From NCBI RefSeq assembly GCF_020886775.1, contig NZ_AP024525.1, forward strand, positions 1,054,001 through 1,118,000: a stretch of DNA of 64,000 nucleotides, read 5' to 3'. The stretch comes from Sinomonas cyclohexanicum. Lineage in GTDB: Bacteria; Actinomycetota; Actinomycetes; Actinomycetales; Micrococcaceae. The translations under genes and the position numbers were made by a program. Numbering within the stretch: the first letter of the stretch is position 1; each line of letters begins with the position of its first letter. The notes under the pieces were generated by a model, which was not told the DNA's origin, did no database searches, and saw only the letters and a list, made by a program, of their open reading frames with translations. Of the stretch, positions 1 to 64,000 are shown one piece after another.

Positions 1-1
1 C

Positions 2-376
2 CAGAACATCGCGCTCACGTCCATTCCGCTCTTCGGGGCGTTCTCGCGGCTGCCGCCGGCTGCCTCGCGTGCCTGGAGTGCGGCACTGGAGGCCTGCACC
101 GGCCCGTACGACTGGGTGAACTGGGCCGGGGCGGTGGCCGGGGCGCGCGTCCTCGGGGTCGGCGCGATGGGGCGCATGATGGACCGGACCACGCGGGTGA
201 TCGTCAACTGGTACGACCGTGCCGGCCCCGGGGCGCTGGCACGGGGCATGTCCGTGCCGCCGTCGTGGGACCCCTACTTCTCCGACTGGATGGACCGCAG
301 GGGCATCCTCGAGTGGGCGCCGAAGCACTACCGGCACCACCGCGGCCAGCTGACCCTGTCCACCCTGCCGGACTGA
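2..376 (+). CDS. DinB-like protein, C-terminal part (truncated by window edge)
   Basis: The frame is open from base 2 to a TGA at 374-376, so the start lies outside the window. The visible 124 residues end in a Trp-Asp-Pro-Tyr-Phe stretch followed by HYRHHRGQLTL. This resembles the C-terminal metal-ligand histidine segment of DinB/maleylpyruvate-isomerase-like four-helix proteins, which are common in Arthrobacter. The function is not known; family members are often thiol-dependent transferases or metal-binding proteins. It is convergent with the arsenic flavoprotein gene, 36 bases away. The assignment rests on the terminal motif only, so it could be another small helical family. Confidence 0.5.
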   Translation, partial: QNIALTSIPLFGAFSRLPPAASRAWSAALEACTGPYDWVNWAGAVAGARVLGVGAMGRMMDRTTRVIVNWYDRAGPGALARGMSVPPSWDPYFSDWMDRRGILEWAPKHYRHHRGQLTLSTLPD

Positions 377-412
377 GCGCCCTCCGCTCGCCGCCGGCCG
401 GGTGGGCGGTGG

Positions 413-1774
413 TCAGCGTGCTCCCGCCCCTGTTCGGCCGTGCTGGAGGCCCGTCGGGAAGCCGATCGACACTGGGACGGGCGCCGGACCGCCGCAGCAG
501 GATCCGCCGCCGTCGCCTGCGCCGAACGCGGCGTCGGTCGAGCAGACCCCGGTCGCGGGGAGCTCCAGCTCGACGGCGTTGGCTGCCTCGGTATCGCCGG
601 CGAGGGCTGCGGCGACGGAGCGGACCTGCTCGTAGCCTGTGGCCATGAGGAAGGTCGGGGCACGACCGTAGGACTTCATCCCGACGACGTAGAAGCCCTC
701 CTCCGGATGGGAGAGGACGCTTGCACCGTGGGGCTCGACGGTCCCGCAGGAGTGGAAGTCGGGGTCGATGAGCGGGCCGAGCTTCCGCGGCGCGTCCACG
801 GCGGGGTCGAGGTCGAGGCGCAGCTCGGACAGGATCGAGAGGTCGGGGCGGAACCCTGTGGCGGGGACCAGCCGGTCGACGACGAGGGCCCGGCCGTCGT
901 CGGAGCGCACCCGGAGCGCGGGCCCGTCGAGGGGTTCGAGGCGCTCGGTGCGGAAGCCGGTGATGAGCTGCACCGCGCCGGAGTCGACGGCCTCGTGCAG
1001 GCGGGTGCCGAGCTGGCCGCGGGCGGGGAGCTCGTCGTCGGCCCCGCCGCCGTAGGCCCGCACCGGGGAGCCTGCCCGAATGGCCCAGAGGACTTCCGTA
1101 CCCGGGGTCGTCCGCGCGAGCTCGGCCAGTGCCAGCACCGTGTTGGCGGCGGAGTGGCCGGCCCCGATGACGAGGGTGCGGCGCCCGGGGAACCCATCGC
1201 CGGTGACATCGGGGAGCGGGCTGGTGAGGAAGCCGGCCGATTCTGCGGCGTCCTCGCCGATGGCGGACAGGCCGGACGTGCCCAGCGGTGCCCGCGTCTG
1301 CCAGGTGCCGGAGGCGTCGACCACCGCCGCTGCCAGGACCTCATGCTCCGTGCCGTCCGGGGCCGTGTAACGGAGCAGGAACGGCGCAGCCTCCCGGCCG
1401 ATGCTCCGCCCCTTGTCCAGGCCCCGGCGGGTGACCGCGGTGACGCGCGCACCGAGGATGATCCGGTCCGCGAGCTCGTCCGTGGCGGCGAGGGGCCCGA
1501 GGTAGTCCGAGACGATATCGGCCGCGAGCGGGAGGGCTTCGGGCTCTGGCGCCTGCCAGTGGTGCCTCTCGAGGAGGCGGACCGCGGCGGCGTCGAGGTT
1601 GTAGCGCCACGGCGAAAAGACCCGGACGTGGCCCCACTCCCTCATGGATGCCCCGACGGCGTGCCCCGCCTCCAGGATGAGCGGCTCCAGGCCGCGCTCG
1701 AGGAGGTGGGCGGCTGCGGCGAGGCCGACCGGTCCGGCGCCGATGACGGCGACAGGGAGGGGGGAGGTGCTCAT
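413..1774 (-). CDS. arsO: ArsO-like flavin-dependent NAD(P)H oxidoreductase
   Basis: This 453-residue flavoprotein has an N-terminal FAD dinucleotide motif (VIGAGPVGLAAAAHL) and a second Rossmann motif near the middle (VIGAGHSAANT), the layout of FMO-like proteins encoded in arsenic islands. The proposed role, oxidation linked to arsenic detoxification, comes from gene context in the family and is not shown here. I chose ATG 1774 because AGCGAGG lies just upstream; an upstream in-frame start at 1840 would run through the divergent promoter. The C-terminus ends in a Gly-rich tail with an adjacent cysteine pair (SCCGG) that could bind metalloid or iron. It is divergent from arsR and shares its control region. 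Confidence 0.75.
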   Translation of the reverse strand: MSTSPLPVAVIGAGPVGLAAAAHLLERGLEPLILEAGHAVGASMREWGHVRVFSPWRYNLDAAAVRLLERHHWQAPEPEALPLAADIVSDYLGPLAATDELADRIILGARVTAVTRRGLDKGRSIGREAAPFLLRYTAPDGTEHEVLAAAVVDASGTWQTRAPLGTSGLSAIGEDAAESAGFLTSPLPDVTGDGFPGRRTLVIGAGHSAANTVLALAELARTTPGTEVLWAIRAGSPVRAYGGGADDELPARGQLGTRLHEAVDSGAVQLITGFRTERLEPLDGPALRVRSDDGRALVVDRLVPATGFRPDLSILSELRLDLDPAVDAPRKLGPLIDPDFHSCGTVEPHGASVLSHPEEGFYVVGMKSYGRAPTFLMATGYEQVRSVAAALAGDTEAANAVELELPATGVCSTDAAFGAGDGGGSCCGGPAPVPVSIGFPTGLQHGRTGAGAR

Positions 1775-1861
1775 GGGGGCCTCGCTATGATCGACGGATA
1801 TCAATGAATTGATGCTCATCGATGCATCGACAGATGTCAATACGTATGGGATGCTGGTCCG
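1775..1861. promoter_or_regulatory. Divergent arsO/arsR control region with two palindromes
   Basis: The 87-base gap between the divergent arsO and arsR starts contains ATCAATGAATTGAT (1800-1813, arms ATCAAT/ATTGAT) and a perfect 12-bp palindrome TCGATGCATCGA (1819-1830). ArsR/SmtB repressors bind such AT-rich inverted repeats, so both are likely ArsR sites controlling the two genes. Binding is inferred from position and symmetry only. Confidence 0.6.
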
Positions 1862-2206
1862 ATGAACGTCCCTGCAGTGGCCCCGGTGGAGGCCCCGTGC
1901 TGCCTTCCGGGCATCCCCTCCGCCTTGAGCGACGAGGACATCGAGCGGCTCGCGCGCGTGTTCAAGGCCCTAGGGGATCCGGCCCGCGTCCGGTTGCTCT
2001 CGCTCATCGCGGGAGCGGAGTCGGGGGAGAGCTGCGTGTGCGACCTCATCGGTCCAGTGGGCCTGTCGCAGGGCACCGTGTCGCACCACATGAAGCTCCT
2101 CGCGGAGGCCGGGTTGGTCACCCGCGAGCAGCGTGGCCGATGGGCCTACTATGCCCTTGCCGAGGGCGCCCTCGACGCCGCGGCGACGGCGTTGCGCCGG
2201 ATGTAG
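1862..2206 (+). CDS. arsR: ArsR-family arsenite-responsive repressor
   Basis: This 114-residue winged-helix repressor has the ArsR recognition region LSQGTVSHHMKLLAEAGLV. It carries an N-terminal vicinal cysteine pair (Cys13, Cys14) and an ELCVCDL-like motif (Cys58, Cys60). Corynebacterium ArsR proteins sense As(III) with an N-terminal Cys pair plus one later Cys, whereas E. coli ArsR uses the CVC motif; this protein has residues for both arrangements. It is divergent from arsO and convergent with arsA, with only 8 bases between the stop codons. It is expected to repress its own promoter and arsO through the palindromes upstream. Confidence 0.88.
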   Translation: MNVPAVAPVEAPCCLPGIPSALSDEDIERLARVFKALGDPARVRLLSLIAGAESGESCVCDLIGPVGLSQGTVSHHMKLLAEAGLVTREQRGRWAYYALAEGALDAAATALRRM

Positions 2207-2214
2207 ACGGCAGG

Positions 2215-3981
2215 TCAGGCCGGTTGCGCGCCGGGCTCTGTGAGGGCGGCAAGCCGGTCGATGCCCACCGGCTCCTGGGGCAGGAGGGGCAGGAGGGCGA
2301 TCCGGTCCGCGAGCTCCTGTACCCGCGCGATCTGGGGAGCCTCGCTGCCTGCACGTGCGCGGAGGAAGGCAGACTCGGGACGGGCGGCGGCGATCGAGCC
2401 GTTGACCACCCATGCCCACGGATGGATCCCGGCCCGTTCGAGGTCCTGCTGGAGCGCGGCCGCCTCGAGCACCGGGGTCGTCTCGGCGAGGGTGATGAGG
2501 ACGACCTTCGTCTGGGCGGGGTCCCGCAGGCGCATGAGCGGGGTGATGTAGCCAGCGCCGCCCTCGCCCATCTGCCGGCTCACGTCCCGGTGGTACGAGC
2601 CCGCCGCGTCCAGGAGCAGGAGGGTGTGTCCGGTGGGGGCCGTGTCCATCACGACGAACCTGCGCCGGGCGTCATGCACGGCCCGGGAGAACTGCTGGAA
2701 CACCGCGACCTCCGCGGTGCACGGGGACTGGAGATCCTCGGCCAGGGCCGCCCTTGCCTCGTCGTCGAGGCCGCGGCCTTTGGTCGCCATGACCCGGGTC
2801 CGGTACTGCTCGAGGGCGTCGTCGGGGTCGATCCGGGCGACGGCGAGGCGGTCGGTGCTGCCCGCGAGCGTGATGTCCAGGTGCGCGGCCGGGTCCGTCG
2901 TCGTGAGCAGGACCTCGTGGCCGCGCTTGGCGAGGGCGATGGCGACCGCGGCGGCGACTGTCGTCTTCCCCACGCCGCCCTTGCCCATGCACATGACGAG
3001 CCCGTGGCCGTCGGCCTCGATCTCGTCCACGAGCGCGGCCAGCGGGGCGGCCGGAACCGGGGCATCCCCTCCCGGCCCTGATGTGGTTGCTGCCGGCGCG
3101 GGTGGGTCGAAGAACGTCCGCAGCGACTCGTTGCCCATGATGTTCTCGGCCTTGAGGTCCACCGTGTCCCGTGGCAGCCGGGCGAGCGTGGCAGGGATGG
3201 CGGCCATGGCCGCAGCCTCGCGTTCCCGCAGGGCCGCGGCAATCGGTTCGTTGCCGGCGGCCTCGGGAAGGACGCCGTTGACCACGAGGTAGGCGGCGGC
3301 CATGCCGATCCCGGAGAGCTCGGCGAAGGTTCGTCCGGCCTCGGTGAGGGCCGAGGCGTGGGGCCGGGCCACCAGCACGAGCCGCGTCCGGTGCGGGTCG
3401 GTGAGGGCGCGGACGGCGTCGGCGTAGGTCTGGCGGTGCTTGTCCAGGCCCGACATCGGGCCGAGGCATGAGGCCTGGCCGCCCGCGGCGAGGAAGTCCG
3501 TCCAGGAGCCCGGCAGCTGGAGCAGCCGGATGGTGTGGCCGGTGGGCGCGGTGTCGAACAGGACGTGGTCGTACGCGCCGTAGGCCGCGTCGTCGGTGAG
3601 GAGGCCGGTGAACTCGTCGAAGGCCGCAACCTCCGTCGTGCACGAGCCCGACAGGCCCTCGACGATGCCCGCGACCTCCGCTTCGGACAGGACGCCGCGC
3701 ACGGGGGCCACGAGGCGCTCGCGGTAGGCCTCAGCGGCCTGTTCGGGGTCGATCTCCAGGGCCGAGAGGCCAGGGACCGCTGGGATCTGGGTGATCGTGT
3801 TGCCGATGGCCAGCCCGAAGACCTGGCCGATGTTGGAGGCCGGGTCGGTGCTGACCAGCAGCACCCGCATCCCGGCCCCGGCCAGCTGAACCGCGGCGGC
3901 ACACGCCACGGAGGTCTTGCCGACGCCCCCCTTGCCGGTGAAGAAGAGGAACCGGGGAGGGTTCTGGAGGAATCGCATCAT
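2215..3981 (-). CDS. arsA: Arsenite-stimulated ATPase ArsA, two-domain form
   Basis: The 588-residue protein has two P-loops (GKGGVGKT near residues 16-23 and 333-340) and two DTAPTGHT motifs, the duplicated ArsA/GET3 ATPase arrangement. Cysteines fall at 114, 172 and 421, matching the three metalloid-binding cysteines of E. coli ArsA (113, 172, 422). ArsA normally energises the ArsB arsenite pump in the membrane; no pump gene is present in the window. ATG 3981 (followed by a second Met) was chosen because the P-loop starts at the normal distance and GAGGA lies upstream; a longer frame would overlap arsC. It lies 55 bases downstream of arsC and is probably cotranscribed with it and the aquaporin gene. 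Confidence 0.93.
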   Translation of the reverse strand: MMRFLQNPPRFLFFTGKGGVGKTSVACAAAVQLAGAGMRVLLVSTDPASNIGQVFGLAIGNTITQIPAVPGLSALEIDPEQAAEAYRERLVAPVRGVLSEAEVAGIVEGLSGSCTTEVAAFDEFTGLLTDDAAYGAYDHVLFDTAPTGHTIRLLQLPGSWTDFLAAGGQASCLGPMSGLDKHRQTYADAVRALTDPHRTRLVLVARPHASALTEAGRTFAELSGIGMAAAYLVVNGVLPEAAGNEPIAAALREREAAAMAAIPATLARLPRDTVDLKAENIMGNESLRTFFDPPAPAATTSGPGGDAPVPAAPLAALVDEIEADGHGLVMCMGKGGVGKTTVAAAVAIALAKRGHEVLLTTTDPAAHLDITLAGSTDRLAVARIDPDDALEQYRTRVMATKGRGLDDEARAALAEDLQSPCTAEVAVFQQFSRAVHDARRRFVVMDTAPTGHTLLLLDAAGSYHRDVSRQMGEGGAGYITPLMRLRDPAQTKVVLITLAETTPVLEAAALQQDLERAGIHPWAWVVNGSIAAARPESAFLRARAGSEAPQIARVQELADRIALLPLLPQEPVGIDRLAALTEPGAQPA

Positions 3982-4036
3982 GGTCTCTATCCTCGGCCCC
4001 GCATGGAAGTCCTCGAAGGTGTTGAGAAGGCGTTGA

Positions 4037-4447
4037 TCAGCGCCCCGCCGGAAGGAGTTCGGCGATGAGGTTCTCGACGCGGGCCTTGATGTCGTCGCGG
4101 ATGGGGCGGACGGAGTCGACGCCCTTGCCTGCAGGGTCCTCGAGCTCCCAGTCTTCATAGCGCTTGCCGGGGAAGATCGGGCAGGTGTCGCCGCAGCCCA
4201 TGGTGATGACGACGTCGGAGTTCTTGACAGCATTTGTGGTCAGGATCTTCGGCCTCTCGGCGCGGATGTCGATGCCTTCCTCGAGCATTGCTTCGACCGC
4301 GGCGGGGTTGACGCTCTCGGCGGGGGCGGATCCGGCCGAGCGGACCTCGATGCGCCCACCGGAGAGGTGGTTCAGGTAGGCGGCGGCCATCTGGGACCGG
4401 CCGGCGTTGTGGATGCAGACGAACAGGACGGAGGGCTTGTCGTTCAT
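4037..4447 (-). CDS. arsC: Arsenate reductase, low-molecular-weight phosphatase type
   Basis: The 136-residue protein carries the P-loop CIHNAGRS with Cys11 and Arg17 (C-X5-R), then Cys85 and Cys89 in MGCGDTCP and the segment WELEDPAG. These features match actinobacterial arsenate reductases that form an arseno-mycothiol adduct reduced by mycoredoxin; thioredoxin coupling is the alternative. It reduces arsenate to arsenite in the cytoplasm. Its start overlaps the aquaporin stop by four bases, and it is followed by arsA, so the three form one operon transcribed leftward. Confidence 0.92.
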   Translation of the reverse strand: MNDKPSVLFVCIHNAGRSQMAAAYLNHLSGGRIEVRSAGSAPAESVNPAAVEAMLEEGIDIRAERPKILTTNAVKNSDVVITMGCGDTCPIFPGKRYEDWELEDPAGKGVDSVRPIRDDIKARVENLIAELLPAGR

Positions 4448-5172
4448 GAGAGGACCTCTCGGTCGGCGGCCTCAGCGGCACGGGTGGTGATGGACGGGTA
4501 GAGGAAGCGGACGAGGAGGAGCCCGAGGGCCCCGCCGACCAGCTGGGCCAGGACGAACCCCGGCGCCGAGGCCGGGGCGATCCCGGCGAACGTGTCGGTG
4601 ACGGTGCGGGCGATGGTCACCGCGGGATTGGCGAAGCTGGTCGAGCTCGTGAACCAGTAGGCGGCGGCGATGTACCCGCCCACGGCGAACGCGACCCGAT
4701 CGGCCCTGCCCGAGCGGACCGTGCCGAAGACGACCAGCAGCAGGCCTACGGTCGCGATGACCTCTCCCAGCCATAGCCCGGGGCCGCTGCGCTCATGCCC
4801 GGAGACCGACACCGCATTCAGTCCGAACATCAGGTTTGCGAGCACGGTCCCGGCCAGGCCCCCGAGTAGCTGGGCCGCGACTAGTGCCCCGGCGGTCCGC
4901 CAGTCCACGAGGCCGAGGGCCTTCTCGACCAGGGTCACGACAGGGTTGAAGGAGGCCGAGACGGGCTGGAGCGCGACGATCAGGGCCACGAGCGCGGCTC
5001 CGGTAGCGAGGCTGTTCTCCAGCAGCGCGAGGCCCGAGTCCGCCGGGGAGAGCCGCGAGGCCATGATGCCCGACCCGACCACCGCGATGACGAGGAAGGC
5101 CGTGCCGACGAATTCCGCCGCAGCGCGACGCGCCGTCGGGCTCACTTCCATTCCAAGAACCATCACACGCAT
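4444..5172 (-). CDS. aqpS: Aquaporin-family channel of arsenic operon (AqpS-like)
   Basis: This MIP-family membrane protein has about six transmembrane helices and two half-helix motifs, the first altered to NPV (SFNPVVT) and the second a normal NPA (FANPAVT). In ars operons such channels (AqpS in Sinorhizobium) let arsenite made by ArsC flow out down its gradient. The four-base overlap with arsC supports that role. The start is uncertain: ATG 5172, 5163 and 5151 are all in frame before the conserved SPTARRAAAEF segment, and none has a strong ribosome site; 242 residues result from 5172. It is divergent from the ArsR-ArsC fusion gene. Confidence 0.85.
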   Translation of the reverse strand: MRVMVLGMEVSPTARRAAAEFVGTAFLVIAVVGSGIMASRLSPADSGLALLENSLATGAALVALIVALQPVSASFNPVVTLVEKALGLVDWRTAGALVAAQLLGGLAGTVLANLMFGLNAVSVSGHERSGPGLWLGEVIATVGLLLVVFGTVRSGRADRVAFAVGGYIAAAYWFTSSTSFANPAVTIARTVTDTFAGIAPASAPGFVLAQLVGGALGLLLVRFLYPSITTRAAEAADREVLS

Positions 5173-5280
5173 GTACTCATGTCTCTCTGTTTCCGTGAAC
5201 GGCAGCGAAGGCGGCCGACCCCTGGGCAACCCCTTGCGGTGCGGCGTCACCAGCTTGCGTCAACCGGATCGCCTCAGTCA

Positions 5281-5310
5281 AACTTGACTCAATGAGTGTT
5301 GAGTCAAGTT
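5281..5310. promoter_or_regulatory. Perfect 12-bp-arm operator over the start of the ArsR-ArsC fusion
   Basis: AACTTGACTCAA (5281-5292) and TTGAGTCAAGTT (5299-5310) are perfect reverse complements separated by TGAGTG. The ATG at 5292 begins at the last base of the left arm, so a bound repressor would cover the translation start. It is the obvious site for the ArsR domain of the downstream protein and could also control the divergent aquaporin-arsC-arsA operon, whose start is 109 bases away. Confidence 0.75.
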
Positions 5311-5963
5311 CGCTGGAGGGCCGCGCGATGGTGCATGCGGCCCTCGGCGAGCCCGCGCGCCTGCGGATTGTTGACCTCCTCGGGCTCGGGGACCGGTCTC
5401 CCGCCGAGCTGCAGGCTGAGCTCGGCATGGCGTCCAACCTTCTCTCGCATCATCTGCGAACCCTCGAGGAGGCGGGCGTGGTCAGCCGTCACCGCTCGGA
5501 GGCGGACCGCCGGCGCAGCTACGTCAAGCTCGAGCGGGACGGGTTGGCCGGGCTGCTCCCGGCCGCCACGGTCCAGGTGCCCCGCGTCCTCTTCGTGTGC
5601 TACGCCAATTCGGCCCGCAGCCAGCTTGCCGAGGCGCTCTGGAGGCGTGCGAGCCCCGTGCCCTCCGTGTCAGCGGGAACCCATCCGGCCGCGGGTCTCG
5701 CCCCTGGCGCCCGCGATGTCGCGGCACGCCATGGGCTCGACCTCGCGGGATCCCGGCCCGAGGAGCTTTCTCAGGTGGCCAGACTGGGGGACCTGCTGGT
5801 CGCAGTCTGCGATCGGGCACACGAGGAGCTCCCCGTCTCGGACCGGCTCCACTGGTCCGTGCCGGATCCCGTCGCCATCGGGACGCCGGCGGCCTTCGAG
5901 GCGGCGTTCAGCGAGCTCTCCGAACGGGTCAGGGACCTCTCGGGACGCGTCGCGGCCGCATAG
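5292..5963 (+). CDS. ArsR repressor fused to arsenate reductase-like phosphatase domain
   Basis: This 223-residue fusion has an N-terminal ArsR winged helix (about residues 10-85, recognition region MASNLLSHHLRTLEEAG) and a C-terminal low-molecular-weight phosphatase/arsenate reductase domain (from about residue 97) with P-loop CYANSARS. Fused ArsR-ArsC proteins are known in actinobacteria, but whether the second domain reduces arsenate or senses it is not settled. No obvious cysteine pair for As(III) is present in the ArsR part. The ATG at 5292 lies inside a perfect inverted repeat and no Shine-Dalgarno is visible, which suggests a leaderless message; the next in-frame ATG is at 5328. It is divergent from the aquaporin operon and likely autoregulated. 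Confidence 0.85.
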   Translation: MSVESSSLEGRAMVHAALGEPARLRIVDLLGLGDRSPAELQAELGMASNLLSHHLRTLEEAGVVSRHRSEADRRRSYVKLERDGLAGLLPAATVQVPRVLFVCYANSARSQLAEALWRRASPVPSVSAGTHPAAGLAPGARDVAARHGLDLAGSRPEELSQVARLGDLLVAVCDRAHEELPVSDRLHWSVPDPVAIGTPAAFEAAFSELSERVRDLSGRVAAA

Positions 5964-6193
5964 GGGAGGCCGAGCTGCGGACACGCCCAATGCCGGGCGC
6001 ACGAGAGCCCGGCTCGACCTGCTCGACTTCGAACGGCAGCTGGAGGACGCCGATCAGGCCGGTCGGCGTAAAGCAGGACGAGTAGAAGCAGCTGTCAGAC
6101 TCGGCTACCACCGATTCGGGAAGGGTGCTCAAGTGCTGCCAAGCTATGCGCACTGTCACCGCCATCACGATTCCCAGCATAGGATCATGAAGT

Positions 6194-7003
6194 ATGGCCC
6201 CTAAGAATGAACCGGAATCAGATACCGACGTTGAGGGCGGCCAGTCCGGCGGAGTGCAGTCCGTGGAGCGTGCGCTGACTGTCCTGGAGATCCTGGCGCG
6301 GGAAGGGCACGCGGGCGTAAGTGAGATCGCCGAGGAGATGGGGATCCACAAGTCCACCGTCTCTCGGCTGATGGGGTCACTGGTAAGCCGTGGGATGGTC
6401 CACCAGAACAGCGAACGCGGCAAGTACCAGCTCGGGTTTGGGATCCTCCGTCTGGCCAGCTCCATTCCAGGGCGGCTGAGTCTGGTCCACGAGGCACGGC
6501 CTGTGCTGGAGAGCCTCGCCGAAGAGTTCAAGGAAACGGTCAACCTCGCCGTCCTGCGGTCCAACTATGCCGTCAATGTGGACCAAGCCATGGGCCCCTC
6601 CACACTGGCAACGTATGACTGGGTGGGAAGCCTGACGCCGCTGCACGCCACCTCCAGCGGGAAGGTGCTCTTGGCTGCCTTGGGTGCTGATGAACGGGAC
6701 CGTATCCTGAACGAGACCGGACTGAAGGCCCGCACGGCCAAGACCATCACCAGCCGGAAAGAACTGGATGCACAGCTGCTCGAAGTGGGTGCCAAAGGGT
6801 ACGCGGTAGTGCGGGAGGAGTTCGAGATCGGCCTGAATGCAGTGGCGGTGCCCGTCTACAACCATCAGGGCGAAGTAACGGGCGCCATCAGCATTTCGGG
6901 GCCCGCGTTCCGATTCGACCCCGAGAAGATCCCCGGCCTGCTGGAAACGCTCACGGAGGCCGGACTCAAGGTCAGCGCCAACATGGGCTACACGCGGCGC
7001 TAG
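6194..7003 (+). CDS. IclR-family regulator of the betaine cassette
   Basis: The 269-residue protein has an N-terminal winged helix (about residues 22-85, with MGIHKSTVSRLMGSLVSRG as recognition region) and a C-terminal IclR effector domain (about 90-265). It stands upstream of the glycine-betaine demethylase genes in the same direction and is the best candidate regulator of the cassette. Its target may be the 25-bp motif found before gbcA and again before the MFS gene. Codon use is less GC-extreme than in the flanking genes, as in the rest of the cassette. The 230 bases before it contain no recognisable gene. Confidence 0.85.
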   Translation: MAPKNEPESDTDVEGGQSGGVQSVERALTVLEILAREGHAGVSEIAEEMGIHKSTVSRLMGSLVSRGMVHQNSERGKYQLGFGILRLASSIPGRLSLVHEARPVLESLAEEFKETVNLAVLRSNYAVNVDQAMGPSTLATYDWVGSLTPLHATSSGKVLLAALGADERDRILNETGLKARTAKTITSRKELDAQLLEVGAKGYAVVREEFEIGLNAVAVPVYNHQGEVTGAISISGPAFRFDPEKIPGLLETLTEAGLKVSANMGYTRR

Positions 7004-7025
7004 GACCATCGATGGCCCCGGATCC

Positions 7026-7054
7026 AAAATGGCTCAGTGCCATTTGCTGTTTTC
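7026..7054 (+). terminator. Rho-independent terminator after the IclR gene
   Basis: AAATGGC (7027-7033) and GCCATTT (7039-7045) form a 7-bp stem with a TCAGT loop, followed by a T-rich run (TGTTTTC). It lies 23 bases after the IclR stop codon. Confidence 0.65.
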
Positions 7055-7473
7055 TTGCGTTTGAGGGTCAGCGCGCGCTGGAACGCACCGGCCCGGTGCT
7101 CGGTGGGAACTAGGACACCGCCCGTGTCCTAGGTCTTGGAGGCCGTACCCAGCTCGGAGCGCTGGACGCGTCGAAGTCCTGCATGCTGACCCGGTTGAAA
7201 GCGGCAAGGACGCGGAGACGTCCTTGCCGCTTTCAACCACCGATCGTGGGCACGACCAGAACTCGGCGCCGTGGCCCAAGAAGTACTGCGCCGCAAGGCC
7301 ATCGGCGAACTCCGCCAGGACCTCGGTCAGCTGGTGCGCCTCGTCGTGGCGGTGGCGGTCTGCACCGTCGCGGTCCTCGCCTGCCGTTCAGCTGGCAGCC
7401 ACGGTATACCCGGCCCGGCGGAGCCCGGCCGTCGCCTCTTGCCTGCGGAGTCTCAGAACGCGTCCTTCATAGC
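7055..7473. other. Intergenic region without a supported gene
   Basis: This stretch has short open frames, such as one at 7271-7477, but none shows a recognisable domain or convincing ribosome site. Apart from the long stem-loop at 7193-7238 I see no structure. Together with the next 240 bases it forms the unusually long spacer between the regulator and gbcA. Confidence 0.5.
7193..7238. repeat. Perfect 20-bp inverted repeat (46-base stem-loop)
   Basis: Bases 7193-7212 and 7219-7238 are perfect 20-bp reverse complements around the loop CGGAGA. The GC-rich core is flanked by AAA on one side and TTT on the other, so it could act as a bidirectional terminator. It could equally be a relic of a mobile element end. 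Confidence 0.8.
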
Positions 7474-7526
7474 TTGACAGCGAGGGTGGCCTACGTCACG
7501 CTTGTTGCACATGCTGATTGTTGTTG
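7474..7526 (+). promoter_or_regulatory. gbcA promoter with 25-bp shared operator
   Basis: A TTGACA box (7474-7479) is followed 22 bases later by a 25-bp segment, TTGTTGCACA-N4-GA-N2-GTTGTTG (7502-7526). The same segment, at nearly the same distance from a TTGACA, recurs at 15679-15703 before the MFS gene. It overlaps where the -10 region and transcription start should lie, which suits a regulator site, most simply for the IclR protein at 6194. Confidence 0.65.
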
Positions 7527-7712
7527 CGTAGGGCGCGCGTTCGTCGAAAGGGCCAGATATGGGTTCGCTCCAAGCATCACCCGCAAGGCCCCTTCTCGCG
7601 CCCCGCCGTTCCTCCGGAACGCGCAACTTCACCTCCAGACGACGCCGGCTGCCTCCACCCACTCCGTAGTCGCCCGAAAGCCGCACTTACCCAGCCCTCC
7701 CGGGAGGAACTA

Positions 7713-9017
7713 ATGACTGCTCAAGTGAACGTGCCCCTCAATTCGCGCGGAAAACTCGCTTCGACCTTGCCTGCAGAGAAGCTCGCGGAAATCGCCGCGC
7801 TGTTTGAGTTCCGGCGTCAGGGATATTCACTCGATGCCCCCTTCTACACCGACCCGACGCTCTTCAAGATCGACATGGAGGCCATCTTCGGCCAGCACTG
7901 GATCTTTGCCGGTAGCGTTGCCGAACTGCCGGAGCCGGGCGACTACATCACGGTCGACTACGGCCCCTACTCCCTGATTGTGCTGCGCACCGACGAGGGT
8001 GACGTCAATGTCCTGCACAATGTCTGCCGCCACCGCGGTGCACGTGTCCTGACCGAAGCTGCCGGTTCCACCGGAAACCTCGTCTGTGGCTACCACTCCT
8101 GGACTTACTCGCCCGAGGGCAACCTGATCCACGCCTCCGCTCCCGGTGAAGCGAAGTTCGATAAGAACTGCTTCGCCCTCAAGCGTGCCCACAGCCGCGA
8201 GGTCGCCGGACTCATCTTCGTCTGCATTGCTGACGAACCGCCCGCAGACTTCGACGAGACCTCGAAGATCTTCGAGCCCTACCTCGCACCCCATGACCTG
8301 TCCAAGACGAAGATCGCCTACCAGCAGAACATCATCGAAGAGGGCAACTGGAAGCTCGTCATGGAGAACAACCGTGAGTGCTACCACTGCGACGGGCACC
8401 CGGAACTCGCCTGCTCGCTCTTCCCCACCTGGGGCCTGACCGAGGGACTGATCCCGGCCCACCTTGAAGAGGTATGGGACCGCAACAAGGAAGCCCAGTC
8501 CTCGCTCGAGGAGCGGTGCCGCCGGTACGGCCTGCCCTACGAGGTGGTTGAGGAACTCGACACCCGCATCGCCGGTATCCGCATCTCACGCGAGTCCCTG
8601 GACGGCGAAGGCGAATCATTCTCGGCCGACGGCCGCAGGCTCTCCAAGAAGCTGCTTGGCGACCTGCCGGACTTCCGCCTGGGCCGCTGCTCGATGCACC
8701 TGCAGCCCAACAGCTGGTTCCACTTCCTGGGCGACCACGTCATCACCTTCGGCGTCTTCCCCATCAACGAGCACCAGTCCCTGGTCCGCACCACCTGGCT
8801 GGTGGCTGACGACGCCGAGGAAGGCGTTGACTACGACCTCGAGAAGCTCACCTACACCTGGAAGCAGACCAACCTGCAGGACAAGGCGTTCGTGGAGCTG
8901 TGCCAGCAGGGCGCTGCCAGCCCCGCGTACGAGCCCGGCCCCTACATGAAGAGCGAATACCAAGTAGAGGCATTCATCAACTGGTACGTCCAGCGTGTAC
9001 AGGAGCACTTGGCATGA
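7713..9017 (+). CDS. gbcA: Glycine betaine demethylase, Rieske oxygenase subunit
   Basis: This 434-residue Rieske oxygenase has the 2Fe-2S ligands Cys105, His107, Cys125 and His128 (CRHRG and CGYHSW) and a mononuclear-iron segment NNRECYHCDGH with His225 and His229. The GbcA family demethylates glycine betaine to dimethylglycine and formaldehyde using O2 and electrons from GbcB. ATG 7713 is preceded by a strong GGGAGGAAC site; the frame extends upstream but without conserved sequence. It overlaps gbcB by four bases (ATGA) and heads the catabolic operon. Stachydrine or carnitine oxygenases are related, but dimethylglycine oxidase downstream supports betaine as substrate. Confidence 0.9.
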   Translation: MTAQVNVPLNSRGKLASTLPAEKLAEIAALFEFRRQGYSLDAPFYTDPTLFKIDMEAIFGQHWIFAGSVAELPEPGDYITVDYGPYSLIVLRTDEGDVNVLHNVCRHRGARVLTEAAGSTGNLVCGYHSWTYSPEGNLIHASAPGEAKFDKNCFALKRAHSREVAGLIFVCIADEPPADFDETSKIFEPYLAPHDLSKTKIAYQQNIIEEGNWKLVMENNRECYHCDGHPELACSLFPTWGLTEGLIPAHLEEVWDRNKEAQSSLEERCRRYGLPYEVVEELDTRIAGIRISRESLDGEGESFSADGRRLSKKLLGDLPDFRLGRCSMHLQPNSWFHFLGDHVITFGVFPINEHQSLVRTTWLVADDAEEGVDYDLEKLTYTWKQTNLQDKAFVELCQQGAASPAYEPGPYMKSEYQVEAFINWYVQRVQEHLA

Positions 9018-10420
9018 CGGACGTCCTCACTGAGACACCCATCCGGGGGCCACAACGCATCCGCGGTCTGGAAATGCCGTGGAACAGGGTGATGGGCAGC
9101 ATCGAAGGACCTGCCAGCGCTGCGCGTGCCCTAGGCCCGTGGCATCCCCAGGAGTTCATGGCCGAATGTGTGGAGACCGTTCCCGAGGCAGGCGGCATGA
9201 TGACATTCGTGTTCCGCCGCCGCGACGGTGCGCCCCTGGCGTTCCGTGCGGGCCAGTACGTGAACGTCGCGTTTCCCGTAAACGGCGAGGACCAGGATCC
9301 AGTAGACCGCAGCTACTCGCTGTCCAGTTCGCCCACCCAGCCGTGGACCTTCAGCATCAGCGTGAAGCGCGACAATACGGGACTTGTTTCACCGTGGGTG
9401 CATGAGAACGTCAGGCCCGGCACCGTCTTGGACATGCTCGGACCGGTCGGGGCGTTCCATCTGCCGGATGCCGATCGGCGCGCGCGGTACCTCTTCCTGG
9501 CCGCCGGCGCGGGCATCACCCCCATCATGTCCATGGTGCGGACCATCCACTCCCTGCCGGGACATGCCAATGTTGTGGTGCTCTACCACGGCGCGGAAGC
9601 CGGCGGCTTTGCCTTCCGCCAGGAACTGGACTACATCGCATCCGTGGACTCGCGCGTCGAGGTCTTCTACTCCCTGGGCGACCGCAGCAGGCCCGACGGG
9701 TGGGAAGGGCTCAGCGGAAGGCTGACCGCCGCCATGATCGATCAGGTTGCTCCGGATGCAAACGGCCGCCAAGTGTATGCCTGCGGCCCCGAGGGTTACC
9801 TGAACAGCGCCACGGAACTCCTCAAGAAGGTGGGCGTCGACGACACCTCCATCTACATGGAGTTCTTCTCGGGTGATCGCCAGACCATCCTCGAGTACCA
9901 GGCTGAGCTCGCCCTCGCGGCGGACATCGCAGACGAGATTGCAGAGGAGATCGCCAACTCCGCTGAGGACTACTACGAAAGCCAGCCCAGCCCGTTCGGG
10001 CTCTATGAGCCCGGCTACGACGAGGATGGAACCCTGCAGGCCACGGGGCTGCCGCTCGAAACCGCCAACCCGGACGCGCCGACCCCCGGAGGCAGTTCGG
10101 ACGCGGAGCCAGAGGCGGGAACCCCCGATGCCTCGAGCTTCGACACGGTCGGAACGGGAAGTCTCACCCTGTCCTTCATGCGCACCGGCATCAACGTGCG
10201 GATCGATCCCGACCAACACATCCTCGAGGTGGCGCGGCGGGCGGGCGTCAGGATCGGCGCTAACTGCAAGGAGGGCATGTGCGGCTCGTGCAAGGTCGTC
10301 AAGCTTTCCGGGGAGGTCGAGATGAACCACCAAGGCGGGATCCGCAAACGTGAGATCGACGCAGGCAAATTCCTTCCCTGCTGTTCCACAGCCCGCACCG
10401 ACATGGTCATCGACGCCTAA
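9014..10420 (+). CDS. gbcB: Glycine betaine demethylase reductase subunit, with acidic linker
   Basis: The 468-residue reductase has an FAD-binding segment (RSYSLSS near residue 99), an NAD domain (AGAGITPIMSM near 166, YACGPEGY near 255) and a C-terminal plant-type 2Fe-2S ferredoxin with Cys418, Cys423, Cys426 and a Cys456-Cys457 pair. It passes electrons from NAD(P)H to GbcA. Between the two modules, residues about 297-385 form an acidic Glu/Asp/Ala/Pro-rich linker, much longer than I expect for the family. Its start overlaps the gbcA stop, implying translational coupling. Confidence 0.88.
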   Translation: MTDVLTETPIRGPQRIRGLEMPWNRVMGSIEGPASAARALGPWHPQEFMAECVETVPEAGGMMTFVFRRRDGAPLAFRAGQYVNVAFPVNGEDQDPVDRSYSLSSSPTQPWTFSISVKRDNTGLVSPWVHENVRPGTVLDMLGPVGAFHLPDADRRARYLFLAAGAGITPIMSMVRTIHSLPGHANVVVLYHGAEAGGFAFRQELDYIASVDSRVEVFYSLGDRSRPDGWEGLSGRLTAAMIDQVAPDANGRQVYACGPEGYLNSATELLKKVGVDDTSIYMEFFSGDRQTILEYQAELALAADIADEIAEEIANSAEDYYESQPSPFGLYEPGYDEDGTLQATGLPLETANPDAPTPGGSSDAEPEAGTPDASSFDTVGTGSLTLSFMRTGINVRIDPDQHILEVARRAGVRIGANCKEGMCGSCKVVKLSGEVEMNHQGGIRKREIDAGKFLPCCSTARTDMVIDA

Positions 10421-10430
10421 ACGCTCCCCT

Positions 10431-10451
10431 GGGGCGGCGCGCCGCCGCCCC
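10431..10451 (+). terminator. GC-rich stem-loop after gbcB
   Basis: GGGGCGGC (10431-10438) pairs perfectly with GCCGCCCC (10444-10451), 10 bases after the gbcB stop. No T-run follows, so it may be an mRNA-stabilising or attenuating hairpin and not a full terminator. Confidence 0.4.
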
Positions 10452-10495
10452 ACCATGATTCACCACCAGCGACAACGAAACTCACAGAAGGACTG

Positions 10496-10546
10496 ATGAA
10501 CACCTTGCCTGCTATGAGGGCAACTGGTCATCATTCTGATATATGA
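10496..10546 (+). CDS. Possible 16-residue leader peptide before purU
   Basis: ATG 10496 follows an AGAAGGA ribosome-binding sequence at good spacing and opens a 16-codon frame ending in TGA, 37 bases before purU. The next 30 bases are AT-rich (GATATATGAGTTTTCG), unlike the surroundings. It may be a real short upstream frame or chance; no peptide family is recognised. Confidence 0.25.
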   Translation: MNTLPAMRATGHHSDI

Positions 10547-10583
10547 GTTTTCGTTTCTGGATATACCTAGAAGGAGGAGGGGC

Positions 10584-14031
<3,448 letters not shown>

Positions 14032-14033
14032 GC

Positions 14034-14705
14034 ATGACGGAACAGCACGCGAACAGGGCGGCGCCGTCCGGCGCCGGGTCGATCGGCACCGAGACCATCG
14101 GCAGCTACCTCGCACGGCTCGCCTCCCGGCGACCCACGCCGGGAGGCGGGGCGGCGGCCGCACTCCATGCCGCGCAAGGGGCGGCCCTGGTGGCCATGGT
14201 GGCCCGCTACACCACCGGCCCCAAGTACGGGGAGCATGCGGCACTGGTGGAGCGGACCACGAAGGTGGCCGATGAGCTCGCGTCGGAGGCACTGCGCCTG
14301 GCCGACTCCGATGAACGGGTCTTCCAAGCGGTCATCGACGCGTACCGGCTTCCCTCTGACACCGAGGGGCTCAAGGCTGCCAAAGTGTCAGCCATCCAGG
14401 CTGCGCTGGTGCAGGCGGCACAGACCCCCGCACAGCTGGTCAAGGTGGCCGGTGAAGTGGTGGACCTCGCAACCGGACTGGCCGACGTCGCCAACCCGAA
14501 TGTCATCAGCGACGTGGCGGCAGCAGCAGATGCGGCACGTGCCGCCGCCACCACGGCACGGGTCAACATCGACATCAACGTCGTGGCCATCAAGGACCAG
14601 TCGGTGCGGTCGCTGCTTAAAGAGCAGACAGACGGCATAGAGGAAGAGGTCGTGGCGGCGGCGGACGCCCTTGTGGCGCGGGTACGGGAAAGGATCCTGC
14701 AGTGA
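14034..14705 (+). CDS. fchA: Cyclodeaminase/cyclohydrolase family, probable methenyl-THF cyclohydrolase
   Basis: This 223-residue all-helical protein has the family signature TPGGGAAAALHAAQGAALVAM near its N-terminus and VNIDINVVAIKD near the C-terminus, as in formiminotransferase-cyclodeaminase C-terminal domains and bacterial FchA. The likely reaction is 5,10-methenyl-THF to 10-formyl-THF. It starts two bases after the dmgO stop and overlaps folD by four bases. The neighbouring FolD lacks its cyclohydrolase lysine, so this protein probably supplies that step. Confidence 0.85.
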   Translation: MTEQHANRAAPSGAGSIGTETIGSYLARLASRRPTPGGGAAAALHAAQGAALVAMVARYTTGPKYGEHAALVERTTKVADELASEALRLADSDERVFQAVIDAYRLPSDTEGLKAAKVSAIQAALVQAAQTPAQLVKVAGEVVDLATGLADVANPNVISDVAAAADAARAAATTARVNIDINVVAIKDQSVRSLLKEQTDGIEEEVVAAADALVARVRERILQ

Positions 14706-15631
14706 GCGCCCAGTCGCTCTCCGGAAAGGAACTGGCCGCGGACATCCGGCGCCGCGCCCGGGAACAGGGCCGGGACCTCGGGCAGGACGGAATCCACCCT
14801 GCTCTGGCCGTGGTCATCGCCACGGACGACGGGTCGACCCACTGGTACGCCCGTTCCATCGAGCGCGCCGCGGAGGCTGCCGGGATCCGCTGCCGCGTCA
14901 TCGACCTCGGGCACGATGCAACGGAGCCGGCACTGGCCGCCGTCCTGCGCGATCTGGGTGCCGAACCGTCGGTGCATGGCATCATCCTGCAGACGCCGCT
15001 TCCGGCCGGCGTCCGCACCGATGTCCTGGTGGGCCTGATCCCGCCTGAAAAGGACATCGACGGGGCGAACCCGCTGAGCCTTGGCCGCCTGGCCGTGGGG
15101 CAACCTGCCTTCGCGCCTGCCACAGCCCGGTCCGTCGTCGAGATCCTTGAGCATTACCGCATCCCGGTGGCCGGGCGCCGCGCTGTGGTTGTAGGCCGCT
15201 CGGCAGTGGTGGGAAAGCCGCTGGCCCTCCTGCTCCTGGAACACGATGCTGCCGTCACGGTGTGCCATTCACGCTCTGGGCCGCTGGAGAACCACACGGC
15301 TGGGGCTGACATCGTGGTGGTCGCGGCGGGAAGGACCGGCCTGCTCAACGGCAGCCATGTCTCTTCCTCTTCCGTAGTCATCGATGTGGGCACCAACGTC
15401 CTGGCCGACGGCTCGCTGGTGGGGGACGTGGACGCGGACAGCATCCGAGGGGTTGCAGCTGCGCTCAGCCCTGTTCCGGGTGGCGTCGGCTCCGTGACGA
15501 CGGCGTTGCTGCTACTCCACACCGTGGAGGCCGCACGGCGCCAAGCGACCCCTCTGCCCGAGTATGTCAACCAGGATGAGGACCACGATGAGGGCTTGAT
15601 TCGGGACCAGGACGGGGTGCTGTGCCAGTGA
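14702..15631 (+). CDS. folD: FolD-family methylene-THF dehydrogenase lacking the cyclohydrolase lysine
   Basis: The 309-residue protein keeps FolD landmarks: Tyr49, the QTPLP motif, KDIDG, the nucleotide motif GRSAVVGKPL and PVPGGVGSVT. Aligned without gaps to E. coli FolD around Tyr50-Val-Ala-Ser-Lys54, the essential lysine is Ile53 here (YARSIERA). It should still oxidise methylene-THF with NAD(P)+ but probably not hydrolyse methenyl-THF. It overlaps fchA by four bases, giving a split dehydrogenase/cyclohydrolase pair. The C-terminus carries about 25 extra acidic residues after the usual end. Confidence 0.88.
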   Translation: MSAQSLSGKELAADIRRRAREQGRDLGQDGIHPALAVVIATDDGSTHWYARSIERAAEAAGIRCRVIDLGHDATEPALAAVLRDLGAEPSVHGIILQTPLPAGVRTDVLVGLIPPEKDIDGANPLSLGRLAVGQPAFAPATARSVVEILEHYRIPVAGRRAVVVGRSAVVGKPLALLLLEHDAAVTVCHSRSGPLENHTAGADIVVVAAGRTGLLNGSHVSSSSVVIDVGTNVLADGSLVGDVDADSIRGVAAALSPVPGGVGSVTTALLLLHTVEAARRQATPLPEYVNQDEDHDEGLIRDQDGVLCQ

Positions 15632-15649
15632 CTCGCACAGGCCGTGCTC

Positions 15650-15703
15650 TTGACATTGGGTGTGAGCTAGCGCACGATTTGTTGCACAAAGCGAACGTTG
15701 TTG
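15650..15703 (+). promoter_or_regulatory. MFS-gene promoter with second copy of the 25-bp motif
   Basis: TTGACA (15650-15655) is followed 23 bases later by TTGTTGCACA-N4-GA-N2-GTTGTTG (15679-15703), the segment also found before gbcA. The shared spacing from TTGACA argues for one regulator acting on both promoters. Confidence 0.65.
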
Positions 15704-16016
15704 ATCATCACGGAACAGAGCTGACCCGGATGTACTCCTCCCCCCGGGGACCCTACCCGTGATGCGCTTGGAAACAGACAACGAATTCCTGATGGCCGAT
15801 CAAAGAGCAGCCCTCTCTCGCGTATCGGCCGCACAGCATTATCAGCCTCCATGCGGCAGCGCCAATCACCAAAGGAAACTGTCAATGACTGTCAAAGGTG
15901 GCAGCACCATCGATCAAAGCAGTGAGGAGCGCCGGAACCTGGGGACGACGCCGAAGTCATCTCCCGCGTCCTGCGCCGGCAGCGGTTTGCGCTGAAGCCA
16001 GAAGGGACGAATCTCA
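15704..16016 (+). other. Long leader before the MFS gene
   Basis: About 310 bases separate the putative promoter from the GTG start. A short frame with a good ribosome site (AAAGGAAACTG, ATG 15885 to TGA 15995, 36 residues) lies here but matches no family I know. The composition is lower in GC than the genes. It could be a regulatory leader or the remnant of a deleted gene. Confidence 0.35.
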
Positions 16017-17429
16017 GTGATCAATTCGAGCAAGACGACGGCCTCCGTCGACACCTCCATTCCACAAGAGACCAGCACCAAGTTCAAACGCCGCTTCATG
16101 ATACGGCTTGTCGCCGTCTTCATCGGCGGGATGTTCCTCGACGGCTACATCCTCGGAATCATCGGCCCCGTCACCGGACCCATGCGGTCGGATCTCCAGC
16201 TCAACGACCTATCGCTGGGCATGATCGCTGCAGGCCCGCTGGCTGGTATCTTCGTCGGCTCCCCGCTGGCTGGCTGGGCTACTGACAAGTTCGGACGCAA
16301 GCCCATGTTCCTCGTGGACATGGGCCTGTTCCTGATCGCCTCAGCGGCCCAGTTCTTCGTAACCTCCGGAGACGGCGCCGTGATCCAGCTGGCCCTCATC
16401 CGGTTCTTCATGGGCGTCGCGATCGGAGGCGAGTACTCCATCGGTGGGCCACTGCTATCAGAGTTCTCCCCTCCAAAGCTCCGCGGTCGGTTGCTCGGGC
16501 TGACCTTGATCGCCTGGTACGTCGGTTTCATGATGGCATTCATCATCGGCACGCTCCTGCACGACGCCGGCACCCCATGGCGCCTCGTGATCGGCTCGAG
16601 CACGATACTCGCCTTGGTCCTGTTCCTCGCCCGCATGGGTCTCCCCGAATCGCCGAGCTGGCTCGTGACAAAGGGACGGCGTGAGGAAGCACTCGCGATC
16701 GCGCGCAGGTACGTTGAATCGCCCCAGATGCACAACAGCATCACCGAAGAGATCGATCTGAGGATGATCCAGGAGGCCCAAGCCGCGCAGAGCCGGACCA
16801 AGATCAAGAGCGCCTCCGTCGCAATGCTGTTCTCGAGGCAGCACTGGCGCACCACCCTCTTCACCTCAGGTTTCTGGTTCTGCGCCGTGACTCCATACTT
16901 CGCGATCGCGACCTTCGCCGACGACGTACTGAGCAAATTCGGCTTCAGCGGCGGCTGGGCCGGTGGAGTGGGCCTGTCCGCACTTGCGACCGCGGGCGTT
17001 GTCACCACCGTGCTTCTGATTGACAAGCTCGGCCGCCGAATCCTCACCGTGCCCGGGCAGTGGATCTGCACAGGGATCCTGCTGGTCATCGGACTCTGGA
17101 CGAACGCGCCGGCGATCCTCGTGCTCGTCCTGTTCCTCGCCTTCTCCTACTTCAATGCCGGCTACACCACGCTGACCCAGGTCTATCCGGCCGAGGTGTT
17201 CCCCGGCCACCTGCGCGGGATCGGCATGGGCTTCGCCGCGGCCTTCAGCCGCATTGGAGCCGCACTCGGCACCTTCGCCTTGCCATGGGCAATCGCCAAC
17301 ATCGGCATGGGCCCGAGCATGGTCGCAGCCGCCGTCGTCGCAATGCTCGGCGCAGCCCTCTCGCAATGGCTCGCGCCTGAGACGAAGGGGCGAACCCTCG
17401 CCGAGATCTCAGCAAATTTCTCCCACTGA
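16017..17429 (+). CDS. MFS metabolite:H+ symporter-type transporter
   Basis: This 470-residue membrane protein has twelve predicted helices, the loop 2-3 motif GWATDKFGRKP, the motif RFFMGVAIGGEYSIGGPLLSE and PAEVFPGHLRGIGMG after helix 10, all typical of the sugar-porter/metabolite symporter branch of MFS. The start is GTG 16017, with GAAGGGA ten bases upstream. Its promoter shares an operator motif with gbcA, so a substrate from the betaine/choline/dimethylglycine group is likely but not demonstrated. It ends the cassette before a strong terminator. Confidence 0.85.
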   Translation: MINSSKTTASVDTSIPQETSTKFKRRFMIRLVAVFIGGMFLDGYILGIIGPVTGPMRSDLQLNDLSLGMIAAGPLAGIFVGSPLAGWATDKFGRKPMFLVDMGLFLIASAAQFFVTSGDGAVIQLALIRFFMGVAIGGEYSIGGPLLSEFSPPKLRGRLLGLTLIAWYVGFMMAFIIGTLLHDAGTPWRLVIGSSTILALVLFLARMGLPESPSWLVTKGRREEALAIARRYVESPQMHNSITEEIDLRMIQEAQAAQSRTKIKSASVAMLFSRQHWRTTLFTSGFWFCAVTPYFAIATFADDVLSKFGFSGGWAGGVGLSALATAGVVTTVLLIDKLGRRILTVPGQWICTGILLVIGLWTNAPAILVLVLFLAFSYFNAGYTTLTQVYPAEVFPGHLRGIGMGFAAAFSRIGAALGTFALPWAIANIGMGPSMVAAAVVAMLGAALSQWLAPETKGRTLAEISANFSH

Positions 17430-17501
17430 CACCGGGACTGCACGGTCGAATCGAGGCAGAGCCAAGGCCGCCGGGTAACCGGGTAACCTAACCCAACATA
17501 T

Positions 17502-17537
17502 AAGAGGCCTTCGCCGCCACAGCGGCGGAGGCCTCTT
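17502..17537. terminator. Strong bidirectional terminator
   Basis: AAGAGGCCT-T-CGCCGC (17502-17517) pairs with GCGGCG-G-AGGCCTCTT (17522-17537), a 16-bp stem with one wobble pair and loop CACA. It lies 72 bases after the MFS stop, with A-rich and T-rich edges. Confidence 0.85.
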
Positions 17538-17684
17538 GTATGCGTCCGGCACGCCTGAGCCGGAAGCGGCCCGAACTCGGTCATGTCTCTCCTTCTGCAA
17601 GGGGTGCCCAATACTCACAAGGCGGCCTCGTCACAGCGTCCTAGAACGGTCCTGTGGGGGTTCCTCGCAGGGCCGTAGGGTGGT

Positions 17685-18467
17685 TCATAGGCTCCGGCGG
17701 ATCGCGTCCCGGAGGGTCCCGTCCCACCCGAGGGCGCGGGAGATGCCTCGGGCGGCCGTCTGGAGGGCCGTGATCGAGGTCTGGAGCGGGCCGCCCGCAC
17801 GTGGGATCACGACGCTGAGCCCCGCGATCGCGGTCCCCTCGGCGTTGAAGATCGGCACCGCGACGCCCGTGGACTCGGGCACGATCGTACCCGCCATAAC
17901 GCTGTAACCCATGCGGCGGACCTCGGCTAGCTTGCGGCGCAGCTCGTCGGGGTCGATCGTGGTCGTGTCGGTGTACCTCTTGAGGCGCCGGTGCAGCAGG
18001 ATCTCCTGGTCCTCTGCCGGGCCGAAAGCCGTGAGCACGAGGCCGGTCGACGTCGCGTGGATGGGGAGGCGCCCTGCCACCCTGGTGATGTTGATCGTCG
18101 ACTCGTTCGAGCCGATGCGCTCGATGTAGAGGACCTCGTTCTTCTCGAGGATCCCGAGGACGGTGTGGTGCCCGACCACGGCCTGGACGTCCTCCATGAA
18201 CGGGAGCGCAGCCTCGCGAAGGCCCAGTACTTTGGACCCCCGGGACACGAGCTCCCACAGCCGGGTCCCGAGGCGGAGCCGGCGTCCATCCCGGTCCAGG
18301 AGGGACTCGGCGAGCAGCTCATCGAAGATCCGGTAGGCCGTGCTCGTGGGCAAGTCCGCCCGGCGTGCGAGCTCGGCGGCGCTCAGGGTGCGGTGCTCGC
18401 CGTCGAACGCCTCGATGATCCGCACGATGCGGTGCACCATCGAATCGCCCGACGGCGAGTTGGCCAT
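17685..18467 (-). CDS. IclR-family transcriptional regulator
   Basis: The 260-residue protein has an N-terminal winged helix (about residues 8-70, with ADLPTSTAYRIFDELLAESLL) and a C-terminal IclR effector domain (HATSTGLVLTAF near residue 138, AGTIVPESTGVAVPIF near 192). It is distinct from the IclR protein at 6194 and more GC-rich. It follows the flavin split-barrel gene by three bases in the same direction, so the two are probably cotranscribed. The target genes are unknown. Confidence 0.85.
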   Translation of the reverse strand: MANSPSGDSMVHRIVRIIEAFDGEHRTLSAAELARRADLPTSTAYRIFDELLAESLLDRDGRRLRLGTRLWELVSRGSKVLGLREAALPFMEDVQAVVGHHTVLGILEKNEVLYIERIGSNESTINITRVAGRLPIHATSTGLVLTAFGPAEDQEILLHRRLKRYTDTTTIDPDELRRKLAEVRRMGYSVMAGTIVPESTGVAVPIFNAEGTAIAGLSVVIPRAGGPLQTSITALQTAARGISRALGWDGTLRDAIRRSL

Positions 18468-18470
18468 GCG

Positions 18471-18917
18471 TCAGTAGTCCCGCGCGGTGGTCTGCTCGGG
18501 CTCGGCGCCGAGCATGAAGTGCCGGCCGGCGATGGTCGTGGGGGTCACCTCGACGTACACGCTCTTGACGGTGGGCAGCCAGGTCTCGACGCCCACGGCC
18601 TCGGCCTCGGCGATCTCGTCGGAGTGCTCGAGCACCCGGGCGGTCCCCTTGATGACCACGCTCCACGCCTCGTCCTGCAGGATGCCGTCCGCCTCGAACG
18701 CGACCTGGGGGTGGATGGTGAGCTCCGCGAGCTTTGTGCCGGGCGTCGTCTTCAGGTACAGCTTGCTGCCCGAGGCCTTGAAGTTGATCGGCACGATGTC
18801 CAGCTCGCCCGCTGCGGCCGTGGCGAGCCGCCCGTGGCGCGCGTTGTCCAGGAGCGCCCAGCTCTCGGCGTCTGTGAGGACGCGGATCGGCTCGTCGTTG
18901 TGGTGGTCGAACAGCAT
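18471..18917 (-). CDS. Pyridoxamine 5'-phosphate oxidase-like flavin split-barrel protein
   Basis: This 148-residue protein has the fold signature of PPOX/F420-type split-barrel proteins: a start with RVLTDAESWALLDNARHGRLAT, then DIVPINF, and a C-terminal motif VEVTPTTIAGRHF. Such proteins bind FMN or F420 and often act as small redox enzymes; the substrate cannot be read from sequence. It sits between the IclR gene and the disulfide reductase, all leftward. Confidence 0.8.
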   Translation of the reverse strand: MLFDHHNDEPIRVLTDAESWALLDNARHGRLATAAAGELDIVPINFKASGSKLYLKTTPGTKLAELTIHPQVAFEADGILQDEAWSVVIKGTARVLEHSDEIAEAEAVGVETWLPTVKSVYVEVTPTTIAGRHFMLGAEPEQTTARDY

Positions 18918-18973
18918 CGTGTTCCCCTCTCTTCCCGGCCACTCGGCCGGACATCTGGCAGTGGAGGTCGCCG

Positions 18974-20404
18974 TCAGAGGACGGCCCCGAGGACCTCGTT
19001 GAAGGCCTCGGACGAGGATGGGTGGGTGTACATGCGGTCCCGCAGCGCGGTGTAGGGCAGCCCGTGGTCCATCGCGAGCGAGACGAGGTTGATGATCTCC
19101 TGCGAGTCGACGCAGAAGAGGGCGGCCCCGAGGACGGCGTCGGTCCTCCTGTCGACGACCACCTTGATCAGTCCGCGCGGGTCACGGACGATCTTGGGCC
19201 GCGGCATCGCCGCGATCTTGGCAACCTCCTTCGACGCTACGCCCACGTCCCAGCCGCGCTCGGCGGCCTGCTCGCGCGCCTGGCCCTCGGTCAGCCCCAC
19301 CCGCGAGAACGGCGGGGTGACGAACGTGGTGGTCGGGATGGTGTTCCGGTCCGTGGTGGTCCGCTCCGGGCCGCCGAGGACCTGCGAGAGCACGATCCGG
19401 TGGTCGTCGAGCGAGACATAGGTGTGCTGCGGGCCGCCGTTGACGTCGCCGAGCGCCCACACGTCCGGCGCGGTGGTGCGCAGGCGTTCATCGACGACGA
19501 CGGCGCCCCGCCCGTCGGTCTCGACCCCCGCCTTGTCGAGTCCAAGCCCCTCGGTCGCGGGCCTGCGTCCGAGCGCCAGCAGGACGGCGTCGGCCTCCAC
19601 CGTGACCGGCCCCGCGCCCGAGGCGACGCTCACGTGCAGCGGCGAGGACCCGCCGTCGTGCGTGCCCGTCTTCTGGCCCTCTGCGTCTCCGACGCCTGTC
19701 ACCTCGGCGCCCTGGAGGAACCGCACGCCGTCGCCCGCAAGGACCGAGGCGACGGCCTCGGCGACATCCCGGTCCTCGTGCTTGAGCGGGACGGGGGAGC
19801 GGTCCACCACGGTGACGTCGGAGCCGAAGGCTGCGTACATCGAGGCGAACTCGTACGCGATGTATCCGCCGCCCACGATCATGAGCCGCGCCGGCAGGTT
19901 GGACTCCGAGATCAGGTCGGTCGAGACGTGGACGCGGGGGCTCAGGACCTGGCCGCCCTCGGCGAGGCCGGGGATGTCCGGGACCACGGGCAGCGATCCC
20001 GTGTTGATGTAGAAGCGCTCGGCCGTGAGCTCGCGCTCGTCGCTGCCGGCGGTCAGGCGCACGCGCTTGGGCGCGACGAACTCGGCGCGGGCGGTGATCG
20101 CCGTCACGGTATCGATCGAGTCGAGCATCGAGTAGTTCACGCCGCGCAGCGTGGCGGTGAGCTGGTCCTTCTGCGCGATCGAGTCCGTGTAGTGGGCGGC
20201 ATCTTCGCCGTCATGGCCGAGGTGGGCCGAATAGACGAGGGCCTTGGTGGGCACGCACCCGATGTTGATGCACGTTCCCCCGTACATCGCCTCGGACTGT
20301 TCGATCATCGCGACGCGGCGTCCCGCTCGGCCGAGGACTCCGGCGAGCGTCTTGCCGCCTTTGCCCCAGCCGACGAACACGTCGTCGAACTCAAGAACGT
20401 CCAT
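18974..20404 (-). CDS. RclA-like pyridine nucleotide-disulfide oxidoreductase
   Basis: This 476-residue flavoenzyme has an N-terminal FAD motif ([18 protein letters not shown]), the redox-active pair in [13 protein letters not shown], an NAD motif ([16 protein letters not shown]) and a C-terminal dimer segment ending [13 protein letters not shown]. It resembles RclA/YkgC, which protects against reactive chlorine and copper stress, more than mercuric reductase, having no N-terminal metal domain. ATG 20404 is preferred to GTG 20413, as homologues start close to the FDDVFVGWG segment. A Gly/Ser/Thr-rich insertion near residues 230-250 contains one copy of the dispersed 12-mer (19651-19662). Confidence 0.85.
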
Positions 20405-20546
20405 GGATGCCACCGCTTCCGTGAGGAGTTGCTCCCATCCTATCCACGCGGCAAATCATCAGCTCGGGGATACACAGCGGTCACATGAGGGGCATAGCAT
20501 CGCCACGCGGGGTCGCACGCGGCCCGGCCAACGTGAGGGAGAGCGC

Positions 20547-20849
20547 ATGAGACTCAGTCCGCGTGAGCAGGAGAAGCTCATGATCGTCGTGGCCGCCGAC
20601 CTGGCCCGCCGGAGGCAGGCCCGCGGGGTCCGGCTCAACTACCCCGAGGCGGTCGCGATCATCAGCTACGAGCTCATCGAGGGCGCCCGGGACGGGCGCA
20701 GCGTCGCCGAGCTCATGAGCTGGGGCGCCACGATCCTCACGCGCGACGACGTCATGGAGGGGGTCCCGGAGATGATCCACGACGTGCAGATTGAGGCCAC
20801 CTTCCCCGACGGCACGAAGCTCGTGACCGTCCACGAGCCGATCCGCTAG
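20547..20849 (+). CDS. ureA: Urease gamma subunit
   Basis: The 100-residue protein begins [11 protein letters not shown] and contains [21 protein letters not shown] and [24 protein letters not shown], the complete gamma-subunit pattern. It is the small non-catalytic subunit of the cytoplasmic nickel urease. ATG 20547 follows GAGGGAGAG; a longer frame upstream is non-coding. It is the first gene of the operon, nine bases before the fused beta-alpha gene. Confidence 0.96.
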
Positions 20850-20858
20850 GAGCCAGCC

Positions 20859-23030
20859 ATGGCAGCGTCCCCCCAGGGGCACGTCCCCGCACAGGTCATT
20901 CCCGGGCAGATCCTTCCCGCCGAGGGCGAGATCATCCTCAACGCGGGCAGGCCGGTCATCGAGCTCGATGTCACCAACACCGGCGACCGGCCGGTGCAGG
21001 TCGGCTCCCATTACCACTTCGCCGAGGTCAACCGGGCGCTCGACTTCGACCGCGGTGCGGCGCGCGGGCTCCGGCTCGACATCCCCGCCGGCACGGCGGT
21101 GCGCTTCGAGCCCGGCGACCGCAAGGCCGTTCGGCTCGTCCCGCTCGGGGGCGCCCGGGAGGTCTATGGGCTCCGCAGCCAGGTCGACGGCCCCCTCGAC
21201 GCCGAGAAGGGGTCCCGTGACGCCGAGGTCGGGTCCGGGCTCCCCAACCGGGCCATCCCGCGTGCCCAGTACGCCCAGCTCTACGGCCCCACCACCGGCG
21301 ACAGGGTGCGCCTCGGCGACACGGACCTCTTCGCCGAAGTCGAGCATGACCTCACGGTCTACGGCGAGGAGGTCGTGTTCGGCGGGGGCAAGGTCCTGCG
21401 GGACGGCATGGGCCAGAACGGCCGCGTGACGCGGGGCGGCAGCCCCGACACGGCCGTGCCCGACACCGTCATCACGAACGCCCTCATCATCGACTGCACA
21501 GGCATCTACAAGGCGGACGTCGCGATCAGGGACGGCCACATCCAGGCCATCGGCAAGGCGGGGAACCCGCTGATCCAGGACGGCGTGGACATCGTCGTGG
21601 GGGCCTCGACCGAGGTCGTCGCAGGGGAGCGCAAGATCCTCACGGCCGGCGGGATCGACACGCACATCCACTTCATCTCTCCCGACCAGGTCCCGACGGC
21701 GCTCGCCTCGGGCATCACGACGATGATCGGCGGCGGCACAGGCCCGGCCGAGGGCACGAAGGCCACGACGGTGACGCCGGGCGCGTGGCACATCGAGCGC
21801 ATGCTCGAGGCCGTGGAGGGCCTGCCGATGAACTTCGGCTTCCTCGGCAAGGGCCACGCGTCGAGCACCGCGCCGCTCGCGGAGCAGATCGAGGCGGGGG
21901 CGATCGGGCTCAAGGTCCACGAGGACTGGGGCGCGACCCACGCCTCGATCGACATGGCCCTGCGTGTGGCCGACGAGTACGACGTGCAGGTCGCGATCCA
22001 CACGGACACGCTCAACGAGTGCGGCTTCCTCGAGGACACGGTTGCCGCGATTGCCGGCCGGGTCATCCACACGTTCCACACCGAGGGCGCGGGCGGCGGC
22101 CACGCACCGGACATCATCGCGATCGCCGCGCACCCGAACGTGCTGCCCGCCTCGACCAACCCGACGCTGCCGTTCACGCAGAACACCGCCGAGGAGCACC
22201 TCGACATGCTCATGGTGTGCCATCACCTCAGCCCGGCGATCCCCGAGGACGTCGCGTTCGCCGACTCGCGCATCCGGCCCGAGACGATCGCCGCCGAGGA
22301 CGTCCTGCATGACCTCGGCGTCTTCTCGATCACGTCCTCCGACTCGCAGGCCATGGGCCGCGTCGGGGAGGTCGTCACCCGCACGTGGCAGCTCGCCGAT
22401 GCGATGAAGGCCCGCCGCGGGGTGCTCACGCCGGATCCCTCGCCAGGCGAGGCAGCGCACGACGGCGAGCGCGCGCCGTCGTCCGGCGCCTCGCCTGCCG
22501 CGGGACTCGCCGACAACTTCAGGATCAAGCGCTACGTCTCGAAGTACACCATCAACCCGGCGATCGCGCAGGGCATTGCCGACTCGGTCGGCTCGGTCGA
22601 GGTGGGCAAGTTCGCCGACCTCGTCCTGTGGGACCCGGCGTTCTTCGGCGTCAAGCCGGACCTCGTGATCAAGGGCGGGGTCATCGCGAACTCCGTCATG
22701 GGCGACTCGAACGGGTCCATCCCGACCCCGCAGCCGCAGACGCTGCGGATGGCATGGGCGTCCCACGGGCGCAGCACCCAGTCCAGCTCGATCACCTTCC
22801 TCTCGAAGGCGGCGATCGAGGCCGGCGTCCCGGAGCGGCTCGGACTGCGCAAGCAGATCCGCGCCGTGGGCGGCATCCGGCACCTGACCAAGGCGGACCT
22901 GCCGTTCAACGGCGCCACCCCGCGGCTCGAGGTCGACCCGCAGACGTACGAGGTCCGCGTGGACGGCGAGCTCGCCACGTGCGAGCCCGCCGAAGTCCTC
23001 CCGCTCGCGCAGCGCTACTTCCTGTTCTAG
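20859..23030 (+). CDS. ureBC: Urease beta-alpha fusion protein
   Basis: One uninterrupted 723-residue frame joins a beta subunit (residues about 1-108, [16 protein letters not shown] and [18 protein letters not shown]) to a full alpha subunit (from about 131, [21 protein letters not shown]). No stop and no in-frame start codon lie in the junction I read (about 108-131), so the chains appear truly fused. Catalytic features are present: HIHFISP, the carbamylated-lysine segment [25 protein letters not shown], the flap MVCHHLS and [13 protein letters not shown] 21-residue insertion before DNFRIKRY coincides with a palindrome. Urease hydrolyses urea to ammonia and carbamate. Confidence 0.95.
22446..22495. 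repeat. 50-bp two-tier palindrome inside ureBC
   Basis: GGCGAGGC (22446-22453) pairs with GCCTCGCC (22488-22495), and ACGACGGCG (22459-22467) with CGCCGTCGT (22474-22482), leaving a 6-base loop and 5-base internal loops. It contains one copy of the dispersed 12-mer. It encodes most of a low-complexity insertion absent from typical urease alpha subunits. Confidence 0.75.
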
Positions 23031-23038
23031 GAGCCCGC

Positions 23039-23497
23039 ATGATCGTCACCGAGATCCTCGGCAACCTGCACGACGACGAGGCCTCCTCCGCGTACGAGGG
23101 GCACCACCGCGAGCGGGTCGTGCTCCCGAGCGCAGATCTGGCCAAGCGCATCCAGCGCGTCCGGACCGACCACGGCACGGAGCTCGGCATCCGCCTCCCG
23201 GCCGGGTCCCCGGACCTGCGGGACGGGGACATCCTCGCGGCCTCCGGGCGCGGGATCGTCGTAGTGCAGGTCGAGGCGACGGACGTCCTCGTGATCGCCC
23301 CGCGCAGCATCGGCGAGGCGCTGTTCACGGCCCACTCGCTCGGCAACCGGCACCTGCAGGCGCAGTTCTTCGGCGACGAGATGGTCTGCCAGTACGACCG
23401 CACCGTGGCGGACTTCCTCGACCACCACGGCGTTCCCTACGTCCGCCAGGAACGGGTGATGGCCGCCCCCTTCCGGCACGCCGAGCACACGCACTGA
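23039..23497 (+). CDS. ureE: Urease accessory nickel chaperone
   Basis: The 152-residue protein contains the UreE peptide-binding N-terminal part and the nickel-binding C-terminal part with LGNRHLQAQFF, and ends in a short histidine-rich tail (RHAEHTH). UreE delivers nickel to apo-urease through UreG. ATG 23039 starts eight bases after the ureBC stop, with TAGGAGCCC as ribosome site. It is followed by ureF after two bases. Confidence 0.93.
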   Translation: MIVTEILGNLHDDEASSAYEGHHRERVVLPSADLAKRIQRVRTDHGTELGIRLPAGSPDLRDGDILAASGRGIVVVQVEATDVLVIAPRSIGEALFTAHSLGNRHLQAQFFGDEMVCQYDRTVADFLDHHGVPYVRQERVMAAPFRHAEHTH

Positions 23498-23499
23498 CC

Positions 23500-24243
23500 A
23501 TGCCTGTGCCCGTCGGTACGTCGGTGCCTTCCCTGGCCTCCCTCCTCCAGCTCGCCGACTCGGCGCTCCCGACGGGCGCGTTCAGCCAGTCGTTCGGGCT
23601 CGAGGTCTATCTCGAGTCCGGCGAGGTCCACGACGAGGCGACCCTCCTCGCGTGGCTCGAGGGCTACCTCTCGACCCAGCTGACGTTCACGGATGCGATC
23701 GCCGTCCGCCGCGCCGTGCGCATCGCGGAGGGCGGGTCCAATCACGCGGAGGGCGGGTCCCGCACCAGCCTCGCCGAACTGGACGCCGAGCTCACGGCCG
23801 TCCTCCTCCCCGCAGAGATCCGCCGCGCGAGCCAGACCATGGGCCGGCGGCTGCTCGAGATCGCGGGGGAGTCGTTCGCGCCCGTGGTCCCCGTCCTGGC
23901 AGACGTTGCCTCCTACGCGGCGGATGCCGCCCGCGGGGTGTGCGCCGGCCACTACTCCATCGCGTTCGCGCTCGCGGGCGCGGGCCAGGGCCTCGACGAG
24001 GAGACGCTCGTCGAGGCATACGTCTACTCGGCCCTCACCTCGCTCACGTACAACGCCATCCGCGCGATCCCCCTGGGCCAGCTCGCAGGCCAGCGCGTCC
24101 TCGGTGCGCTGCGCGCCCGGGTGCCGCACGCCGTCGTGCGTTCAAAGACCCCGGACGAGCGGCTGTTCGGCGCCGCCGCACCCGCCCTCGAGATCCACCA
24201 GATGCGGCACGAGCACCAGCGCGCCCGCATGTTCGTCAGTTAG
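23500..24243 (+). CDS. ureF: Urease accessory protein UreF
   Basis: This 247-residue all-helical protein has the UreF signatures DSALPTGAFSQSFGLE and SLTYNAIRAIPLGQ. UreF works with UreD and UreG as a scaffold and GTPase-gating factor for nickel insertion. A 15-bp direct repeat (23725-23739 and 23746-23760, period 21 bases) duplicates the peptide Ala-Glu-Gly-Gly-Ser in a surface loop. A copy of the dispersed 12-mer is at 24129-24140. The gene sits between ureE and ureG with short gaps. Confidence 0.92.
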   Translation: MPVPVGTSVPSLASLLQLADSALPTGAFSQSFGLEVYLESGEVHDEATLLAWLEGYLSTQLTFTDAIAVRRAVRIAEGGSNHAEGGSRTSLAELDAELTAVLLPAEIRRASQTMGRRLLEIAGESFAPVVPVLADVASYAADAARGVCAGHYSIAFALAGAGQGLDEETLVEAYVYSALTSLTYNAIRAIPLGQLAGQRVLGALRARVPHAVVRSKTPDERLFGAAAPALEIHQMRHEHQRARMFVS

Positions 24244-24252
24244 GAGACGGCA

Positions 24253-24882
24253 ATGAGCACAGCGCAGACAGGCGACCCCGTGATCATCGGCATCGGCGGC
24301 CCGGTCGGAGCGGGAAAGACCCAGCTCGTGGAGCGCGTCACCCGCGCGCTCATCGACGAGCTCTCCATGGCCGCGATCACCAATGACATCTACACCATCG
24401 AGGACGCGAAGATCCTCGCCCGCAACGGCGTGCTTCCGGTCGAGAGGATCGTGGGCGTCGAGACGGGCGGGTGCCCGCACACGGCCATCCGCGAGGACAC
24501 GTCCATGAACACCGCGGCGATCGAGGACCTCAAGGCCCGCTTCTCGGACCTGCAGCTCATCTTCGTCGAGTCGGGCGGCGACAACCTTTCCGCGACGTTC
24601 AGCCCCGAGCTCGTGGACTTCTCCGTCTACGTCATCGACGTCGCGCAGGGCGAGAAGATCCCCCGCAAGGCCGGCCAGGGCATGATCAAGTCGGACCTGC
24701 TGGTCATCAACAAGACTGATCTTGCCCCGTTCGTCGGCGCGGACCTGTCCGTGATGGAGCGCGATTCGAAGTCCTTCCGCGGCGCGAAGCCGTTCTGCTT
24801 CACGAACCTCAAGACGGACGAGGGCCTGGACTACGTCCTGGACTGGATCCGCCGCGACGTTCTCCTGGCGGACCTCGCATGA
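24253..24882 (+). CDS. ureG: Urease accessory GTPase
   Basis: The 209-residue SIMIBI GTPase has the P-loop GPVGAGKT near residue 15, the nickel-site CPH motif in [15 protein letters not shown], and [15 protein letters not shown]. It hydrolyses GTP to drive nickel transfer into urease. Length and motifs are normal. Its end overlaps the ureD start by four bases (ATGA). Confidence 0.96.
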
Positions 24883-25775
24883 CGGCAGCAGCGAGGCTCG
24901 CCCCCGGACCGCGCACGACGGCGGCGCCCCACCGCACGCCCGACCGGCCCCTCACGGGCGAGCTCCACCTCGGCGTCGAGCGCCGCGGAGCGCGCAGCGT
25001 GGCCGTGGAGCGGTTCCACACGGGTGCGCTGAGGGTGCTGCGCGCCCACTACCCGGATGCGAGCGGGCAGCCCCTGTTCACAGTCGTGAACCCGGGTGGC
25101 GGGTACCTCGGGGGCGACGCGTACAGCACGGCGGTCGAGGTCCGGGAGGGTGCGTCGGTGCAGCTGACCACTCAGGCGGCCACGAAGGTCTACCGCACGC
25201 CCCAGGGCCCGGCGCGCGCAGACCAACGGTTCGCGCTCGGGCCCGGGGCCCGCCTCGAGTCGCTCCCGGATCCCGTGATCGCCTACCGGGGCGCGCGGTA
25301 CCGCCAGGACACGCGGGCCGACCTCGCCCCGGATGCGTCGCTTGCGCTCGCGGAGGTCGTGACCCCGGGCTGGGCGCCGGACGGGCAGGCGTTCAGCTTC
25401 GAGGAGGTCTCCCTCGTGGCGCGCGTGCGCGTGGGGGGTCGGCTGGCCGTCGTCGACAACCTGCTGCTGCGCCCCGCCGAGGGCGGCACCGCCCCGCTCA
25501 TGCTCGCAGGCCGCTCGCATGTGGGCTCGCTGCTCGTGGTGGATCCCCACGCGCACGACGCCGCCGTCGTCGCCCTCCGCGTGCATCTCGCCGACCTGTT
25601 CCCGCACTGCCTTGGGGGACCACTCGTGGGGATCACGCGGCTCGCGGTCCCCGGCTTCGCGCTCCGTGTGCTCGCCGACTCGACCGGCGCCGCGGAGGCG
25701 GTGGTCCGTGCCGCAGTGGACTGGACCCGGGACGCGTGGCACGGCCTCGCACCTGTGGCGCTGAGGAAGTACTGA
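24879..25775 (+). CDS. ureD: Urease accessory protein UreD
   Basis: This 298-residue protein shows the UreD/UreH pattern with [23 protein letters not shown] and the [16 protein letters not shown] segment. It forms the UreDFG complex that loads nickel into urease. The N-terminal 25 residues are a Thr/Ala/Pro/Arg-rich extension holding one copy of the dispersed 12-mer (24912-24923). It is the last gene of the operon; no nickel transporter gene is linked. An IS element lies 218 bases downstream. Confidence 0.92.
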
Positions 25776-25993
25776 TGCGGCGGAGGTACCGGTGAAGGGC
25801 AGCGAGGGCGCTCGGCACCGTCGTGCTCCCGCGGTCGAGAGGCTGGGCCGGCCGGCGTAACCGGGCAACTGGTGTAACCGCGATTAAACAGTGCGGACAC
25901 CCTGGCGCAAGGTGCGCTCCGTACGCTGGAGGCATCGGTTCGATACGGGGCGCCGGGCAGGATGCGCTCGGTCCCGAGAGAAGGCGAACTAAG

Positions 25994-27661
25994 CCTTGAT
26001 CCACCGATCGGGTGTTGGGTCCGGCGGTCCTGTGCGGGCGGTGGATGATGGATGTTTCGGGCAGGGGTGGGGGCGCGGCCTCGCTGCCGGCGGTGTTCCA
26101 CTTCTGGTGCTGTTCGGGGCCTCGCGGGGCCAGGCTGCGTCTTCCTAGGGCATGGACGGCGGGGCGTGGGCGGCGGTGAAGAGCTGTTCCCATGCGTTCT
26201 GCCAGGGCCAGTTCGCCGGCAGCCGCAGCCGGATCTTCCGGGCGCTGGCGGCGATCCGGGCCGGGAGGTTCACGAGCTTGCGGCGGATGGTCCCGGTCCT
26301 GGCTTTCGCGAAGGGGCCGGCGGCCAGGGTCCCGGCCGCGCGGGCGAGGTTGAAGGCCATCACCGCCGCGACGAGCCAGGCCGAGTTCGCCGCGAACTTC
26401 CCCGAGGGCAGGTGCGCCAGGGCGCTGTCCTTCAGGTCGGCGTGGACCTGCTCGATGACCGCATGGGCACGGTGCGTGGCATCGGCCGCGACAGTGCCCA
26501 GGTCCTGGGCGGGGACGGTGGTGAAGAAGGCGTGGTGCCGGTGCGTGTCGAACAGGGTCCCCTGCCCGTCGGGGGCCTTGGGGTTCAGGTCCGGGATGCG
26601 GCGCACGACGAGCCGCCCGGTGACCTGTTCGGCCTTCTTCCGCGAAGCGAAGGCGGTGAAGGGGACCTCGGCGACCTCCGCCCGGGAGATCCAGGTCCCG
26701 GCGGCCTGGTCGAAGACCGCATCGGTGTACTCGATCGCCGTCCAGGCCTCCGATGGGATGGCGGCGATGGCACGCTTAACTGCCGGGTCCAGGCGCACCG
26801 TGACCGAGACCTCGGCCCCTGCCGCGAGGGCGGCGGCGACGGTGGGGTGCCCGTAGAACGCCGAGTCGGCCCGGACCAGCGCCCTCCCCGGCGTCCCGGC
26901 GCGGCGCAGGGCGGAGAGGGCGTCGGCGACCAGCCGGGACGCCCCGCGCGGGGACGCCGCAGCGCCCTTGCGCAGCCGCTGGGCCAGGATCACCGGCGCG
27001 CTCTGGGCCGTGGTGGCGGTGGCCAGCAGGGCGTTGAGCCCGCGGACCCCGGAGTACCCGAAGCCAGCGCCCTGCTTGGCGTGGCCGTGGACCTCGATGA
27101 TCGTGTCGTCGACGTCCACGAACACGAACTCCCCGACGGCCGGGGCGTCCAGCAGCGGAGCCCGCGCGGCGAGGTTCGCCAGGAAGCGGGCGGCGACCGC
27201 GTCGAGCTGGCGGACGTGGCCGAAGGCGAACGCGCGCAGGAAGGAGCCCAGGGTCGAGGGCGCGTAGCAGGCCTTGAAGAGCCTGCCCATCCCGCCGTGG
27301 CGCAGCAGGGCCATGTCATCGATCGAGTCCGCCCCGGCGACCATCCCGGCCACCAGCGAGGCGATCTTCAGGCCCGCGTTCGCGCCCTTGTCCGTCGGCA
27401 CGCTCAGATGCGCGTCGGTCAGGGCCCGGAGCCCTGCGGCCTCGGCCAGGCGCATCACCGGCAGCAGGCCTGCCGCGGAGACGAGGTTCGGCTCGTCGAA
27501 GGACACCGCCACCGCGGCCTGACTGTGGGAAACTTGCACCTACGAGATGCCCTCTCATCCTCAGGGAACTGGTTCTGTCGCAAGTCCAATTCTCCCCGGG
27601 ATGGCGGGCATCTTGCCCTTAATTACGCCACGCCGCCACGAACCCCATCGGTGGATCAAGG
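25994..27661 (-). mobile_element. IS1380-family insertion sequence, apparently intact
   Basis: The element spans 1668 bases. Its ends are inverted repeats beginning CCTTGATCCACCGAT (25994-26008 and its complement at 27647-27661). Both sides are flanked by the 5-bp direct repeat CTAAG (25989-25993 and 27662-27666), the expected target duplication. A single full-length transposase gene occupies most of it. The clean repeats suggest a recent insertion into the gap between ureD and a thioesterase gene, breaking no recognisable gene. Confidence 0.9.
26145..27539 (-). CDS. IS1380-family transposase
   Basis: The 464-residue DDE transposase starts at GTG 27539 and contains the acidic motifs FVDVDDTIIEVHG, LVRADSAFYGH and a late Glu in VIEQVHADLKDSALAHLPSG, in IS1380 order. 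It would cut and rejoin the element ends. The gene is complete, without frameshifts, and its GC content is like that of the host. It reads opposite to the urease operon. Confidence 0.9.
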   Translation of the reverse strand: MQVSHSQAAVAVSFDEPNLVSAAGLLPVMRLAEAAGLRALTDAHLSVPTDKGANAGLKIASLVAGMVAGADSIDDMALLRHGGMGRLFKACYAPSTLGSFLRAFAFGHVRQLDAVAARFLANLAARAPLLDAPAVGEFVFVDVDDTIIEVHGHAKQGAGFGYSGVRGLNALLATATTAQSAPVILAQRLRKGAAASPRGASRLVADALSALRRAGTPGRALVRADSAFYGHPTVAAALAAGAEVSVTVRLDPAVKRAIAAIPSEAWTAIEYTDAVFDQAAGTWISRAEVAEVPFTAFASRKKAEQVTGRLVVRRIPDLNPKAPDGQGTLFDTHRHHAFFTTVPAQDLGTVAADATHRAHAVIEQVHADLKDSALAHLPSGKFAANSAWLVAAVMAFNLARAAGTLAAGPFAKARTGTIRRKLVNLPARIAASARKIRLRLPANWPWQNAWEQLFTAAHAPPSMP

Positions 27662-27746
27662 CTAAGCCAGGCCGGCCGCGGGGCTGGCGCCGGCGGGGCA
27701 CGCAGCGTCCCGGGCGTCACCCACGGCGGGTCTGTGGTAGACCCGA

Positions 27747-28262
27747 GTGGTGAGCACAGAGAGCACAGCAGAGGCCGCATCTGGGGGCGCGCACGACGGC
27801 GCACAGCGGCTTCGCGTCATGGTCCCCATGCGCTGGGGAGACATGGACGCGTACGGGCACGTGAACAACGTGCAGATCGTCCGCATGCTCGAGGAGGCGC
27901 GGATCGCGGCATTCGGCCCTCCGGGCGGAACGGGGGCGGCCGGCGTCGAGCCCCTCGTTCCGCTGTTCTCGGCGGTGCCGGACGGCACGCTCGCACTCGT
28001 CGTCGAGCACCGCGTGCGGTACCTGCGCCCGCTCGACTACCGCAACGTCCCCGCCCAGGTCGAGGTGTGGGTGAGTGGGCTCAAGGCCGCCGCACTCACG
28101 CTCGACTACGTGGTCCACGACCCGGTGGACGGCCACGAGTGTGTGCGGGCGACGACGCAGCTCGCCTTCGTGGACGAGCCCACCGGACGCCTGATCCGGC
28201 TCACGCACGAGCAGCGCGGCCGACTCGCCCCATACGTCGGCGCCGGGATTTTCTCTCGATAA
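27747..28262 (+). CDS. Acyl-CoA thioesterase, 4HBT hot-dog family
   Basis: The 171-residue protein has the hot-dog catalytic segment RWGDMDAYGHVNNVQIVRMLEEAR near residue 29 and VVEHRVRYLRPLDY in the central sheet, as in 4-hydroxybenzoyl-CoA thioesterase-like enzymes. The substrate is unknown. It starts at GTG 27747 or at the next GTG (27750). The first 22 residues are a non-conserved extension that contains a copy of the dispersed 12-mer (27790-27801, encoding Ala-His-Asp-Gly). Confidence 0.85.
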   Translation: MVSTESTAEAASGGAHDGAQRLRVMVPMRWGDMDAYGHVNNVQIVRMLEEARIAAFGPPGGTGAAGVEPLVPLFSAVPDGTLALVVEHRVRYLRPLDYRNVPAQVEVWVSGLKAAALTLDYVVHDPVDGHECVRATTQLAFVDEPTGRLIRLTHEQRGRLAPYVGAGIFSR

Positions 28263-28400
28263 CGGGTCGGTAGCGTTTTCCACGGCGGTCACGCTGTCGG
28301 GAATTGACGCCTTGCTGAGGTGGCATACTCGACGACGGTGCGCTTCGAAGGTCCCAGCGAGGGGTTGGGACAGCGCCACCGTTCTTTAGGGGGAACTTCC

Positions 28401-29138
28401 ATGACCGATCCTCACTCGCCCGCGCCCGAGCAGCCTGGTGTGCCGAACTCCGTGCCCGAGGCCGCGCCGCAGCAGGCGCCGCAGGCCGCCCCGCCGTACG
28501 CCCAGCAGGGGCAGCCTTACGGCCAGCAGCCGTACGGCCAGTACGGCCCTCCGCAGCCGAGCAAGGTGCTCGCGATCATCTCGCTTGTGACAGGAGCGCT
28601 TGCGCTCCTCTTCTCCTGGCTGCCGGTCCTCGCGTGGCTCCTCGCCGCCGCGGCGATCGTGTGCGGCGTCATCGCGCTCATCAGGAAGATGGGCGGCAAG
28701 GGCCTGTCGATCACGGGCATCGTGCTCGGTGCGGTCGCTGCCGTCATCGGGGTCGTTGTCTTGATCATCGCGATGGCCGTGGTCTCCTCGATCGAGAAGA
28801 CCACGGGCAAGAGCCTGGATGAGCTCAAGTCCTCGGTCGCCTCGGCCAGTGCCGCCGCGAATGCCGAGCACACTGTCCAGTACAAGGTCACCACGGGTGG
28901 TCCCGCGAAGGTGAGCTACATGGACGCCAACGGCAGCAGCAACGAGGAGATCACTGCCGCCTGGACCAAGGAGTTCACGGACGCCGGGTATGTGTTCGGC
29001 TCGGTGAGCGTCACGGCGGACGGAACTGACAGGGCCGCGCAGGTCACGTGCGAGATCATCATCGACGGCAAGAGCGTGTCGAAGAAGTCCGCCACCGGCG
29101 CCTACGCATCAGCGTACTGCTCGGGCAACCTCAGCTGA
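28401..29138 (+). CDS. DUF4190/MmpS-like membrane protein
   Basis: The 245-residue protein begins with a Pro/Gln/Tyr-rich cytoplasmic stretch (residues 1-52), followed by two hydrophobic segments of DUF4190 type (about 56-85 and 102-130) and an exported C-terminal domain. The latter (about 160-245, QYKVTTGGPAKVSYMDANGS) resembles the MmpS/transport-accessory beta domain and has two cysteines able to pair. The role is unknown. AGGGGGAAC precedes ATG 28401. A stem-loop follows the stop. Confidence 0.75.
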   Translation: MTDPHSPAPEQPGVPNSVPEAAPQQAPQAAPPYAQQGQPYGQQPYGQYGPPQPSKVLAIISLVTGALALLFSWLPVLAWLLAAAAIVCGVIALIRKMGGKGLSITGIVLGAVAAVIGVVVLIIAMAVVSSIEKTTGKSLDELKSSVASASAAANAEHTVQYKVTTGGPAKVSYMDANGSSNEEITAAWTKEFTDAGYVFGSVSVTADGTDRAAQVTCEIIIDGKSVSKKSATGAYASAYCSGNLS

Positions 29139-29155
29139 GCTGAGTTCGCGCATCA

Positions 29156-29186
29156 GGCCCGCCGGCGGTACATCGGCCGGCGGGCC
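29156..29186 (+). terminator. Stem-loop after the DUF4190 gene
   Basis: GGCCCGCCGGC (29156-29166) and GCCGGCGGGCC (29176-29186) form an 11-bp perfect stem with a 9-base loop, 17 bases after the stop codon. There is little T-run, as is usual in this GC range. Confidence 0.65.
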
Positions 29187-29397
29187 TCGTGCGTCCCCCG
29201 GATGCCTGCGCGCGCCACGCGCGCGTCGCATTCCCGTAACCCGCGGGAAACCGAGACCGGGGAAACTGGAATACACTTCCTGTCCTGCACGTCACACTCG
29301 GTCACCGACAAGGCGACCAGCGAGTAACGGGCAAGCATGGGGGAGGGGGCCCGCACACTCTGGGCCCGCTGAGAACGCAATGAACGAGGGGTTTTCC

Positions 29398-30189
29398 ATG
29401 GCGAAGAACGCGAACGCGACCGAGAAGCTCGATCTCCGTCTCAAGGCGGTGCTGGACGGATTGGCAGGGGCGGCCCTGGCGAATGAGAGCGTGGACGCGC
29501 GGGCGGTCTTGGCGGCTTCCGTGGACGCGGTGCCGTTCGATGAGCATGAAGCATTCCTCCTCTCCGGCGGCATCCCCCGCGGGCACAAGGCGCTCACTGC
29601 AGCAACGGCCAAGCTCGTCAAGGCGGGCTGGATGGTCAAGGGGCGCGCAGGCTGGGCCATCACCGAGGAGGGCCTCCGCGCAACGGTCGCCTTCCCGACC
29701 GCGCAGGCTCTCGCTGAGGCCCTCGCATCAGGCACCCCGGTCCCGGCGGACACGCCCGTTCCCACCGAAGCGCCCGCCAAGAAGAAGCCCACGCGGAAGT
29801 CGCCCGCGAAGGTGAAGGCGAAGGCGACCGCGCCCCAGCCCGCTGAGGTCTCCGAGGTTCCCGCGGACGCAACCGGCGCCGTCGACCTCGGCCAGCCGGA
29901 CGCCGTCGCGATTGCCGGTGACTTCGCGACGCACCTCGGCGCTGAGGCCGACTGGGAGCCTCAGCCCGACGCCGTCCAGATGGGCCTCGACTCCGTGTCC
30001 CGCCGCTGGGTGCGCACCGTGGACCTTCCCGCCGGCCACTACGCGTTCAAGATTGCGATCAACCGCTCGTGGGACGAGAACTACGGCGCGTTCGGCACGT
30101 TCAATGGCGCGAACCACGAGCTCGCGCACGACGGCGGTCCGGTCACCATCGCATACGACCACGGCACCAAGGACGTCGCCTTCTCCTGA
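29398..30189 (+). CDS. Winged-helix/X25 pullulanase-type domain fusion protein
   Basis: The 263-residue protein has three parts: a helical start with a winged-helix-like unit (about residues 45-100, PRGHKALTAATAKLVKAGW), a Lys/Pro/Ala-rich linker (105-165) and a beta domain (168-260, AIAGDFATHLG, DLPAGHYAFKIAINRSWDENYG) resembling the X25/E-set domain of amylopullulanases. No catalytic domain or signal peptide is present, so the X25-like unit would act in the cytoplasm. Function is unknown; a glycogen- or glucan-responsive DNA-binding factor is one possibility. ATG 29398 fits GAGGGG better than ATG 29380. A 12-mer copy encodes Ala-His-Asp-Gly-Gly at 30125-30136. Confidence 0.65.
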   Translation: MAKNANATEKLDLRLKAVLDGLAGAALANESVDARAVLAASVDAVPFDEHEAFLLSGGIPRGHKALTAATAKLVKAGWMVKGRAGWAITEEGLRATVAFPTAQALAEALASGTPVPADTPVPTEAPAKKKPTRKSPAKVKAKATAPQPAEVSEVPADATGAVDLGQPDAVAIAGDFATHLGAEADWEPQPDAVQMGLDSVSRRWVRTVDLPAGHYAFKIAINRSWDENYGAFGTFNGANHELAHDGGPVTIAYDHGTKDVAFS

Positions 30190-30202
30190 GCCGAGTGGTG
30201 CC

Positions 30203-30246
30203 GGACCCCCTGGGTGGGGACGGAGGGCTCGGGGGGCCTTTCTTTT
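30203..30246 (+). terminator. Terminator after the X25 fusion gene
   Basis: GGACCCCC (30203-30210) can pair with GGGGGGCC (30231-30238), and TTTCTTTT follows immediately. It lies 13 bases after the stop codon. Confidence 0.65.
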
Positions 30247-30375
30247 CCACATCGGAGAGCTTGTCCACATAGGGCGCTGGCGAAAGGGAAACGTCGGTCG
30301 CGTCCCCTACGGTGAACTGGTCAGCTACCCGCTGTCGGTCGACGGCCGTCAGCGAACCACTCAGGGGGGCCAGCC

Positions 30376-31122
30376 ATGCTGCAGCGATCGTCCCGTGCGT
30401 TCGGACGCCTGCGCCGACGGTCGGGTGCGCTCGGGCTCGCGTTTGTCGCGGGGTTGGCCGCCCTCGTGCTCGGGTGGCTCATCGGACTTGTCCGCATTCC
30501 GGGAATCGAATCCCCGATCCCGGGCGCGCAGGCGCAGATCGGGGGCGTCCGCGCAGCGAGGCTCGAGGCTGCCAAGGCCTCCCTCGCGTCAATCCCCGTC
30601 AAGGGGCGTGCACCCAAGACGGGCTACGCCCGGACCCAGTTCGGGCAGGCATGGGCGGACACTGACAGGAACGGCTGCGATACGCGCAACGACATCCTCG
30701 GAAGGGACCTCGTCAGCCCCGTCTTCAAGCCTGGTACGCGCGACTGTCTCGTCCTCTCTGGGACCTTCCACGATCCCTACACAGGCAAGACGATCGACTT
30801 CCAACGAGGCGAACGGTCGGGCGATGTGCAGATCGACCACGTGGTGCCGCTCTCCGACGCCTGGCAGAAGGGGGCCCAGCAGTGGACCGCGCAGAGGCGG
30901 CTCGAGTTCGCCAACGACCCGGCGAACCTTCGGGCCATGGACGGCCCGTCGAACCAGGAGAAGGGAGACGCGGACCTGGCCACTTGGCTGCCGCCGAACA
31001 AGCCGTTCAGGTGTGAGTATGCGGTCACGATCGTCGAGGTCAAGGCCGCCTACGGCCTCTGGATGACCGATGCCGAGCACGGCAAGGCGGCCGAGCTGCT
31101 CTCGGCGTGCAAGGCCGAGTGA
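30376..31122 (+). CDS. Membrane-anchored or secreted HNH nuclease (DUF1524/GmrSD C-terminal type)
   Basis: The 248-residue protein has a basic N-terminus and one hydrophobic segment (about 17-39), so it is anchored or exported. The C-terminal domain shows the HNH pattern IDHVVPLSDAW (Asp154-His155), FANDPANLRAM (Asn184) and PSNQEKGDADLATWLPP (Asn193, Lys196). Four cysteines suggest disulfide bonds outside the cytoplasm. Related actinobacterial proteins are secreted nucleases; the domain is also the nuclease of GmrSD restriction systems, but no GmrS part is present. AGGGGGG precedes the ATG. It is convergent with the AlkD-like gene. Confidence 0.85.
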   Translation: MLQRSSRAFGRLRRRSGALGLAFVAGLAALVLGWLIGLVRIPGIESPIPGAQAQIGGVRAARLEAAKASLASIPVKGRAPKTGYARTQFGQAWADTDRNGCDTRNDILGRDLVSPVFKPGTRDCLVLSGTFHDPYTGKTIDFQRGERSGDVQIDHVVPLSDAWQKGAQQWTAQRRLEFANDPANLRAMDGPSNQEKGDADLATWLPPNKPFRCEYAVTIVEVKAAYGLWMTDAEHGKAAELLSACKAE

Positions 31123-31125
31123 GCG

Positions 31126-31830
31126 TCACGAGGCCTTGAGGTACCTCTCACGTGCGCCCTTGGGCAGGTTCTCGACCGCGTACCGGAGGGCAACCCTCGT
31201 CATGCGCGGCGCCCAGAGGTTCAGGAACGTCTCGAGCCTCGGAGTGCCGGCGGTCCGCAGGGCCCAGCCGGTGGCCTTCTGCACGGATTCGTCCGGGTCC
31301 TGGGCGAGCATTTCCGCGATCCGGAAGAGATCCTGCGTGTCTCCCGAGCCCAGGAAGTACATCGTCGCGACAATCGCCGTCCTGCGTTCGCACGGCCTGG
31401 GTGATCGGGCCAGCTCGTACAGTGGCTCCCTCGACTTGTCCGAGAGGTAGCCGCCGACCACATGGACCGCGGCCACGTCCACGAGGTCCCACGAGTCGAT
31501 CCGGTCGTGCCGGCGCATGTACAGCTCGTAGAGTTCGCGGCGCCGCTCGGAGGTGGTGGTGCGCCGGCGGGCCTGGAGGTCCATGATGCTCACCGCTCCG
31601 GTCCTGGCCTCGTGCCACTGGCTCTCCAGGAGCCGTTCCACCTCGTCCAGCGGCATGTCCACCGAGGCGTGGGCAAGCTCGAGGACGGCGCCCATGCGGA
31701 CCCCGAGGAAGCGATCTCGGCCGCGCCGTGCCACAGGGAAAGCACGCTTGTACTTCCGGAGCTCGTCGTCCGAGCTCAGGGACTCCAACGCCGCCAGGAA
31801 CCCCCCGGCGGTCCGCGTGCCGGCGACCAT
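31126..31830 (-). CDS. DNA alkylation repair (AlkD-like HEAT) protein
   Basis: The 234-residue helical-repeat protein matches AlkD-type glycosylases: RKYKRAFPVARRGRDRFLGVRMG near the start, DSWDLVDVAAVHVVGGYL in the middle and ESVQKATGWALRTAG near the end. Family members remove alkylated bases from DNA. Some atypical members act only in DNA binding or in self-resistance to genotoxins. ATG 31830 is chosen since upstream in-frame sequence is not conserved; a GTG lies two codons before. It is divergent from the CHAT-WD40 gene, 205 bases away. Confidence 0.82.
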   Translation of the reverse strand: MVAGTRTAGGFLAALESLSSDDELRKYKRAFPVARRGRDRFLGVRMGAVLELAHASVDMPLDEVERLLESQWHEARTGAVSIMDLQARRRTTTSERRRELYELYMRRHDRIDSWDLVDVAAVHVVGGYLSDKSREPLYELARSPRPCERRTAIVATMYFLGSGDTQDLFRIAEMLAQDPDESVQKATGWALRTAGTPRLETFLNLWAPRMTRVALRYAVENLPKGARERYLKAS

Positions 31831-32035
31831 GCCCACACCCCCAAGAAACAGCCCGGCGGACCTTCTTCGAGCGTAGCTCCATGCACTCGTGCTGGGTAGG
31901 GCTTCCAGCCGAAAGCGGCGCTGATTTGTAGATTCATTGGAAGAATAGCCGAAAGTCCCTTGTGCAGTGGGATGGGCCGGTCCATGCTGGCACCACCCGC
32001 GACACACGGCGTTGCGGCTCTTTGCGGGAGCTGGC

Positions 32036-34273
32036 ATGAGCGTTGACATGTGCCTCGAGCTTCGGGAGAACGGCCTCCCCGGGCACTATGCCGTGCGCGT
32101 CCTCAGCGCGCCGGCCGGTGGGCAGAGCCACGGAACCCTGAACCTCGACGTCGATCGCATCCAGGGATCGCTGCGGGACGTCGAATCGACGGTCCTCGCC
32201 TCGTCGGTGTCCGCGCGCCGTGTGGTGCCGCAGTCGGAGCAGGTCCTGCAGGCGATGGGAAGCGAGCTGTTCGCCGCGGCGTTCCCCCGAGACGTCTACG
32301 GCACCTACCGCGCGAGCCTCGCCTCAGCCGCGCAGTCCGGCGAGCGGTTGCGCGTGGTCCTGAGCTTTGCCGCGCCCCAGCTGGCGGCGCTGCCCTGGGA
32401 GCTCATGTTCGACCCGGGGCTCGGAACCTATGTGTGCCGTTCGGAACCGCTCCTCCGGACGATCCCCGCCGAGGACTACCACCGCCGGCCCCTGAGGATC
32501 ACGCCGCCCCTGCGCATTCTCGGCATCGTCGCTTCGCCCCGAGGCCTGCCGCAGCTCGACGTCGAGGCGGAGAAGCAGCACCTCGCCGAGGCGCTGTCCG
32601 ATTATGTGGAGTCCGGGCAGATTGAACTTGTCTGGACTGAGGAGGCCACGTGGGACGAGGTCCACGAACTGCTTCTGGACGGGCCCTGGCACGCGGTCCA
32701 CTTCATCGGGCACGGTGACTACGATGCCCTGAGCGAGTCGGGCCTTGTGGTGTTCAACGGTCCCGACGGCAGGCCCCACCGCGTCACGGCGGACCAGCTG
32801 GTCGACTTGCTGAGCACGGCCGACCCCACTCCGCGGCTCGTGTTCCTCAACTCGTGCAATTCGGGGCGGTCTGGGGACGAGGACCTATTCTCCAGCACGT
32901 CTGCGGCCTTGGTGCGCGGGGGCATCAGCGCGGTCGTCGCGATGCAGTTCGCGGTCTCGGACGCGGGTGCCATCGCCTTCTCGCGCGGCTTCTACAAGGC
33001 ACTCGCCGCGGGCCGGGCGGTCGACGAGGCCACACGCAACGGGCGCATCGCCATGCGCGGACGCTCGGACACGAGCCTCGAGTGGGTGACGCCGGTGCTG
33101 TGTGTGCGCGGCGGTGCCACGGAGCTGTTCGCGCTCGGCAGGCGGTCACGACGCGCCGCCCGTCAGGCAGCGGAGCCTGCCGCTCCCCGGCGGCCGCGGC
33201 CGGTCGTGGCGCAGGAGGAGGAACCGGCACACGCCGCGGGCCCGCAAGCGGTGCCGGGCGGGGCGGGCCGGGAAGAGGAGCCCCCCGGTGCGCACGACGC
33301 CGGGGCGGTCCCGTTCGCCAGCACGGTCCCGTTCGCAGCCGCGGCACCTGAGAGCCTGCCGCTGAGCCCCCCGGCGCGCCGCCTCCGCGTGGGCGACGAC
33401 GCAGGGGGCCTGGCCATGTCCGCCGACGGTGCCCTCATCGCCGTCGGGCGACGACGCGGGGTGACGCTGATCGAGACGGCGAGCGGCGCCGTCGTGCGCG
33501 AGCTCCGCACGGAGGACGGACGGGACTTCTCTCGGGTGGCCCTGAGCGGCTCGACCGACCGCGTGGCTGCAGGCTCGTGGTTTGGCTCGCTCGCCGTGTG
33601 GAACGCGTCGACGGGGACGCAGCTCATGGCCGCCTCGGCCGGCGCCTCGGTGGATGGGCTGGCCTTCGCCTCGCAGGGGCGGCTCGTGGTCGGCTCCCTC
33701 GAGTCCATGTCCCGCGAGGCCCAGCGAACGCTCGTGACGACGTGGGACGCGACGACGGGAGCGCGGGGCCGTGTCGCCCGGCAGCAGGACCTTGACGAGC
33801 CGAACGATGCCCTCGCCCTCAGTGCCGACGGCGCATGGCTGGCGGAGGCGGATCCCCAAGGGGTCGTGGAGGTCCACGGCACGGAAACCGGCGATCTCGC
33901 CGGGCGGATCCACTCCCCCGGGCCAGTCCGAGTCCTCGCCGTGAGCGGCGGCGGAGAGCGGGTGGCCGCTGGTTCAGCCGACTTCGGGCTGTGTGTGTGG
34001 AGCCTTGCTGGTCCGGCCCCTCGCCTGGACGTCGTGCGGAGCGGCGACGTGGGCCACCTCGCGTTCAACGGCACCGGGAGCCAGCTCGCGGCCAGCTGCG
34101 TCGACGGCCGCCTTCTGGTCCTCGATCCCGACTCCGGCCGGATCTGGGTCGCCGTCGAATGCAGGGAACGAGTCCGTGCGCTGGCCCTCGCCGCGGACTG
34201 CTCTAGTCTCGCCGCGCTCGAGGACGACGGCACGGTGACCCTCTGGCACCTCGCCGCCTCTACCTCTTCTTGA
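32036..34273 (+). CDS. CHAT-domain protease fused to a seven-bladed WD40 propeller
   Basis: This 745-residue cytoplasmic protein has an N-terminal CHAT caspase-like domain with LPWELMFDPGLG at residue 119 and catalytic His226 (HFIGHGDYD) and Cys274 (LNSCNSGRSG). A Pro/Ala/Glu-rich linker (about 370-440) leads to seven WD-type repeats (about 450-745). CHAT proteases act as cell-death or processing effectors in several bacterial immune systems, and propellers usually sense a partner; both roles are inferred here. GGGAG precedes ATG 32036. Its last 14 bases overlap the convergent DUF1801 gene. The McrBC genes lie just downstream. Confidence 0.88.
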   Translation: MSVDMCLELRENGLPGHYAVRVLSAPAGGQSHGTLNLDVDRIQGSLRDVESTVLASSVSARRVVPQSEQVLQAMGSELFAAAFPRDVYGTYRASLASAAQSGERLRVVLSFAAPQLAALPWELMFDPGLGTYVCRSEPLLRTIPAEDYHRRPLRITPPLRILGIVASPRGLPQLDVEAEKQHLAEALSDYVESGQIELVWTEEATWDEVHELLLDGPWHAVHFIGHGDYDALSESGLVVFNGPDGRPHRVTADQLVDLLSTADPTPRLVFLNSCNSGRSGDEDLFSSTSAALVRGGISAVVAMQFAVSDAGAIAFSRGFYKALAAGRAVDEATRNGRIAMRGRSDTSLEWVTPVLCVRGGATELFALGRRSRRAARQAAEPAAPRRPRPVVAQEEEPAHAAGPQAVPGGAGREEEPPGAHDAGAVPFASTVPFAAAAPESLPLSPPARRLRVGDDAGGLAMSADGALIAVGRRRGVTLIETASGAVVRELRTEDGRDFSRVALSGSTDRVAAGSWFGSLAVWNASTGTQLMAASAGASVDGLAFASQGRLVVGSLESMSREAQRTLVTTWDATTGARGRVARQQDLDEPNDALALSADGAWLAEADPQGVVEVHGTETGDLAGRIHSPGPVRVLAVSGGGERVAAGSADFGLCVWSLAGPAPRLDVVRSGDVGHLAFNGTGSQLAASCVDGRLLVLDPDSGRIWVAVECRERVRALALAADCSSLAALEDDGTVTLWHLAASTSS

Positions 34274-34619
34274 GCTGCGTTTCGATCTCGGCGATGCGGG
34301 CCGTGAAGATGTCGCGGAGCAGGCTGTCGGGGACGGGGTGCTCGGCGGTGAAGCGCAGCGTGCCCTTCGCCCAGTCGAACTCGCCGAGCCGATCCGCGAA
34401 CGCCTCCAGCACCTGCCCGCTGAAGGGGAAGACGGAGAGGTGCTTCTTCGCGACCATCACGCTCGCGTAGCCCTTCCCGTGCAGGAGCAGCGCAGCCATG
34501 CCGTAGCTCCGGCCCTCGGTCGCCTCGGGCGCGATCTCGCGGGCGACGTCGTAGACGTGCCTCACTGCCTCGCCGTCGGGCCCGTCGAGGCTCGCCAGGT
34601 ACTCCGTGACCTCACCCAT
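34260..34619 (-). CDS. DUF1801 (YdhG-like) protein
   Basis: The 119-residue protein shows the DUF1801 pattern: an N-terminal helical part with EYLASLDGPDGEAVRHVYDVAR, YGMAALLLHGKGYASVMVAKKHLSVFPFSG in the sheet, and a C-terminal KGTLRFTAEHPVPDSLLRDI. The fold resembles the Bacillus frataxin-like iron chaperone, but most members have no proven role. It overlaps the CHAT gene end by 14 bases on the opposite strand. Confidence 0.8.
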   Translation of the reverse strand: MGEVTEYLASLDGPDGEAVRHVYDVAREIAPEATEGRSYGMAALLLHGKGYASVMVAKKHLSVFPFSGQVLEAFADRLGEFDWAKGTLRFTAEHPVPDSLLRDIFTARIAEIETQLKKR

Positions 34620-34667
34620 GTGCCCATCCTGCCACCGCCCGCCTGCCCCGGGGAACGAGGGGAGCGG

Positions 34668-35333
34668 TCAGGCGCCCACGGGGGCCGCGCAGGGAGGGAC
34701 GTCCGCCTGGGCGGGATGCGCGAAGGCCGCCGAGGAGACGAAAGCCTGCCAGTCGCCGTCGTGCGCACCGAGCGCGGTGAGGGTGTACAGCCGGGCACCG
34801 TCGTGGACCCACAGGCTGTCACCGCTGCCGCTGCGGCCGTCCTTGGCGACGGTGAAGCGCGTGTGGACCGCGCGCATGCCGGCCACGGTGGTGGTCTCCT
34901 GAGCGTCGACGCCGTGCGAGTCCGCCGCCGCGCTCTGCGCCATGGAGTCAACGGACGTCGTGGCCATGGTCCGGAGCGCGAAGTCGGCGGCATCATCCTG
35001 CACGGCGCACTCGAGGTCTACATACCCGGCGAGGTACCAGTTCGTCGTCCCTGCCATGTATGACTCGCCCGCGCGCACGCCGTCGCCGGGGCCGCGGTCG
35101 GGGAGACGCCGGGGCTCCGTGGGGAAGGCGACGGTCAGCCCGCTCGCGCCCACGGCCGACGCCGGGCGGGCCGCGTCGAACGCGAGGTACGCCGCAGACG
35201 GCGAGTCTCCCCTGACCAGGACGCGGTCGAGGAAGGGCCTGCCGAACGCGAGCACGGCGATGGCCACGGCGACTGCGCCGAGGACCGCAACGACCGGGAG
35301 GAGCCGGCGCGCACGAGGGGGCACTGGGGGCAC
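34668..35333 (-). CDS. Membrane-anchored exported protein of unknown function
   Basis: The 221-residue protein starts at GTG 35333 with a basic stretch and one hydrophobic segment (about residues 10-30), followed by an extracytoplasmic domain without a recognised family. Two cysteines may form a disulfide. A copy of the dispersed 12-mer lies at 34754-34765, encoding Ala-His-Asp-Gly within a conserved-looking strand. It follows mcrC in the same direction by about 60 bases, but nothing ties it to restriction. Confidence 0.65.
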   Translation of the reverse strand: MPPVPPRARRLLPVVAVLGAVAVAIAVLAFGRPFLDRVLVRGDSPSAAYLAFDAARPASAVGASGLTVAFPTEPRRLPDRGPGDGVRAGESYMAGTTNWYLAGYVDLECAVQDDAADFALRTMATTSVDSMAQSAAADSHGVDAQETTTVAGMRAVHTRFTVAKDGRSGSGDSLWVHDGARLYTLTALGAHDGDWQAFVSSAAFAHPAQADVPPCAAPVGA

Positions 35334-35394
35334 GGGGAGCCTTTCGGGTGGTGCGACGCTGCGGGTCCCCGCGAGAACGGGTCCCCGCGGGGAT

Positions 35395-36618
35395 TCAGGG
35401 CGCGAGATAAGGGGCCACGGCGGCGATGAGCTGGTCGCGGACGAGCACGGAGGCGACGGAGAGGTCCACGGTCGCAGCGCCGAGCCGGTGGCCGGAGGAG
35501 ACGAAGGATTCAGAGAGCGCCGCGCCCGTCGACGGGTACAGCAGGAGACCGCCCGCCGCGAGGGACGCGGGATCCGAGGTGGACTCCTGCTCGCGCACGT
35601 AGGCGTACAGCTGGTACAGGTGGCCCGAGCTGAGGGTCTCGCGTGCGAACCGGCCCGGCCGCAGCGCCGCCGTGAACTTGGTGTCGATGATCAGCCGGCG
35701 GCCCGGGGCGGACGCCTGGGCGGGAACGTCGATCCACACGTCCGTGACCATGTGCGGCAGGACGGCGGCCATTCCGAGGGTGGCACCGGTCGTCTTCCAG
35801 CCGACCTTTCGGCCGCGCTGCACGGTCCACCGGCGCGGGCGCCCGTGCACCGTGTAGAAGCCGCCGACGGCCCCCTCGAACAGGTTCCGGAACTGGCGCT
35901 CGTCGAGGGCGCCCCGTCCGTGCCCCGGGTTGGTGCGCCCGAACGGCAGCGACAGCTGGAGCGCGAGCCGGGCCGCGAGCAGCACCGAGCGGTCCCGCTG
36001 GTCGTTGCGGGTCAGGCGCAACGCGGCCAGCACAGACTGGTCGCGCTGCCCGGCCCGCAGGTCGAGGACGCCGACGCCGAGCTGGGCCAGCCGCTGCGAC
36101 TGGCCCTGGCAGCGCCGCATGAGCTCCTCGTCGCCGCACAGCCGGGCGATCGAGTCCAGCGCCGTGCGGATCAGCCGATTGCGCGGCGTGTCCACCGTGA
36201 GCTCCTCGAACCGGCACGCGACGAGGCCGCGCGAGAGGAGCTGGTGGGACTCGGTACGCAGGGTATCGATCCCCCCGCGCACGCGGGACAGGTCCCGCGA
36301 GGTCTTGGCGAACGAGGGCGTGAGGGGCCTCCGCAACCGGTCCTCGGTGCTCGCGACGAGCAGCTCGGCGAGCAGCTCGGGCAGCTTCTCGGGGTACTCC
36401 TCGACGCCGTCGAACGCCTCGGGGCCCGACTGGTAGAACTCCGACGCGTACAGGAGCAGGAGCCACACGTTGCGGACCGGGATGCTCACCCCGCCGGCGA
36501 CGACGACGGAACCGTCCGCGGCCGCGGCCGGGTGGCCGGGCGACGGCGCGTGCTCGGGGTCGGCGGCGTCCGCGGGGTGGCCGGTCGCCGTCGTGCGCTC
36601 GGGGTCGGCCTGCGTCAC
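35395..36618 (-). CDS. mcrC: McrC-family restriction nuclease subunit
   Basis: The 407-residue protein has the McrC N-terminal region (SIPVRNVWLLLLYASEFY at residue 45) and a C-terminal PD-(D/E)xK nuclease core with Asp293 (TDVWID) and Asp312-x-Lys314 (IIDTKF). McrC joins the McrB GTPase ring to cut modified DNA. It starts at GTG 36618, overlapping the mcrB stop by four bases. Residues 1-40 are a Pro/His/Ala/Asp-rich extension not typical of McrC, made of two imperfect repeats; one contains the dispersed 12-mer (36586-36597). Confidence 0.88.
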   Translation of the reverse strand: MTQADPERTTATGHPADAADPEHAPSPGHPAAAADGSVVVAGGVSIPVRNVWLLLLYASEFYQSGPEAFDGVEEYPEKLPELLAELLVASTEDRLRRPLTPSFAKTSRDLSRVRGGIDTLRTESHQLLSRGLVACRFEELTVDTPRNRLIRTALDSIARLCGDEELMRRCQGQSQRLAQLGVGVLDLRAGQRDQSVLAALRLTRNDQRDRSVLLAARLALQLSLPFGRTNPGHGRGALDERQFRNLFEGAVGGFYTVHGRPRRWTVQRGRKVGWKTTGATLGMAAVLPHMVTDVWIDVPAQASAPGRRLIIDTKFTAALRPGRFARETLSSGHLYQLYAYVREQESTSDPASLAAGGLLLYPSTGAALSESFVSSGHRLGAATVDLSVASVLVRDQLIAAVAPYLAP

Positions 36619-38801
36619 TCGAGGCCCTCGAGGAGGGCCGCCGACGCCGCCTCGGCCTTCGCCGCGTCGTCGAACCAGTACTCCTCGAGGGTTGGGACGA
36701 TCTCGGTGTCCACGACGCCGCGGAACCAGTCCGCGAACGAGGAGACGCGCTCCTCGGCCGGCGGGGTCACGAAGGAGTGGCCGAGCCGGAACTCGGAGCC
36801 GAGCGTCGGGTCGTCGGCGATGCGGTCGTTGAGCGCGTCGAAGTGGAAGCGGACGAGCTCGAGCTCCTTCGGGTCTACGCCGTGCCGCGCCGACATCCAC
36901 GCCTGCCACGCGTCGTTGACGTTCGGCTCGAGGGAGACGAACGCGAAGCGCCGGCGGAACGCGAGGTCCATGATCGCGAGCGAGCGGTCGGCGAGGTTCA
37001 TCGTGCCGATGATGTAGAGGTTGCTGGGCACGTGGACGCTCTCGGTGCCCGAGCGCGGGTACGCGAGCTGGAGGGACTCTCGCGGGGAGCGCTTCCCCGC
37101 CTCGATGAGGGTCAGGAGCTCGCCGAAGACCTGGACTGGGTTGCCGCGGTTGATCTCCTCGATGAGCATGACGTGCGGCACGTCCGGGTTCGCGTTGGCC
37201 CGCTCGACCATCTCGAGGAACGGCCCGTCCACGAGCGTGAGCTTGCCGTCCGAGCCGGGCCGCCAGCCGCGCACGAAGTCCTCGTAGCTCGAGTTCGGGT
37301 GGAACTGCGTCGCGCGGAGCGCGGACTTGTTGTCCCTCGTGCCGATGAGCGCATAGGCGAGGCGCCGGGCCAGCCACGTCTTGCCGGTGCCGGGAGGGCC
37401 CTGGAGGATGAGGTTCTTCTTGGACCGCCAGCGCGCCAGGTACGAGTTGAGGTCTGCCTCGTCGATGAAGCAGCCGTCCGTGACGATGTCGTGCACCGTG
37501 TAGCTGGCCTGCGGCGAGACGGGCGTCGGGTCGTCCTCGGGCTCCGGCGCCTCGCCCTCGGCCGTCTGCGCGTGGGAGCCCTGGCCGTACCGCTCGAGGT
37601 ATGCCGTCCAGGACAGCTCCGGGAACGAGTGGACCGCGAACTGGGGGTCCTCGAACTTCGAGGCGAGCGTGTCCAGCAGCGTGACGTACGCTGCGCCGTC
37701 GGCCGTGAAGAAGTCCTGGTCCAGCATGAGCTCGGTCTTGAGGTAGGTCCTCGAGCGGCCGTCCAGCGGCAGGAAGTTCCACGGGCGGACCCAGAACAGG
37801 CCCATGGTGAGTTTGGTGCCCACGCGGTAGATGTCGCGGGCGCGGTCGTAGGCGGCGGCGAGGCGGAACCGCTCGTGGTCCTCGCTCGAGTCGGCGGCGG
37901 CGAGCGCGGCCTCGAAGACGTCCCAGAGGCTGTCGATGTCGTCCCGCTGGCGGGTGCCGGCCGGCGGGAAGAACCACGAGTTCTGGTTGTTCAGCAGCGG
38001 GATCCCGTCGAAGCCGGTGGGCGCCGGGACCTTGACGCCGAGGAACGCGGCCCAGTCGGCCGCGATCTCGGTGCGCTTGGCCGGAGTGGTGCCGCGGTTG
38101 AACGTGCCCATGACCGTGAACGGGCAGATGTCCTTGAGCGGCACCGGGTTGTCCCGCCAGTCGCGGTCCATGAGGAAGCCGAGCTCCTCGTGGCGCTCCT
38201 GCATCTCGCGCAGGTGCGCGAGCAGCTCGGGGCGGCGGTGGCGGAAGCCCAGGAGCGCCGTCGCCATGGCCTCGTAGAACGCGGTCCACTCGAAGCGCTG
38301 CTCCGGCTTCGGGTCCGAGTCGCCGAACCGCTTGGCCCAGGCCGGGGCGTTGCGGAACCGGTCCGTGTCCTGCGCCTCGCCCCAGAAGGTGAAGCGGAGG
38401 AGCTCCTCGCGCATCCAGTGGCCGGGGGTGACCTTCCAGATGGTGTGACGGCCGGTGTAGAGGTACCACTCGCGCGGGGAGTCGACGCGGGTCCAGTCCA
38501 CGGCGATCTTGCGCCCGTCGCCGGGGTTGGCGGTGATGACGCCGACGGCCTTGATCGCCATGACGGAGACCGCGTGGCCCTGCGGGTCGAAGGGGAGGCC
38601 CTTGCGGCGGACGTACGTCGACTTCAGGGCGATCTGGTCGCCCACCTTCATCGACTTCACGGTGTCGAGGTAGCGGTCCTCGAACCCGTTCTCCCAGATG
38701 TGCTGCGAGATGAACCGTTCGGTCTGGTCCTTCGGTTCCTGGTCTGCGTAGTACGCTCCGACGAACCAGTACTGACCCTCGGGAACGCCCGCTTCCACCA
38801 T
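36615..38801 (-). CDS. mcrB: McrB-family AAA+ GTPase with EVE-like N-terminal domain
   Basis: The 728-residue protein has an AAA+ motor with Walker A GPPGTGKT (468-475), Walker B VMLIEEINR (544-552), the McrB sensor MNLADRS (601-607) and arginines at 616-618. The N-terminal 145 residues begin YWFVGAYYADQEPKDQTERF and resemble EVE/PUA-like domains that read modified bases. A middle helical region (150-430) is unassigned. McrBC is a type IV restriction system cutting DNA with modified cytosines. ATG 38801 was chosen because the EVE-like domain starts right after it. It is translationally coupled to mcrC. Confidence 0.88.
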   Translation of the reverse strand: MVEAGVPEGQYWFVGAYYADQEPKDQTERFISQHIWENGFEDRYLDTVKSMKVGDQIALKSTYVRRKGLPFDPQGHAVSVMAIKAVGVITANPGDGRKIAVDWTRVDSPREWYLYTGRHTIWKVTPGHWMREELLRFTFWGEAQDTDRFRNAPAWAKRFGDSDPKPEQRFEWTAFYEAMATALLGFRHRRPELLAHLREMQERHEELGFLMDRDWRDNPVPLKDICPFTVMGTFNRGTTPAKRTEIAADWAAFLGVKVPAPTGFDGIPLLNNQNSWFFPPAGTRQRDDIDSLWDVFEAALAAADSSEDHERFRLAAAYDRARDIYRVGTKLTMGLFWVRPWNFLPLDGRSRTYLKTELMLDQDFFTADGAAYVTLLDTLASKFEDPQFAVHSFPELSWTAYLERYGQGSHAQTAEGEAPEPEDDPTPVSPQASYTVHDIVTDGCFIDEADLNSYLARWRSKKNLILQGPPGTGKTWLARRLAYALIGTRDNKSALRATQFHPNSSYEDFVRGWRPGSDGKLTLVDGPFLEMVERANANPDVPHVMLIEEINRGNPVQVFGELLTLIEAGKRSPRESLQLAYPRSGTESVHVPSNLYIIGTMNLADRSLAIMDLAFRRRFAFVSLEPNVNDAWQAWMSARHGVDPKELELVRFHFDALNDRIADDPTLGSEFRLGHSFVTPPAEERVSSFADWFRGVVDTEIVPTLEEYWFDDAAKAEAASAALLEGLE

Positions 38802-38901
38802 TGATGCCCTGCCTTCTGCCCCTGTGCCGCGACCACGGCACCAAAGCATTAGATCATGTTCTGGAACGGCACGCCCGGGATTTGGCCCCCTGCGGGCTGC
38901 T

Positions 38902-39453
38902 TCACGTGATGGTGTAGCGCAGGTACGCGAAGCGTCCGATCCGGCGTTCGTCGGCGAGCACCAGATCGAGCCGCGCATCCGGCAGCGCGGGCGTCCCGCC
39001 GCCCACCGCGACGGGGGCGATGAACAGCCGGCCCTCGTCCACGAGGCGCGCCGCGAACGCCTCCGCCGCGAGGCCCGGGCCGCCGATTGCGAGGTCTGCC
39101 CCCGAGTGTTCCTTGAGCGCGCGCACCTCGGCGGGATCGAAGACCCGCTCGAGCCTGGTCCGCGCCGTCGTGGCCTCCTCGAGCGTCCGGGAGTACACGA
39201 TCTTCTCCGCGCCGCGCCAGATCTGAGCGAAATCGCGCACGACGGCGGGCTGGCCGGCCTCGATTCTGGGGTCCTCCCACGCGCGCATCACCTCGTAGAC
39301 CCGCCGCCCGTACAGGTAGGTGCCCACCGGGCGCAGGAGATCGTTGACCGCGGCGTGGACGTCCTCGTCCGGGGCCGCCCAGTCGAAGTTCCCGGCGCGG
39401 TCCGCGATGTAGCCGTCGAGCGAGGCGAGGTTCATGTAGACGAGGCGTCCCAT
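38902..39453 (-). CDS. RibD C-terminal (dihydrofolate reductase-like) protein
   Basis: The 183-residue protein starts MGRLVYMNLASLDGYIADRAG, typical of the DHFR-like RibD C-terminal family, with TYLYGRRVYEVM and DLAIGGPGLAAEAF as nucleotide-binding segments. Such proteins are NADPH-dependent reductases of unknown substrate. ATG 39453 matches the family start; 12 codons upstream are open but not conserved. A 12-mer copy lies at 39236-39247. Confidence 0.85.
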   Translation of the reverse strand: MGRLVYMNLASLDGYIADRAGNFDWAAPDEDVHAAVNDLLRPVGTYLYGRRVYEVMRAWEDPRIEAGQPAVVRDFAQIWRGAEKIVYSRTLEEATTARTRLERVFDPAEVRALKEHSGADLAIGGPGLAAEAFAARLVDEGRLFIAPVAVGGGTPALPDARLDLVLADERRIGRFAYLRYTIT

Positions 39454-39585
39454 GGGTCCACTCTGGGCGGATGCGGCCCGAAGGGGCAAGGGGCGGGCAT
39501 CCCGCGGGATGCCCGGGGCGGCCCCCCATATTCGCCGTCCCGGACACCGCGTCGCGCTGCATCCTGTCCCGACGCAGCGCTGTGG

Positions 39586-39628
39586 TGCAGCCGGTCCCGG
39601 CCGTCTTCACGGGGCAGGACCGGCTGCA
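39586..39628. repeat. 12-bp inverted repeat with 19-base loop
   Basis: TGCAGCCGGTCC (39586-39597) and GGACCGGCTGCA (39617-39628) are perfect reverse complements. It lies in the gap between the RibD-like gene and a small gene; it may be a terminator for the latter (leftward) or an operator. Confidence 0.5.
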
Positions 39629-39667
39629 CTCACAAGGAGAACAAGAGGGTCCGACATTTCTCGCGGG

Positions 39668-39979
39668 TCACCCGGCGGGACATGGCACGAGCAGGTGGAA
39701 GACGTCGTCCTGGACGCCGATCCGCACCGGCTCGCGCTCGGGCAGCGAGCTCATCACGTCGTTGCCCACGGCGAGCGTGCCGGAGCGCCGGTCGTTGCTG
39801 CGCGGGCTCCACAGGACCGAGCGTTCGCTGCCTCCCACGGAGACCTTCACCACGGTGGGTGCGAGCGGGAAGGCCGCGAGCGCGCTGCCCGGGATGCGCA
39901 GCACCTCCGAGTTGCGGTCGGATTCGGTCACCGGCTGCGAGGCAACCACCTGCGCATAATCTCTTTCCCACGTGTGCAT
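39668..39979 (-). CDS. Small unknown protein
   Basis: This frame of 103 residues (ATG 39979; TTG 39985 is also possible) has good GC third positions and a protein-like pattern (VLRIPGSALAAFPLAPTVVKVSVGG, then ERSVLWSPRSNDRR), suggesting a beta-rich domain. I recognise no family. A ribosome site is not clear. The gap between RibD-like and SDR genes would otherwise be over 600 bases. Confidence 0.5.
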   Translation of the reverse strand: MHTWERDYAQVVASQPVTESDRNSEVLRIPGSALAAFPLAPTVVKVSVGGSERSVLWSPRSNDRRSGTLAVGNDVMSSLPEREPVRIGVQDDVFHLLVPCPAG

Positions 39980-40091
39980 CTTCAACCCGTATCACGCGGG
40001 ACCGGCCGAGACCGGGAGCGACACCTGGGGCCCTTGAGACGGCCGGTCCATGACGCCCACGCCTGGCCGCTGGACCAGCCGCACCGGCCCG

Positions 40092-41042
40092 TCACACGGG
40101 CAGCCGGACCCCGCTCAGCCGCTCCGCCTCGGCCACGAGCCGGGCCGCGGGATCGGGGTCGAGGACCGACGGCCGCGGAGTGTGCTTCGCCGGTGGCCCA
40201 CTCAGCTGGAAGGGGCCGGACGGGCCCCAGTAGTCGCCGTTGGCAACGTCTGGACTCGCGACCCCCGCGACCAGCGCACTCGCCGCCCGGTCCTTGCCCT
40301 GGCCGATGAGCCGAAGCAGCGGCCGCAGCGCAGGGAACGGGTCGGGCTGGTTGACCGCGACGCCCACGCGGACGGGCGCGAGCGCGTCCATCGCCGTGCC
40401 CGGGTGCACCACCACGGACGACGCGCCCGTGCCCTCGAGGCGCCGCGCGAGCTCGAACCCGAGCGACATCACGGCGAGCTTGGACTGGGCGTACTTGGAC
40501 AGGTCGGAGCGCGGCTCGGCCGGGTCCGGCACGGTGTCCGCGGGCGCCTTGGCCGCGGCGTAGCTGATGCTCCCCACCGTCACGAGCCTCCCGCCGGACT
40601 CCATGAGCCGGGGCAGCAGTCCGGCGACCAGCGCATACGTGCCCAGGAAGTTGGTCCCCCAGAACAGCTCGAGGCCGTCCGGGGTGGTCCGCGTCCGCGG
40701 CCCCCGCTCGGCACGCGGCTTCACGTGGTCGGGCAGGCCCACCGCTCCCGCGTTGGCGACCACCGCGTCGAGGCGCGGCAGCCCGGCGAGGAGCGCGGCG
40801 GCGTCGTGCGTCGCGGCGAGGCTCGACAGGTCCAGGGGAACCGTGCGCACGACGGCGCCCGGCACCTGCGCGCGGATGCTGGCCTCCGCGGCGGCTCCCC
40901 GCTGCGGGCTGCGCGCGCTGATCACTACGGACGCGCCGAGGCGGGCGAGCTGCTCGGCCGTGAAGTAGCCGATTCCGGCGGTGGCGCCGGTGACGGCGAC
41001 CGTGGCGCCGTCGAGCCTCGGGAGCGCGGGCCGGGCGGTCAT
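40092..41042 (-). CDS. Short-chain dehydrogenase/reductase
   Basis: The 316-residue protein has the SDR cofactor motif VTGATAGIGYFTAEQLA, ANAGAVG, the catalytic serine in VTVGSISYAA and SKYAQSKLAV with the YxxxK pair (here Tyr-Ala-Gln-Ser-Lys). Length and the WGTNFLGTYALVAGLLPRL segment are like retinol-dehydrogenase-type SDRs. The substrate is unknown. A 12-mer copy falls at 40846-40857. It is 29 bases downstream of the UspA gene. Confidence 0.85.
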   Translation of the reverse strand: MTARPALPRLDGATVAVTGATAGIGYFTAEQLARLGASVVISARSPQRGAAAEASIRAQVPGAVVRTVPLDLSSLAATHDAAALLAGLPRLDAVVANAGAVGLPDHVKPRAERGPRTRTTPDGLELFWGTNFLGTYALVAGLLPRLMESGGRLVTVGSISYAAAKAPADTVPDPAEPRSDLSKYAQSKLAVMSLGFELARRLEGTGASSVVVHPGTAMDALAPVRVGVAVNQPDPFPALRPLLRLIGQGKDRAASALVAGVASPDVANGDYWGPSGPFQLSGPPAKHTPRPSVLDPDPAARLVAEAERLSGVRLPV

Positions 41043-41071
41043 GGTGCGGTTCCGGGGAGCGTCAGGACGGC

Positions 41072-41500
41072 TCAGGAGCCGACGGTCTTGACGATGTAGA
41101 CGTCGCAGGGGGCGGAGTGCGCCACCGAGTTGGCCACGCTCCCGAGGAACCGGCCCAGACCCTGCATGCCGCGGTTGCCCACCACGATCATCCGCGCTCC
41201 CACGCGCTCGGCCTCGGCGATGATCGCCTCGGCCGGCTTGCCGCGCGCCGCGCCGTACGTGACCGTGAGGCCCGGCGCCTCGAGGGCCTCGGCGGCCTTC
41301 TTCGCCGTGGCCACGGTCGTGTCCGCGTCGGAGACGATCCACGTGTCGCTGCCGCTGCCGAGCACCTCGGTGCGGTCGGTGTCGAAGGCGGACACGATGT
41401 GGAGCGGCGCACCGAGGGCCACCGCGAGGTCGCGGGCCTGCTGCGCGGCGTAACGCGCGGTCTCGCTGCCGTCCACCCCGACAACGATCGGTCCAGTCAT
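41072..41500 (-). CDS. Universal stress protein
   Basis: The 142-residue single-domain UspA protein begins MTGPIVVGVDGSETARYAAQ and has the ATP-binding signature VVGNRGMQGLGRFLGSVANSVAHSAPCDV near the C-terminus. It likely binds ATP during starvation or hypoxia stress. ATG 41500 has GGAGGAACGCACC upstream. Confidence 0.92.
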   Translation of the reverse strand: MTGPIVVGVDGSETARYAAQQARDLAVALGAPLHIVSAFDTDRTEVLGSGSDTWIVSDADTTVATAKKAAEALEAPGLTVTYGAARGKPAEAIIAEAERVGARMIVVGNRGMQGLGRFLGSVANSVAHSAPCDVYIVKTVGS

Positions 41501-41597
41501 GGTGCGTTCCTCCAAGGGCGAGTGGGGCTGATGGGCCCACACTACCCGTCGCGGACTGCCCCGCGCGGGCGGCGCGGCCGGTGCAGGCGGGCGGGCG

Positions 41598-42248
41598 TCA
41601 GAGCGCGCCGAGGGCCTCGGCGATCGGCGTCTCGCCCTGGTTGAAGCCCACGAACTCATGGACCGTGCGCGGCTCGCGCAGGGCCGCGGCCGCCACCGCC
41701 GCGACGTCCGCGCGGCTCACGCTGCGCGAGTCCGTGGGGTCGGCGAGGGAGATCCTTCCGGTGCCCGGGTCGAGCGTGAGCGTGGACGGGCCGAGGATCG
41801 TCCAGTCGAGGCCCGTGCCGCGCAGGTGCTCGTCCGCGGCGGCCTTCGCCTCGGCGTAGTGGAAGAACGGGTTGGTCTCCGGGATCCCGTGGTCGGGACG
41901 GGAACCGAGGTAGGAGACCATGACGTACCGGGGGACTCCTGCGTCCGCGGCGGCCTTCATGGACCGGATCGCCGCGTCGCGGTCCACGGCCTGGGTCCGG
42001 GCCGGGCTCCCGCCGCCCGCGCCTGCCGACCACACGACGGCGTCGTGCCCGGAGAGGAGTGCGGCCATGCCCGCCTCGTCAAGCGTCTCGATGTCCTCCA
42101 CGACCGGAGTGGCGCCCGTCGCCTCGACCTCCGCCGCGTGCGCGGGGTTGCGGATGATCGAGGTGACCTCGTCTCCCCGCTCCACGAGCAGTGGGGCGAG
42201 GAGCAGTGCCACCTTGCCGTGGCCTCCGATGATGGCGATGCGGGACAT
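41598..42248 (-). CDS. NAD(P)H-binding atypical SDR
   Basis: The 216-residue protein has the cofactor motif IIGGHGKVALLLAPLLVERG and a PRYVMVSYLGSRPD segment, typical of the NAD(P)-binding SDR_a5 family (YwnB/flavin reductase-like). It lacks the classical YxxxK arrangement in normal context but has FFHYAEAKAAAD. The role is unknown. It is downstream of the ABC exporter operon in the same direction, after a 71-base gap. Confidence 0.82.
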   Translation of the reverse strand: MSRIAIIGGHGKVALLLAPLLVERGDEVTSIIRNPAHAAEVEATGATPVVEDIETLDEAGMAALLSGHDAVVWSAGAGGGSPARTQAVDRDAAIRSMKAAADAGVPRYVMVSYLGSRPDHGIPETNPFFHYAEAKAAADEHLRGTGLDWTILGPSTLTLDPGTGRISLADPTDSRSVSRADVAAVAAAALREPRTVHEFVGFNQGETPIAEALGAL

Positions 42249-42319
42249 GCGGGCTCCTTGTGCTCGGGTCAGTCCCACCCTGCCACGTCTCCTGCCGCCC
42301 GTCAGCCGCGCACCGCCGG

Positions 42320-42823
42320 TCAGCCCCGCCGCTCCTGCTCCCATTCGTCGAGGAGCTTGGGCATGCGCTCGGCGATGAACCGGTAGAAGTGGGCCATGTC
42401 CTCAGCCCGGGCGCGCGCCGCGGACCCGGTCGGGAGGTCCTCGGCGAGGGCCATCGAGAGCGCGCCGAGCTGGTGGTAGATGGGATTCTGCCTCAGCGTG
42501 GCGACGTACCAGAGGTCCTCCGGCAGGGCGTAGCGGTCGCGACGGCTCCCGGGCTGGGCGACGCGGTGCACGAACCCGACGGTCTGCAGGTACCGCACCG
42601 CGCCGGAGACGGCGGCGGCGCTCACCCCGAGGACCTCGGACAGCTCCGCGGCGGTCAGGGCGCCGTCCTCGGAGACGACGAGCGCCATCAGGGCGCGGGC
42701 CGGGATGCGGGGGAACCCGGCGGCGATCATGACTGCCGCCGAGCTCTCTGCGGATTCGGGCAGCGCGCGCGGCTCCGGGCCGGCCTGCGCGTCGAGGTCC
42801 GGGGTGTCCGGTTCCGCGCTCAC
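42320..42823 (-). CDS. MarR/GbsR-type regulator of the ABC exporter
   Basis: The 167-residue protein has a winged helix with LTAAELSEVLGVSAAAVSGAVRYLQTVGFV and a C-terminal dimerisation helix region (HQLGALSMALAEDL, FIAERMPKLLDEWEQE), the GbsR-like branch of MarR proteins. It starts at GTG 42823, overlapping the permease stop by four bases, so it is cotranscribed with the exporter. It is the obvious ligand of the palindrome at 45487-45502 before the ATPase gene. Confidence 0.82.
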   Translation of the reverse strand: MSAEPDTPDLDAQAGPEPRALPESAESSAAVMIAAGFPRIPARALMALVVSEDGALTAAELSEVLGVSAAAVSGAVRYLQTVGFVHRVAQPGSRRDRYALPEDLWYVATLRQNPIYHQLGALSMALAEDLPTGSAARARAEDMAHFYRFIAERMPKLLDEWEQERRG

Positions 42824-44442
42824 GCCGACCCCACCTCGCGGCGCCGCATGAGGGCGAGCGAGAGGGCCGCGGCGACCACGCTGATGCCGAGCATCCAGAA
42901 GCCGCCCGTCCAGTCGGTACCGCCCGAGCCGGGGACGGGGGTGTGCGAGAACGGGGAGATGTCCTGGATCGACTTGTCCACGCCGATCAGCCCGCCGAAC
43001 ACGCCGAGGAGGACGGCGAGGCCGAGGATCGTCCAGCCCGCGGGGATCGTGGCGGGCGGCCAGACGACGAACACGAGCGCCGGGACGGCCAGGAAGATGA
43101 GGGCCGCGGGGATCTGGTCGATGGCTGTCATCCAGACATCTCCCACGGCGCCGGAGGTGTCCCCGGACGCGACGAGCGAGAGCCACGCGCCGAGGGCCGT
43201 CAGGAGCAGGACTGCGACGATCGTGAGGGTTCCGAGGGCGAGGTAGTCCGCGAACCAGCGCATGCGGCCGAGCGGCTGGGACACGAGCCAGGGCCCGGTG
43301 CCCGCGGCCTCCTCCTGCCGGGCGCGGATGACGGCCTGGAGGGCGCACGCCGCGGCCAGGACGCCGGCGAGGAGGAAGAAGACGGACACGAGCAGCTGGG
43401 TCGTCGAGGAGCCCTGGGCCTGGATCATCTTGCGCAGGGCGGCGGTCGTGTCCGGATTGGCCGACGTGACGGCGTCGACCGCGGAGCCGAGGCCGCCTGT
43501 CAGGAGCCCGGTGGCGAGGCCGCCGATGCACCAGCCGATGATGGAGCCCATCTGGAGCCGCGCCGCGAGGGCGAAGGAGCCGTTCAGGGCCGGGCGCGCG
43601 TCCGCGCGTCCCGTGCGCTCCGCGAGGAGCGCGGCGCCGACGTCGCGGCGGTCCATGATCAGTGCCGTCGCCGCGATGCACACGGCGCCGAGGGCGAGCG
43701 GGAGGACGAGCGGCCACCACCGGTCGCCCGTGTACGCGAACGTCTGCTGGCCCCAGCCGATCGGGGAGATCCAGCTCGGCCACCCGGCGGTCATGGTCAT
43801 GCCGTCCGGGCCGGGTGTGCCGGCGGCGTCGCCGAAGCCGCGCAGGATGTATGCGGCGAGCACGAGTGACGCCGAGATGGCGTTCGCGCCGCGGGACGTG
43901 CTCATGAACTCGCCCGCGAGCAGCCCGACCCCGAGGAACGAGATGCCGACCGCCCCGGCGGCCGCCCCCGTCAGGATCGATCCGGCGGGGTCGAGGTTCG
44001 AGGCGATGAAGGAGAGCGCGACGGCGATCGCGGCCAGGAGGTTCGCGATGACGCCGTGCACCACCGTGGCCAAGAGGGGGAGCATCCGGCCGGCCGGCGT
44101 CGACGAGATCATCTCGGCGCGGCCGTTCTCCTCCTCGGCGCGGGAGTGGCGGACCGCCATGAACGTGCTCATCCAGCCGGTGAGCAGCGAGAGGAACGAG
44201 AAGATCTCGAAGAACGTGAACGCGCCCAGACCCGGGCCGCGGGCGAGGCCGCGGAAGATGAGGATCACGGGCGTGGCGAGGGCGACCTTGAGGACATCGG
44301 TCTGCTCGGCGAGCGTGCCATAGGTCTTGGCCACGGCGGCCGCCGAGAAGAGCGCCATCGCGGCGATGCCCACGATCCAGCCGACCAGCTGCCACCGGTC
44401 GCGGCGCAGGCGCTGCCGGTAGAGCGTGAGGAGCGTGCTCAT
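42820..44442 (-). CDS. ABC exporter permease (tetronasin-type)
   Basis: The 540-residue membrane protein has about twelve hydrophobic segments in two similar halves and the opening TLYRQRLRRDRWQLVGWIVG, as in the tetronasin/polyketide antibiotic exporter permeases of actinobacteria. It would pair with the ATPase encoded directly upstream. The exported compound is unknown; drug or lipid-like molecules are usual. It starts one base after the ATPase gene ends. Confidence 0.85.
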   Translation of the reverse strand: MSTLLTLYRQRLRRDRWQLVGWIVGIAAMALFSAAAVAKTYGTLAEQTDVLKVALATPVILIFRGLARGPGLGAFTFFEIFSFLSLLTGWMSTFMAVRHSRAEEENGRAEMISSTPAGRMLPLLATVVHGVIANLLAAIAVALSFIASNLDPAGSILTGAAAGAVGISFLGVGLLAGEFMSTSRGANAISASLVLAAYILRGFGDAAGTPGPDGMTMTAGWPSWISPIGWGQQTFAYTGDRWWPLVLPLALGAVCIAATALIMDRRDVGAALLAERTGRADARPALNGSFALAARLQMGSIIGWCIGGLATGLLTGGLGSAVDAVTSANPDTTAALRKMIQAQGSSTTQLLVSVFFLLAGVLAAACALQAVIRARQEEAAGTGPWLVSQPLGRMRWFADYLALGTLTIVAVLLLTALGAWLSLVASGDTSGAVGDVWMTAIDQIPAALIFLAVPALVFVVWPPATIPAGWTILGLAVLLGVFGGLIGVDKSIQDISPFSHTPVPGSGGTDWTGGFWMLGISVVAAALSLALMRRREVGSA

Positions 44443-44443
44443 G

Positions 44444-45466
44444 TCAGGCTCCCGTGCTCGTCGTCGTGCGCACCGTGGCGGGCGCTTCCTCCGCGCCACG
44501 GTGGCGGCGGTGGTGACGGGCTCCGTCGTCGTGCGTGCCGCGGTCCCCGTTCTCGCGGACGGCCACTGTGTCGCCGTAGTGGCGGAGGAAGAGCTCCTCG
44601 AGCGAGGCCGGCGAGACGAGCAGGCTCTTGACGCCCAGGGTGCCGAGGAGGGGGAGGACCTCGTGGACGCGGTCCGAGTCCGCGCCGAACTTCACGCGGC
44701 CGTCCGCGACGGTGAGGTCGTGGACCTCGGGCCGAGCGCTGAGCGCGGCCGTATCGACGTGATCCTGGGCGAACGAGATCTCGGTGCGGGTGAGGTGCCG
44801 GAGCGAGTCGAGGGTGCCGCCGTCGACGATCTTTCCCGAGCGGATGATGCTCACCCGGTCGGCCAGGCGCTCGACCTCGGAGAGGATGTGGCTCGAGAGG
44901 AGCACGGTGGCCCCGTCCTTGGCCATGCTGCGGACCTCGCGCGTGAACACGGCCTCCATGAGCGGGTCGAGGCCGCTCGTGGGCTCGTCGAAGAGGTAGA
45001 GCTCCGCATCGGTGGCGAAGGCGGAGATCAGGGCGACCTTCTGCCGGTTGCCCTTCGAGTACGCGCGGCCCTTCTTCGTCGGGTCGAAGTCGAACGTCTC
45101 GCAGAGCTCCTTCTTGCGGGCCCTGTACCGGGCATGGTCCGTGGTGCCGCCCCGCAGGCGCGAGATGAGGTCGATCGCCTCGCCCCCGGAGAGGTTGGGC
45201 CAGATGCTCACGTCGCCCGGGATGCTGGCGACGTGGCGGTGGAGCTCGACGGCGTCCGCCCACGGGTCCTTGCCGAGGACGGTGGCCGTGCCCGAGGTGG
45301 CGCGGGCCAGGCCGAGGAGGACGCGCAGCGTGGTGGACTTGCCGGCTCCGTTGGGGCCGAGGAATCCGTGGACCTCGCCCTGGGCGACTTCGAGGTTCAG
45401 GCCGTCGAGGGCGTGCACGCGGCCGAAGTGCTTGTGGAGGTCGACTGTCTGTATGACCGTTGTCAT
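44444..45466 (-). CDS. ABC exporter ATPase
   Basis: The 340-residue ATPase has Walker A GPNGAGKS (37-44), a variant signature YSKGNRQKV, and Walker B LYLFDEPTSGLDP. A C-terminal domain of about 110 residues ends in a His/Arg/Asp-rich tail. It belongs to the DrrA-like group that powers two-half or duplicated permeases. The operon order is ATPase, permease, regulator. The palindrome at 45487-45502 lies just before its start. Confidence 0.92.
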   Translation of the reverse strand: MTTVIQTVDLHKHFGRVHALDGLNLEVAQGEVHGFLGPNGAGKSTTLRVLLGLARATSGTATVLGKDPWADAVELHRHVASIPGDVSIWPNLSGGEAIDLISRLRGGTTDHARYRARKKELCETFDFDPTKKGRAYSKGNRQKVALISAFATDAELYLFDEPTSGLDPLMEAVFTREVRSMAKDGATVLLSSHILSEVERLADRVSIIRSGKIVDGGTLDSLRHLTRTEISFAQDHVDTAALSARPEVHDLTVADGRVKFGADSDRVHEVLPLLGTLGVKSLLVSPASLEELFLRHYGDTVAVRENGDRGTHDDGARHHRRHRGAEEAPATVRTTTSTGA

Positions 45467-45486
45467 GAGAATGAAGCTACGCGCGT

Positions 45487-45502
45487 TTCACAAAGTTGTG
45501 AA
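45487..45502. promoter_or_regulatory. Perfect 16-bp palindromic operator of the exporter operon
   Basis: TTCACAAAGTTGTGAA has arms TTCACAA and TTGTGAA around AG and lies 20 bases before the ATPase start. A second, imperfect pair (TTCAGAA ... TTCTGTAA, 45505-45529) follows. The local AT-richness contrasts with the flanks. It fits autoregulation by the GbsR/MarR protein at 42320. Confidence 0.7.
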
Positions 45503-45577
45503 TATTCAGAAGCATAAGGATTCTGTAAAGGCGCCCGCGGCCGGGGAGCCGGGGCCTGCCGTGGGAGAGTAGTCCCC

Positions 45578-46588
45578 ATGACCAGCGCCCTCACCCTCCC
45601 CAAGGCCGAGCTCCACCTGCACATCGAGGGCACTCTCGAGCCCGAGCTGACGTTCGAGCTCGCGGCGAGGAACGGGGTCGGGCTTCCGTTCGCCTCGGTG
45701 GAGGAGCTGCGCGCCGCCCACCAGTTCACCGACTTGCAGTCGTTCCTGGACCTCTACTACGCATGCATGGCGGTGCTGCGCACCCGCGAGGACTTCCGCG
45801 ACCTGGCCGCCGCGTACCTGCACCGGGCCGCCGCGGAGGGCGTGCGCCACGCCGAGCTGTTCTTCGACGCCCAGGCGCACACCTCGCGCGGCGTCCCGTA
45901 CGCGGACGTCGTGGGCGGACTCCAGGATGCGCTCGACGGCGCCGCCCACCTGGGCGTCACCGGCGGCCTGATCCTGTGCTTCCTCCGCGACGCGCCCGTC
46001 GAGGAGGCCGAGGCGGTGTGGGCGGAGGCGAGGCGGCATCCCGAGGCGCTGCTCGGCGTCGGCCTCGACTCCGCCGAGGTGGGGAACCCCGCCGGGAAGT
46101 TCGCCCACATCTACGCCGAGGCCCGCGCGCTCGGCCTGCACGCCGTGGCCCACGCGGGGGAGGAGGGCGGGCCCGAGTACGTGTGGGAGGCGCTCCGCGA
46201 GCTCGGTGCCGAGCGGATCGACCACGGCATCCGATCCCTTGAAGACCCGGAGCTCGTGCGGCACCTCGCCGAGCACCGCATCCCGCTCACGGTGTGCCCG
46301 TTCTCCAACGTGCGGCTCCGTGCCGTCGGGTCGCTCGCCGACCACCCGCTGCCCGCGATGCTCGCGGCGGGCCTGCGCGTGACGGTGAACTCGGACGACC
46401 CCGCCTACTTCGGCGGCTACGCGGGGCAGAACCTCTCCGCCGTGGCTGATCAGTTCGGGCTCACGCCCTCGGACCTCGCGGGGCTCGCCCGCAACTCGGT
46501 GACCGCGAGCTTCGCGGGGCCCGACCGCAAGGCGCAGCTCCTCGACGCGATCAACCTCTGGGAGGCCGCGGCGCCAGGCGGGCACTGA
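45578..46588 (+). CDS. Probable adenine deaminase (adenosine deaminase-like)
   Basis: The 336-residue amidohydrolase has the metal motif ELHLHIEGT (His13, His15), HAGEEGGPEYVWEAL, RIDHGIRS and VNSDDPAYFGGY. The last motif, and CPFSNVRLR before it, are those of adenine deaminases in this family, while true adenosine deaminases have a different residue set after the Asp-Asp. It probably converts adenine to hypoxanthine in purine salvage; adenosine remains possible. It is divergent from the ABC exporter. Confidence 0.85.
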   Translation: MTSALTLPKAELHLHIEGTLEPELTFELAARNGVGLPFASVEELRAAHQFTDLQSFLDLYYACMAVLRTREDFRDLAAAYLHRAAAEGVRHAELFFDAQAHTSRGVPYADVVGGLQDALDGAAHLGVTGGLILCFLRDAPVEEAEAVWAEARRHPEALLGVGLDSAEVGNPAGKFAHIYAEARALGLHAVAHAGEEGGPEYVWEALRELGAERIDHGIRSLEDPELVRHLAEHRIPLTVCPFSNVRLRAVGSLADHPLPAMLAAGLRVTVNSDDPAYFGGYAGQNLSAVADQFGLTPSDLAGLARNSVTASFAGPDRKAQLLDAINLWEAAAPGGH

Positions 46589-46603
46589 CCGCCCCGGGAG
46601 CCC

Positions 46604-47380
46604 TCACTGGGCGTTGCCCGGCCGCGCGGCGACGGCGCTGGAGATCGTGGCCGCGATCGCGCCGGCCGTGGCCGGGTCGATCGTGCCGCCCCGGCCGCGG
46701 GCGGAGGCGTGGACCGCGTGGACCCCGGCGTCGAGGAGCGGGGGCACGAGGGCCGCGGTCACGCCGCCGCCTGCCATGATCTCCAGGCCCGGCGCGTGCT
46801 CCCGCGCGAGCCCGACCAGCCGTCGCAGCGCGGTGAGCCCGAGCCTGCAGTCGGGGGCGCCGCCGCTCGTGAGGACCCGGTCCGCACCGGTGTCCGCGAG
46901 GCGGGCCAGCGCGGCTGCGGGTTCGGCGCCCGCGGCCAGGGCGGCGTCGAACGCCCGGTGGAACGTCACCTCGGCGTCCGGCGCCTCCGCGCGCACGACG
47001 CCGGCCACTCGCCTCAGCGCCTCGGCGTCCGGCCCGCCGTCGCGCGACAGCATGCCGACGACGACGCCTGCCGCCCCCGCGCGCACGGCCTGGACGCAGC
47101 CCCGCTCGATGGCCGCGAGCTCCTCGCGGCCGTAGGCGAACCCGCCGGGCCGCGGGCGCACGAGCACGTGGACCGGGAGGCCCACCGCGCACGCGGCCTC
47201 GATGTCCGCGAGGCTCGGCGTGACTCCGTCCGTCGCGGCGAGGTCCGCGCACAGTTCCACACGCAGGGCGCCCGCCGCGGCGGCGACGCGGACCCCCGCC
47301 TCGGACTCGACCGCGAACTCGAGGGCGACCCGTTGCCCGACCCCGAGCCCGGCGCCCGTACGGTTCAGAACCCCTGCCAC
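46604..47380 (-). CDS. cutC: CutC-family protein
   Basis: This TIM-barrel protein has the CutC pattern: [28 protein letters not shown] near the start, [12 protein letters not shown], and [16 protein letters not shown]. CutC was linked to copper homeostasis, but its catalytic role is unknown. The start is uncertain; GTG 47380 gives 258 residues and overlaps the nagB end by 16 bases, while the frame stays open upstream to 47497. It is the last gene of the EIIC-nagB-cutC operon. Confidence 0.82.
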
Positions 47381-48144
47381 GCCGGCTTCTTCCCGAACGT
47401 GTGCTGGTAGTACTCCGTGTGCTCGAGCCGCGAGGCCGCGGCGGCGTCCACGAGCACCGTCACGTGCGGGTGCAGCTGGAGCGCCGACGCCGGGCACCGT
47501 GCCGCGACGGGACCCTCGACGGCGGCGGCGACGGCTTCCGCCTTCGCCTCACCGAGCCCGAGGAGCAGCAGGTGCCGTGCCTCGAGGATCGTCCCGAGGC
47601 CCTGGGTCAGGACGTGGTGCGGCACCTCATCGGGGCCCGCGAAGAACCGCGCGTTGTCCCGGCGGGTCTGCTCGGTGAGGGTCTTGATCCTGGTGCGGGA
47701 CGCGAGCGAGCTCATGGGCTCGTTGAACCCGATGTGCCCATCGGAGCCGATGCCGAGGATCTGGACGTCGATGCCGCCTGCCCGGGCGATCGACGCGTCG
47801 TACCGGGCGGCCTCGGCCGCCGGGTCGGCGGCCTCGCCGTCGAGCCCGTGCACCTCCCCGGCGGCGAAGTCCACGTGGTCCGCGATCTCGCGGCGGATCA
47901 CCGAGCGGTAGGACTCGGGGTGCGAGGCCGGCAGCCCCACGTACTCGTCCAGCAGGAAGGCCTGCGAGCCGGCGAAGCTCAGCCCCTCCTCGCGGTGCCT
48001 GCGGATGAGCTCGCGGTACGTGCCGAGGGGCGTGGAGCCGGTGGCGAGGCCCAGCACCGCGGGCCCGCGGCGCACGCGGTCCTCGATGATGCTGGCCGCG
48101 GTGCGGGCCACTCGGCCCGCGTCGGGGAGGACGATGATCTCCAT
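47365..48144 (-). CDS. nagB: Glucosamine-6-phosphate deaminase
   Basis: The 259-residue enzyme has the NagB motifs [25 protein letters not shown] with the catalytic Asp, [13 protein letters not shown] and [16 protein letters not shown]. It converts glucosamine-6-phosphate to fructose-6-phosphate and ammonia, feeding GlcNAc carbon into glycolysis. nagA is not in the window. It lies 15 bases after the EIIC gene in the same operon. Confidence 0.95.
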
Positions 48145-48159
48145 GCGGTCTCCTCCAGG

Positions 48160-49407
<1,248 letters not shown>

Positions 49408-49471
49408 GGGAGTGCACCTTTGCGATCTATGGGCTGGGGTCTTGTGAAGGGCCGGTCTTACCCGGTACTGT

Positions 49472-49485
49472 CTGGTTATGACCAG
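49472..49485. promoter_or_regulatory. DasR-type (dre) operator between divergent PTS genes
   Basis: CTGGTTATGACCAG has arms CTGGT/ACCAG, close to the DasR consensus built on ACTGGTCTAGACCAGT. It lies in the 184-base gap between the EIIC and EIIB starts, and a DasR-like regulator is encoded at 50288. GlcN-6-P would be expected to relieve repression. Confidence 0.78.
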
Positions 49486-49591
49486 TTCAGTTTGGGTCGT
49501 CCCGCAATCGGATGTCAAGGGCCAACCCGAACCCGTCGGAGCCGAGGGTTCCGGCCGCTGGACGGAGAAGCAGAGTCAGAGAGGACATGCC

Positions 49592-49822
49592 ATGTCGAAG
49601 GCAGAGAAGATCATCGCGGGGCTCGGGGGAGCCGAGAACATCGTCGAGGTGGAGGCGTGCATCACGCGCCTGCGGACAGAGGTCAAGGATTCCTCGCTCG
49701 TCAGCGAGGGCACGCTCAAGGCGGCCGGGGCGCACGGTGTGCTGGTCGCGGGCAGCGCCGTCCAGGTCATCGTCGGCCCCGAGGCGGACACGCTCGCCGA
49801 GGACATCGAGGACCTGCTCTGA
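49592..49822 (+). CDS. PTS N-acetylglucosamine EIIB component
   Basis: The 76-residue protein is a complete glucose-family EIIB domain with the phosphorylated cysteine in VEVEACITRLRTEV. It passes phosphate from EIIA to GlcNAc. ATG 49592 has GAGAGGACATGCC upstream. Its stop overlaps the EIIA start (TGATG). Confidence 0.93.
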   Translation: MSKAEKIIAGLGGAENIVEVEACITRLRTEVKDSSLVSEGTLKAAGAHGVLVAGSAVQVIVGPEADTLAEDIEDLL

Positions 49823-50286
49823 TGGCGCCCCGTCTCGTGGTCCGCGCGCCGCTCGCCGGCAGGACGGTGCTCCTCGCCGACGTCCCCGATCCGGTGTTCT
49901 CGGCGCAGATGGTGGGCTCCGGTGCCGCGGTCGAGCCGGACGCGGGGGCCGCCTTCGACGTCGTGGCCCCGGTCGCAGGGAAGATCGTCAAGCTCCTGCC
50001 GCACGCGTTCATCGTCGTGGACGGGGCCGGCCGCGGGGTGCTCACCCACGTCGGGATCGACACCGTCAAGCTCGAGGGCGAGGGCTTCGAGCTGCTTGCC
50101 GCCAAGGGTGACACGGTCGACGCCGGCACTCCCGTCATGCGGGTCGACCCGGCAGCCGCCGTGGCCGCTGGCTACTCGCTCGTGAGCCCCGTCGTGGTGC
50201 TCGACACCAAGCCGGACACCGCGACCGTCCTGTCGGAGGGCGCGGTCGCGGCGGGGGCCGAGCTGTTCTCGGTCAACGGCGCCTAA
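49822..50286 (+). CDS. PTS glucose-type EIIA component
   Basis: The 154-residue protein has the Crr-like EIIA fold: VRAPLAGRTVLLADVPDPVFS, FDVVAPVAGKIVKLLPHAF and the active histidine in GVLTHVGIDTVKLEG. It carries phosphate from HPr to EIIB. It overlaps the EIIB stop and ends one base before the convergent GntR gene. Confidence 0.93.
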   Translation: MAPRLVVRAPLAGRTVLLADVPDPVFSAQMVGSGAAVEPDAGAAFDVVAPVAGKIVKLLPHAFIVVDGAGRGVLTHVGIDTVKLEGEGFELLAAKGDTVDAGTPVMRVDPAAAVAAGYSLVSPVVVLDTKPDTATVLSEGAVAAGAELFSVNGA

Positions 50287-50287
50287 C

Positions 50288-51052
50288 CTACAGCCGCACC
50301 TCCATGCTCAGGGCGTACCGGTCCGAGCGGTACCATGAGCGCGCGTGCTCGATGGGCAGGTCGCCTGAATACGAGGTGCGGTCGAAGAACAGGACCGGGG
50401 CCCCCGCCACGGTGCCCAGGAGCACGCCGATCTCGGCGGGGGCGCTCTCGGCGCGGACCGTCTGGCGGGCCCGGTCGATCTGGTGCCCGAACTTCTCGGC
50501 GAGCGCCTTGTAGACGGAGCCCGTGAGGTCGATGTCCAGCAGCCCCTCGGCGTGCGCGGGGTGGTACCACGCGTCGTCCACGCTCACGGGCCGCCCGTCG
50601 GCGAGGCGCAGGCGGCGCAGGTGGATCGCCTCGGTTCCCTGCGCGAGGCCGAGCGCCTCCGCGGTGTCCTCGGGCGCCGTCGTGCGCTCGGCGGTGAGCA
50701 CCACCGTGCTGGCTGTGAGTCCCCGGGCCTCCATCTCCTGGGTGAACGAGGCCAGGTGGAGGGTGGACTGGATGGCGGAGTCGGCCACGAACGTGCCCTT
50801 GCCCGGCACGCGGACCAGGTGGCCATCGGTCACGAGGCGGCCGATCGCGGCGCGAACGGTGATGCGGGAGACCCCGTACATGTCCATGAGCTCGCGCTCG
50901 CTCGGCAGGCGTGCGCCTGGGGTGAGGTCCTCCTTGGCCAGCCGGAGGATGATCGCGCGCAGCTGCTCGTGCTTGGGCACGATCGAGTTGTCGAGCGTGG
51001 CCGCGGACGCCGGGGACGCGCCCGGGGCGTCGGGCGTGGTCGTCGCTGGCAT
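50288..51052 (-). CDS. dasR: DasR/NagR-type GntR regulator
   Basis: The 254-residue protein has an N-terminal GntR winged helix (LPSERELMDMYGVSRITVRAAIGRLV) and a C-terminal UTRA domain (from about residue 95) as in HutC-subfamily DasR and NagR, which sense glucosamine-6-phosphate and control GlcNAc use. It likely binds the CTGGTTATGACCAG site at 49472. A 12-mer copy (50675-50686) encodes Arg-Thr-Thr-Ala-Pro in the UTRA part. It is convergent with the EIIA gene, one base apart. Confidence 0.88.
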   Translation of the reverse strand: MPATTTPDAPGASPASAATLDNSIVPKHEQLRAIILRLAKEDLTPGARLPSERELMDMYGVSRITVRAAIGRLVTDGHLVRVPGKGTFVADSAIQSTLHLASFTQEMEARGLTASTVVLTAERTTAPEDTAEALGLAQGTEAIHLRRLRLADGRPVSVDDAWYHPAHAEGLLDIDLTGSVYKALAEKFGHQIDRARQTVRAESAPAEIGVLLGTVAGAPVLFFDRTSYSGDLPIEHARSWYRSDRYALSMEVRL

Positions 51053-51169
51053 TCGTGCTCCCTCGCGTGCGTGGTGCGATCCAGTGCGGACCGCCTCTTC
51101 GGATTATGCCATGTCCGACCCAGACATGGGATGACCTCGCGTGCACTGTGGAGTGATCCTGTTCTCGGG

Positions 51170-51502
51170 CTACTTCGGTGGCAGCGAGCCCGCGTAGTCG
51201 ACGCCGACCCAGACCCAGCGGCGCAGATCGTCCTCTGAGTCGATCGCGTCCTCGTCGATGCGGAGCCAGCCGTCCATCTCCCGGCCGCGCATCACCGCCC
51301 GCTCCACCCCGGGGTTCGCGCACAGCTCGTCGCTCGCCGCAGGGTCGGCCCGCAGGAGCATGCCGCCGTGGCCCGACGCGCTCACGGCCATGTTGCCGCC
51401 GATCAGGAACGCGAGGCCGCCGAACATCTTCTTCTCGGTGAAGTCCGCCGTGCCGATCAGGAGGCCGCGGATGCGGTCCGCGAGGACTTGGTCGTATGCC
51501 AC
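51170..51502 (-). CDS. TfoX N-terminal domain protein
   Basis: The 110-residue protein starts at GTG 51502 and matches TfoX_N: VLADRIRGLLIGTADFTEKKMFGGLAFLIGGNMAV. The TfoX family includes a competence regulator in gammaproteobacteria, but stand-alone actinobacterial copies have no assigned role. Confidence 0.85.
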   Translation of the reverse strand: MAYDQVLADRIRGLLIGTADFTEKKMFGGLAFLIGGNMAVSASGHGGMLLRADPAASDELCANPGVERAVMRGREMDGWLRIDEDAIDSEDDLRRWVWVGVDYAGSLPPK

Positions 51503-51557
51503 CGGGCCATGGTTGCACCGGGCACCGCTGAACGGAAGAGCCGTCGCCAGCTGCTGC

Positions 51558-52217
51558 TCACCCCGCTGCTACCGCGCTCTCGGCGTTCCGCCGGAGCACG
51601 GCGAGCATCCGCGACTGCATCACCCAGACCAGGGGAGGGAAGGCCCAATCAGTGACCAGCAGCTTGACCCATCGGGGTTCGAAGGTCTCGTAGCCGCCGA
51701 TCACGAGGCGCGTCCTGCGCCCGGGAAGCTCCTTGAGCTGGAAGCCCCACAGCCCTTCGGTGTAGGCGGCGGGCCGGGGGTCTTTCGGGTCGAGGGGCCG
51801 GCCGCGCAGATCGCTGAGCCCGCGCAGGCCGAGGAACTGGTTCGGCTCGAGCACGACCACGTCCCACGCGTCCACCGCACCGTACTTCTTGGTCCAGTAC
51901 TTGACCGTGTCGCCGACCTTGAGGTCCTGCCATTCAGGGTGGATCCGGTCTGCGCTCGGGCGCCCGCCGTTGTCGAGCCGGTCCCACGAGTACCACCCGC
52001 CGCGGTCCCCGCCGAGCTGCACGAGCCACGGCCAGACGGCCTCGGGAGGCGCGTCAATGGTGGTTGCCATCGTCGCGCCGCGCTCGCCGTTCGGCACGAT
52101 CCCCGCGCCCGGGTAAGGGCCGGCAATCTCCTCTCGCGTGGCTCCCCAGTTCCTCAGCTTGGGGACCACCAGGGCCTTGTAGACCACTGCTGCCGCAGCG
52201 GAGGTGCATGCGATCAT
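51558..52217 (-). CDS. SRPBCC-family lipid-binding-like protein
   Basis: The 219-residue protein begins with a hydrophobic segment and then shows the SRPBCC/START pattern: ATTIDAPPEAVWPWLVQLGGDRGGWYSWD, then EGLWGFQLKELPGRRTRLVIGGYE. A final helical segment (AFPPLVWVMQSRMLAVL) may touch the membrane. ATG 52217 is preferred because AGGAAGG precedes it; ATG 52232 is also possible. The ligand is unknown. Confidence 0.8.
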   Translation of the reverse strand: MIACTSAAAAVVYKALVVPKLRNWGATREEIAGPYPGAGIVPNGERGATMATTIDAPPEAVWPWLVQLGGDRGGWYSWDRLDNGGRPSADRIHPEWQDLKVGDTVKYWTKKYGAVDAWDVVVLEPNQFLGLRGLSDLRGRPLDPKDPRPAAYTEGLWGFQLKELPGRRTRLVIGGYETFEPRWVKLLVTDWAFPPLVWVMQSRMLAVLRRNAESAVAAG

Positions 52218-52359
52218 GAGTGCCTTCCTCATGGAATCCAGCGTGGGCGGGGCTCCACAGGCGGTCCAGAGGACAAGGTCATCGAACGCGACGGGGACCG
52301 CACCCTTGAGGCGACAGGGGTCCCGAACTAGCGTGGGCCGAGGCTGAACAGGAGGCGCA

Positions 52360-53235
52360 ATGGGCACGTCAACGGGCAGGACAGTGGCTGTACTCGGGAC
52401 TGGGATCATGGGCTCGGGCATGGCGAGGAACCTCGCGAAGGCGGGGTTCGACGTCGTGGTCTGGAACCGCCACCGCGAGCGGGCCGCGGCGCTCGCGGAC
52501 GACGGCGCGCGGGTCGCCGAGAGCGCGGCAGACGCCGTTGCCGGCGCGGATGTGGTGCTGACCATGCTGTTCGACGAGGCGGCGACCGCCGAGACCATGG
52601 CCGGGGCCCTGGCCGCACTGAAGGACGGTGCCGTCTGGATCCAGAGCGCGACCGTCGGCCCGGACGGGGCGCGGCGGCTCGCCGAGCAGGCCCGCGCGGC
52701 CGGCGTGACGTTCGTGGACGCGCCGGTCATGGGCACCCGGCAGCCCGCCCAGGAGGGGACGCTCACGGTGCTGGGCGGGTGCGCGCCCGAGGTGCGTGAC
52801 GCCGTCGTGCCCGTGTTCGACGCGATCGGGTCGAAGACGATCTGGGTGGGGGAGCGGCCGGGAGACGGGCAGCGGCTCAAGCTCGTCATGAACTCGTGGG
52901 TCCTCACGCTCGTGGGCGGGGCGGCGCAGGCGATCGACCTCGCGCGCGGGCTCGGCCTCGACCCGCAGCTGTTCCTCGACACGATCTCCGGTGCGGGCAC
53001 GGACAGCGCGTACGCGCAGGCGAAGGGCAGGGCCATGATCGCCGGCGAGTACCCTCCCGCGTTCCCGCTCGACGGCGCGGCGAAGGACTCGGGGCTCATT
53101 GGCGACGCGCTGCGGTCTGCCGGTGTCAGTGCCGTGCTCATGGACGCCCTGCGCGATCGGTTCGAGACCGCGGCGGCAGCGGGCCACGGGGGCGAGGACA
53201 TGGCCTCCGTCGTCGAGGCGTTCCGCCTCCCGTAG
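52360..53235 (+). CDS. 3-hydroxyisobutyrate dehydrogenase-like NAD(P)-dependent oxidoreductase
   Basis: The 291-residue protein has the beta-hydroxyacid dehydrogenase pattern: VLGTGIMGSGMARNLAKAGFDVVVWNR, FVDAPVMGTRQPAQEGTLTVLGG and the catalytic lysine segment GQRLKLVMNSWVLTL, with KDSGL near the C-terminus. The substrate may be hydroxyisobutyrate, tartronate semialdehyde or a succinic-semialdehyde-like compound. It ends three bases before a convergent flavodoxin gene. Confidence 0.88.
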   Translation: MGTSTGRTVAVLGTGIMGSGMARNLAKAGFDVVVWNRHRERAAALADDGARVAESAADAVAGADVVLTMLFDEAATAETMAGALAALKDGAVWIQSATVGPDGARRLAEQARAAGVTFVDAPVMGTRQPAQEGTLTVLGGCAPEVRDAVVPVFDAIGSKTIWVGERPGDGQRLKLVMNSWVLTLVGGAAQAIDLARGLGLDPQLFLDTISGAGTDSAYAQAKGRAMIAGEYPPAFPLDGAAKDSGLIGDALRSAGVSAVLMDALRDRFETAAAAGHGGEDMASVVEAFRLP

Positions 53236-53238
53236 GTC

Positions 53239-53778
53239 TCAGCGGGACGCGGACTCGAGGGACGTGGCGAAGTCCTCGGCGAAGGCCCGGACGCCGTCCC
53301 ATTCGGTGTAGACGTAGTCGCGGGAAAGATCGGTGCCCAGGTCCCCGGGCTTGTCCTGCACGATCTTCTTCATCATGTGGCGCTTCACGAAGTTGTACTG
53401 GGTGTACAGCAGGGCGCCGCCGAACAGGGCCACCCGCGCCGGGCGCCACCCGGTCTGCTCCTCGAACTCGTGGACGTACTTCTCCGCCTCCTCCATGTCG
53501 CCGTGTGCCGCCATGCTGACGGAGAAGAAGCCCGAGGGCACCTGGGCGAGGGTGTCGAGGTTCTGCTGGACGAACTCGACCACGTGCTTGTCGTGCTTGC
53601 CCACATGGATGGAGCCGCCCACGATCACGCCGTCGTACCCGGCGGGGGTGCCGTGGGACTCTCTGACGTCCTGCACCGTGACGTCGAGGCCGCGGCCGCG
53701 CAGGACGTCGGCGACGACCTGGGCGATCTCGGCGGTCTGCCCCTCGTGGGTGCTGTAGGCGACGAGGACCTTGTTCAT
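53239..53778 (-). CDS. Flavodoxin-domain protein, HemG-like (copy 1)
   Basis: The 179-residue protein has a flavodoxin FMN loop (YSTHEGQTAEIAQ), GSIHVGKHDKHVVEFV, a basic segment FVKRHMMKKIV and YTEWDGVRAFAEDFA near the end. The order resembles menaquinone-dependent protoporphyrinogen oxidase HemG. In actinobacteria such proteins are often stand-alone and their substrate is unproven. A paralogue is encoded at 55059, with a zinc alcohol dehydrogenase gene between them. Confidence 0.85.
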   Translation of the reverse strand: MNKVLVAYSTHEGQTAEIAQVVADVLRGRGLDVTVQDVRESHGTPAGYDGVIVGGSIHVGKHDKHVVEFVQQNLDTLAQVPSGFFSVSMAAHGDMEEAEKYVHEFEEQTGWRPARVALFGGALLYTQYNFVKRHMMKKIVQDKPGDLGTDLSRDYVYTEWDGVRAFAEDFATSLESASR

Positions 53779-53873
53779 GACGGCTCCTTCCCGCGTCGGC
53801 CGCTTCCTAGCCTCCGCCCCGTGGCTCCTGTGCGTACAGTGGCCAAGGTCCCGCCTGATCAGAGGAGCGTCCC

Positions 53874-55001
53874 ATGCCCACCAGCCGAACGATCCGCGGT
53901 GCCGTCCTGAACAGGATGGGCGCCGAGACGCCGTATGCCCGGAGCCGTCCCCTCACGGTTGAGGAGCTCGAGCTCACCGGGCCTGGACCCGGGGAGCTGT
54001 TGATCCGCATCGAGGCGGCAGGGCTGTGCCATTCGGATCTGTCTGTGGTGAACGGGTCGCGGCCGCGCCCGTTGCCCATGCTGCTCGGCCATGAGGCGGC
54101 GGGGATCGTCGAGGAGGTCGGGGCGGGAGTCGAGTCGGTGGCTCCGGGCCAGCGCGTCGTCATGACGTTCCTGCCGCGGTGCGGGGAATGCGCCGCGTGC
54201 GCCACGGAGGGGCGCCTGCCTTGCGAGCGGGGGAGCGCGGCGAACGCCGCCGGCACGCTCCTGACGGGCACGCGCCACCTCAACCGCCCGGGGTCCGGCG
54301 GCCGGGTGCAGCACCATCTGGGCGTCTCCGGATTCGCGACTCATGCGGTCGTTGACGAGCGCTCCGTGGTCCCCGTGGGCAGCGACGTGCCGCCGGCCGT
54401 CGCGGCGCTGCTCGGCTGCGCCGTGCTCACTGGCGGCGGCGCGCTGCTCAACGCGGGCCGGATCACGCCCGAGACGACCGTCGCGGTGGTGGGGCTCGGC
54501 GGGGTGGGCATGGCCGGGCTGCTCACCGCGGTGGGCATGGGCTGCCGCGTCATCGCAGTGGACGCCCAGGAGTCGAAGCTCGCGACCGCCCTCGAGTGGG
54601 GCGCCGTCGAGGCACTCACCCCGCGGGAGGCGCTCGAGCGGAAGGCGGAGGCCGGCGTCGTGCTCGAGGCCGTGGGGCACCCGCGCGCGTTCGAGACCGC
54701 GTTCCGCCTGCTCGGACTGGGCGGGACGGTCGTGACCGTGGGGCTCCCAGCACCCGGCGCGACGGCGGAGATCGAGCCGCTGCAGCTCACCGCCAGGGCA
54801 CAGACCGTGGTGGGCAGCTACCTCGGCTCAGCGGTTCCGAAGCGGGACGTGCCCGCGTTCGAGAAGCTGTGGCGTGAGGGGCGGCTCCCGCTTGAGCGGC
54901 TCGTCTCGCGCACCATCGCGCTCGAGGAGATCAACGAGGGCATGGACGCGCTCGCCTCTGGCGAGGTGATCCGGCAGGTGGTGACGTTCGACGCCGGGTG
55001 A
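53874..55001 (+). CDS. Zinc-dependent alcohol dehydrogenase
   Basis: The 375-residue medium-chain dehydrogenase has catalytic zinc ligands Cys52, His73-Glu74 and the Cys of LGCAVLTGGG, structural zinc cysteines 103, 106, 109 and 117, and the NAD motif VVGLGGVGMAGLL. The class III-like layout fits aldehyde or alcohol oxidation, including factor-dependent formaldehyde dehydrogenases, but the substrate is not evident. It lies between two leftward HemG-like flavodoxin genes. Confidence 0.9.
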   Translation: MPTSRTIRGAVLNRMGAETPYARSRPLTVEELELTGPGPGELLIRIEAAGLCHSDLSVVNGSRPRPLPMLLGHEAAGIVEEVGAGVESVAPGQRVVMTFLPRCGECAACATEGRLPCERGSAANAAGTLLTGTRHLNRPGSGGRVQHHLGVSGFATHAVVDERSVVPVGSDVPPAVAALLGCAVLTGGGALLNAGRITPETTVAVVGLGGVGMAGLLTAVGMGCRVIAVDAQESKLATALEWGAVEALTPREALERKAEAGVVLEAVGHPRAFETAFRLLGLGGTVVTVGLPAPGATAEIEPLQLTARAQTVVGSYLGSAVPKRDVPAFEKLWREGRLPLERLVSRTIALEEINEGMDALASGEVIRQVVTFDAG

Positions 55002-55058
55002 GCGGCCGCCGTCGTGCGCCCGCCGCTGCGCCGGCCGGGCAGGGGCGGGGCCGGGAGG

Positions 55059-55613
55059 TCAGGCCGGGTTGGGGCGGGCCGGGGTCGAGGCGAGCTGGTC
55101 CGCGAAGTCCTCGGCGAAGCGGCGGAGCTGGTCCCAGTCGGTGTAGATGTGGTCGACGCTCGTGTCCGTGCTCAGGACTCCCGCCTTGCTCGCGGCGATG
55201 GTCCGCATGAGCTGCCGCTTGACGAAGCTGTACTGGGTGTAGAGCAGCGCCCCGGCGACGAGGGAGACGTGCTCGGGGTGCCAGCCGGACGCCGCCTCGA
55301 ACTCCCGCACGTACTTCCGGGCCTCCTGCTCGTCCCCGACGACCCCGAGGCTCACCGAGAGGAAGGCCGAGGGGTGTGAGCCCAGCGCCCCGAGGTTGCG
55401 GGCCGCGAAGTCGATGACCGACTTGTCGTGCTTGCCGACGTGCACCGAGTCGCCGACGATGATCGCGCCGTACTCGTCCGGGACGGCGTCCATCTCGTTC
55501 ACGTCCGCGACCGTGACCCCATGGCCGCGGCCCCGCAGGACGTCCGCGACGAACTCGGAGATGGTGGCCGTGTGCCCCTCGGTGGTGCCGTAGGCGATGA
55601 AGACCTGTGTCAT
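55059..55613 (-). CDS. Flavodoxin-domain protein, HemG-like (copy 2)
   Basis: The 184-residue protein parallels the copy at 53239: YGTTEGHTATISEFVADVLRGRG at the FMN loop, GDSVHVGKHDKSVIDFAARN, LLYTQYSFVKRQLMRTI and YTDWDQLRRFAEDFA. The two clearly share an origin but have diverged. ATG 55613 matches the copy 1 start. A copy of the dispersed 12-mer lies in the 57-base gap between its end and the alcohol dehydrogenase stop. Confidence 0.85.
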   Translation of the reverse strand: MTQVFIAYGTTEGHTATISEFVADVLRGRGHGVTVADVNEMDAVPDEYGAIIVGDSVHVGKHDKSVIDFAARNLGALGSHPSAFLSVSLGVVGDEQEARKYVREFEAASGWHPEHVSLVAGALLYTQYSFVKRQLMRTIAASKAGVLSTDTSVDHIYTDWDQLRRFAEDFADQLASTPARPNPA

Positions 55614-55736
55614 GGCTGCTCCTCTCGCGCATCGCGTTGCTGCGTTCGCGCGGTTCTGGGTCCAGCCTAGGGTGTCTGCGCGGTGACCACAGCGGACCAA
55701 GGGCCCGATCGGCTCCGCGCTCGGGTTCGCCCTCGG

Positions 55737-56192
55737 CTACGAGTCCGGATGGTCCGCGCGCCCGCCGTGGGCCTCGCTGGCGGGGTGGGCGCTCTGGCCG
55801 GCGTCATACGCGGCGGCGATCCCAGGTGCCGTGGCCTGGAAGACCGTCCCGCCGCCGGGGACGACCACGTAGGCCAGGAACTCCTGGTCGAACGTGACGA
55901 GGCCGGCGGCGACGGCGTCGAGCTTGGCGCGGACGAGCACGGAGAGCTGCCGCCAGCACTGGCGCGTGGCCTCCTGCCCGGCCTTTGAACCTGGGGCCGT
56001 CCGTGGGGCAGGGAGGACCAGACGGAACTCGCGGGTGAGGGAGTGGAACCTCAGGCACGGCCTCTCGTGATCCGAGGCGAACGAGACGTCACGGGCCCCG
56101 GCCGCCGTGAGCATCGCACGGATCTCCTTCTGGAAGGCGGAGGAGGTGACAGAGGCGCCGTGGACGTAGTTGCTCCTCATGGCCTCAGCCAT
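55737..56192 (-). CDS. Conserved-looking protein of unknown function
   Basis: The frame gives about 151 residues from ATG 56192; GTG 56204 and ATG 56180 are also in frame. The middle (CWRQLSVLVRAKLDAVAAGLVTFDQEFLAYVVVPGGGT) is like a small domain seen in many actinobacterial and phage hypothetical proteins. I know no function. It sits between a flavodoxin and a desaturase gene, all leftward. Confidence 0.6.
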   Translation of the reverse strand: MAEAMRSNYVHGASVTSSAFQKEIRAMLTAAGARDVSFASDHERPCLRFHSLTREFRLVLPAPRTAPGSKAGQEATRQCWRQLSVLVRAKLDAVAAGLVTFDQEFLAYVVVPGGGTVFQATAPGIAAAYDAGQSAHPASEAHGGRADHPDS

Positions 56193-56243
56193 GCGGTTGG
56201 GCACCGCGCTGGAGTGCGGACTGCTCGCGGCATGGGAGGCGGT

Positions 56244-57251
56244 TCACGCGCGGCGGTACTGCGCGGTGATGGGGCACTCGAAGGGATCGCGCGCGGCCAG
56301 TCCTACCCGGTTGAGATACGCGATCACGATCCCGTAGGAGCGCCAGAGGCTCGTCTCGGTGTAGGGGACCTTCAGGTCCCGACAGTGCTCGCGGACGATC
56401 TGCCGCGCCTTGGCGAGGCGGGGCCGGGGCATGCTCGGGAAGAGGTGGTGCTCGATCTGGTAGTTCAGGCCGCCCATGAGCCAGGTGGCCCACCAGCCGC
56501 CCGCGATGTTGCGGGACGTGCGCACCTGCTTGCTGAAGAAGTCAAGCTTCGCGCCGCGGGCGATCACGGGCATGCCCTTGTGGTTCGGGGCGAAGGTCGC
56601 GCCCATGTAGAGGCCGAAGACGGCCAGCTGCACGCCGAGGAACGCGAAGGCCATTCCCACTGGCAGGAGCCAGAACAGCGGAGCGAGGAGGAGCGTGAAG
56701 CGGAGCGCGAGCAGGCCGAGTTCCGCCCAGCGGCCCTTGACCTGGCCACGCGAGAACAGGTGGCGGAAGCTGAGGAAGTGGAGGTTGATGCCCTCGAGGG
56801 TCAGCAGGGGGAAGAACAGCCAGCCCTGTCTGCGCGTGATGAGCCGTCGAAGGCCCTTCGCGGTCGAGGCGTCCTCCTCGATGAAGGAGATCGTGTCCAC
56901 CTCGATGTCCGGATCGCGCCCCACGCGGTTCGGGTTGGCGTGGTGGCGGGAGTGCTTCGAGTCCCACCACGAGTAGCTCATGCCCACCACTGCTGCGAGA
57001 GCGCGGGCGAGCCTGTCGTTCGCTGGCCCGGTGGAGAGGATCTGCCGGTGTGCCGCCTCGTGCGCCACGAAGGCGACCTGGGTGAAGAGGATCCCCAGGC
57101 CTGCGGCGATCAGGAGCTGGAACCAGCTGTGGCCAAGGAGCACGGAGCCCGTCAGGAAGCCGCCGAGGACGAGGACCAGTCCTGTCCCGACGAGAGAGTA
57201 GAACCACGGCGTCCGTCGCAGCAGCCCGTCGTCGCGGACGATCTGGGACAC
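56244..57251 (-). CDS. Membrane fatty-acid desaturase
   Basis: The protein has the three histidine boxes HEAAH, HSRHHANP and NYQIEHHLFPSMPR, with four hydrophobic segments, the pattern of front-end or delta-9-type acyl desaturases that bind a di-iron centre in the membrane. The longest frame with a standard start begins at GTG 57251 (335 residues). However, the in-frame sequence upstream reads PPLTRAYLHVSQIVRD, which looks like the usual N-terminus of this family, yet has no ATG, GTG or TTG. A rare start codon or a small upstream frameshift is therefore likely. A cold-shock gene follows upstream, fitting low-temperature adaptation. Confidence 0.88.
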   Translation of the reverse strand: MSQIVRDDGLLRRTPWFYSLVGTGLVLVLGGFLTGSVLLGHSWFQLLIAAGLGILFTQVAFVAHEAAHRQILSTGPANDRLARALAAVVGMSYSWWDSKHSRHHANPNRVGRDPDIEVDTISFIEEDASTAKGLRRLITRRQGWLFFPLLTLEGINLHFLSFRHLFSRGQVKGRWAELGLLALRFTLLLAPLFWLLPVGMAFAFLGVQLAVFGLYMGATFAPNHKGMPVIARGAKLDFFSKQVRTSRNIAGGWWATWLMGGLNYQIEHHLFPSMPRPRLAKARQIVREHCRDLKVPYTETSLWRSYGIVIAYLNRVGLAARDPFECPITAQYRRA

Positions 57252-57420
57252 GTGGAGGTACGCCCTGGTCAGGGGCGGGAAGGTCTCGGTGCCCGCATGA
57301 GCCTGGCGACGGATCTCGGGGCGGAGGGCGGGGCTGGCAACTGTGGCGATCAGGGCACCTTGGTCTTCGGCGTGGAAGCGTAGTTCGGGGTGGAAACGGC
57401 GTTTTGGGGAGGGGCGAGGC

Positions 57421-57454
57421 CTGCGGGCGGTCGCACTCGGCGACCTGCCCGCAG
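57421..57454 (-). terminator. Terminator hairpin of the cold-shock gene
   Basis: CTGCGGGC-GGTCGC (57421-57434) pairs with GCGACC-T-GCCCGCAG (57440-57454), a 14-bp stem with one bulge. It lies 11 bases after the csp stop on the minus strand. Confidence 0.7.
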
Positions 57455-57464
57455 CGCCACTGCC

Positions 57465-57668
57465 TCAGAGTGCGCGGATGTTCGCGGCCTGCGGGCCCTT
57501 GGGGCCGCGCTCGGCGTCGTACTCGACCTTCTGGCCCTCTTCGAGGGAGCGGTAGCCGCTCGAGGCGATGGCGCTGTAGTGGGCGAAGACATCGGGCGTG
57601 CCGGCATCAGGCGCGATGAACCCGAAGCCCTTCTCGGAGTTGAACCATTTCACGGTGCCAGTGGCCAT
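57465..57668 (-). CDS. Cold-shock protein, CspA family
   Basis: The 67-residue protein is a full cold-shock domain with RNA-binding motifs KGFGFI and DVFAHYSAI and the ending [13 protein letters not shown]. It melts RNA secondary structure as a chaperone. GGAAAAATCACCC before ATG 57668 provides the ribosome site. The long untranslated region upstream is usual for such genes. Confidence 0.96.
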
Positions 57669-57994
57669 GGGTGATTTTTCCTTCTGGTGGTGGTGTGGCC
57701 CGGTCAGCGGGCCTCGTGCCGGGCCGGCGGCGCCGACACGGACAGGTGTGGGTGTGATGCGCGTTCTGTGCCGGGTGGCATGACAGCGCAGGTGAATGAG
57801 CAAACAGGTGAGTGAAAGGTGCGGGAGGCGACGCGCGTGGTGCGGGCGGCCGACGGCCAGGGGCCGTGTTGCCTGTTCCACCACGGATTCTTCTGCCACG
57901 CTATGGCGGAGAGCCTCTGAGGAGAAAACTGCAGATGCGAAGGCTCGTGTGTCAGAGCCCAGCGCGGACCACTTCTGCGTGGTCGGCGTTCGTA
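57669..57994 (-). other. Upstream region of the cold-shock gene
   Basis: This 326-base gap most likely holds the csp promoter and its long 5' leader. I see no convincing second gene; frames here have poor third-position composition. No clear cold-box could be assigned. Confidence 0.5.
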
Positions 57995-58723
57995 TCAGTG
58001 TACACGCTCACGGGCCGCGTCCGTTCGCATCCTGTTCGTGCGCAGGCGGAGCAGGGCGATGCCGACGGCGGCGAACCAGACCCAGAGCAGCGGTCCGTAC
58101 GCGGCATAGAGTGCGGTCGCGGCAAAGCGCAGCGCCTCCGCGGCGAGGCCGAGCGCGCCGGTCGCGATGCCGAGCCAGCCGATCCAGTGGGGGAGCGCGC
58201 CGCGGACCATCGGAATCGAGATCAGGAGGACCCCCAGCGGGGTCAGGATGCCCGCGAGCGTCACCGTGTTGTTCTCGGCGACGAGCGCCTCCGCGGCCGC
58301 AGCGAGGGCCGACCGCGCGCCGTCGTCCGCCGCGGCCGCGTACTGGTCGCTGAGCGTCACGAGCGCGAGGCTCCCGACGCTGCTCGTGGGCACGGCGAGA
58401 AGCGCGATCCACGACCCGGCCCCGACCACGAAGCCCAGGACCGCGAGGCTCGGGTTCGCGGGCAGAAGGACCACGAGGAGGGCGGCGAATACGACGAGCC
58501 CGAAGAGCGACGGCACGAGCCACAGCAGCTGCTGGGCGATGTAGGAGACCTTGTGGTCCGCGATGAAGCGCAGCGTCGCCTCGCCGCCGGAGACGGGCGG
58601 CGCGTCGACGAAGTAGAGGGCGAGGGCCGTGACGCCGAACGCGACGACCAGCAGCGCCGCGATGCCTGCGGTCCGATACAGCGGAACCCACAGGCGAGGA
58701 GCGGGCCAAGCTGGCGTCGTCAT
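57995..58723 (-). CDS. Integral membrane protein, DUF4386-like
   Basis: The 242-residue protein has about six hydrophobic segments, starting with [22 protein letters not shown] and ending with [15 protein letters not shown]. Between helices 2 and 3 lies a short extracellular Asp/Ala-rich stretch. The pattern resembles DUF4386 membrane proteins without known function. ATG 58723 precedes the family-like start; the longer frame is not conserved. Confidence 0.65.
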
Positions 58724-58830
58724 GCTTCCGAGGCTACCAAGGGAGCCAGGGCTGAACCCGGGGCCAAGGACCCGAGACGGGGCACGCGACCGGGCAGACA
58801 CTGGGGATGAGCTGCGGATGAGGGATACAG

Positions 58831-60078
58831 ATGACGGGTGCCCCAGATCTCGGCCGGCCGGGTGCCGGCGCGGGCAGCCCGCGCGTCGTCTACCTCGATG
58901 TCCTGAGGGTCCTGATCGTCGGAATGGTGATCGTGCACCACGCGGCGCAGCCCTATGGCCCCACCGGTGGTTTCTGGCCTGTGCGGGACACCGCGCAGAG
59001 TGACTGGTTCCGCCCGTTCTACACGGTCAACGCTGCAGTCGGCCTCGGGCTCCTGTTCCTCATCGCGGGCTTCTTCACACTGCGCTCCCTCGACCGCAAG
59101 GGCCCGCGGCGCTTTCTCCGGGAGCGGTGGACGCGGATCGGCGTCCCGCTGGTGTTCTTCATCGTGGCCGTGAACATCCCCGTGATCTACCTGGTCTCGG
59201 ACCGACCGGACCTCGGGGCCTTCTTCGCATCGCTCTACGGTGGGAGCTGGCAGGCGGCCTACCTGCACCTGTGGTTCCTCGGCCACCTCCTGCTGTACTC
59301 GCTCGTGTACGTGCTGGTCTCCCTGCTCGCTGCCCGACGGGCGGGCGGTCGCGGGGTGCCTGACCGTCCTCCCGGCCGGATCGCCCGTAGGCTCGCCCGG
59401 CCGCCCGGCCACGGCGCGATCCTCGCGTTTGTGGCGATGCTCGTGGTTGTCACGTGGGTGATCCGCTGGTGGTACCCCGTGGATGCCTGGGTGGCGCTGT
59501 TCTTCGTGATGCCGGGAGAGCCTGCCAACATGGCGCAGTACGTGAGCTTGTTCATCCTCGGGACCCTCGCCTACCGCAACGCGTGGTTCCAGCGGATTCC
59601 CCGGCAGACCGGCGTCGTCTGGCTCGTGGTGGGGTTCCTGGCCGCGGCGGCCATCTATTCCTTCCAGTCGCTCGGACTCTGGGACGCCCTGACGGCGACG
59701 GGCGGGGTCGACTGGCGCTCGGCCGTGCGCGTCACGCTCGAGATCCTGGTCTGCGCGGGGCTCTCGGTGGGCCTCGTCGTGGTCCTGCGTGACGCCTTCA
59801 ACCGGGAAGGCCAGCTCATCGGCGCGATGGCGAACGCCAGCTACGCCGCCTACATCCTCCACGTGTTCATCGTCGTGGCGCTGCAGGCGGCCATCCTGCA
59901 GCTTGCGTGGCCGGCCGGGGCCAAATTCACCGCAGTGGCCGTGCTCGGGCTCGTGCTCTGCTTCGGCGCCGCCCATCTCTCGGGCAAGGTTCCGGGCCTG
60001 CGCCTGCTGCTCGGCACCACACCGAGCCGGGCCGGGCCTTCCGCCTCTGACCTCGGTCACACCTCGGGCCTAGCCTGA
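58831..60078 (+). CDS. Acyltransferase family 3 membrane protein
   Basis: The 415-residue protein has about ten transmembrane helices and an N-terminal motif YLDVLRVLIVGMVIVHHAAQPYG with the catalytic-type histidine pair, plus RPFYTVNAAVGLGLLFLIAGFF and LHLWFLGHLLLYSLVY. Acyltransferase-3 proteins (OpgC/OafA-like) O-acylate glycans or lipids at the membrane. The target is unknown. GAGGGA precedes the ATG. The next gene follows after 37 bases. Confidence 0.85.
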   Translation: MTGAPDLGRPGAGAGSPRVVYLDVLRVLIVGMVIVHHAAQPYGPTGGFWPVRDTAQSDWFRPFYTVNAAVGLGLLFLIAGFFTLRSLDRKGPRRFLRERWTRIGVPLVFFIVAVNIPVIYLVSDRPDLGAFFASLYGGSWQAAYLHLWFLGHLLLYSLVYVLVSLLAARRAGGRGVPDRPPGRIARRLARPPGHGAILAFVAMLVVVTWVIRWWYPVDAWVALFFVMPGEPANMAQYVSLFILGTLAYRNAWFQRIPRQTGVVWLVVGFLAAAAIYSFQSLGLWDALTATGGVDWRSAVRVTLEILVCAGLSVGLVVVLRDAFNREGQLIGAMANASYAAYILHVFIVVALQAAILQLAWPAGAKFTAVAVLGLVLCFGAAHLSGKVPGLRLLLGTTPSRAGPSASDLGHTSGLA

Positions 60079-60115
60079 AAGCCAGGCAGGGACCCTCTTC
60101 AAGGAAGTGGTTGTC

Positions 60116-60616
60116 ATGAACCCGATCGTCCAGATGGTGGTGTTCTTCATCTTCGCGGTCCCGGCCTTCGTGGGCAGCGTGCTCGCCGCGTGGTTCATGT
60201 GGGCCCGATACGTGGGTCGCATCGGCACGGGCCTCACGATGCTGGTGGGCGGGGCGGCCGTGAACGCGTCGTTCCTGATCTCCGGCGCTACCTATGCGGA
60301 CTTCGCCGACGACGCCAAGTTCGCCTGGGTCACCAACGCGTGGCGCGCCGTCGTGGGGCCGAACCCCGCCCTCTACATCGGCCTGCTCATCGCGTTCGAG
60401 GCTGTGGTGGGCATCCTGATCCTCTCGGGCGGCTGGCCGACCCGGGTCGGTCTGATCGCCGCGATCGCGTTCCACGTGGGGCTGGGGCTGTTCTTCACGA
60501 CGTTCCTCACGTACTACGCCGCGATCATGATCGTGGGCATGGGGCTGCTGCTGTGGGCCGAGCTCCGGCCCGAGCACGCCGCGTCGGCCCGCCGGCTCAC
60601 GCACCGGATCGCGTAG
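60116..60616 (+). CDS. Small four-helix membrane protein
   Basis: The 166-residue protein has four hydrophobic segments and no recognised family motif. ATG 60116 follows AAGGAAG; GTG 60107 would add three residues. It stands between the acyltransferase gene and another small membrane protein gene, in the same direction, and may be cotranscribed. Confidence 0.65.
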   Translation: MNPIVQMVVFFIFAVPAFVGSVLAAWFMWARYVGRIGTGLTMLVGGAAVNASFLISGATYADFADDAKFAWVTNAWRAVVGPNPALYIGLLIAFEAVVGILILSGGWPTRVGLIAAIAFHVGLGLFFTTFLTYYAAIMIVGMGLLLWAELRPEHAASARRLTHRIA

Positions 60617-60625
60617 GCCCGCGGG

Positions 60626-61084
60626 ATGGACCTTCCGGTTCGGCGCGGCCTCGGCCACGCGTACGCCGCGTCGGCGGTCGCGGTCGTCGGCGTGGTCCTC
60701 GCCTCGGCGCTGGGGATGGCCGGGGTCACGCTGGGACTCGCGCGGCGCTCCCTGGTCGCCCTGCTCCTGTGGCCTGGGGCGCCCACCCCCGCGCGGTCGG
60801 CGGCATCCTGGCCGCGATCGGGCTGCTGGCCTACGCCGGGCCTCCTTCTTGTTTCCGCGCTCGGAGGGGTCGTCTTCGCGGCCGCCGCGGCCCTCGATAA
60901 CGCCGCAGGTGGCCTCGCCACCGAGTGGACGGTGATCATCATCCACTTGGTGATCAGTGCTGCGAGCCTTGCGGTCCTCGTGTGGTACCTCGCGGCGGTC
61001 CCGTCCGCACGACGGCGTGTTGCTGGCGCGCGCGAGCCGGGAACCCGCCGTCGTGCGAGTGGACGCGTGCCTAGGGGCGCCTGA
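60626..61084 (+). pseudogene. Membrane protein gene with a compensated double frameshift
   Basis: The continuous 152-residue frame is hydrophobic at both ends but its middle (LWPGAPTPARSAASWPRSGCWPTPG) is not. From about 60781 to 60838 the frame shifted by one base instead reads PRAVGGILAAIGLLAYAG, a good transmembrane helix with all-GC third positions. The most likely ancestral protein used that frame there, then returned to the first (LLLVSALGGVVFAAAA). So a one-base loss near 60770-60781 and a compensating change near 60838 have altered the middle. It may still be expressed, or these may be sequencing errors. Two inverted 12-mer copies lie in its tail. Confidence 0.6.
61006..61057. repeat. 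Inverted pair of the dispersed 12-mer
   Basis: CGCACGACGGCG (61006-61017) and CGCCGTCGTGCG (61046-61057) face each other across 28 bases, forming a possible 12-bp stem between the frameshifted membrane gene and the convergent CYTH-CHAD gene. It could act as a shared terminator. Confidence 0.7.
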
Positions 61085-62606
61085 GGAGTGTGGGGCGGAG
61101 CTCGGTCCAGTCGCGGGAGAACTGGGCCCGCGCCTCGGAGGCCCGCTGCTGTTCGAGAGCGTGGAGACGGCCGAAGCTGAACGCGTTGGCGCCCTCCGCC
61201 TGCGCCTGGACGGCGAGTTCGCGTAACACGCCTCGGCTCACGACGCTGTCCTGGAGGATTCCGAGCGTCTCCTGGATCTGCTCGGCCGCCCTGGCCAGCT
61301 TCGTGGCCCGCTTGCCCAGGACCGGCGCCGCCGCTTCGGCTCCGTACCGCAGGCGCTTGGCGCTCTTCCGCACCTCGTGGAGTGCGGCGTCGAACGCGGC
61401 CTCGTCCGAATCGGCGGCGTCCTCCGCCTCCTCAGCAGCACTGACAGCGTTCACAAGCCGTCCGATGTCCCTGGCAACGAGCCGGGCCGCGGCCTTGTGC
61501 GCCTTCTTCGCGGCGAGCTGCGTCAGCGGAGGATCGGCGAGGAACGCGTCGAGCGCGTCGAGCAGGCGGAAGTACCGTTGGCTGGACATCGCCTCGAGCC
61601 CCGCGGCGTGCGCCTCCCGGTACTGGCTGGCGGACGATTCAGCGATCCGCAGCACCACCGGGCCCATGAGCAGATCGGCGGGCTCGGCCGCGGAGAGGGC
61701 CTTCAGCCGATCACGCATGACCTCGATGTCGCGTGCGCGGCCGACCTCTCCGGCCAGCCATTGCAGCTCCTGCCGAAGGCGGTTGGCAGTATCGGCGTCG
61801 GTGAGCTTCCTGTACGTCGCCAAGGCGGACCGCATGCGGCGGGCGCTAACGCGCAGTTGATGCACCGAGTCTGGCGCGTCTTCCCTCACCGCCGGGTCGA
61901 CGGCCTTGAGGGTGTCCACATGGTTCTGAACGTACGCGAGGAGGACCTTCCCCGCGGGCCCCTTGCGTTTGGGCCGCTTCAACGGCTTCTTCGTGGTGGG
62001 GTGCGCCGGGCCGAGGGCACGGGCCAGCTTCGACTGCACCTCCGCGCGGTTCACACCGACGGCAGCCAGGAGGTCGTCGGCCGCCGTGAGGATGTCCTCA
62101 GAGCCCCTGAGCAGCTCGATCTCCCATTCGCGCCAGAACTGCAGCAGGCCCTCGCCGATCGGTGCCTCTGATTCGACGCGGTCGTCGCAGAACTCCGCCA
62201 GCACCACGTTGTCTGTGCCGAGCAGGGGGGTGGCGGTGCGCCGGGTCCTGAGCTGGGCGATGGGGAGGAGGTCCTTGTCCCGGACGTGGACGCGCACCAG
62301 GGCGCGGAGCCGTTCCGGCACGGCGCCTCCGTCCGGGCCCAGAGGCTCCCTGATCTCACGGCGGGCGCTCGGGCCCGCGGGGAGCTTCAGATGCCACCCG
62401 GCATCCGGGCCTCCCCTGCGTCGCCGCAGGGTAATCCCGTGGCCGGCCAGCGTGAAGTCATCCGTGTCGAAGTACACCGCCTCCAGATCAAGGCTCACGG
62501 GCGGCCCCGTCCGCTCCACGTGCGGCAGGTCGGTCAGGGGCGGGACCGAGGTGTCCTGGCCGACGGTGTACTTCCGCTCCACCTCGACGGTGCTCAGAGC
62601 AGCCAT
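61071..62606 (-). CDS. CYTH-CHAD domain protein
   Basis: The 511-residue protein has an N-terminal CYTH triphosphate-tunnel domain with the metal motif VEVERKY (ExExK) and paired RRRR and Lys/Arg strands, and a C-terminal CHAD domain of two helical halves (HQLRVSARRMRSAL, HEVRKSAKRLRYGAE) with conserved basic residues. CYTH domains hydrolyse triphosphates, and CHAD domains bind polyphosphate granules, so a polyphosphate-linked triphosphatase is likely. ATG 62606 matches the family start. Its end overlaps the convergent gene by 14 bases. Confidence 0.9.
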   Translation of the reverse strand: MAALSTVEVERKYTVGQDTSVPPLTDLPHVERTGPPVSLDLEAVYFDTDDFTLAGHGITLRRRRGGPDAGWHLKLPAGPSARREIREPLGPDGGAVPERLRALVRVHVRDKDLLPIAQLRTRRTATPLLGTDNVVLAEFCDDRVESEAPIGEGLLQFWREWEIELLRGSEDILTAADDLLAAVGVNRAEVQSKLARALGPAHPTTKKPLKRPKRKGPAGKVLLAYVQNHVDTLKAVDPAVREDAPDSVHQLRVSARRMRSALATYRKLTDADTANRLRQELQWLAGEVGRARDIEVMRDRLKALSAAEPADLLMGPVVLRIAESSASQYREAHAAGLEAMSSQRYFRLLDALDAFLADPPLTQLAAKKAHKAAARLVARDIGRLVNAVSAAEEAEDAADSDEAAFDAALHEVRKSAKRLRYGAEAAAPVLGKRATKLARAAEQIQETLGILQDSVVSRGVLRELAVQAQAEGANAFSFGRLHALEQQRASEARAQFSRDWTELRPTLLRRP

Positions 62607-62673
62607 GGCTCCACTGTACGGACCCCTCCGCACGCAGGGCATCGGGCGAAGGACCCTCGTTCTGGCGCCGTCC

Positions 62674-63042
62674 CTACTCGTCCCCCGCCAGATGCAGCGA
62701 GGCGGCCTGGAGGATCGCTTCGACGTCGGCGTCCGGGTCGTCCGCCCGGTAGGAGTCGGCGACCGACTTGAACCCGATCGCCATCCCGAGCACCAGCCGC
62801 GTGTAGCTGGGGGCGAGCGCCTCGATGACCTTGCGGATCACCTCGGGGAGGATCTCGCGGAGTGCCTCGGCCTGGTTGGCGGAGCCGCCGGAGAAGGTGA
62901 CTGATACGTCGTCGTCCACCCGGGCGAGGGTCTTGAGTGACTCCTTGAACATCTCGGTCGCTGCAGGGTCGTCGGGCTCCCACGTGAGGGCCGCGGTCAG
63001 GATGCCGATGCCCCGCTGGATCATCTCCGTGTCATCGCTCAT
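62674..63042 (-). CDS. Unknown small protein
   Basis: The 122-residue protein from ATG 63042 (GGAG just upstream) is acidic and mostly helical, with no transmembrane segment. It ends with an Asp/Glu-rich helix. I recognise no family. It stands alone on the minus strand, upstream of the CYTH-CHAD gene. Confidence 0.6.
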   Translation of the reverse strand: MSDDTEMIQRGIGILTAALTWEPDDPAATEMFKESLKTLARVDDDVSVTFSGGSANQAEALREILPEVIRKVIEALAPSYTRLVLGMAIGFKSVADSYRADDPDADVEAILQAASLHLAGDE

Positions 63043-63247
63043 GACTCCATCGTGCACCGGGTCCGCTCAGTGCGCTCCGATCTCCTCCGGTGCGCACGAC
63101 GGCGCCCCTCGCCTCGCGCCCGAGCGCGGGCTCGCCGTCGCGTTGGCGGCCTTGGCCAGTGGAAAGCTATGGTGAGGGTCGGCGCCGCACTCGCGTCAAT
63201 GGGGACGCCCCTTCGCGGGGCATGGGGGAAGGGGGGGTGCCACTGCC

Positions 63248-64000
63248 ATGAGCAGGGCATCGAAGATCTGGATCATCGTGGGAAGCATCGTCGTGGGCCT
63301 CATCCTGCTCGGTGTGATCCCCGTCGTCGTGTCGGTCATTGCCGCGGTCGGCTTCGTCATCGGACTCGTCTGGCTATTCCGCCGCTCCAAGTACGTCCGC
63401 CGCGGTCCGGCCGTCGCACTGGTGGCGGGATCGCTCGTGGTGTTCGGCATGAGCACGGCCGTCGCCGGGAGCCGGTCCGCACCCACAGCGCCGACAACCC
63501 CGGCGAACTTCGCCGGATCAGGCGGGACGCTGACGCCGAGTCCGACGCCGACCGCTTCCGCGTGCGCGACGCCCACACCGACGGTCACCGTCACCGCGAC
63601 CGCAGTGTCCACCGCGTCGACGACTGCGTTGGCCTCGCCGAGCTCGACGCCGAGCTCGACCTTCTCGTCGGCGAGGCCTTCCGCGTCGTGGTCATCGTGC
63701 CCGACGTCCACATCGACCGTGTTCGTCGCGGCGCACCACGAGAACGACGTCTGCATCATCGACGCCGAACGCTACGCCGCGGCCGGTGTGGACCTGGTCT
63801 GCACCAAAGACGCCGCCGGCAGTCTCGTGTGGACCGACAAGGCGACCGCGGACAAGCGCGCAGCCGACGCCAAGGCGGCCCAGGACGCCGAAGCCGCGCG
63901 CCTTGCCGAACAGCAGCGACAGGCGGAGGCTGCACGCCAGCAGCAGGCGCAGCAGCCTGCGCCGGCACCTGTCGCCCCCGCGCCTGCAGCTCCGGCGCCG
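63248..64000 (+). CDS. Membrane-anchored Ser/Thr/Pro-rich exported protein (truncated by window edge)
   Basis: From ATG 63248 the frame is open to the end of the window (251 residues seen). It begins with two hydrophobic helices (WIIVGSIVVGLILLGVIPVV and PAVALVAGSLVVFGMSTAVAG), then a long Thr/Ser/Pro-rich stretch with a few cysteines, then a helical Ala/Gln/Lys-rich part and Pro/Ala repeats. This is the layout of actinobacterial surface proteins that often carry a calcium-binding or cell-wall domain at the C-terminus, not visible here. It is not a recognisable enzyme. Confidence 0.65.
   Translation, partial: MSRASKIWIIVGSIVVGLILLGVIPVVVSVIAAVGFVIGLVWLFRRSKYVRRGPAVALVAGSLVVFGMSTAVAGSRSAPTAPTTPANFAGSGGTLTPSPTPTASACATPTPTVTVTATAVSTASTTALASPSSTPSSTFSSARPSASWSSCPTSTSTVFVAAHHENDVCIIDAERYAAAGVDLVCTKDAAGSLVWTDKATADKRAADAKAAQDAEAARLAEQQRQAEAARQQQAQQPAPAPVAPAPAAPAP

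What the first reader, a model, noticed from the sequence alone, without database searches (positions are those of the whole stretch)
19651..63104. A 12-mer occurs 16 times on both strands and is missing from the first 19 kb
CGCACGACGGCG or its complement starts at 19651, 22456, 24129, 24912, 27790, 30125, 33487, 34754, 36586, 39236, 40846, 50675, 55007, 61006, 61046 and 63093, eight in each orientation. A rough estimate at 70% GC gives about 0.1 expected copies in the window, though codon bias will raise this. It is read in at least three frames, so no shared peptide explains it. Several copies fall in linkers, terminal extensions or insertions, and one pair is inverted. This suggests a dispersed short palindromic element or a protein-binding word. 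Its absence from the arsenic and betaine islands fits recent import of those regions. I know of no description of it.
Basis: partly seen in the sequence, partly recalled or inferred. Interest (0 to 1): 0.8.

Follow-up and report, generated by a model that had tools for sequence, protein, structure and literature searches.

The report
Candidate DNA uptake sequence in Sinomonas
A 12-letter DNA word is scattered hundreds of times over the chromosome of this soil actinobacterium and looks like the 'self' tags by which some Gram-negative bacteria choose DNA of their own kind, which would be new for this group if uptake tests confirm it.

Summary
All 16 copies are real and part of a genome-wide set: 663 copies, 335/328 by strand, against 6 for the reversed word. 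The window comes from a Sinomonas-like genome (Micrococcaceae; inferred from one protein). In 844 kb of that genome the word is the most over-represented 12-mer (113 against 4.9 expected). In called genes it occurs 61 times against 7.8 in synonymous-codon shuffles. All 15 genomes of the genus carry it, in two dialects differing by one base. The dialects sort with ComEC identity, and 3 of 9 alignable sites show the dialect swapped in place. Of 52 intergenic copies, 42 have an inverted partner nearby, forming terminator-like hairpins. There is no leading/lagging bias. The genome has comEA-comEC, dprA and a Flp/Tad pilus locus, though comEC and dprA are widespread genes. This matches the published anatomy of DNA uptake sequences (DUS/USS). 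I conclude an actinobacterial DUS-like word is most likely (0.6). Uptake itself is untested and no receptor is known. The exact word's absence from the first 19 kb is weak evidence of import.

The parts
19651..19662 (-). exact word, sense in a pyridine nucleotide-disulphide oxidoreductase gene (18974-20404 -), in a loop whose surroundings vary between Sinomonas loci
22456..22467 (+). exact word in the urease beta-alpha fusion gene (20859-23030 +); a G-dialect word lies inverted 18 bp on (22474 -)
24129..24140 (-). exact word, antisense near the end of gene 23524-24243 +
24912..24923 (+). exact word near the start of the UreD gene (24879-25775 +)
27790..27801 (+). exact word just before or in the first codons of gene 27819-28262 +; kept at that place in three named Sinomonas loci although the flanks differ
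30125..30136 (+). exact word in gene 29380-30189 +; kept in three of four named Sinomonas loci
33487..33498 (-). exact word, antisense in gene 32036-34273 +
34754..34765 (-). exact word, sense in gene 34668-35267 -
36586..36597 (-). exact word near the start of gene 35395-36618 -, beside a McrB-like gene (36615-38801 -; match below that model's cut-off)
39236..39247 (+). exact word, antisense in gene 38902-39453 -
40846..40857 (+). exact word within called gene 40092-41042 -; same word at that place in Sinomonas cellulolyticus (L036)
50675..50686 (-). exact word, sense in a GntR/UTRA regulator gene (50288-51052 -)
55007..55018 (-). exact word between convergent genes 53916-55001 + and 55059-55613 -
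61006..61057 (.). convergent inverted pair of exact words (61006-61017 + and 61046-61057 -) forming a hairpin between convergent genes 60116-60616 + and 61071-62606 -
63093..63104 (+). exact word between genes 62674-63042 - and 63196-63759 -
22474..22485 (-). G-dialect variant CGGACGACGGCG
52496..52507 (+). G-dialect variant CGGACGACGGCG
58318..58329 (-). G-dialect variant CGGACGACGGCG
25552..25563 (+). tolerated variant CGCACGACGCCG
33291..33302 (+). tolerated variant CGCACGACGCCG
40799..40810 (-). tolerated variant CGCACGACGCCG
46992..47003 (+). tolerated variant CGCACGACGCCG
44459..44470 (-). tolerated variant CGCACGACGACG
44524..44535 (-). tolerated variant CGCACGACGACG
45930..45941 (+). 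tolerated variant CGCTCGACGGCG
53066..53077 (+). tolerated variant CGCTCGACGGCG

Best explanation
The word is a DNA uptake sequence (a DUS/USS-like 'self' tag) of the genus Sinomonas. Proposed mechanism: a DNA-binding surface part of the competence machinery (perhaps a minor component of the Flp/Tad pilus, or ComEA) prefers double-stranded DNA that carries RCGCACGACGGCG. Such DNA is pulled in, passed through ComEC, handed on by DprA and RecA and recombined. Because fragments with the word enter more often, each chance gain of the word spreads by transformation (molecular drive), so hundreds of copies build up on both strands wherever they are tolerated: protein linkers, termini, gaps between genes. 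Two convergent copies make a hairpin, reused as a transcription terminator. A change of receptor preference by one base moves the whole genome to a new dialect. Shown here: enrichment at DNA level beyond codons, two dialects, a strict core, hairpins in gaps between genes, no strand bias, presence of competence genes. Inferred: receptor, uptake preference, drive, terminator activity.
For: 663 copies on both strands; 113 against 4.9 in 844 kb; 61 against 7.8 under synonymous shuffle. Variants are tolerated at positions 1, 3, 4 and 10 and not in GACG.CG. Two one-base dialects across 15 genomes that sort with ComEC identity (59.7-69.4% against 48.7-52.2%); 3 of 9 alignable sites show the dialect swapped in place. 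Word 83% and flanks 70% identical over 40 site alignments: a conserved word in permissive places, as reported for DUS (PMC2397512, passages). Inverted pairs as hairpins between genes, as reported for DUS dialects (PMC3630211, passages). Leading/lagging 78:71, as for known uptake words (PMC1939737, passages). comEA, comEC, dprA and a Flp/Tad locus are present, the kit that Micrococcus luteus of the same family needs for transformation (PMC4322843, passages).
Against: No uptake or transformation data for Sinomonas were found, and no receptor was sought or found. ComEC is found in 37 of 38 relatives with or without the word and in 10 of 14 control genomes, DprA in 11 of 14, so their presence proves little. 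The one broken ComEC (G010) still goes with 245 G-words. Of 40 site alignments, 24 keep neither word, and 44 of 53 sites could not be aligned. Density falls towards the terminus (74 against 133-188 per Mb), which uptake does not predict. The urease block, missing at that place in four relatives, carries three copies. The downstream flank preference is partly due to inverted partners.
Confidence: 0.6

Rival explanations
1. The word is the binding site of a chromosome-organising or regulatory DNA-binding protein (nucleoid protein, gyrase-type site) and is kept by selection inside the cell; inverted pairs bind best.
For: Strict core with tolerant edges; paired copies concentrate between convergent genes (28 of 52 intergenic copies in 19.7 kb of convergent gaps), where supercoil stress is expected (general knowledge); density varies with distance from the origin.
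Against: 61 copies in coding DNA in all frames and orientations, near-Poisson spacing (mean 2.73, variance 3.14) and no strand polarity. A one-base dialect change at hundreds of sites needs a driver; no candidate protein was sought.
Confidence: 0.15
2. The word is only the stem of a common class of transcription terminator; coding copies are by-products.
For: 42 of 52 intergenic copies have an inverted partner; 28 of 64 perfect hairpins in 844 kb hold the core; in two genomes of another genus such hairpins end in T-rich tails.
Against: 54% of copies (61 of 113) are in called genes, 8 times more than codons predict, and 42 of these 61 have no partner within 2 mismatches. A stem needs only complementarity, not one fixed word. 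The partners point one way (37 convergent, 8 divergent), which a stem does not require.
Confidence: 0.12
3. A mobile palindromic repeat (REP- or MITE-like) of about 36 bp that spreads by transposition and decays to single words.
For: Several intergenic hairpins share the loop region GGGTGCCCACCC or a loop like AGTGGT; two hairpins (L097:7269 and L097:9246) are the same over the whole printed stretch.
Against: Flanks beyond -1 and a weak C preference are not shared. Coding copies fit their reading frames without shared inserts. At 3 sites the dialect base alone changes in place. No associated transposase was sought.
Confidence: 0.06
4. A recombination or segregation word such as Chi or KOPS, read by a moving enzyme.
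For: Frequent, short, dispersed word.
Against: No polarity: 78 with and 71 against the fork, p 0.62, in 1.065 Mb, with the terminus assumed opposite dnaA; inverted pairs.
Confidence: 0.04
5. A by-product of GC content, codon use and common peptides such as AHDG.
For: The word is GC-rich; other genera show 0-185 copies of CGSACGACGGCG with a reversed-word control of 0-46.
Against: 61 against 7.8 under synonymous shuffle, 113 against 4.9 under order-5 Markov, 6 reversed copies, strong excess between genes (52 of 113 in 16% of the sample).
Confidence: 0.02

Closest known systems
DNA uptake sequence (DUS) of Neisseriaceae
   Same: Short non-palindromic word in hundreds of copies on both strands; one-base dialects between species; strict core; inverted pairs in terminators; copies in coding and intergenic DNA; conserved word in permissive surroundings (compared with PMC3630211 and PMC2397512, passages).
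   Different: Different sequence, an actinobacterium without an outer membrane, Flp/Tad instead of type IVa pilus genes, lower density (one per 6.7 kb), no ComP-like receptor known, uptake not tested.
Uptake signal sequence (USS) of Pasteurellaceae
   Same: Two dialects with a common inner core, hundreds of copies, possible preference downstream of the word (PMC12616744, passages).
   Different: No AT-rich downstream part; the downstream preference here (C about 20 bases from the word's start) is weak and confounded.
Flp/Tad-pilus transformation of Micrococcus luteus
   Same: Same family; ComEA/ComEC with tad genes (PMC4322843, passages).
   Different: The terms 'uptake sequence' and 'sequence-specific' do not occur in the two M. 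luteus papers searched.
REP/MITE palindromic repeats and HIP1-type iterated words
   Same: Many dispersed copies, some palindromic or paired (recalled).
   Different: Here the unit is a non-palindromic 12-mer and half of the copies are in called genes.

Membership tests
DNA uptake sequence (DUS/USS) | short word strongly over-represented genome-wide, on both strands | tested here: met
   663 copies, 335/328, control 6; 113 against 4.9
DNA uptake sequence (DUS/USS) | enrichment at DNA level in coding and intergenic DNA, not explained by codons | tested here: met
   61 against 7.8 in synonymous shuffles; 52 of 113 intergenic
DNA uptake sequence (DUS/USS) | dialects with a common core that follow phylogeny | tested here: met
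   two dialects in 15 genomes, sorted by ComEC identity; the ComEC tree itself leaves 9 of 14 inner branches open and no species tree was made
DNA uptake sequence (DUS/USS) | closely spaced inverted pairs in terminator positions | tested here: met
   42 of 52 intergenic copies paired, mostly in convergent or tandem gaps; termination itself not tested
DNA uptake sequence (DUS/USS) | no orientation bias along the chromosome | tested here: met
   78:71, p 0.62 in 1.065 Mb
DNA uptake sequence (DUS/USS) | depleted in recently acquired DNA | tested here: inconclusive
   0 of 27 in the first 19.65 kb of the window but 5 of 48 stretches are empty anyway, and the urease block carries three copies; plasmids and prophages not examined
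DNA uptake sequence (DUS/USS) | competence genes present | tested here: met
   comEA, comEC, dprA, Flp/Tad locus; comEC and dprA are widespread, so this is weak
DNA uptake sequence (DUS/USS) | word-dependent uptake and a receptor that binds the word | not testable with these tools
   no experiment; no receptor search was made
Chi/KOPS-type word | polarity relative to replication | tested here: not met
   78:71
REP/MITE palindromic repeat | extended palindromic unit with shared flanks, mainly extragenic | tested here: not met
   61 of 113 in called genes; flanks not shared beyond -1 and a weak C preference; some intergenic hairpins do share loops
Intrinsic transcription terminator | stable hairpin after genes | tested here: met
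   for the paired intergenic copies only
Intrinsic transcription terminator | run of T after the hairpin | tested here: inconclusive
   no clear T run in the 22 own-genome hairpins listed; T-rich tails in two genomes of another genus

The most novel reading that the evidence does not exclude
Sequence-specific DNA uptake has arisen a third time, in a Gram-positive actinobacterium: Sinomonas uses a Flp/Tad-pilus competence system that reads a 12-13 base word, and its species fall into two 'mating dialects' one base apart that act as a barrier to gene exchange. Raised counts and word hairpins in sister genera suggest the trait is older than the genus.
Probability: 0.45. Interest if true: 0.92.

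Novelty: new variant of a known kind. Interest (0 to 1): 0.82.

Why it matters
The passages I saw describe uptake sequences for two Gram-negative families only (PMC1939737; PMC12616744). A case in an actinobacterium would show that self-recognition in transformation can arise with another pilus type and without an outer membrane. It would give an independent test of the molecular-drive idea, and a genus in which a one-base dialect could be tested as a species barrier. It would also be a practical handle for genetics in Sinomonas and its relatives.

Tried and rejected
Reversed-word, Markov and codon-shuffle nulls failed to explain the count. A polarity test for Chi/KOPS found none.

The first flank profile looked like a USS-type downstream element. 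Split by class, much of it in intergenic copies comes from the inverted partner; C at index 20 stays in 18 of 27 coding copies with no partner under 4 mismatches, where codon periodicity is a confounder.

The suspicion that low-count congeners had lost the word was wrong: they carry the G dialect. That loss of ComEC lowers the counts was not borne out: only G010's ComEC looks broken, possibly an assembly effect, and it has 245 G-words.

A search for over-represented 12-mers in one other genus (G015, 200 kb) listed none with 8 or more copies. In two genera with raised counts only 47 kb from one of them was read; in the 45 kb of G248 no inverted pair was found. Inverted pairs in G007 and G009 are few and mixed. 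Conservation counts depend on the alignment: for the same four named relatives 9 of 15 sites or 9 of 19. The Mtr-type query used to name the genus is missing as a close homologue from 10 of 15 genomes of the genus.
Full report
Observation. The window is positions 1054001-1118000 of a 4,413,566-base contig that holds 335 forward and 328 reverse copies, against 2 and 4 for the word read backwards. An oxidoreductase of the window (18974-20413 -) is 77-89% identical to proteins of four named Sinomonas genomes and 53% to three Knoellia/Janibacter ones. Close homologues in the same-genus genomes are 79-91% identical.

Not composition or codons. In 844 kb of the own genome (39 stretches of 20 kb plus the window) the word has the highest z-score of all 12-mers seen at least 8 times: 113 against 4.9 from an order-5 Markov model. 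Of the 25 top words, 24 overlap it or a one-base variant. My gene caller found 792 genes covering 84% of the sample. In them the word occurs 61 times, against 7.8 (sd 2.4, maximum 13 of 60) when synonymous codons are shuffled. Eight control words stay at 0-8; one (CGCAGGACGGCG) is raised, 8 against 2.2. The 61 copies are 42 sense and 19 antisense, in all frames.

Anatomy of the word. One-base variants are enriched at position 1 (A 34 against 3.6), 3 (G 36 against 5.3), 4 (T 28 against 7.8; G and C less) and 10 (C 44 against 4.3, A 20 against 3.3), mildly at positions 2 and 5 (10-12 against 3-5), and not in the core GACG.CG. The preceding base is a purine in 104 of 113 copies, and there is a weaker preference for C at index 20-21, partly caused by inverted partners. 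Otherwise flanks are not shared.

Position. 52 of 113 copies are in the 16% without called genes: 28 in convergent gaps (19.7 kb in all), 20 in tandem gaps (71.7 kb), 3 in divergent gaps (27.6 kb), 1 at a stretch end. Of these 52, 42 have an inverted partner with at most two mismatches within 60 bp (30 perfect). Of the 61 coding copies 19 do, and of random places 8%. Core-bearing pairs point towards each other more often (37 convergent, 8 divergent). The 22 listed pairs with perfect arms fold into stable hairpins (-28 to -64 kcal/mol) without a clear T run. In convergent gaps the first arm often begins 10-45 bases after the stop codon, with exceptions up to 447. The window's pair 61006/61046 is one of them, 390 bases after the left gene. 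Of 64 perfect hairpins in 844 kb, 28 contain the core; in two genomes of another genus G-word hairpins have T-rich tails (L255, L256).

Chromosome. The record starts at dnaA. In 1.065 Mb the words read 78 with and 71 against the fork (p 0.62), taking the terminus as opposite. Counts per 20 kb are near Poisson (48 stretches, mean 2.73, variance 3.14, 5 empty). Density is 133-188 per Mb up to 1.3 Mb from the origin and 74 beyond; I cannot explain the fall. The missing exact words at the window's start are therefore unremarkable alone. With five tolerated variants it is 0 of 27, the GC there is lower, and nothing left of about 17.7-18.5 kb aligns to the four named loci. Against this, five one-mismatch copies of weaker kinds do lie there, and the urease block, missing at that place in those loci, carries three exact copies.

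Relatives and dialects. The 14 other genomes of the genus carry 43-498 exact copies, controls 2-12. The six with fewest exact copies still have many one-mismatch copies, and CGGACGACGGCG is their commoner word. C/G counts: nine genomes with more C-words (663/195 in the own; three nearly mixed: 370/320, 253/208, 246/204) and six with more G-words (73/514, 92/380, 90/299, 86/269, 43/245, 57/224). ComEC of the other eight C-genomes is 59.7-69.4% identical to the own, of the G-genomes 48.7-52.2%; the ComEC tree leaves 9 of 14 inner branches open. Against a G-dialect genome, 9 of 53 own C-words lay in aligned blocks: 2 keep the C-word, 3 have the G-word in the same place, 4 have neither. Of 28 G-words there, 12 were aligned: 3 C-words, 5 other core-bearing words, 4 neither. 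Over 40 site alignments with several relatives (sites recur among relatives) the word is 83% and the flanks 70% identical. The C-word is kept at 13 and the G-word stands at 3, while 11-24% of generic 12-mers are kept. In 295 family genomes CGSACGACGGCG occurs 281-858 times in 15 of 15 of this genus and 0-185 times in the other 280 (31 genera), highest in two genera.

Machinery. ComEC is found in 37 of 38 relatives, including all 15 of the genus, and in 10 of 14 control genomes, so it is not specific; in G010 it appears broken over two contigs. The own genome has ComEA (L100:10828-11730 -), ComEC (L100:8998-10797 -) and holA in a row, DprA, and a Flp pilin followed by RcpC/CpaB, a ParA-type ATPase, a TadA-type ATPase and two T2SSF proteins (L253). 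Two further secretion ATPases are over the cut-off. Tad genes with ComEA/ComEC homologues are the setting of transformation in Micrococcus luteus of the same family (PMC4322843, passages).

What it is. These features have published counterparts in the uptake sequences of Neisseriaceae and Pasteurellaceae: dialects that follow phylogeny, a strict core and inverted pairs (PMC3630211, passages); inverted pairs as terminators and conserved words in permissive places (PMC2397512, passages); no orientation bias (PMC1939737, passages); two USS dialects (PMC12616744, passages). No single rival explains together the coding copies, the hairpins, the lack of polarity and the genus-wide one-base dialects. 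I hold a DUS-like uptake word to be most likely (0.6). It works like a DUS in most respects that sequence can show; depletion in imported DNA is unsettled. Membership is not claimed, because word-dependent uptake is untested and no receptor is known.

Literature. Searches for the word, for uptake sequences with actinobacteria names, for Sinomonas and transformation, for M. luteus transformation, and for over-represented words or Gram-positive uptake sequences listed no report of this word or of an actinobacterial uptake sequence. These listings were capped, and alone had 1,335 papers of which 20 were shown; subscription papers are mostly not held. Of the papers named I saw passages or term counts, none in full.

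Noticed in passing
L110-L119 and L150-L159 (genome G009): Another dispersed repeat family, around TCTCGGGTACACCAACTCCCCTCCC and GTTTCGGGTACAGA, strongly over-represented in this G-dialect congener; nature unknown.
   Followed up: no
genome 935170-935257 (L046), 3341987-3342057 (L095) and 5387 (L042): GGGAAGTGACCC occurs 9 times in the 844-kb sample, five of them tandem at a 19-bp period and three clustered around an inverted arrangement.
   Followed up: partly
20859-23030: Urease beta and alpha subunits appear fused in one reading frame; the word at 22456 lies in the alpha part.
   Followed up: no
20500-27700: Urease gene block with a DDE transposase gene (26145-27539 -) at its edge; missing at this place in four named Sinomonas loci, while a related urease stretch aligns in genome G001.
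   Followed up: partly
own genome, more than 1.3 Mb from dnaA: The word is about half as dense (74 per Mb) as nearer the origin (133-188 per Mb).
   Followed up: no
L250 and genome G010 contigs 12 and 14: ComEC seems split between two contigs in this congener, which has the fewest C-words; could be a broken gene or an assembly effect.
   Followed up: no
L255 and L256 (genomes G304 and G281, another genus of the family): Inverted G-dialect words form hairpins with T-rich tails, like classical terminators.
   Followed up: partly
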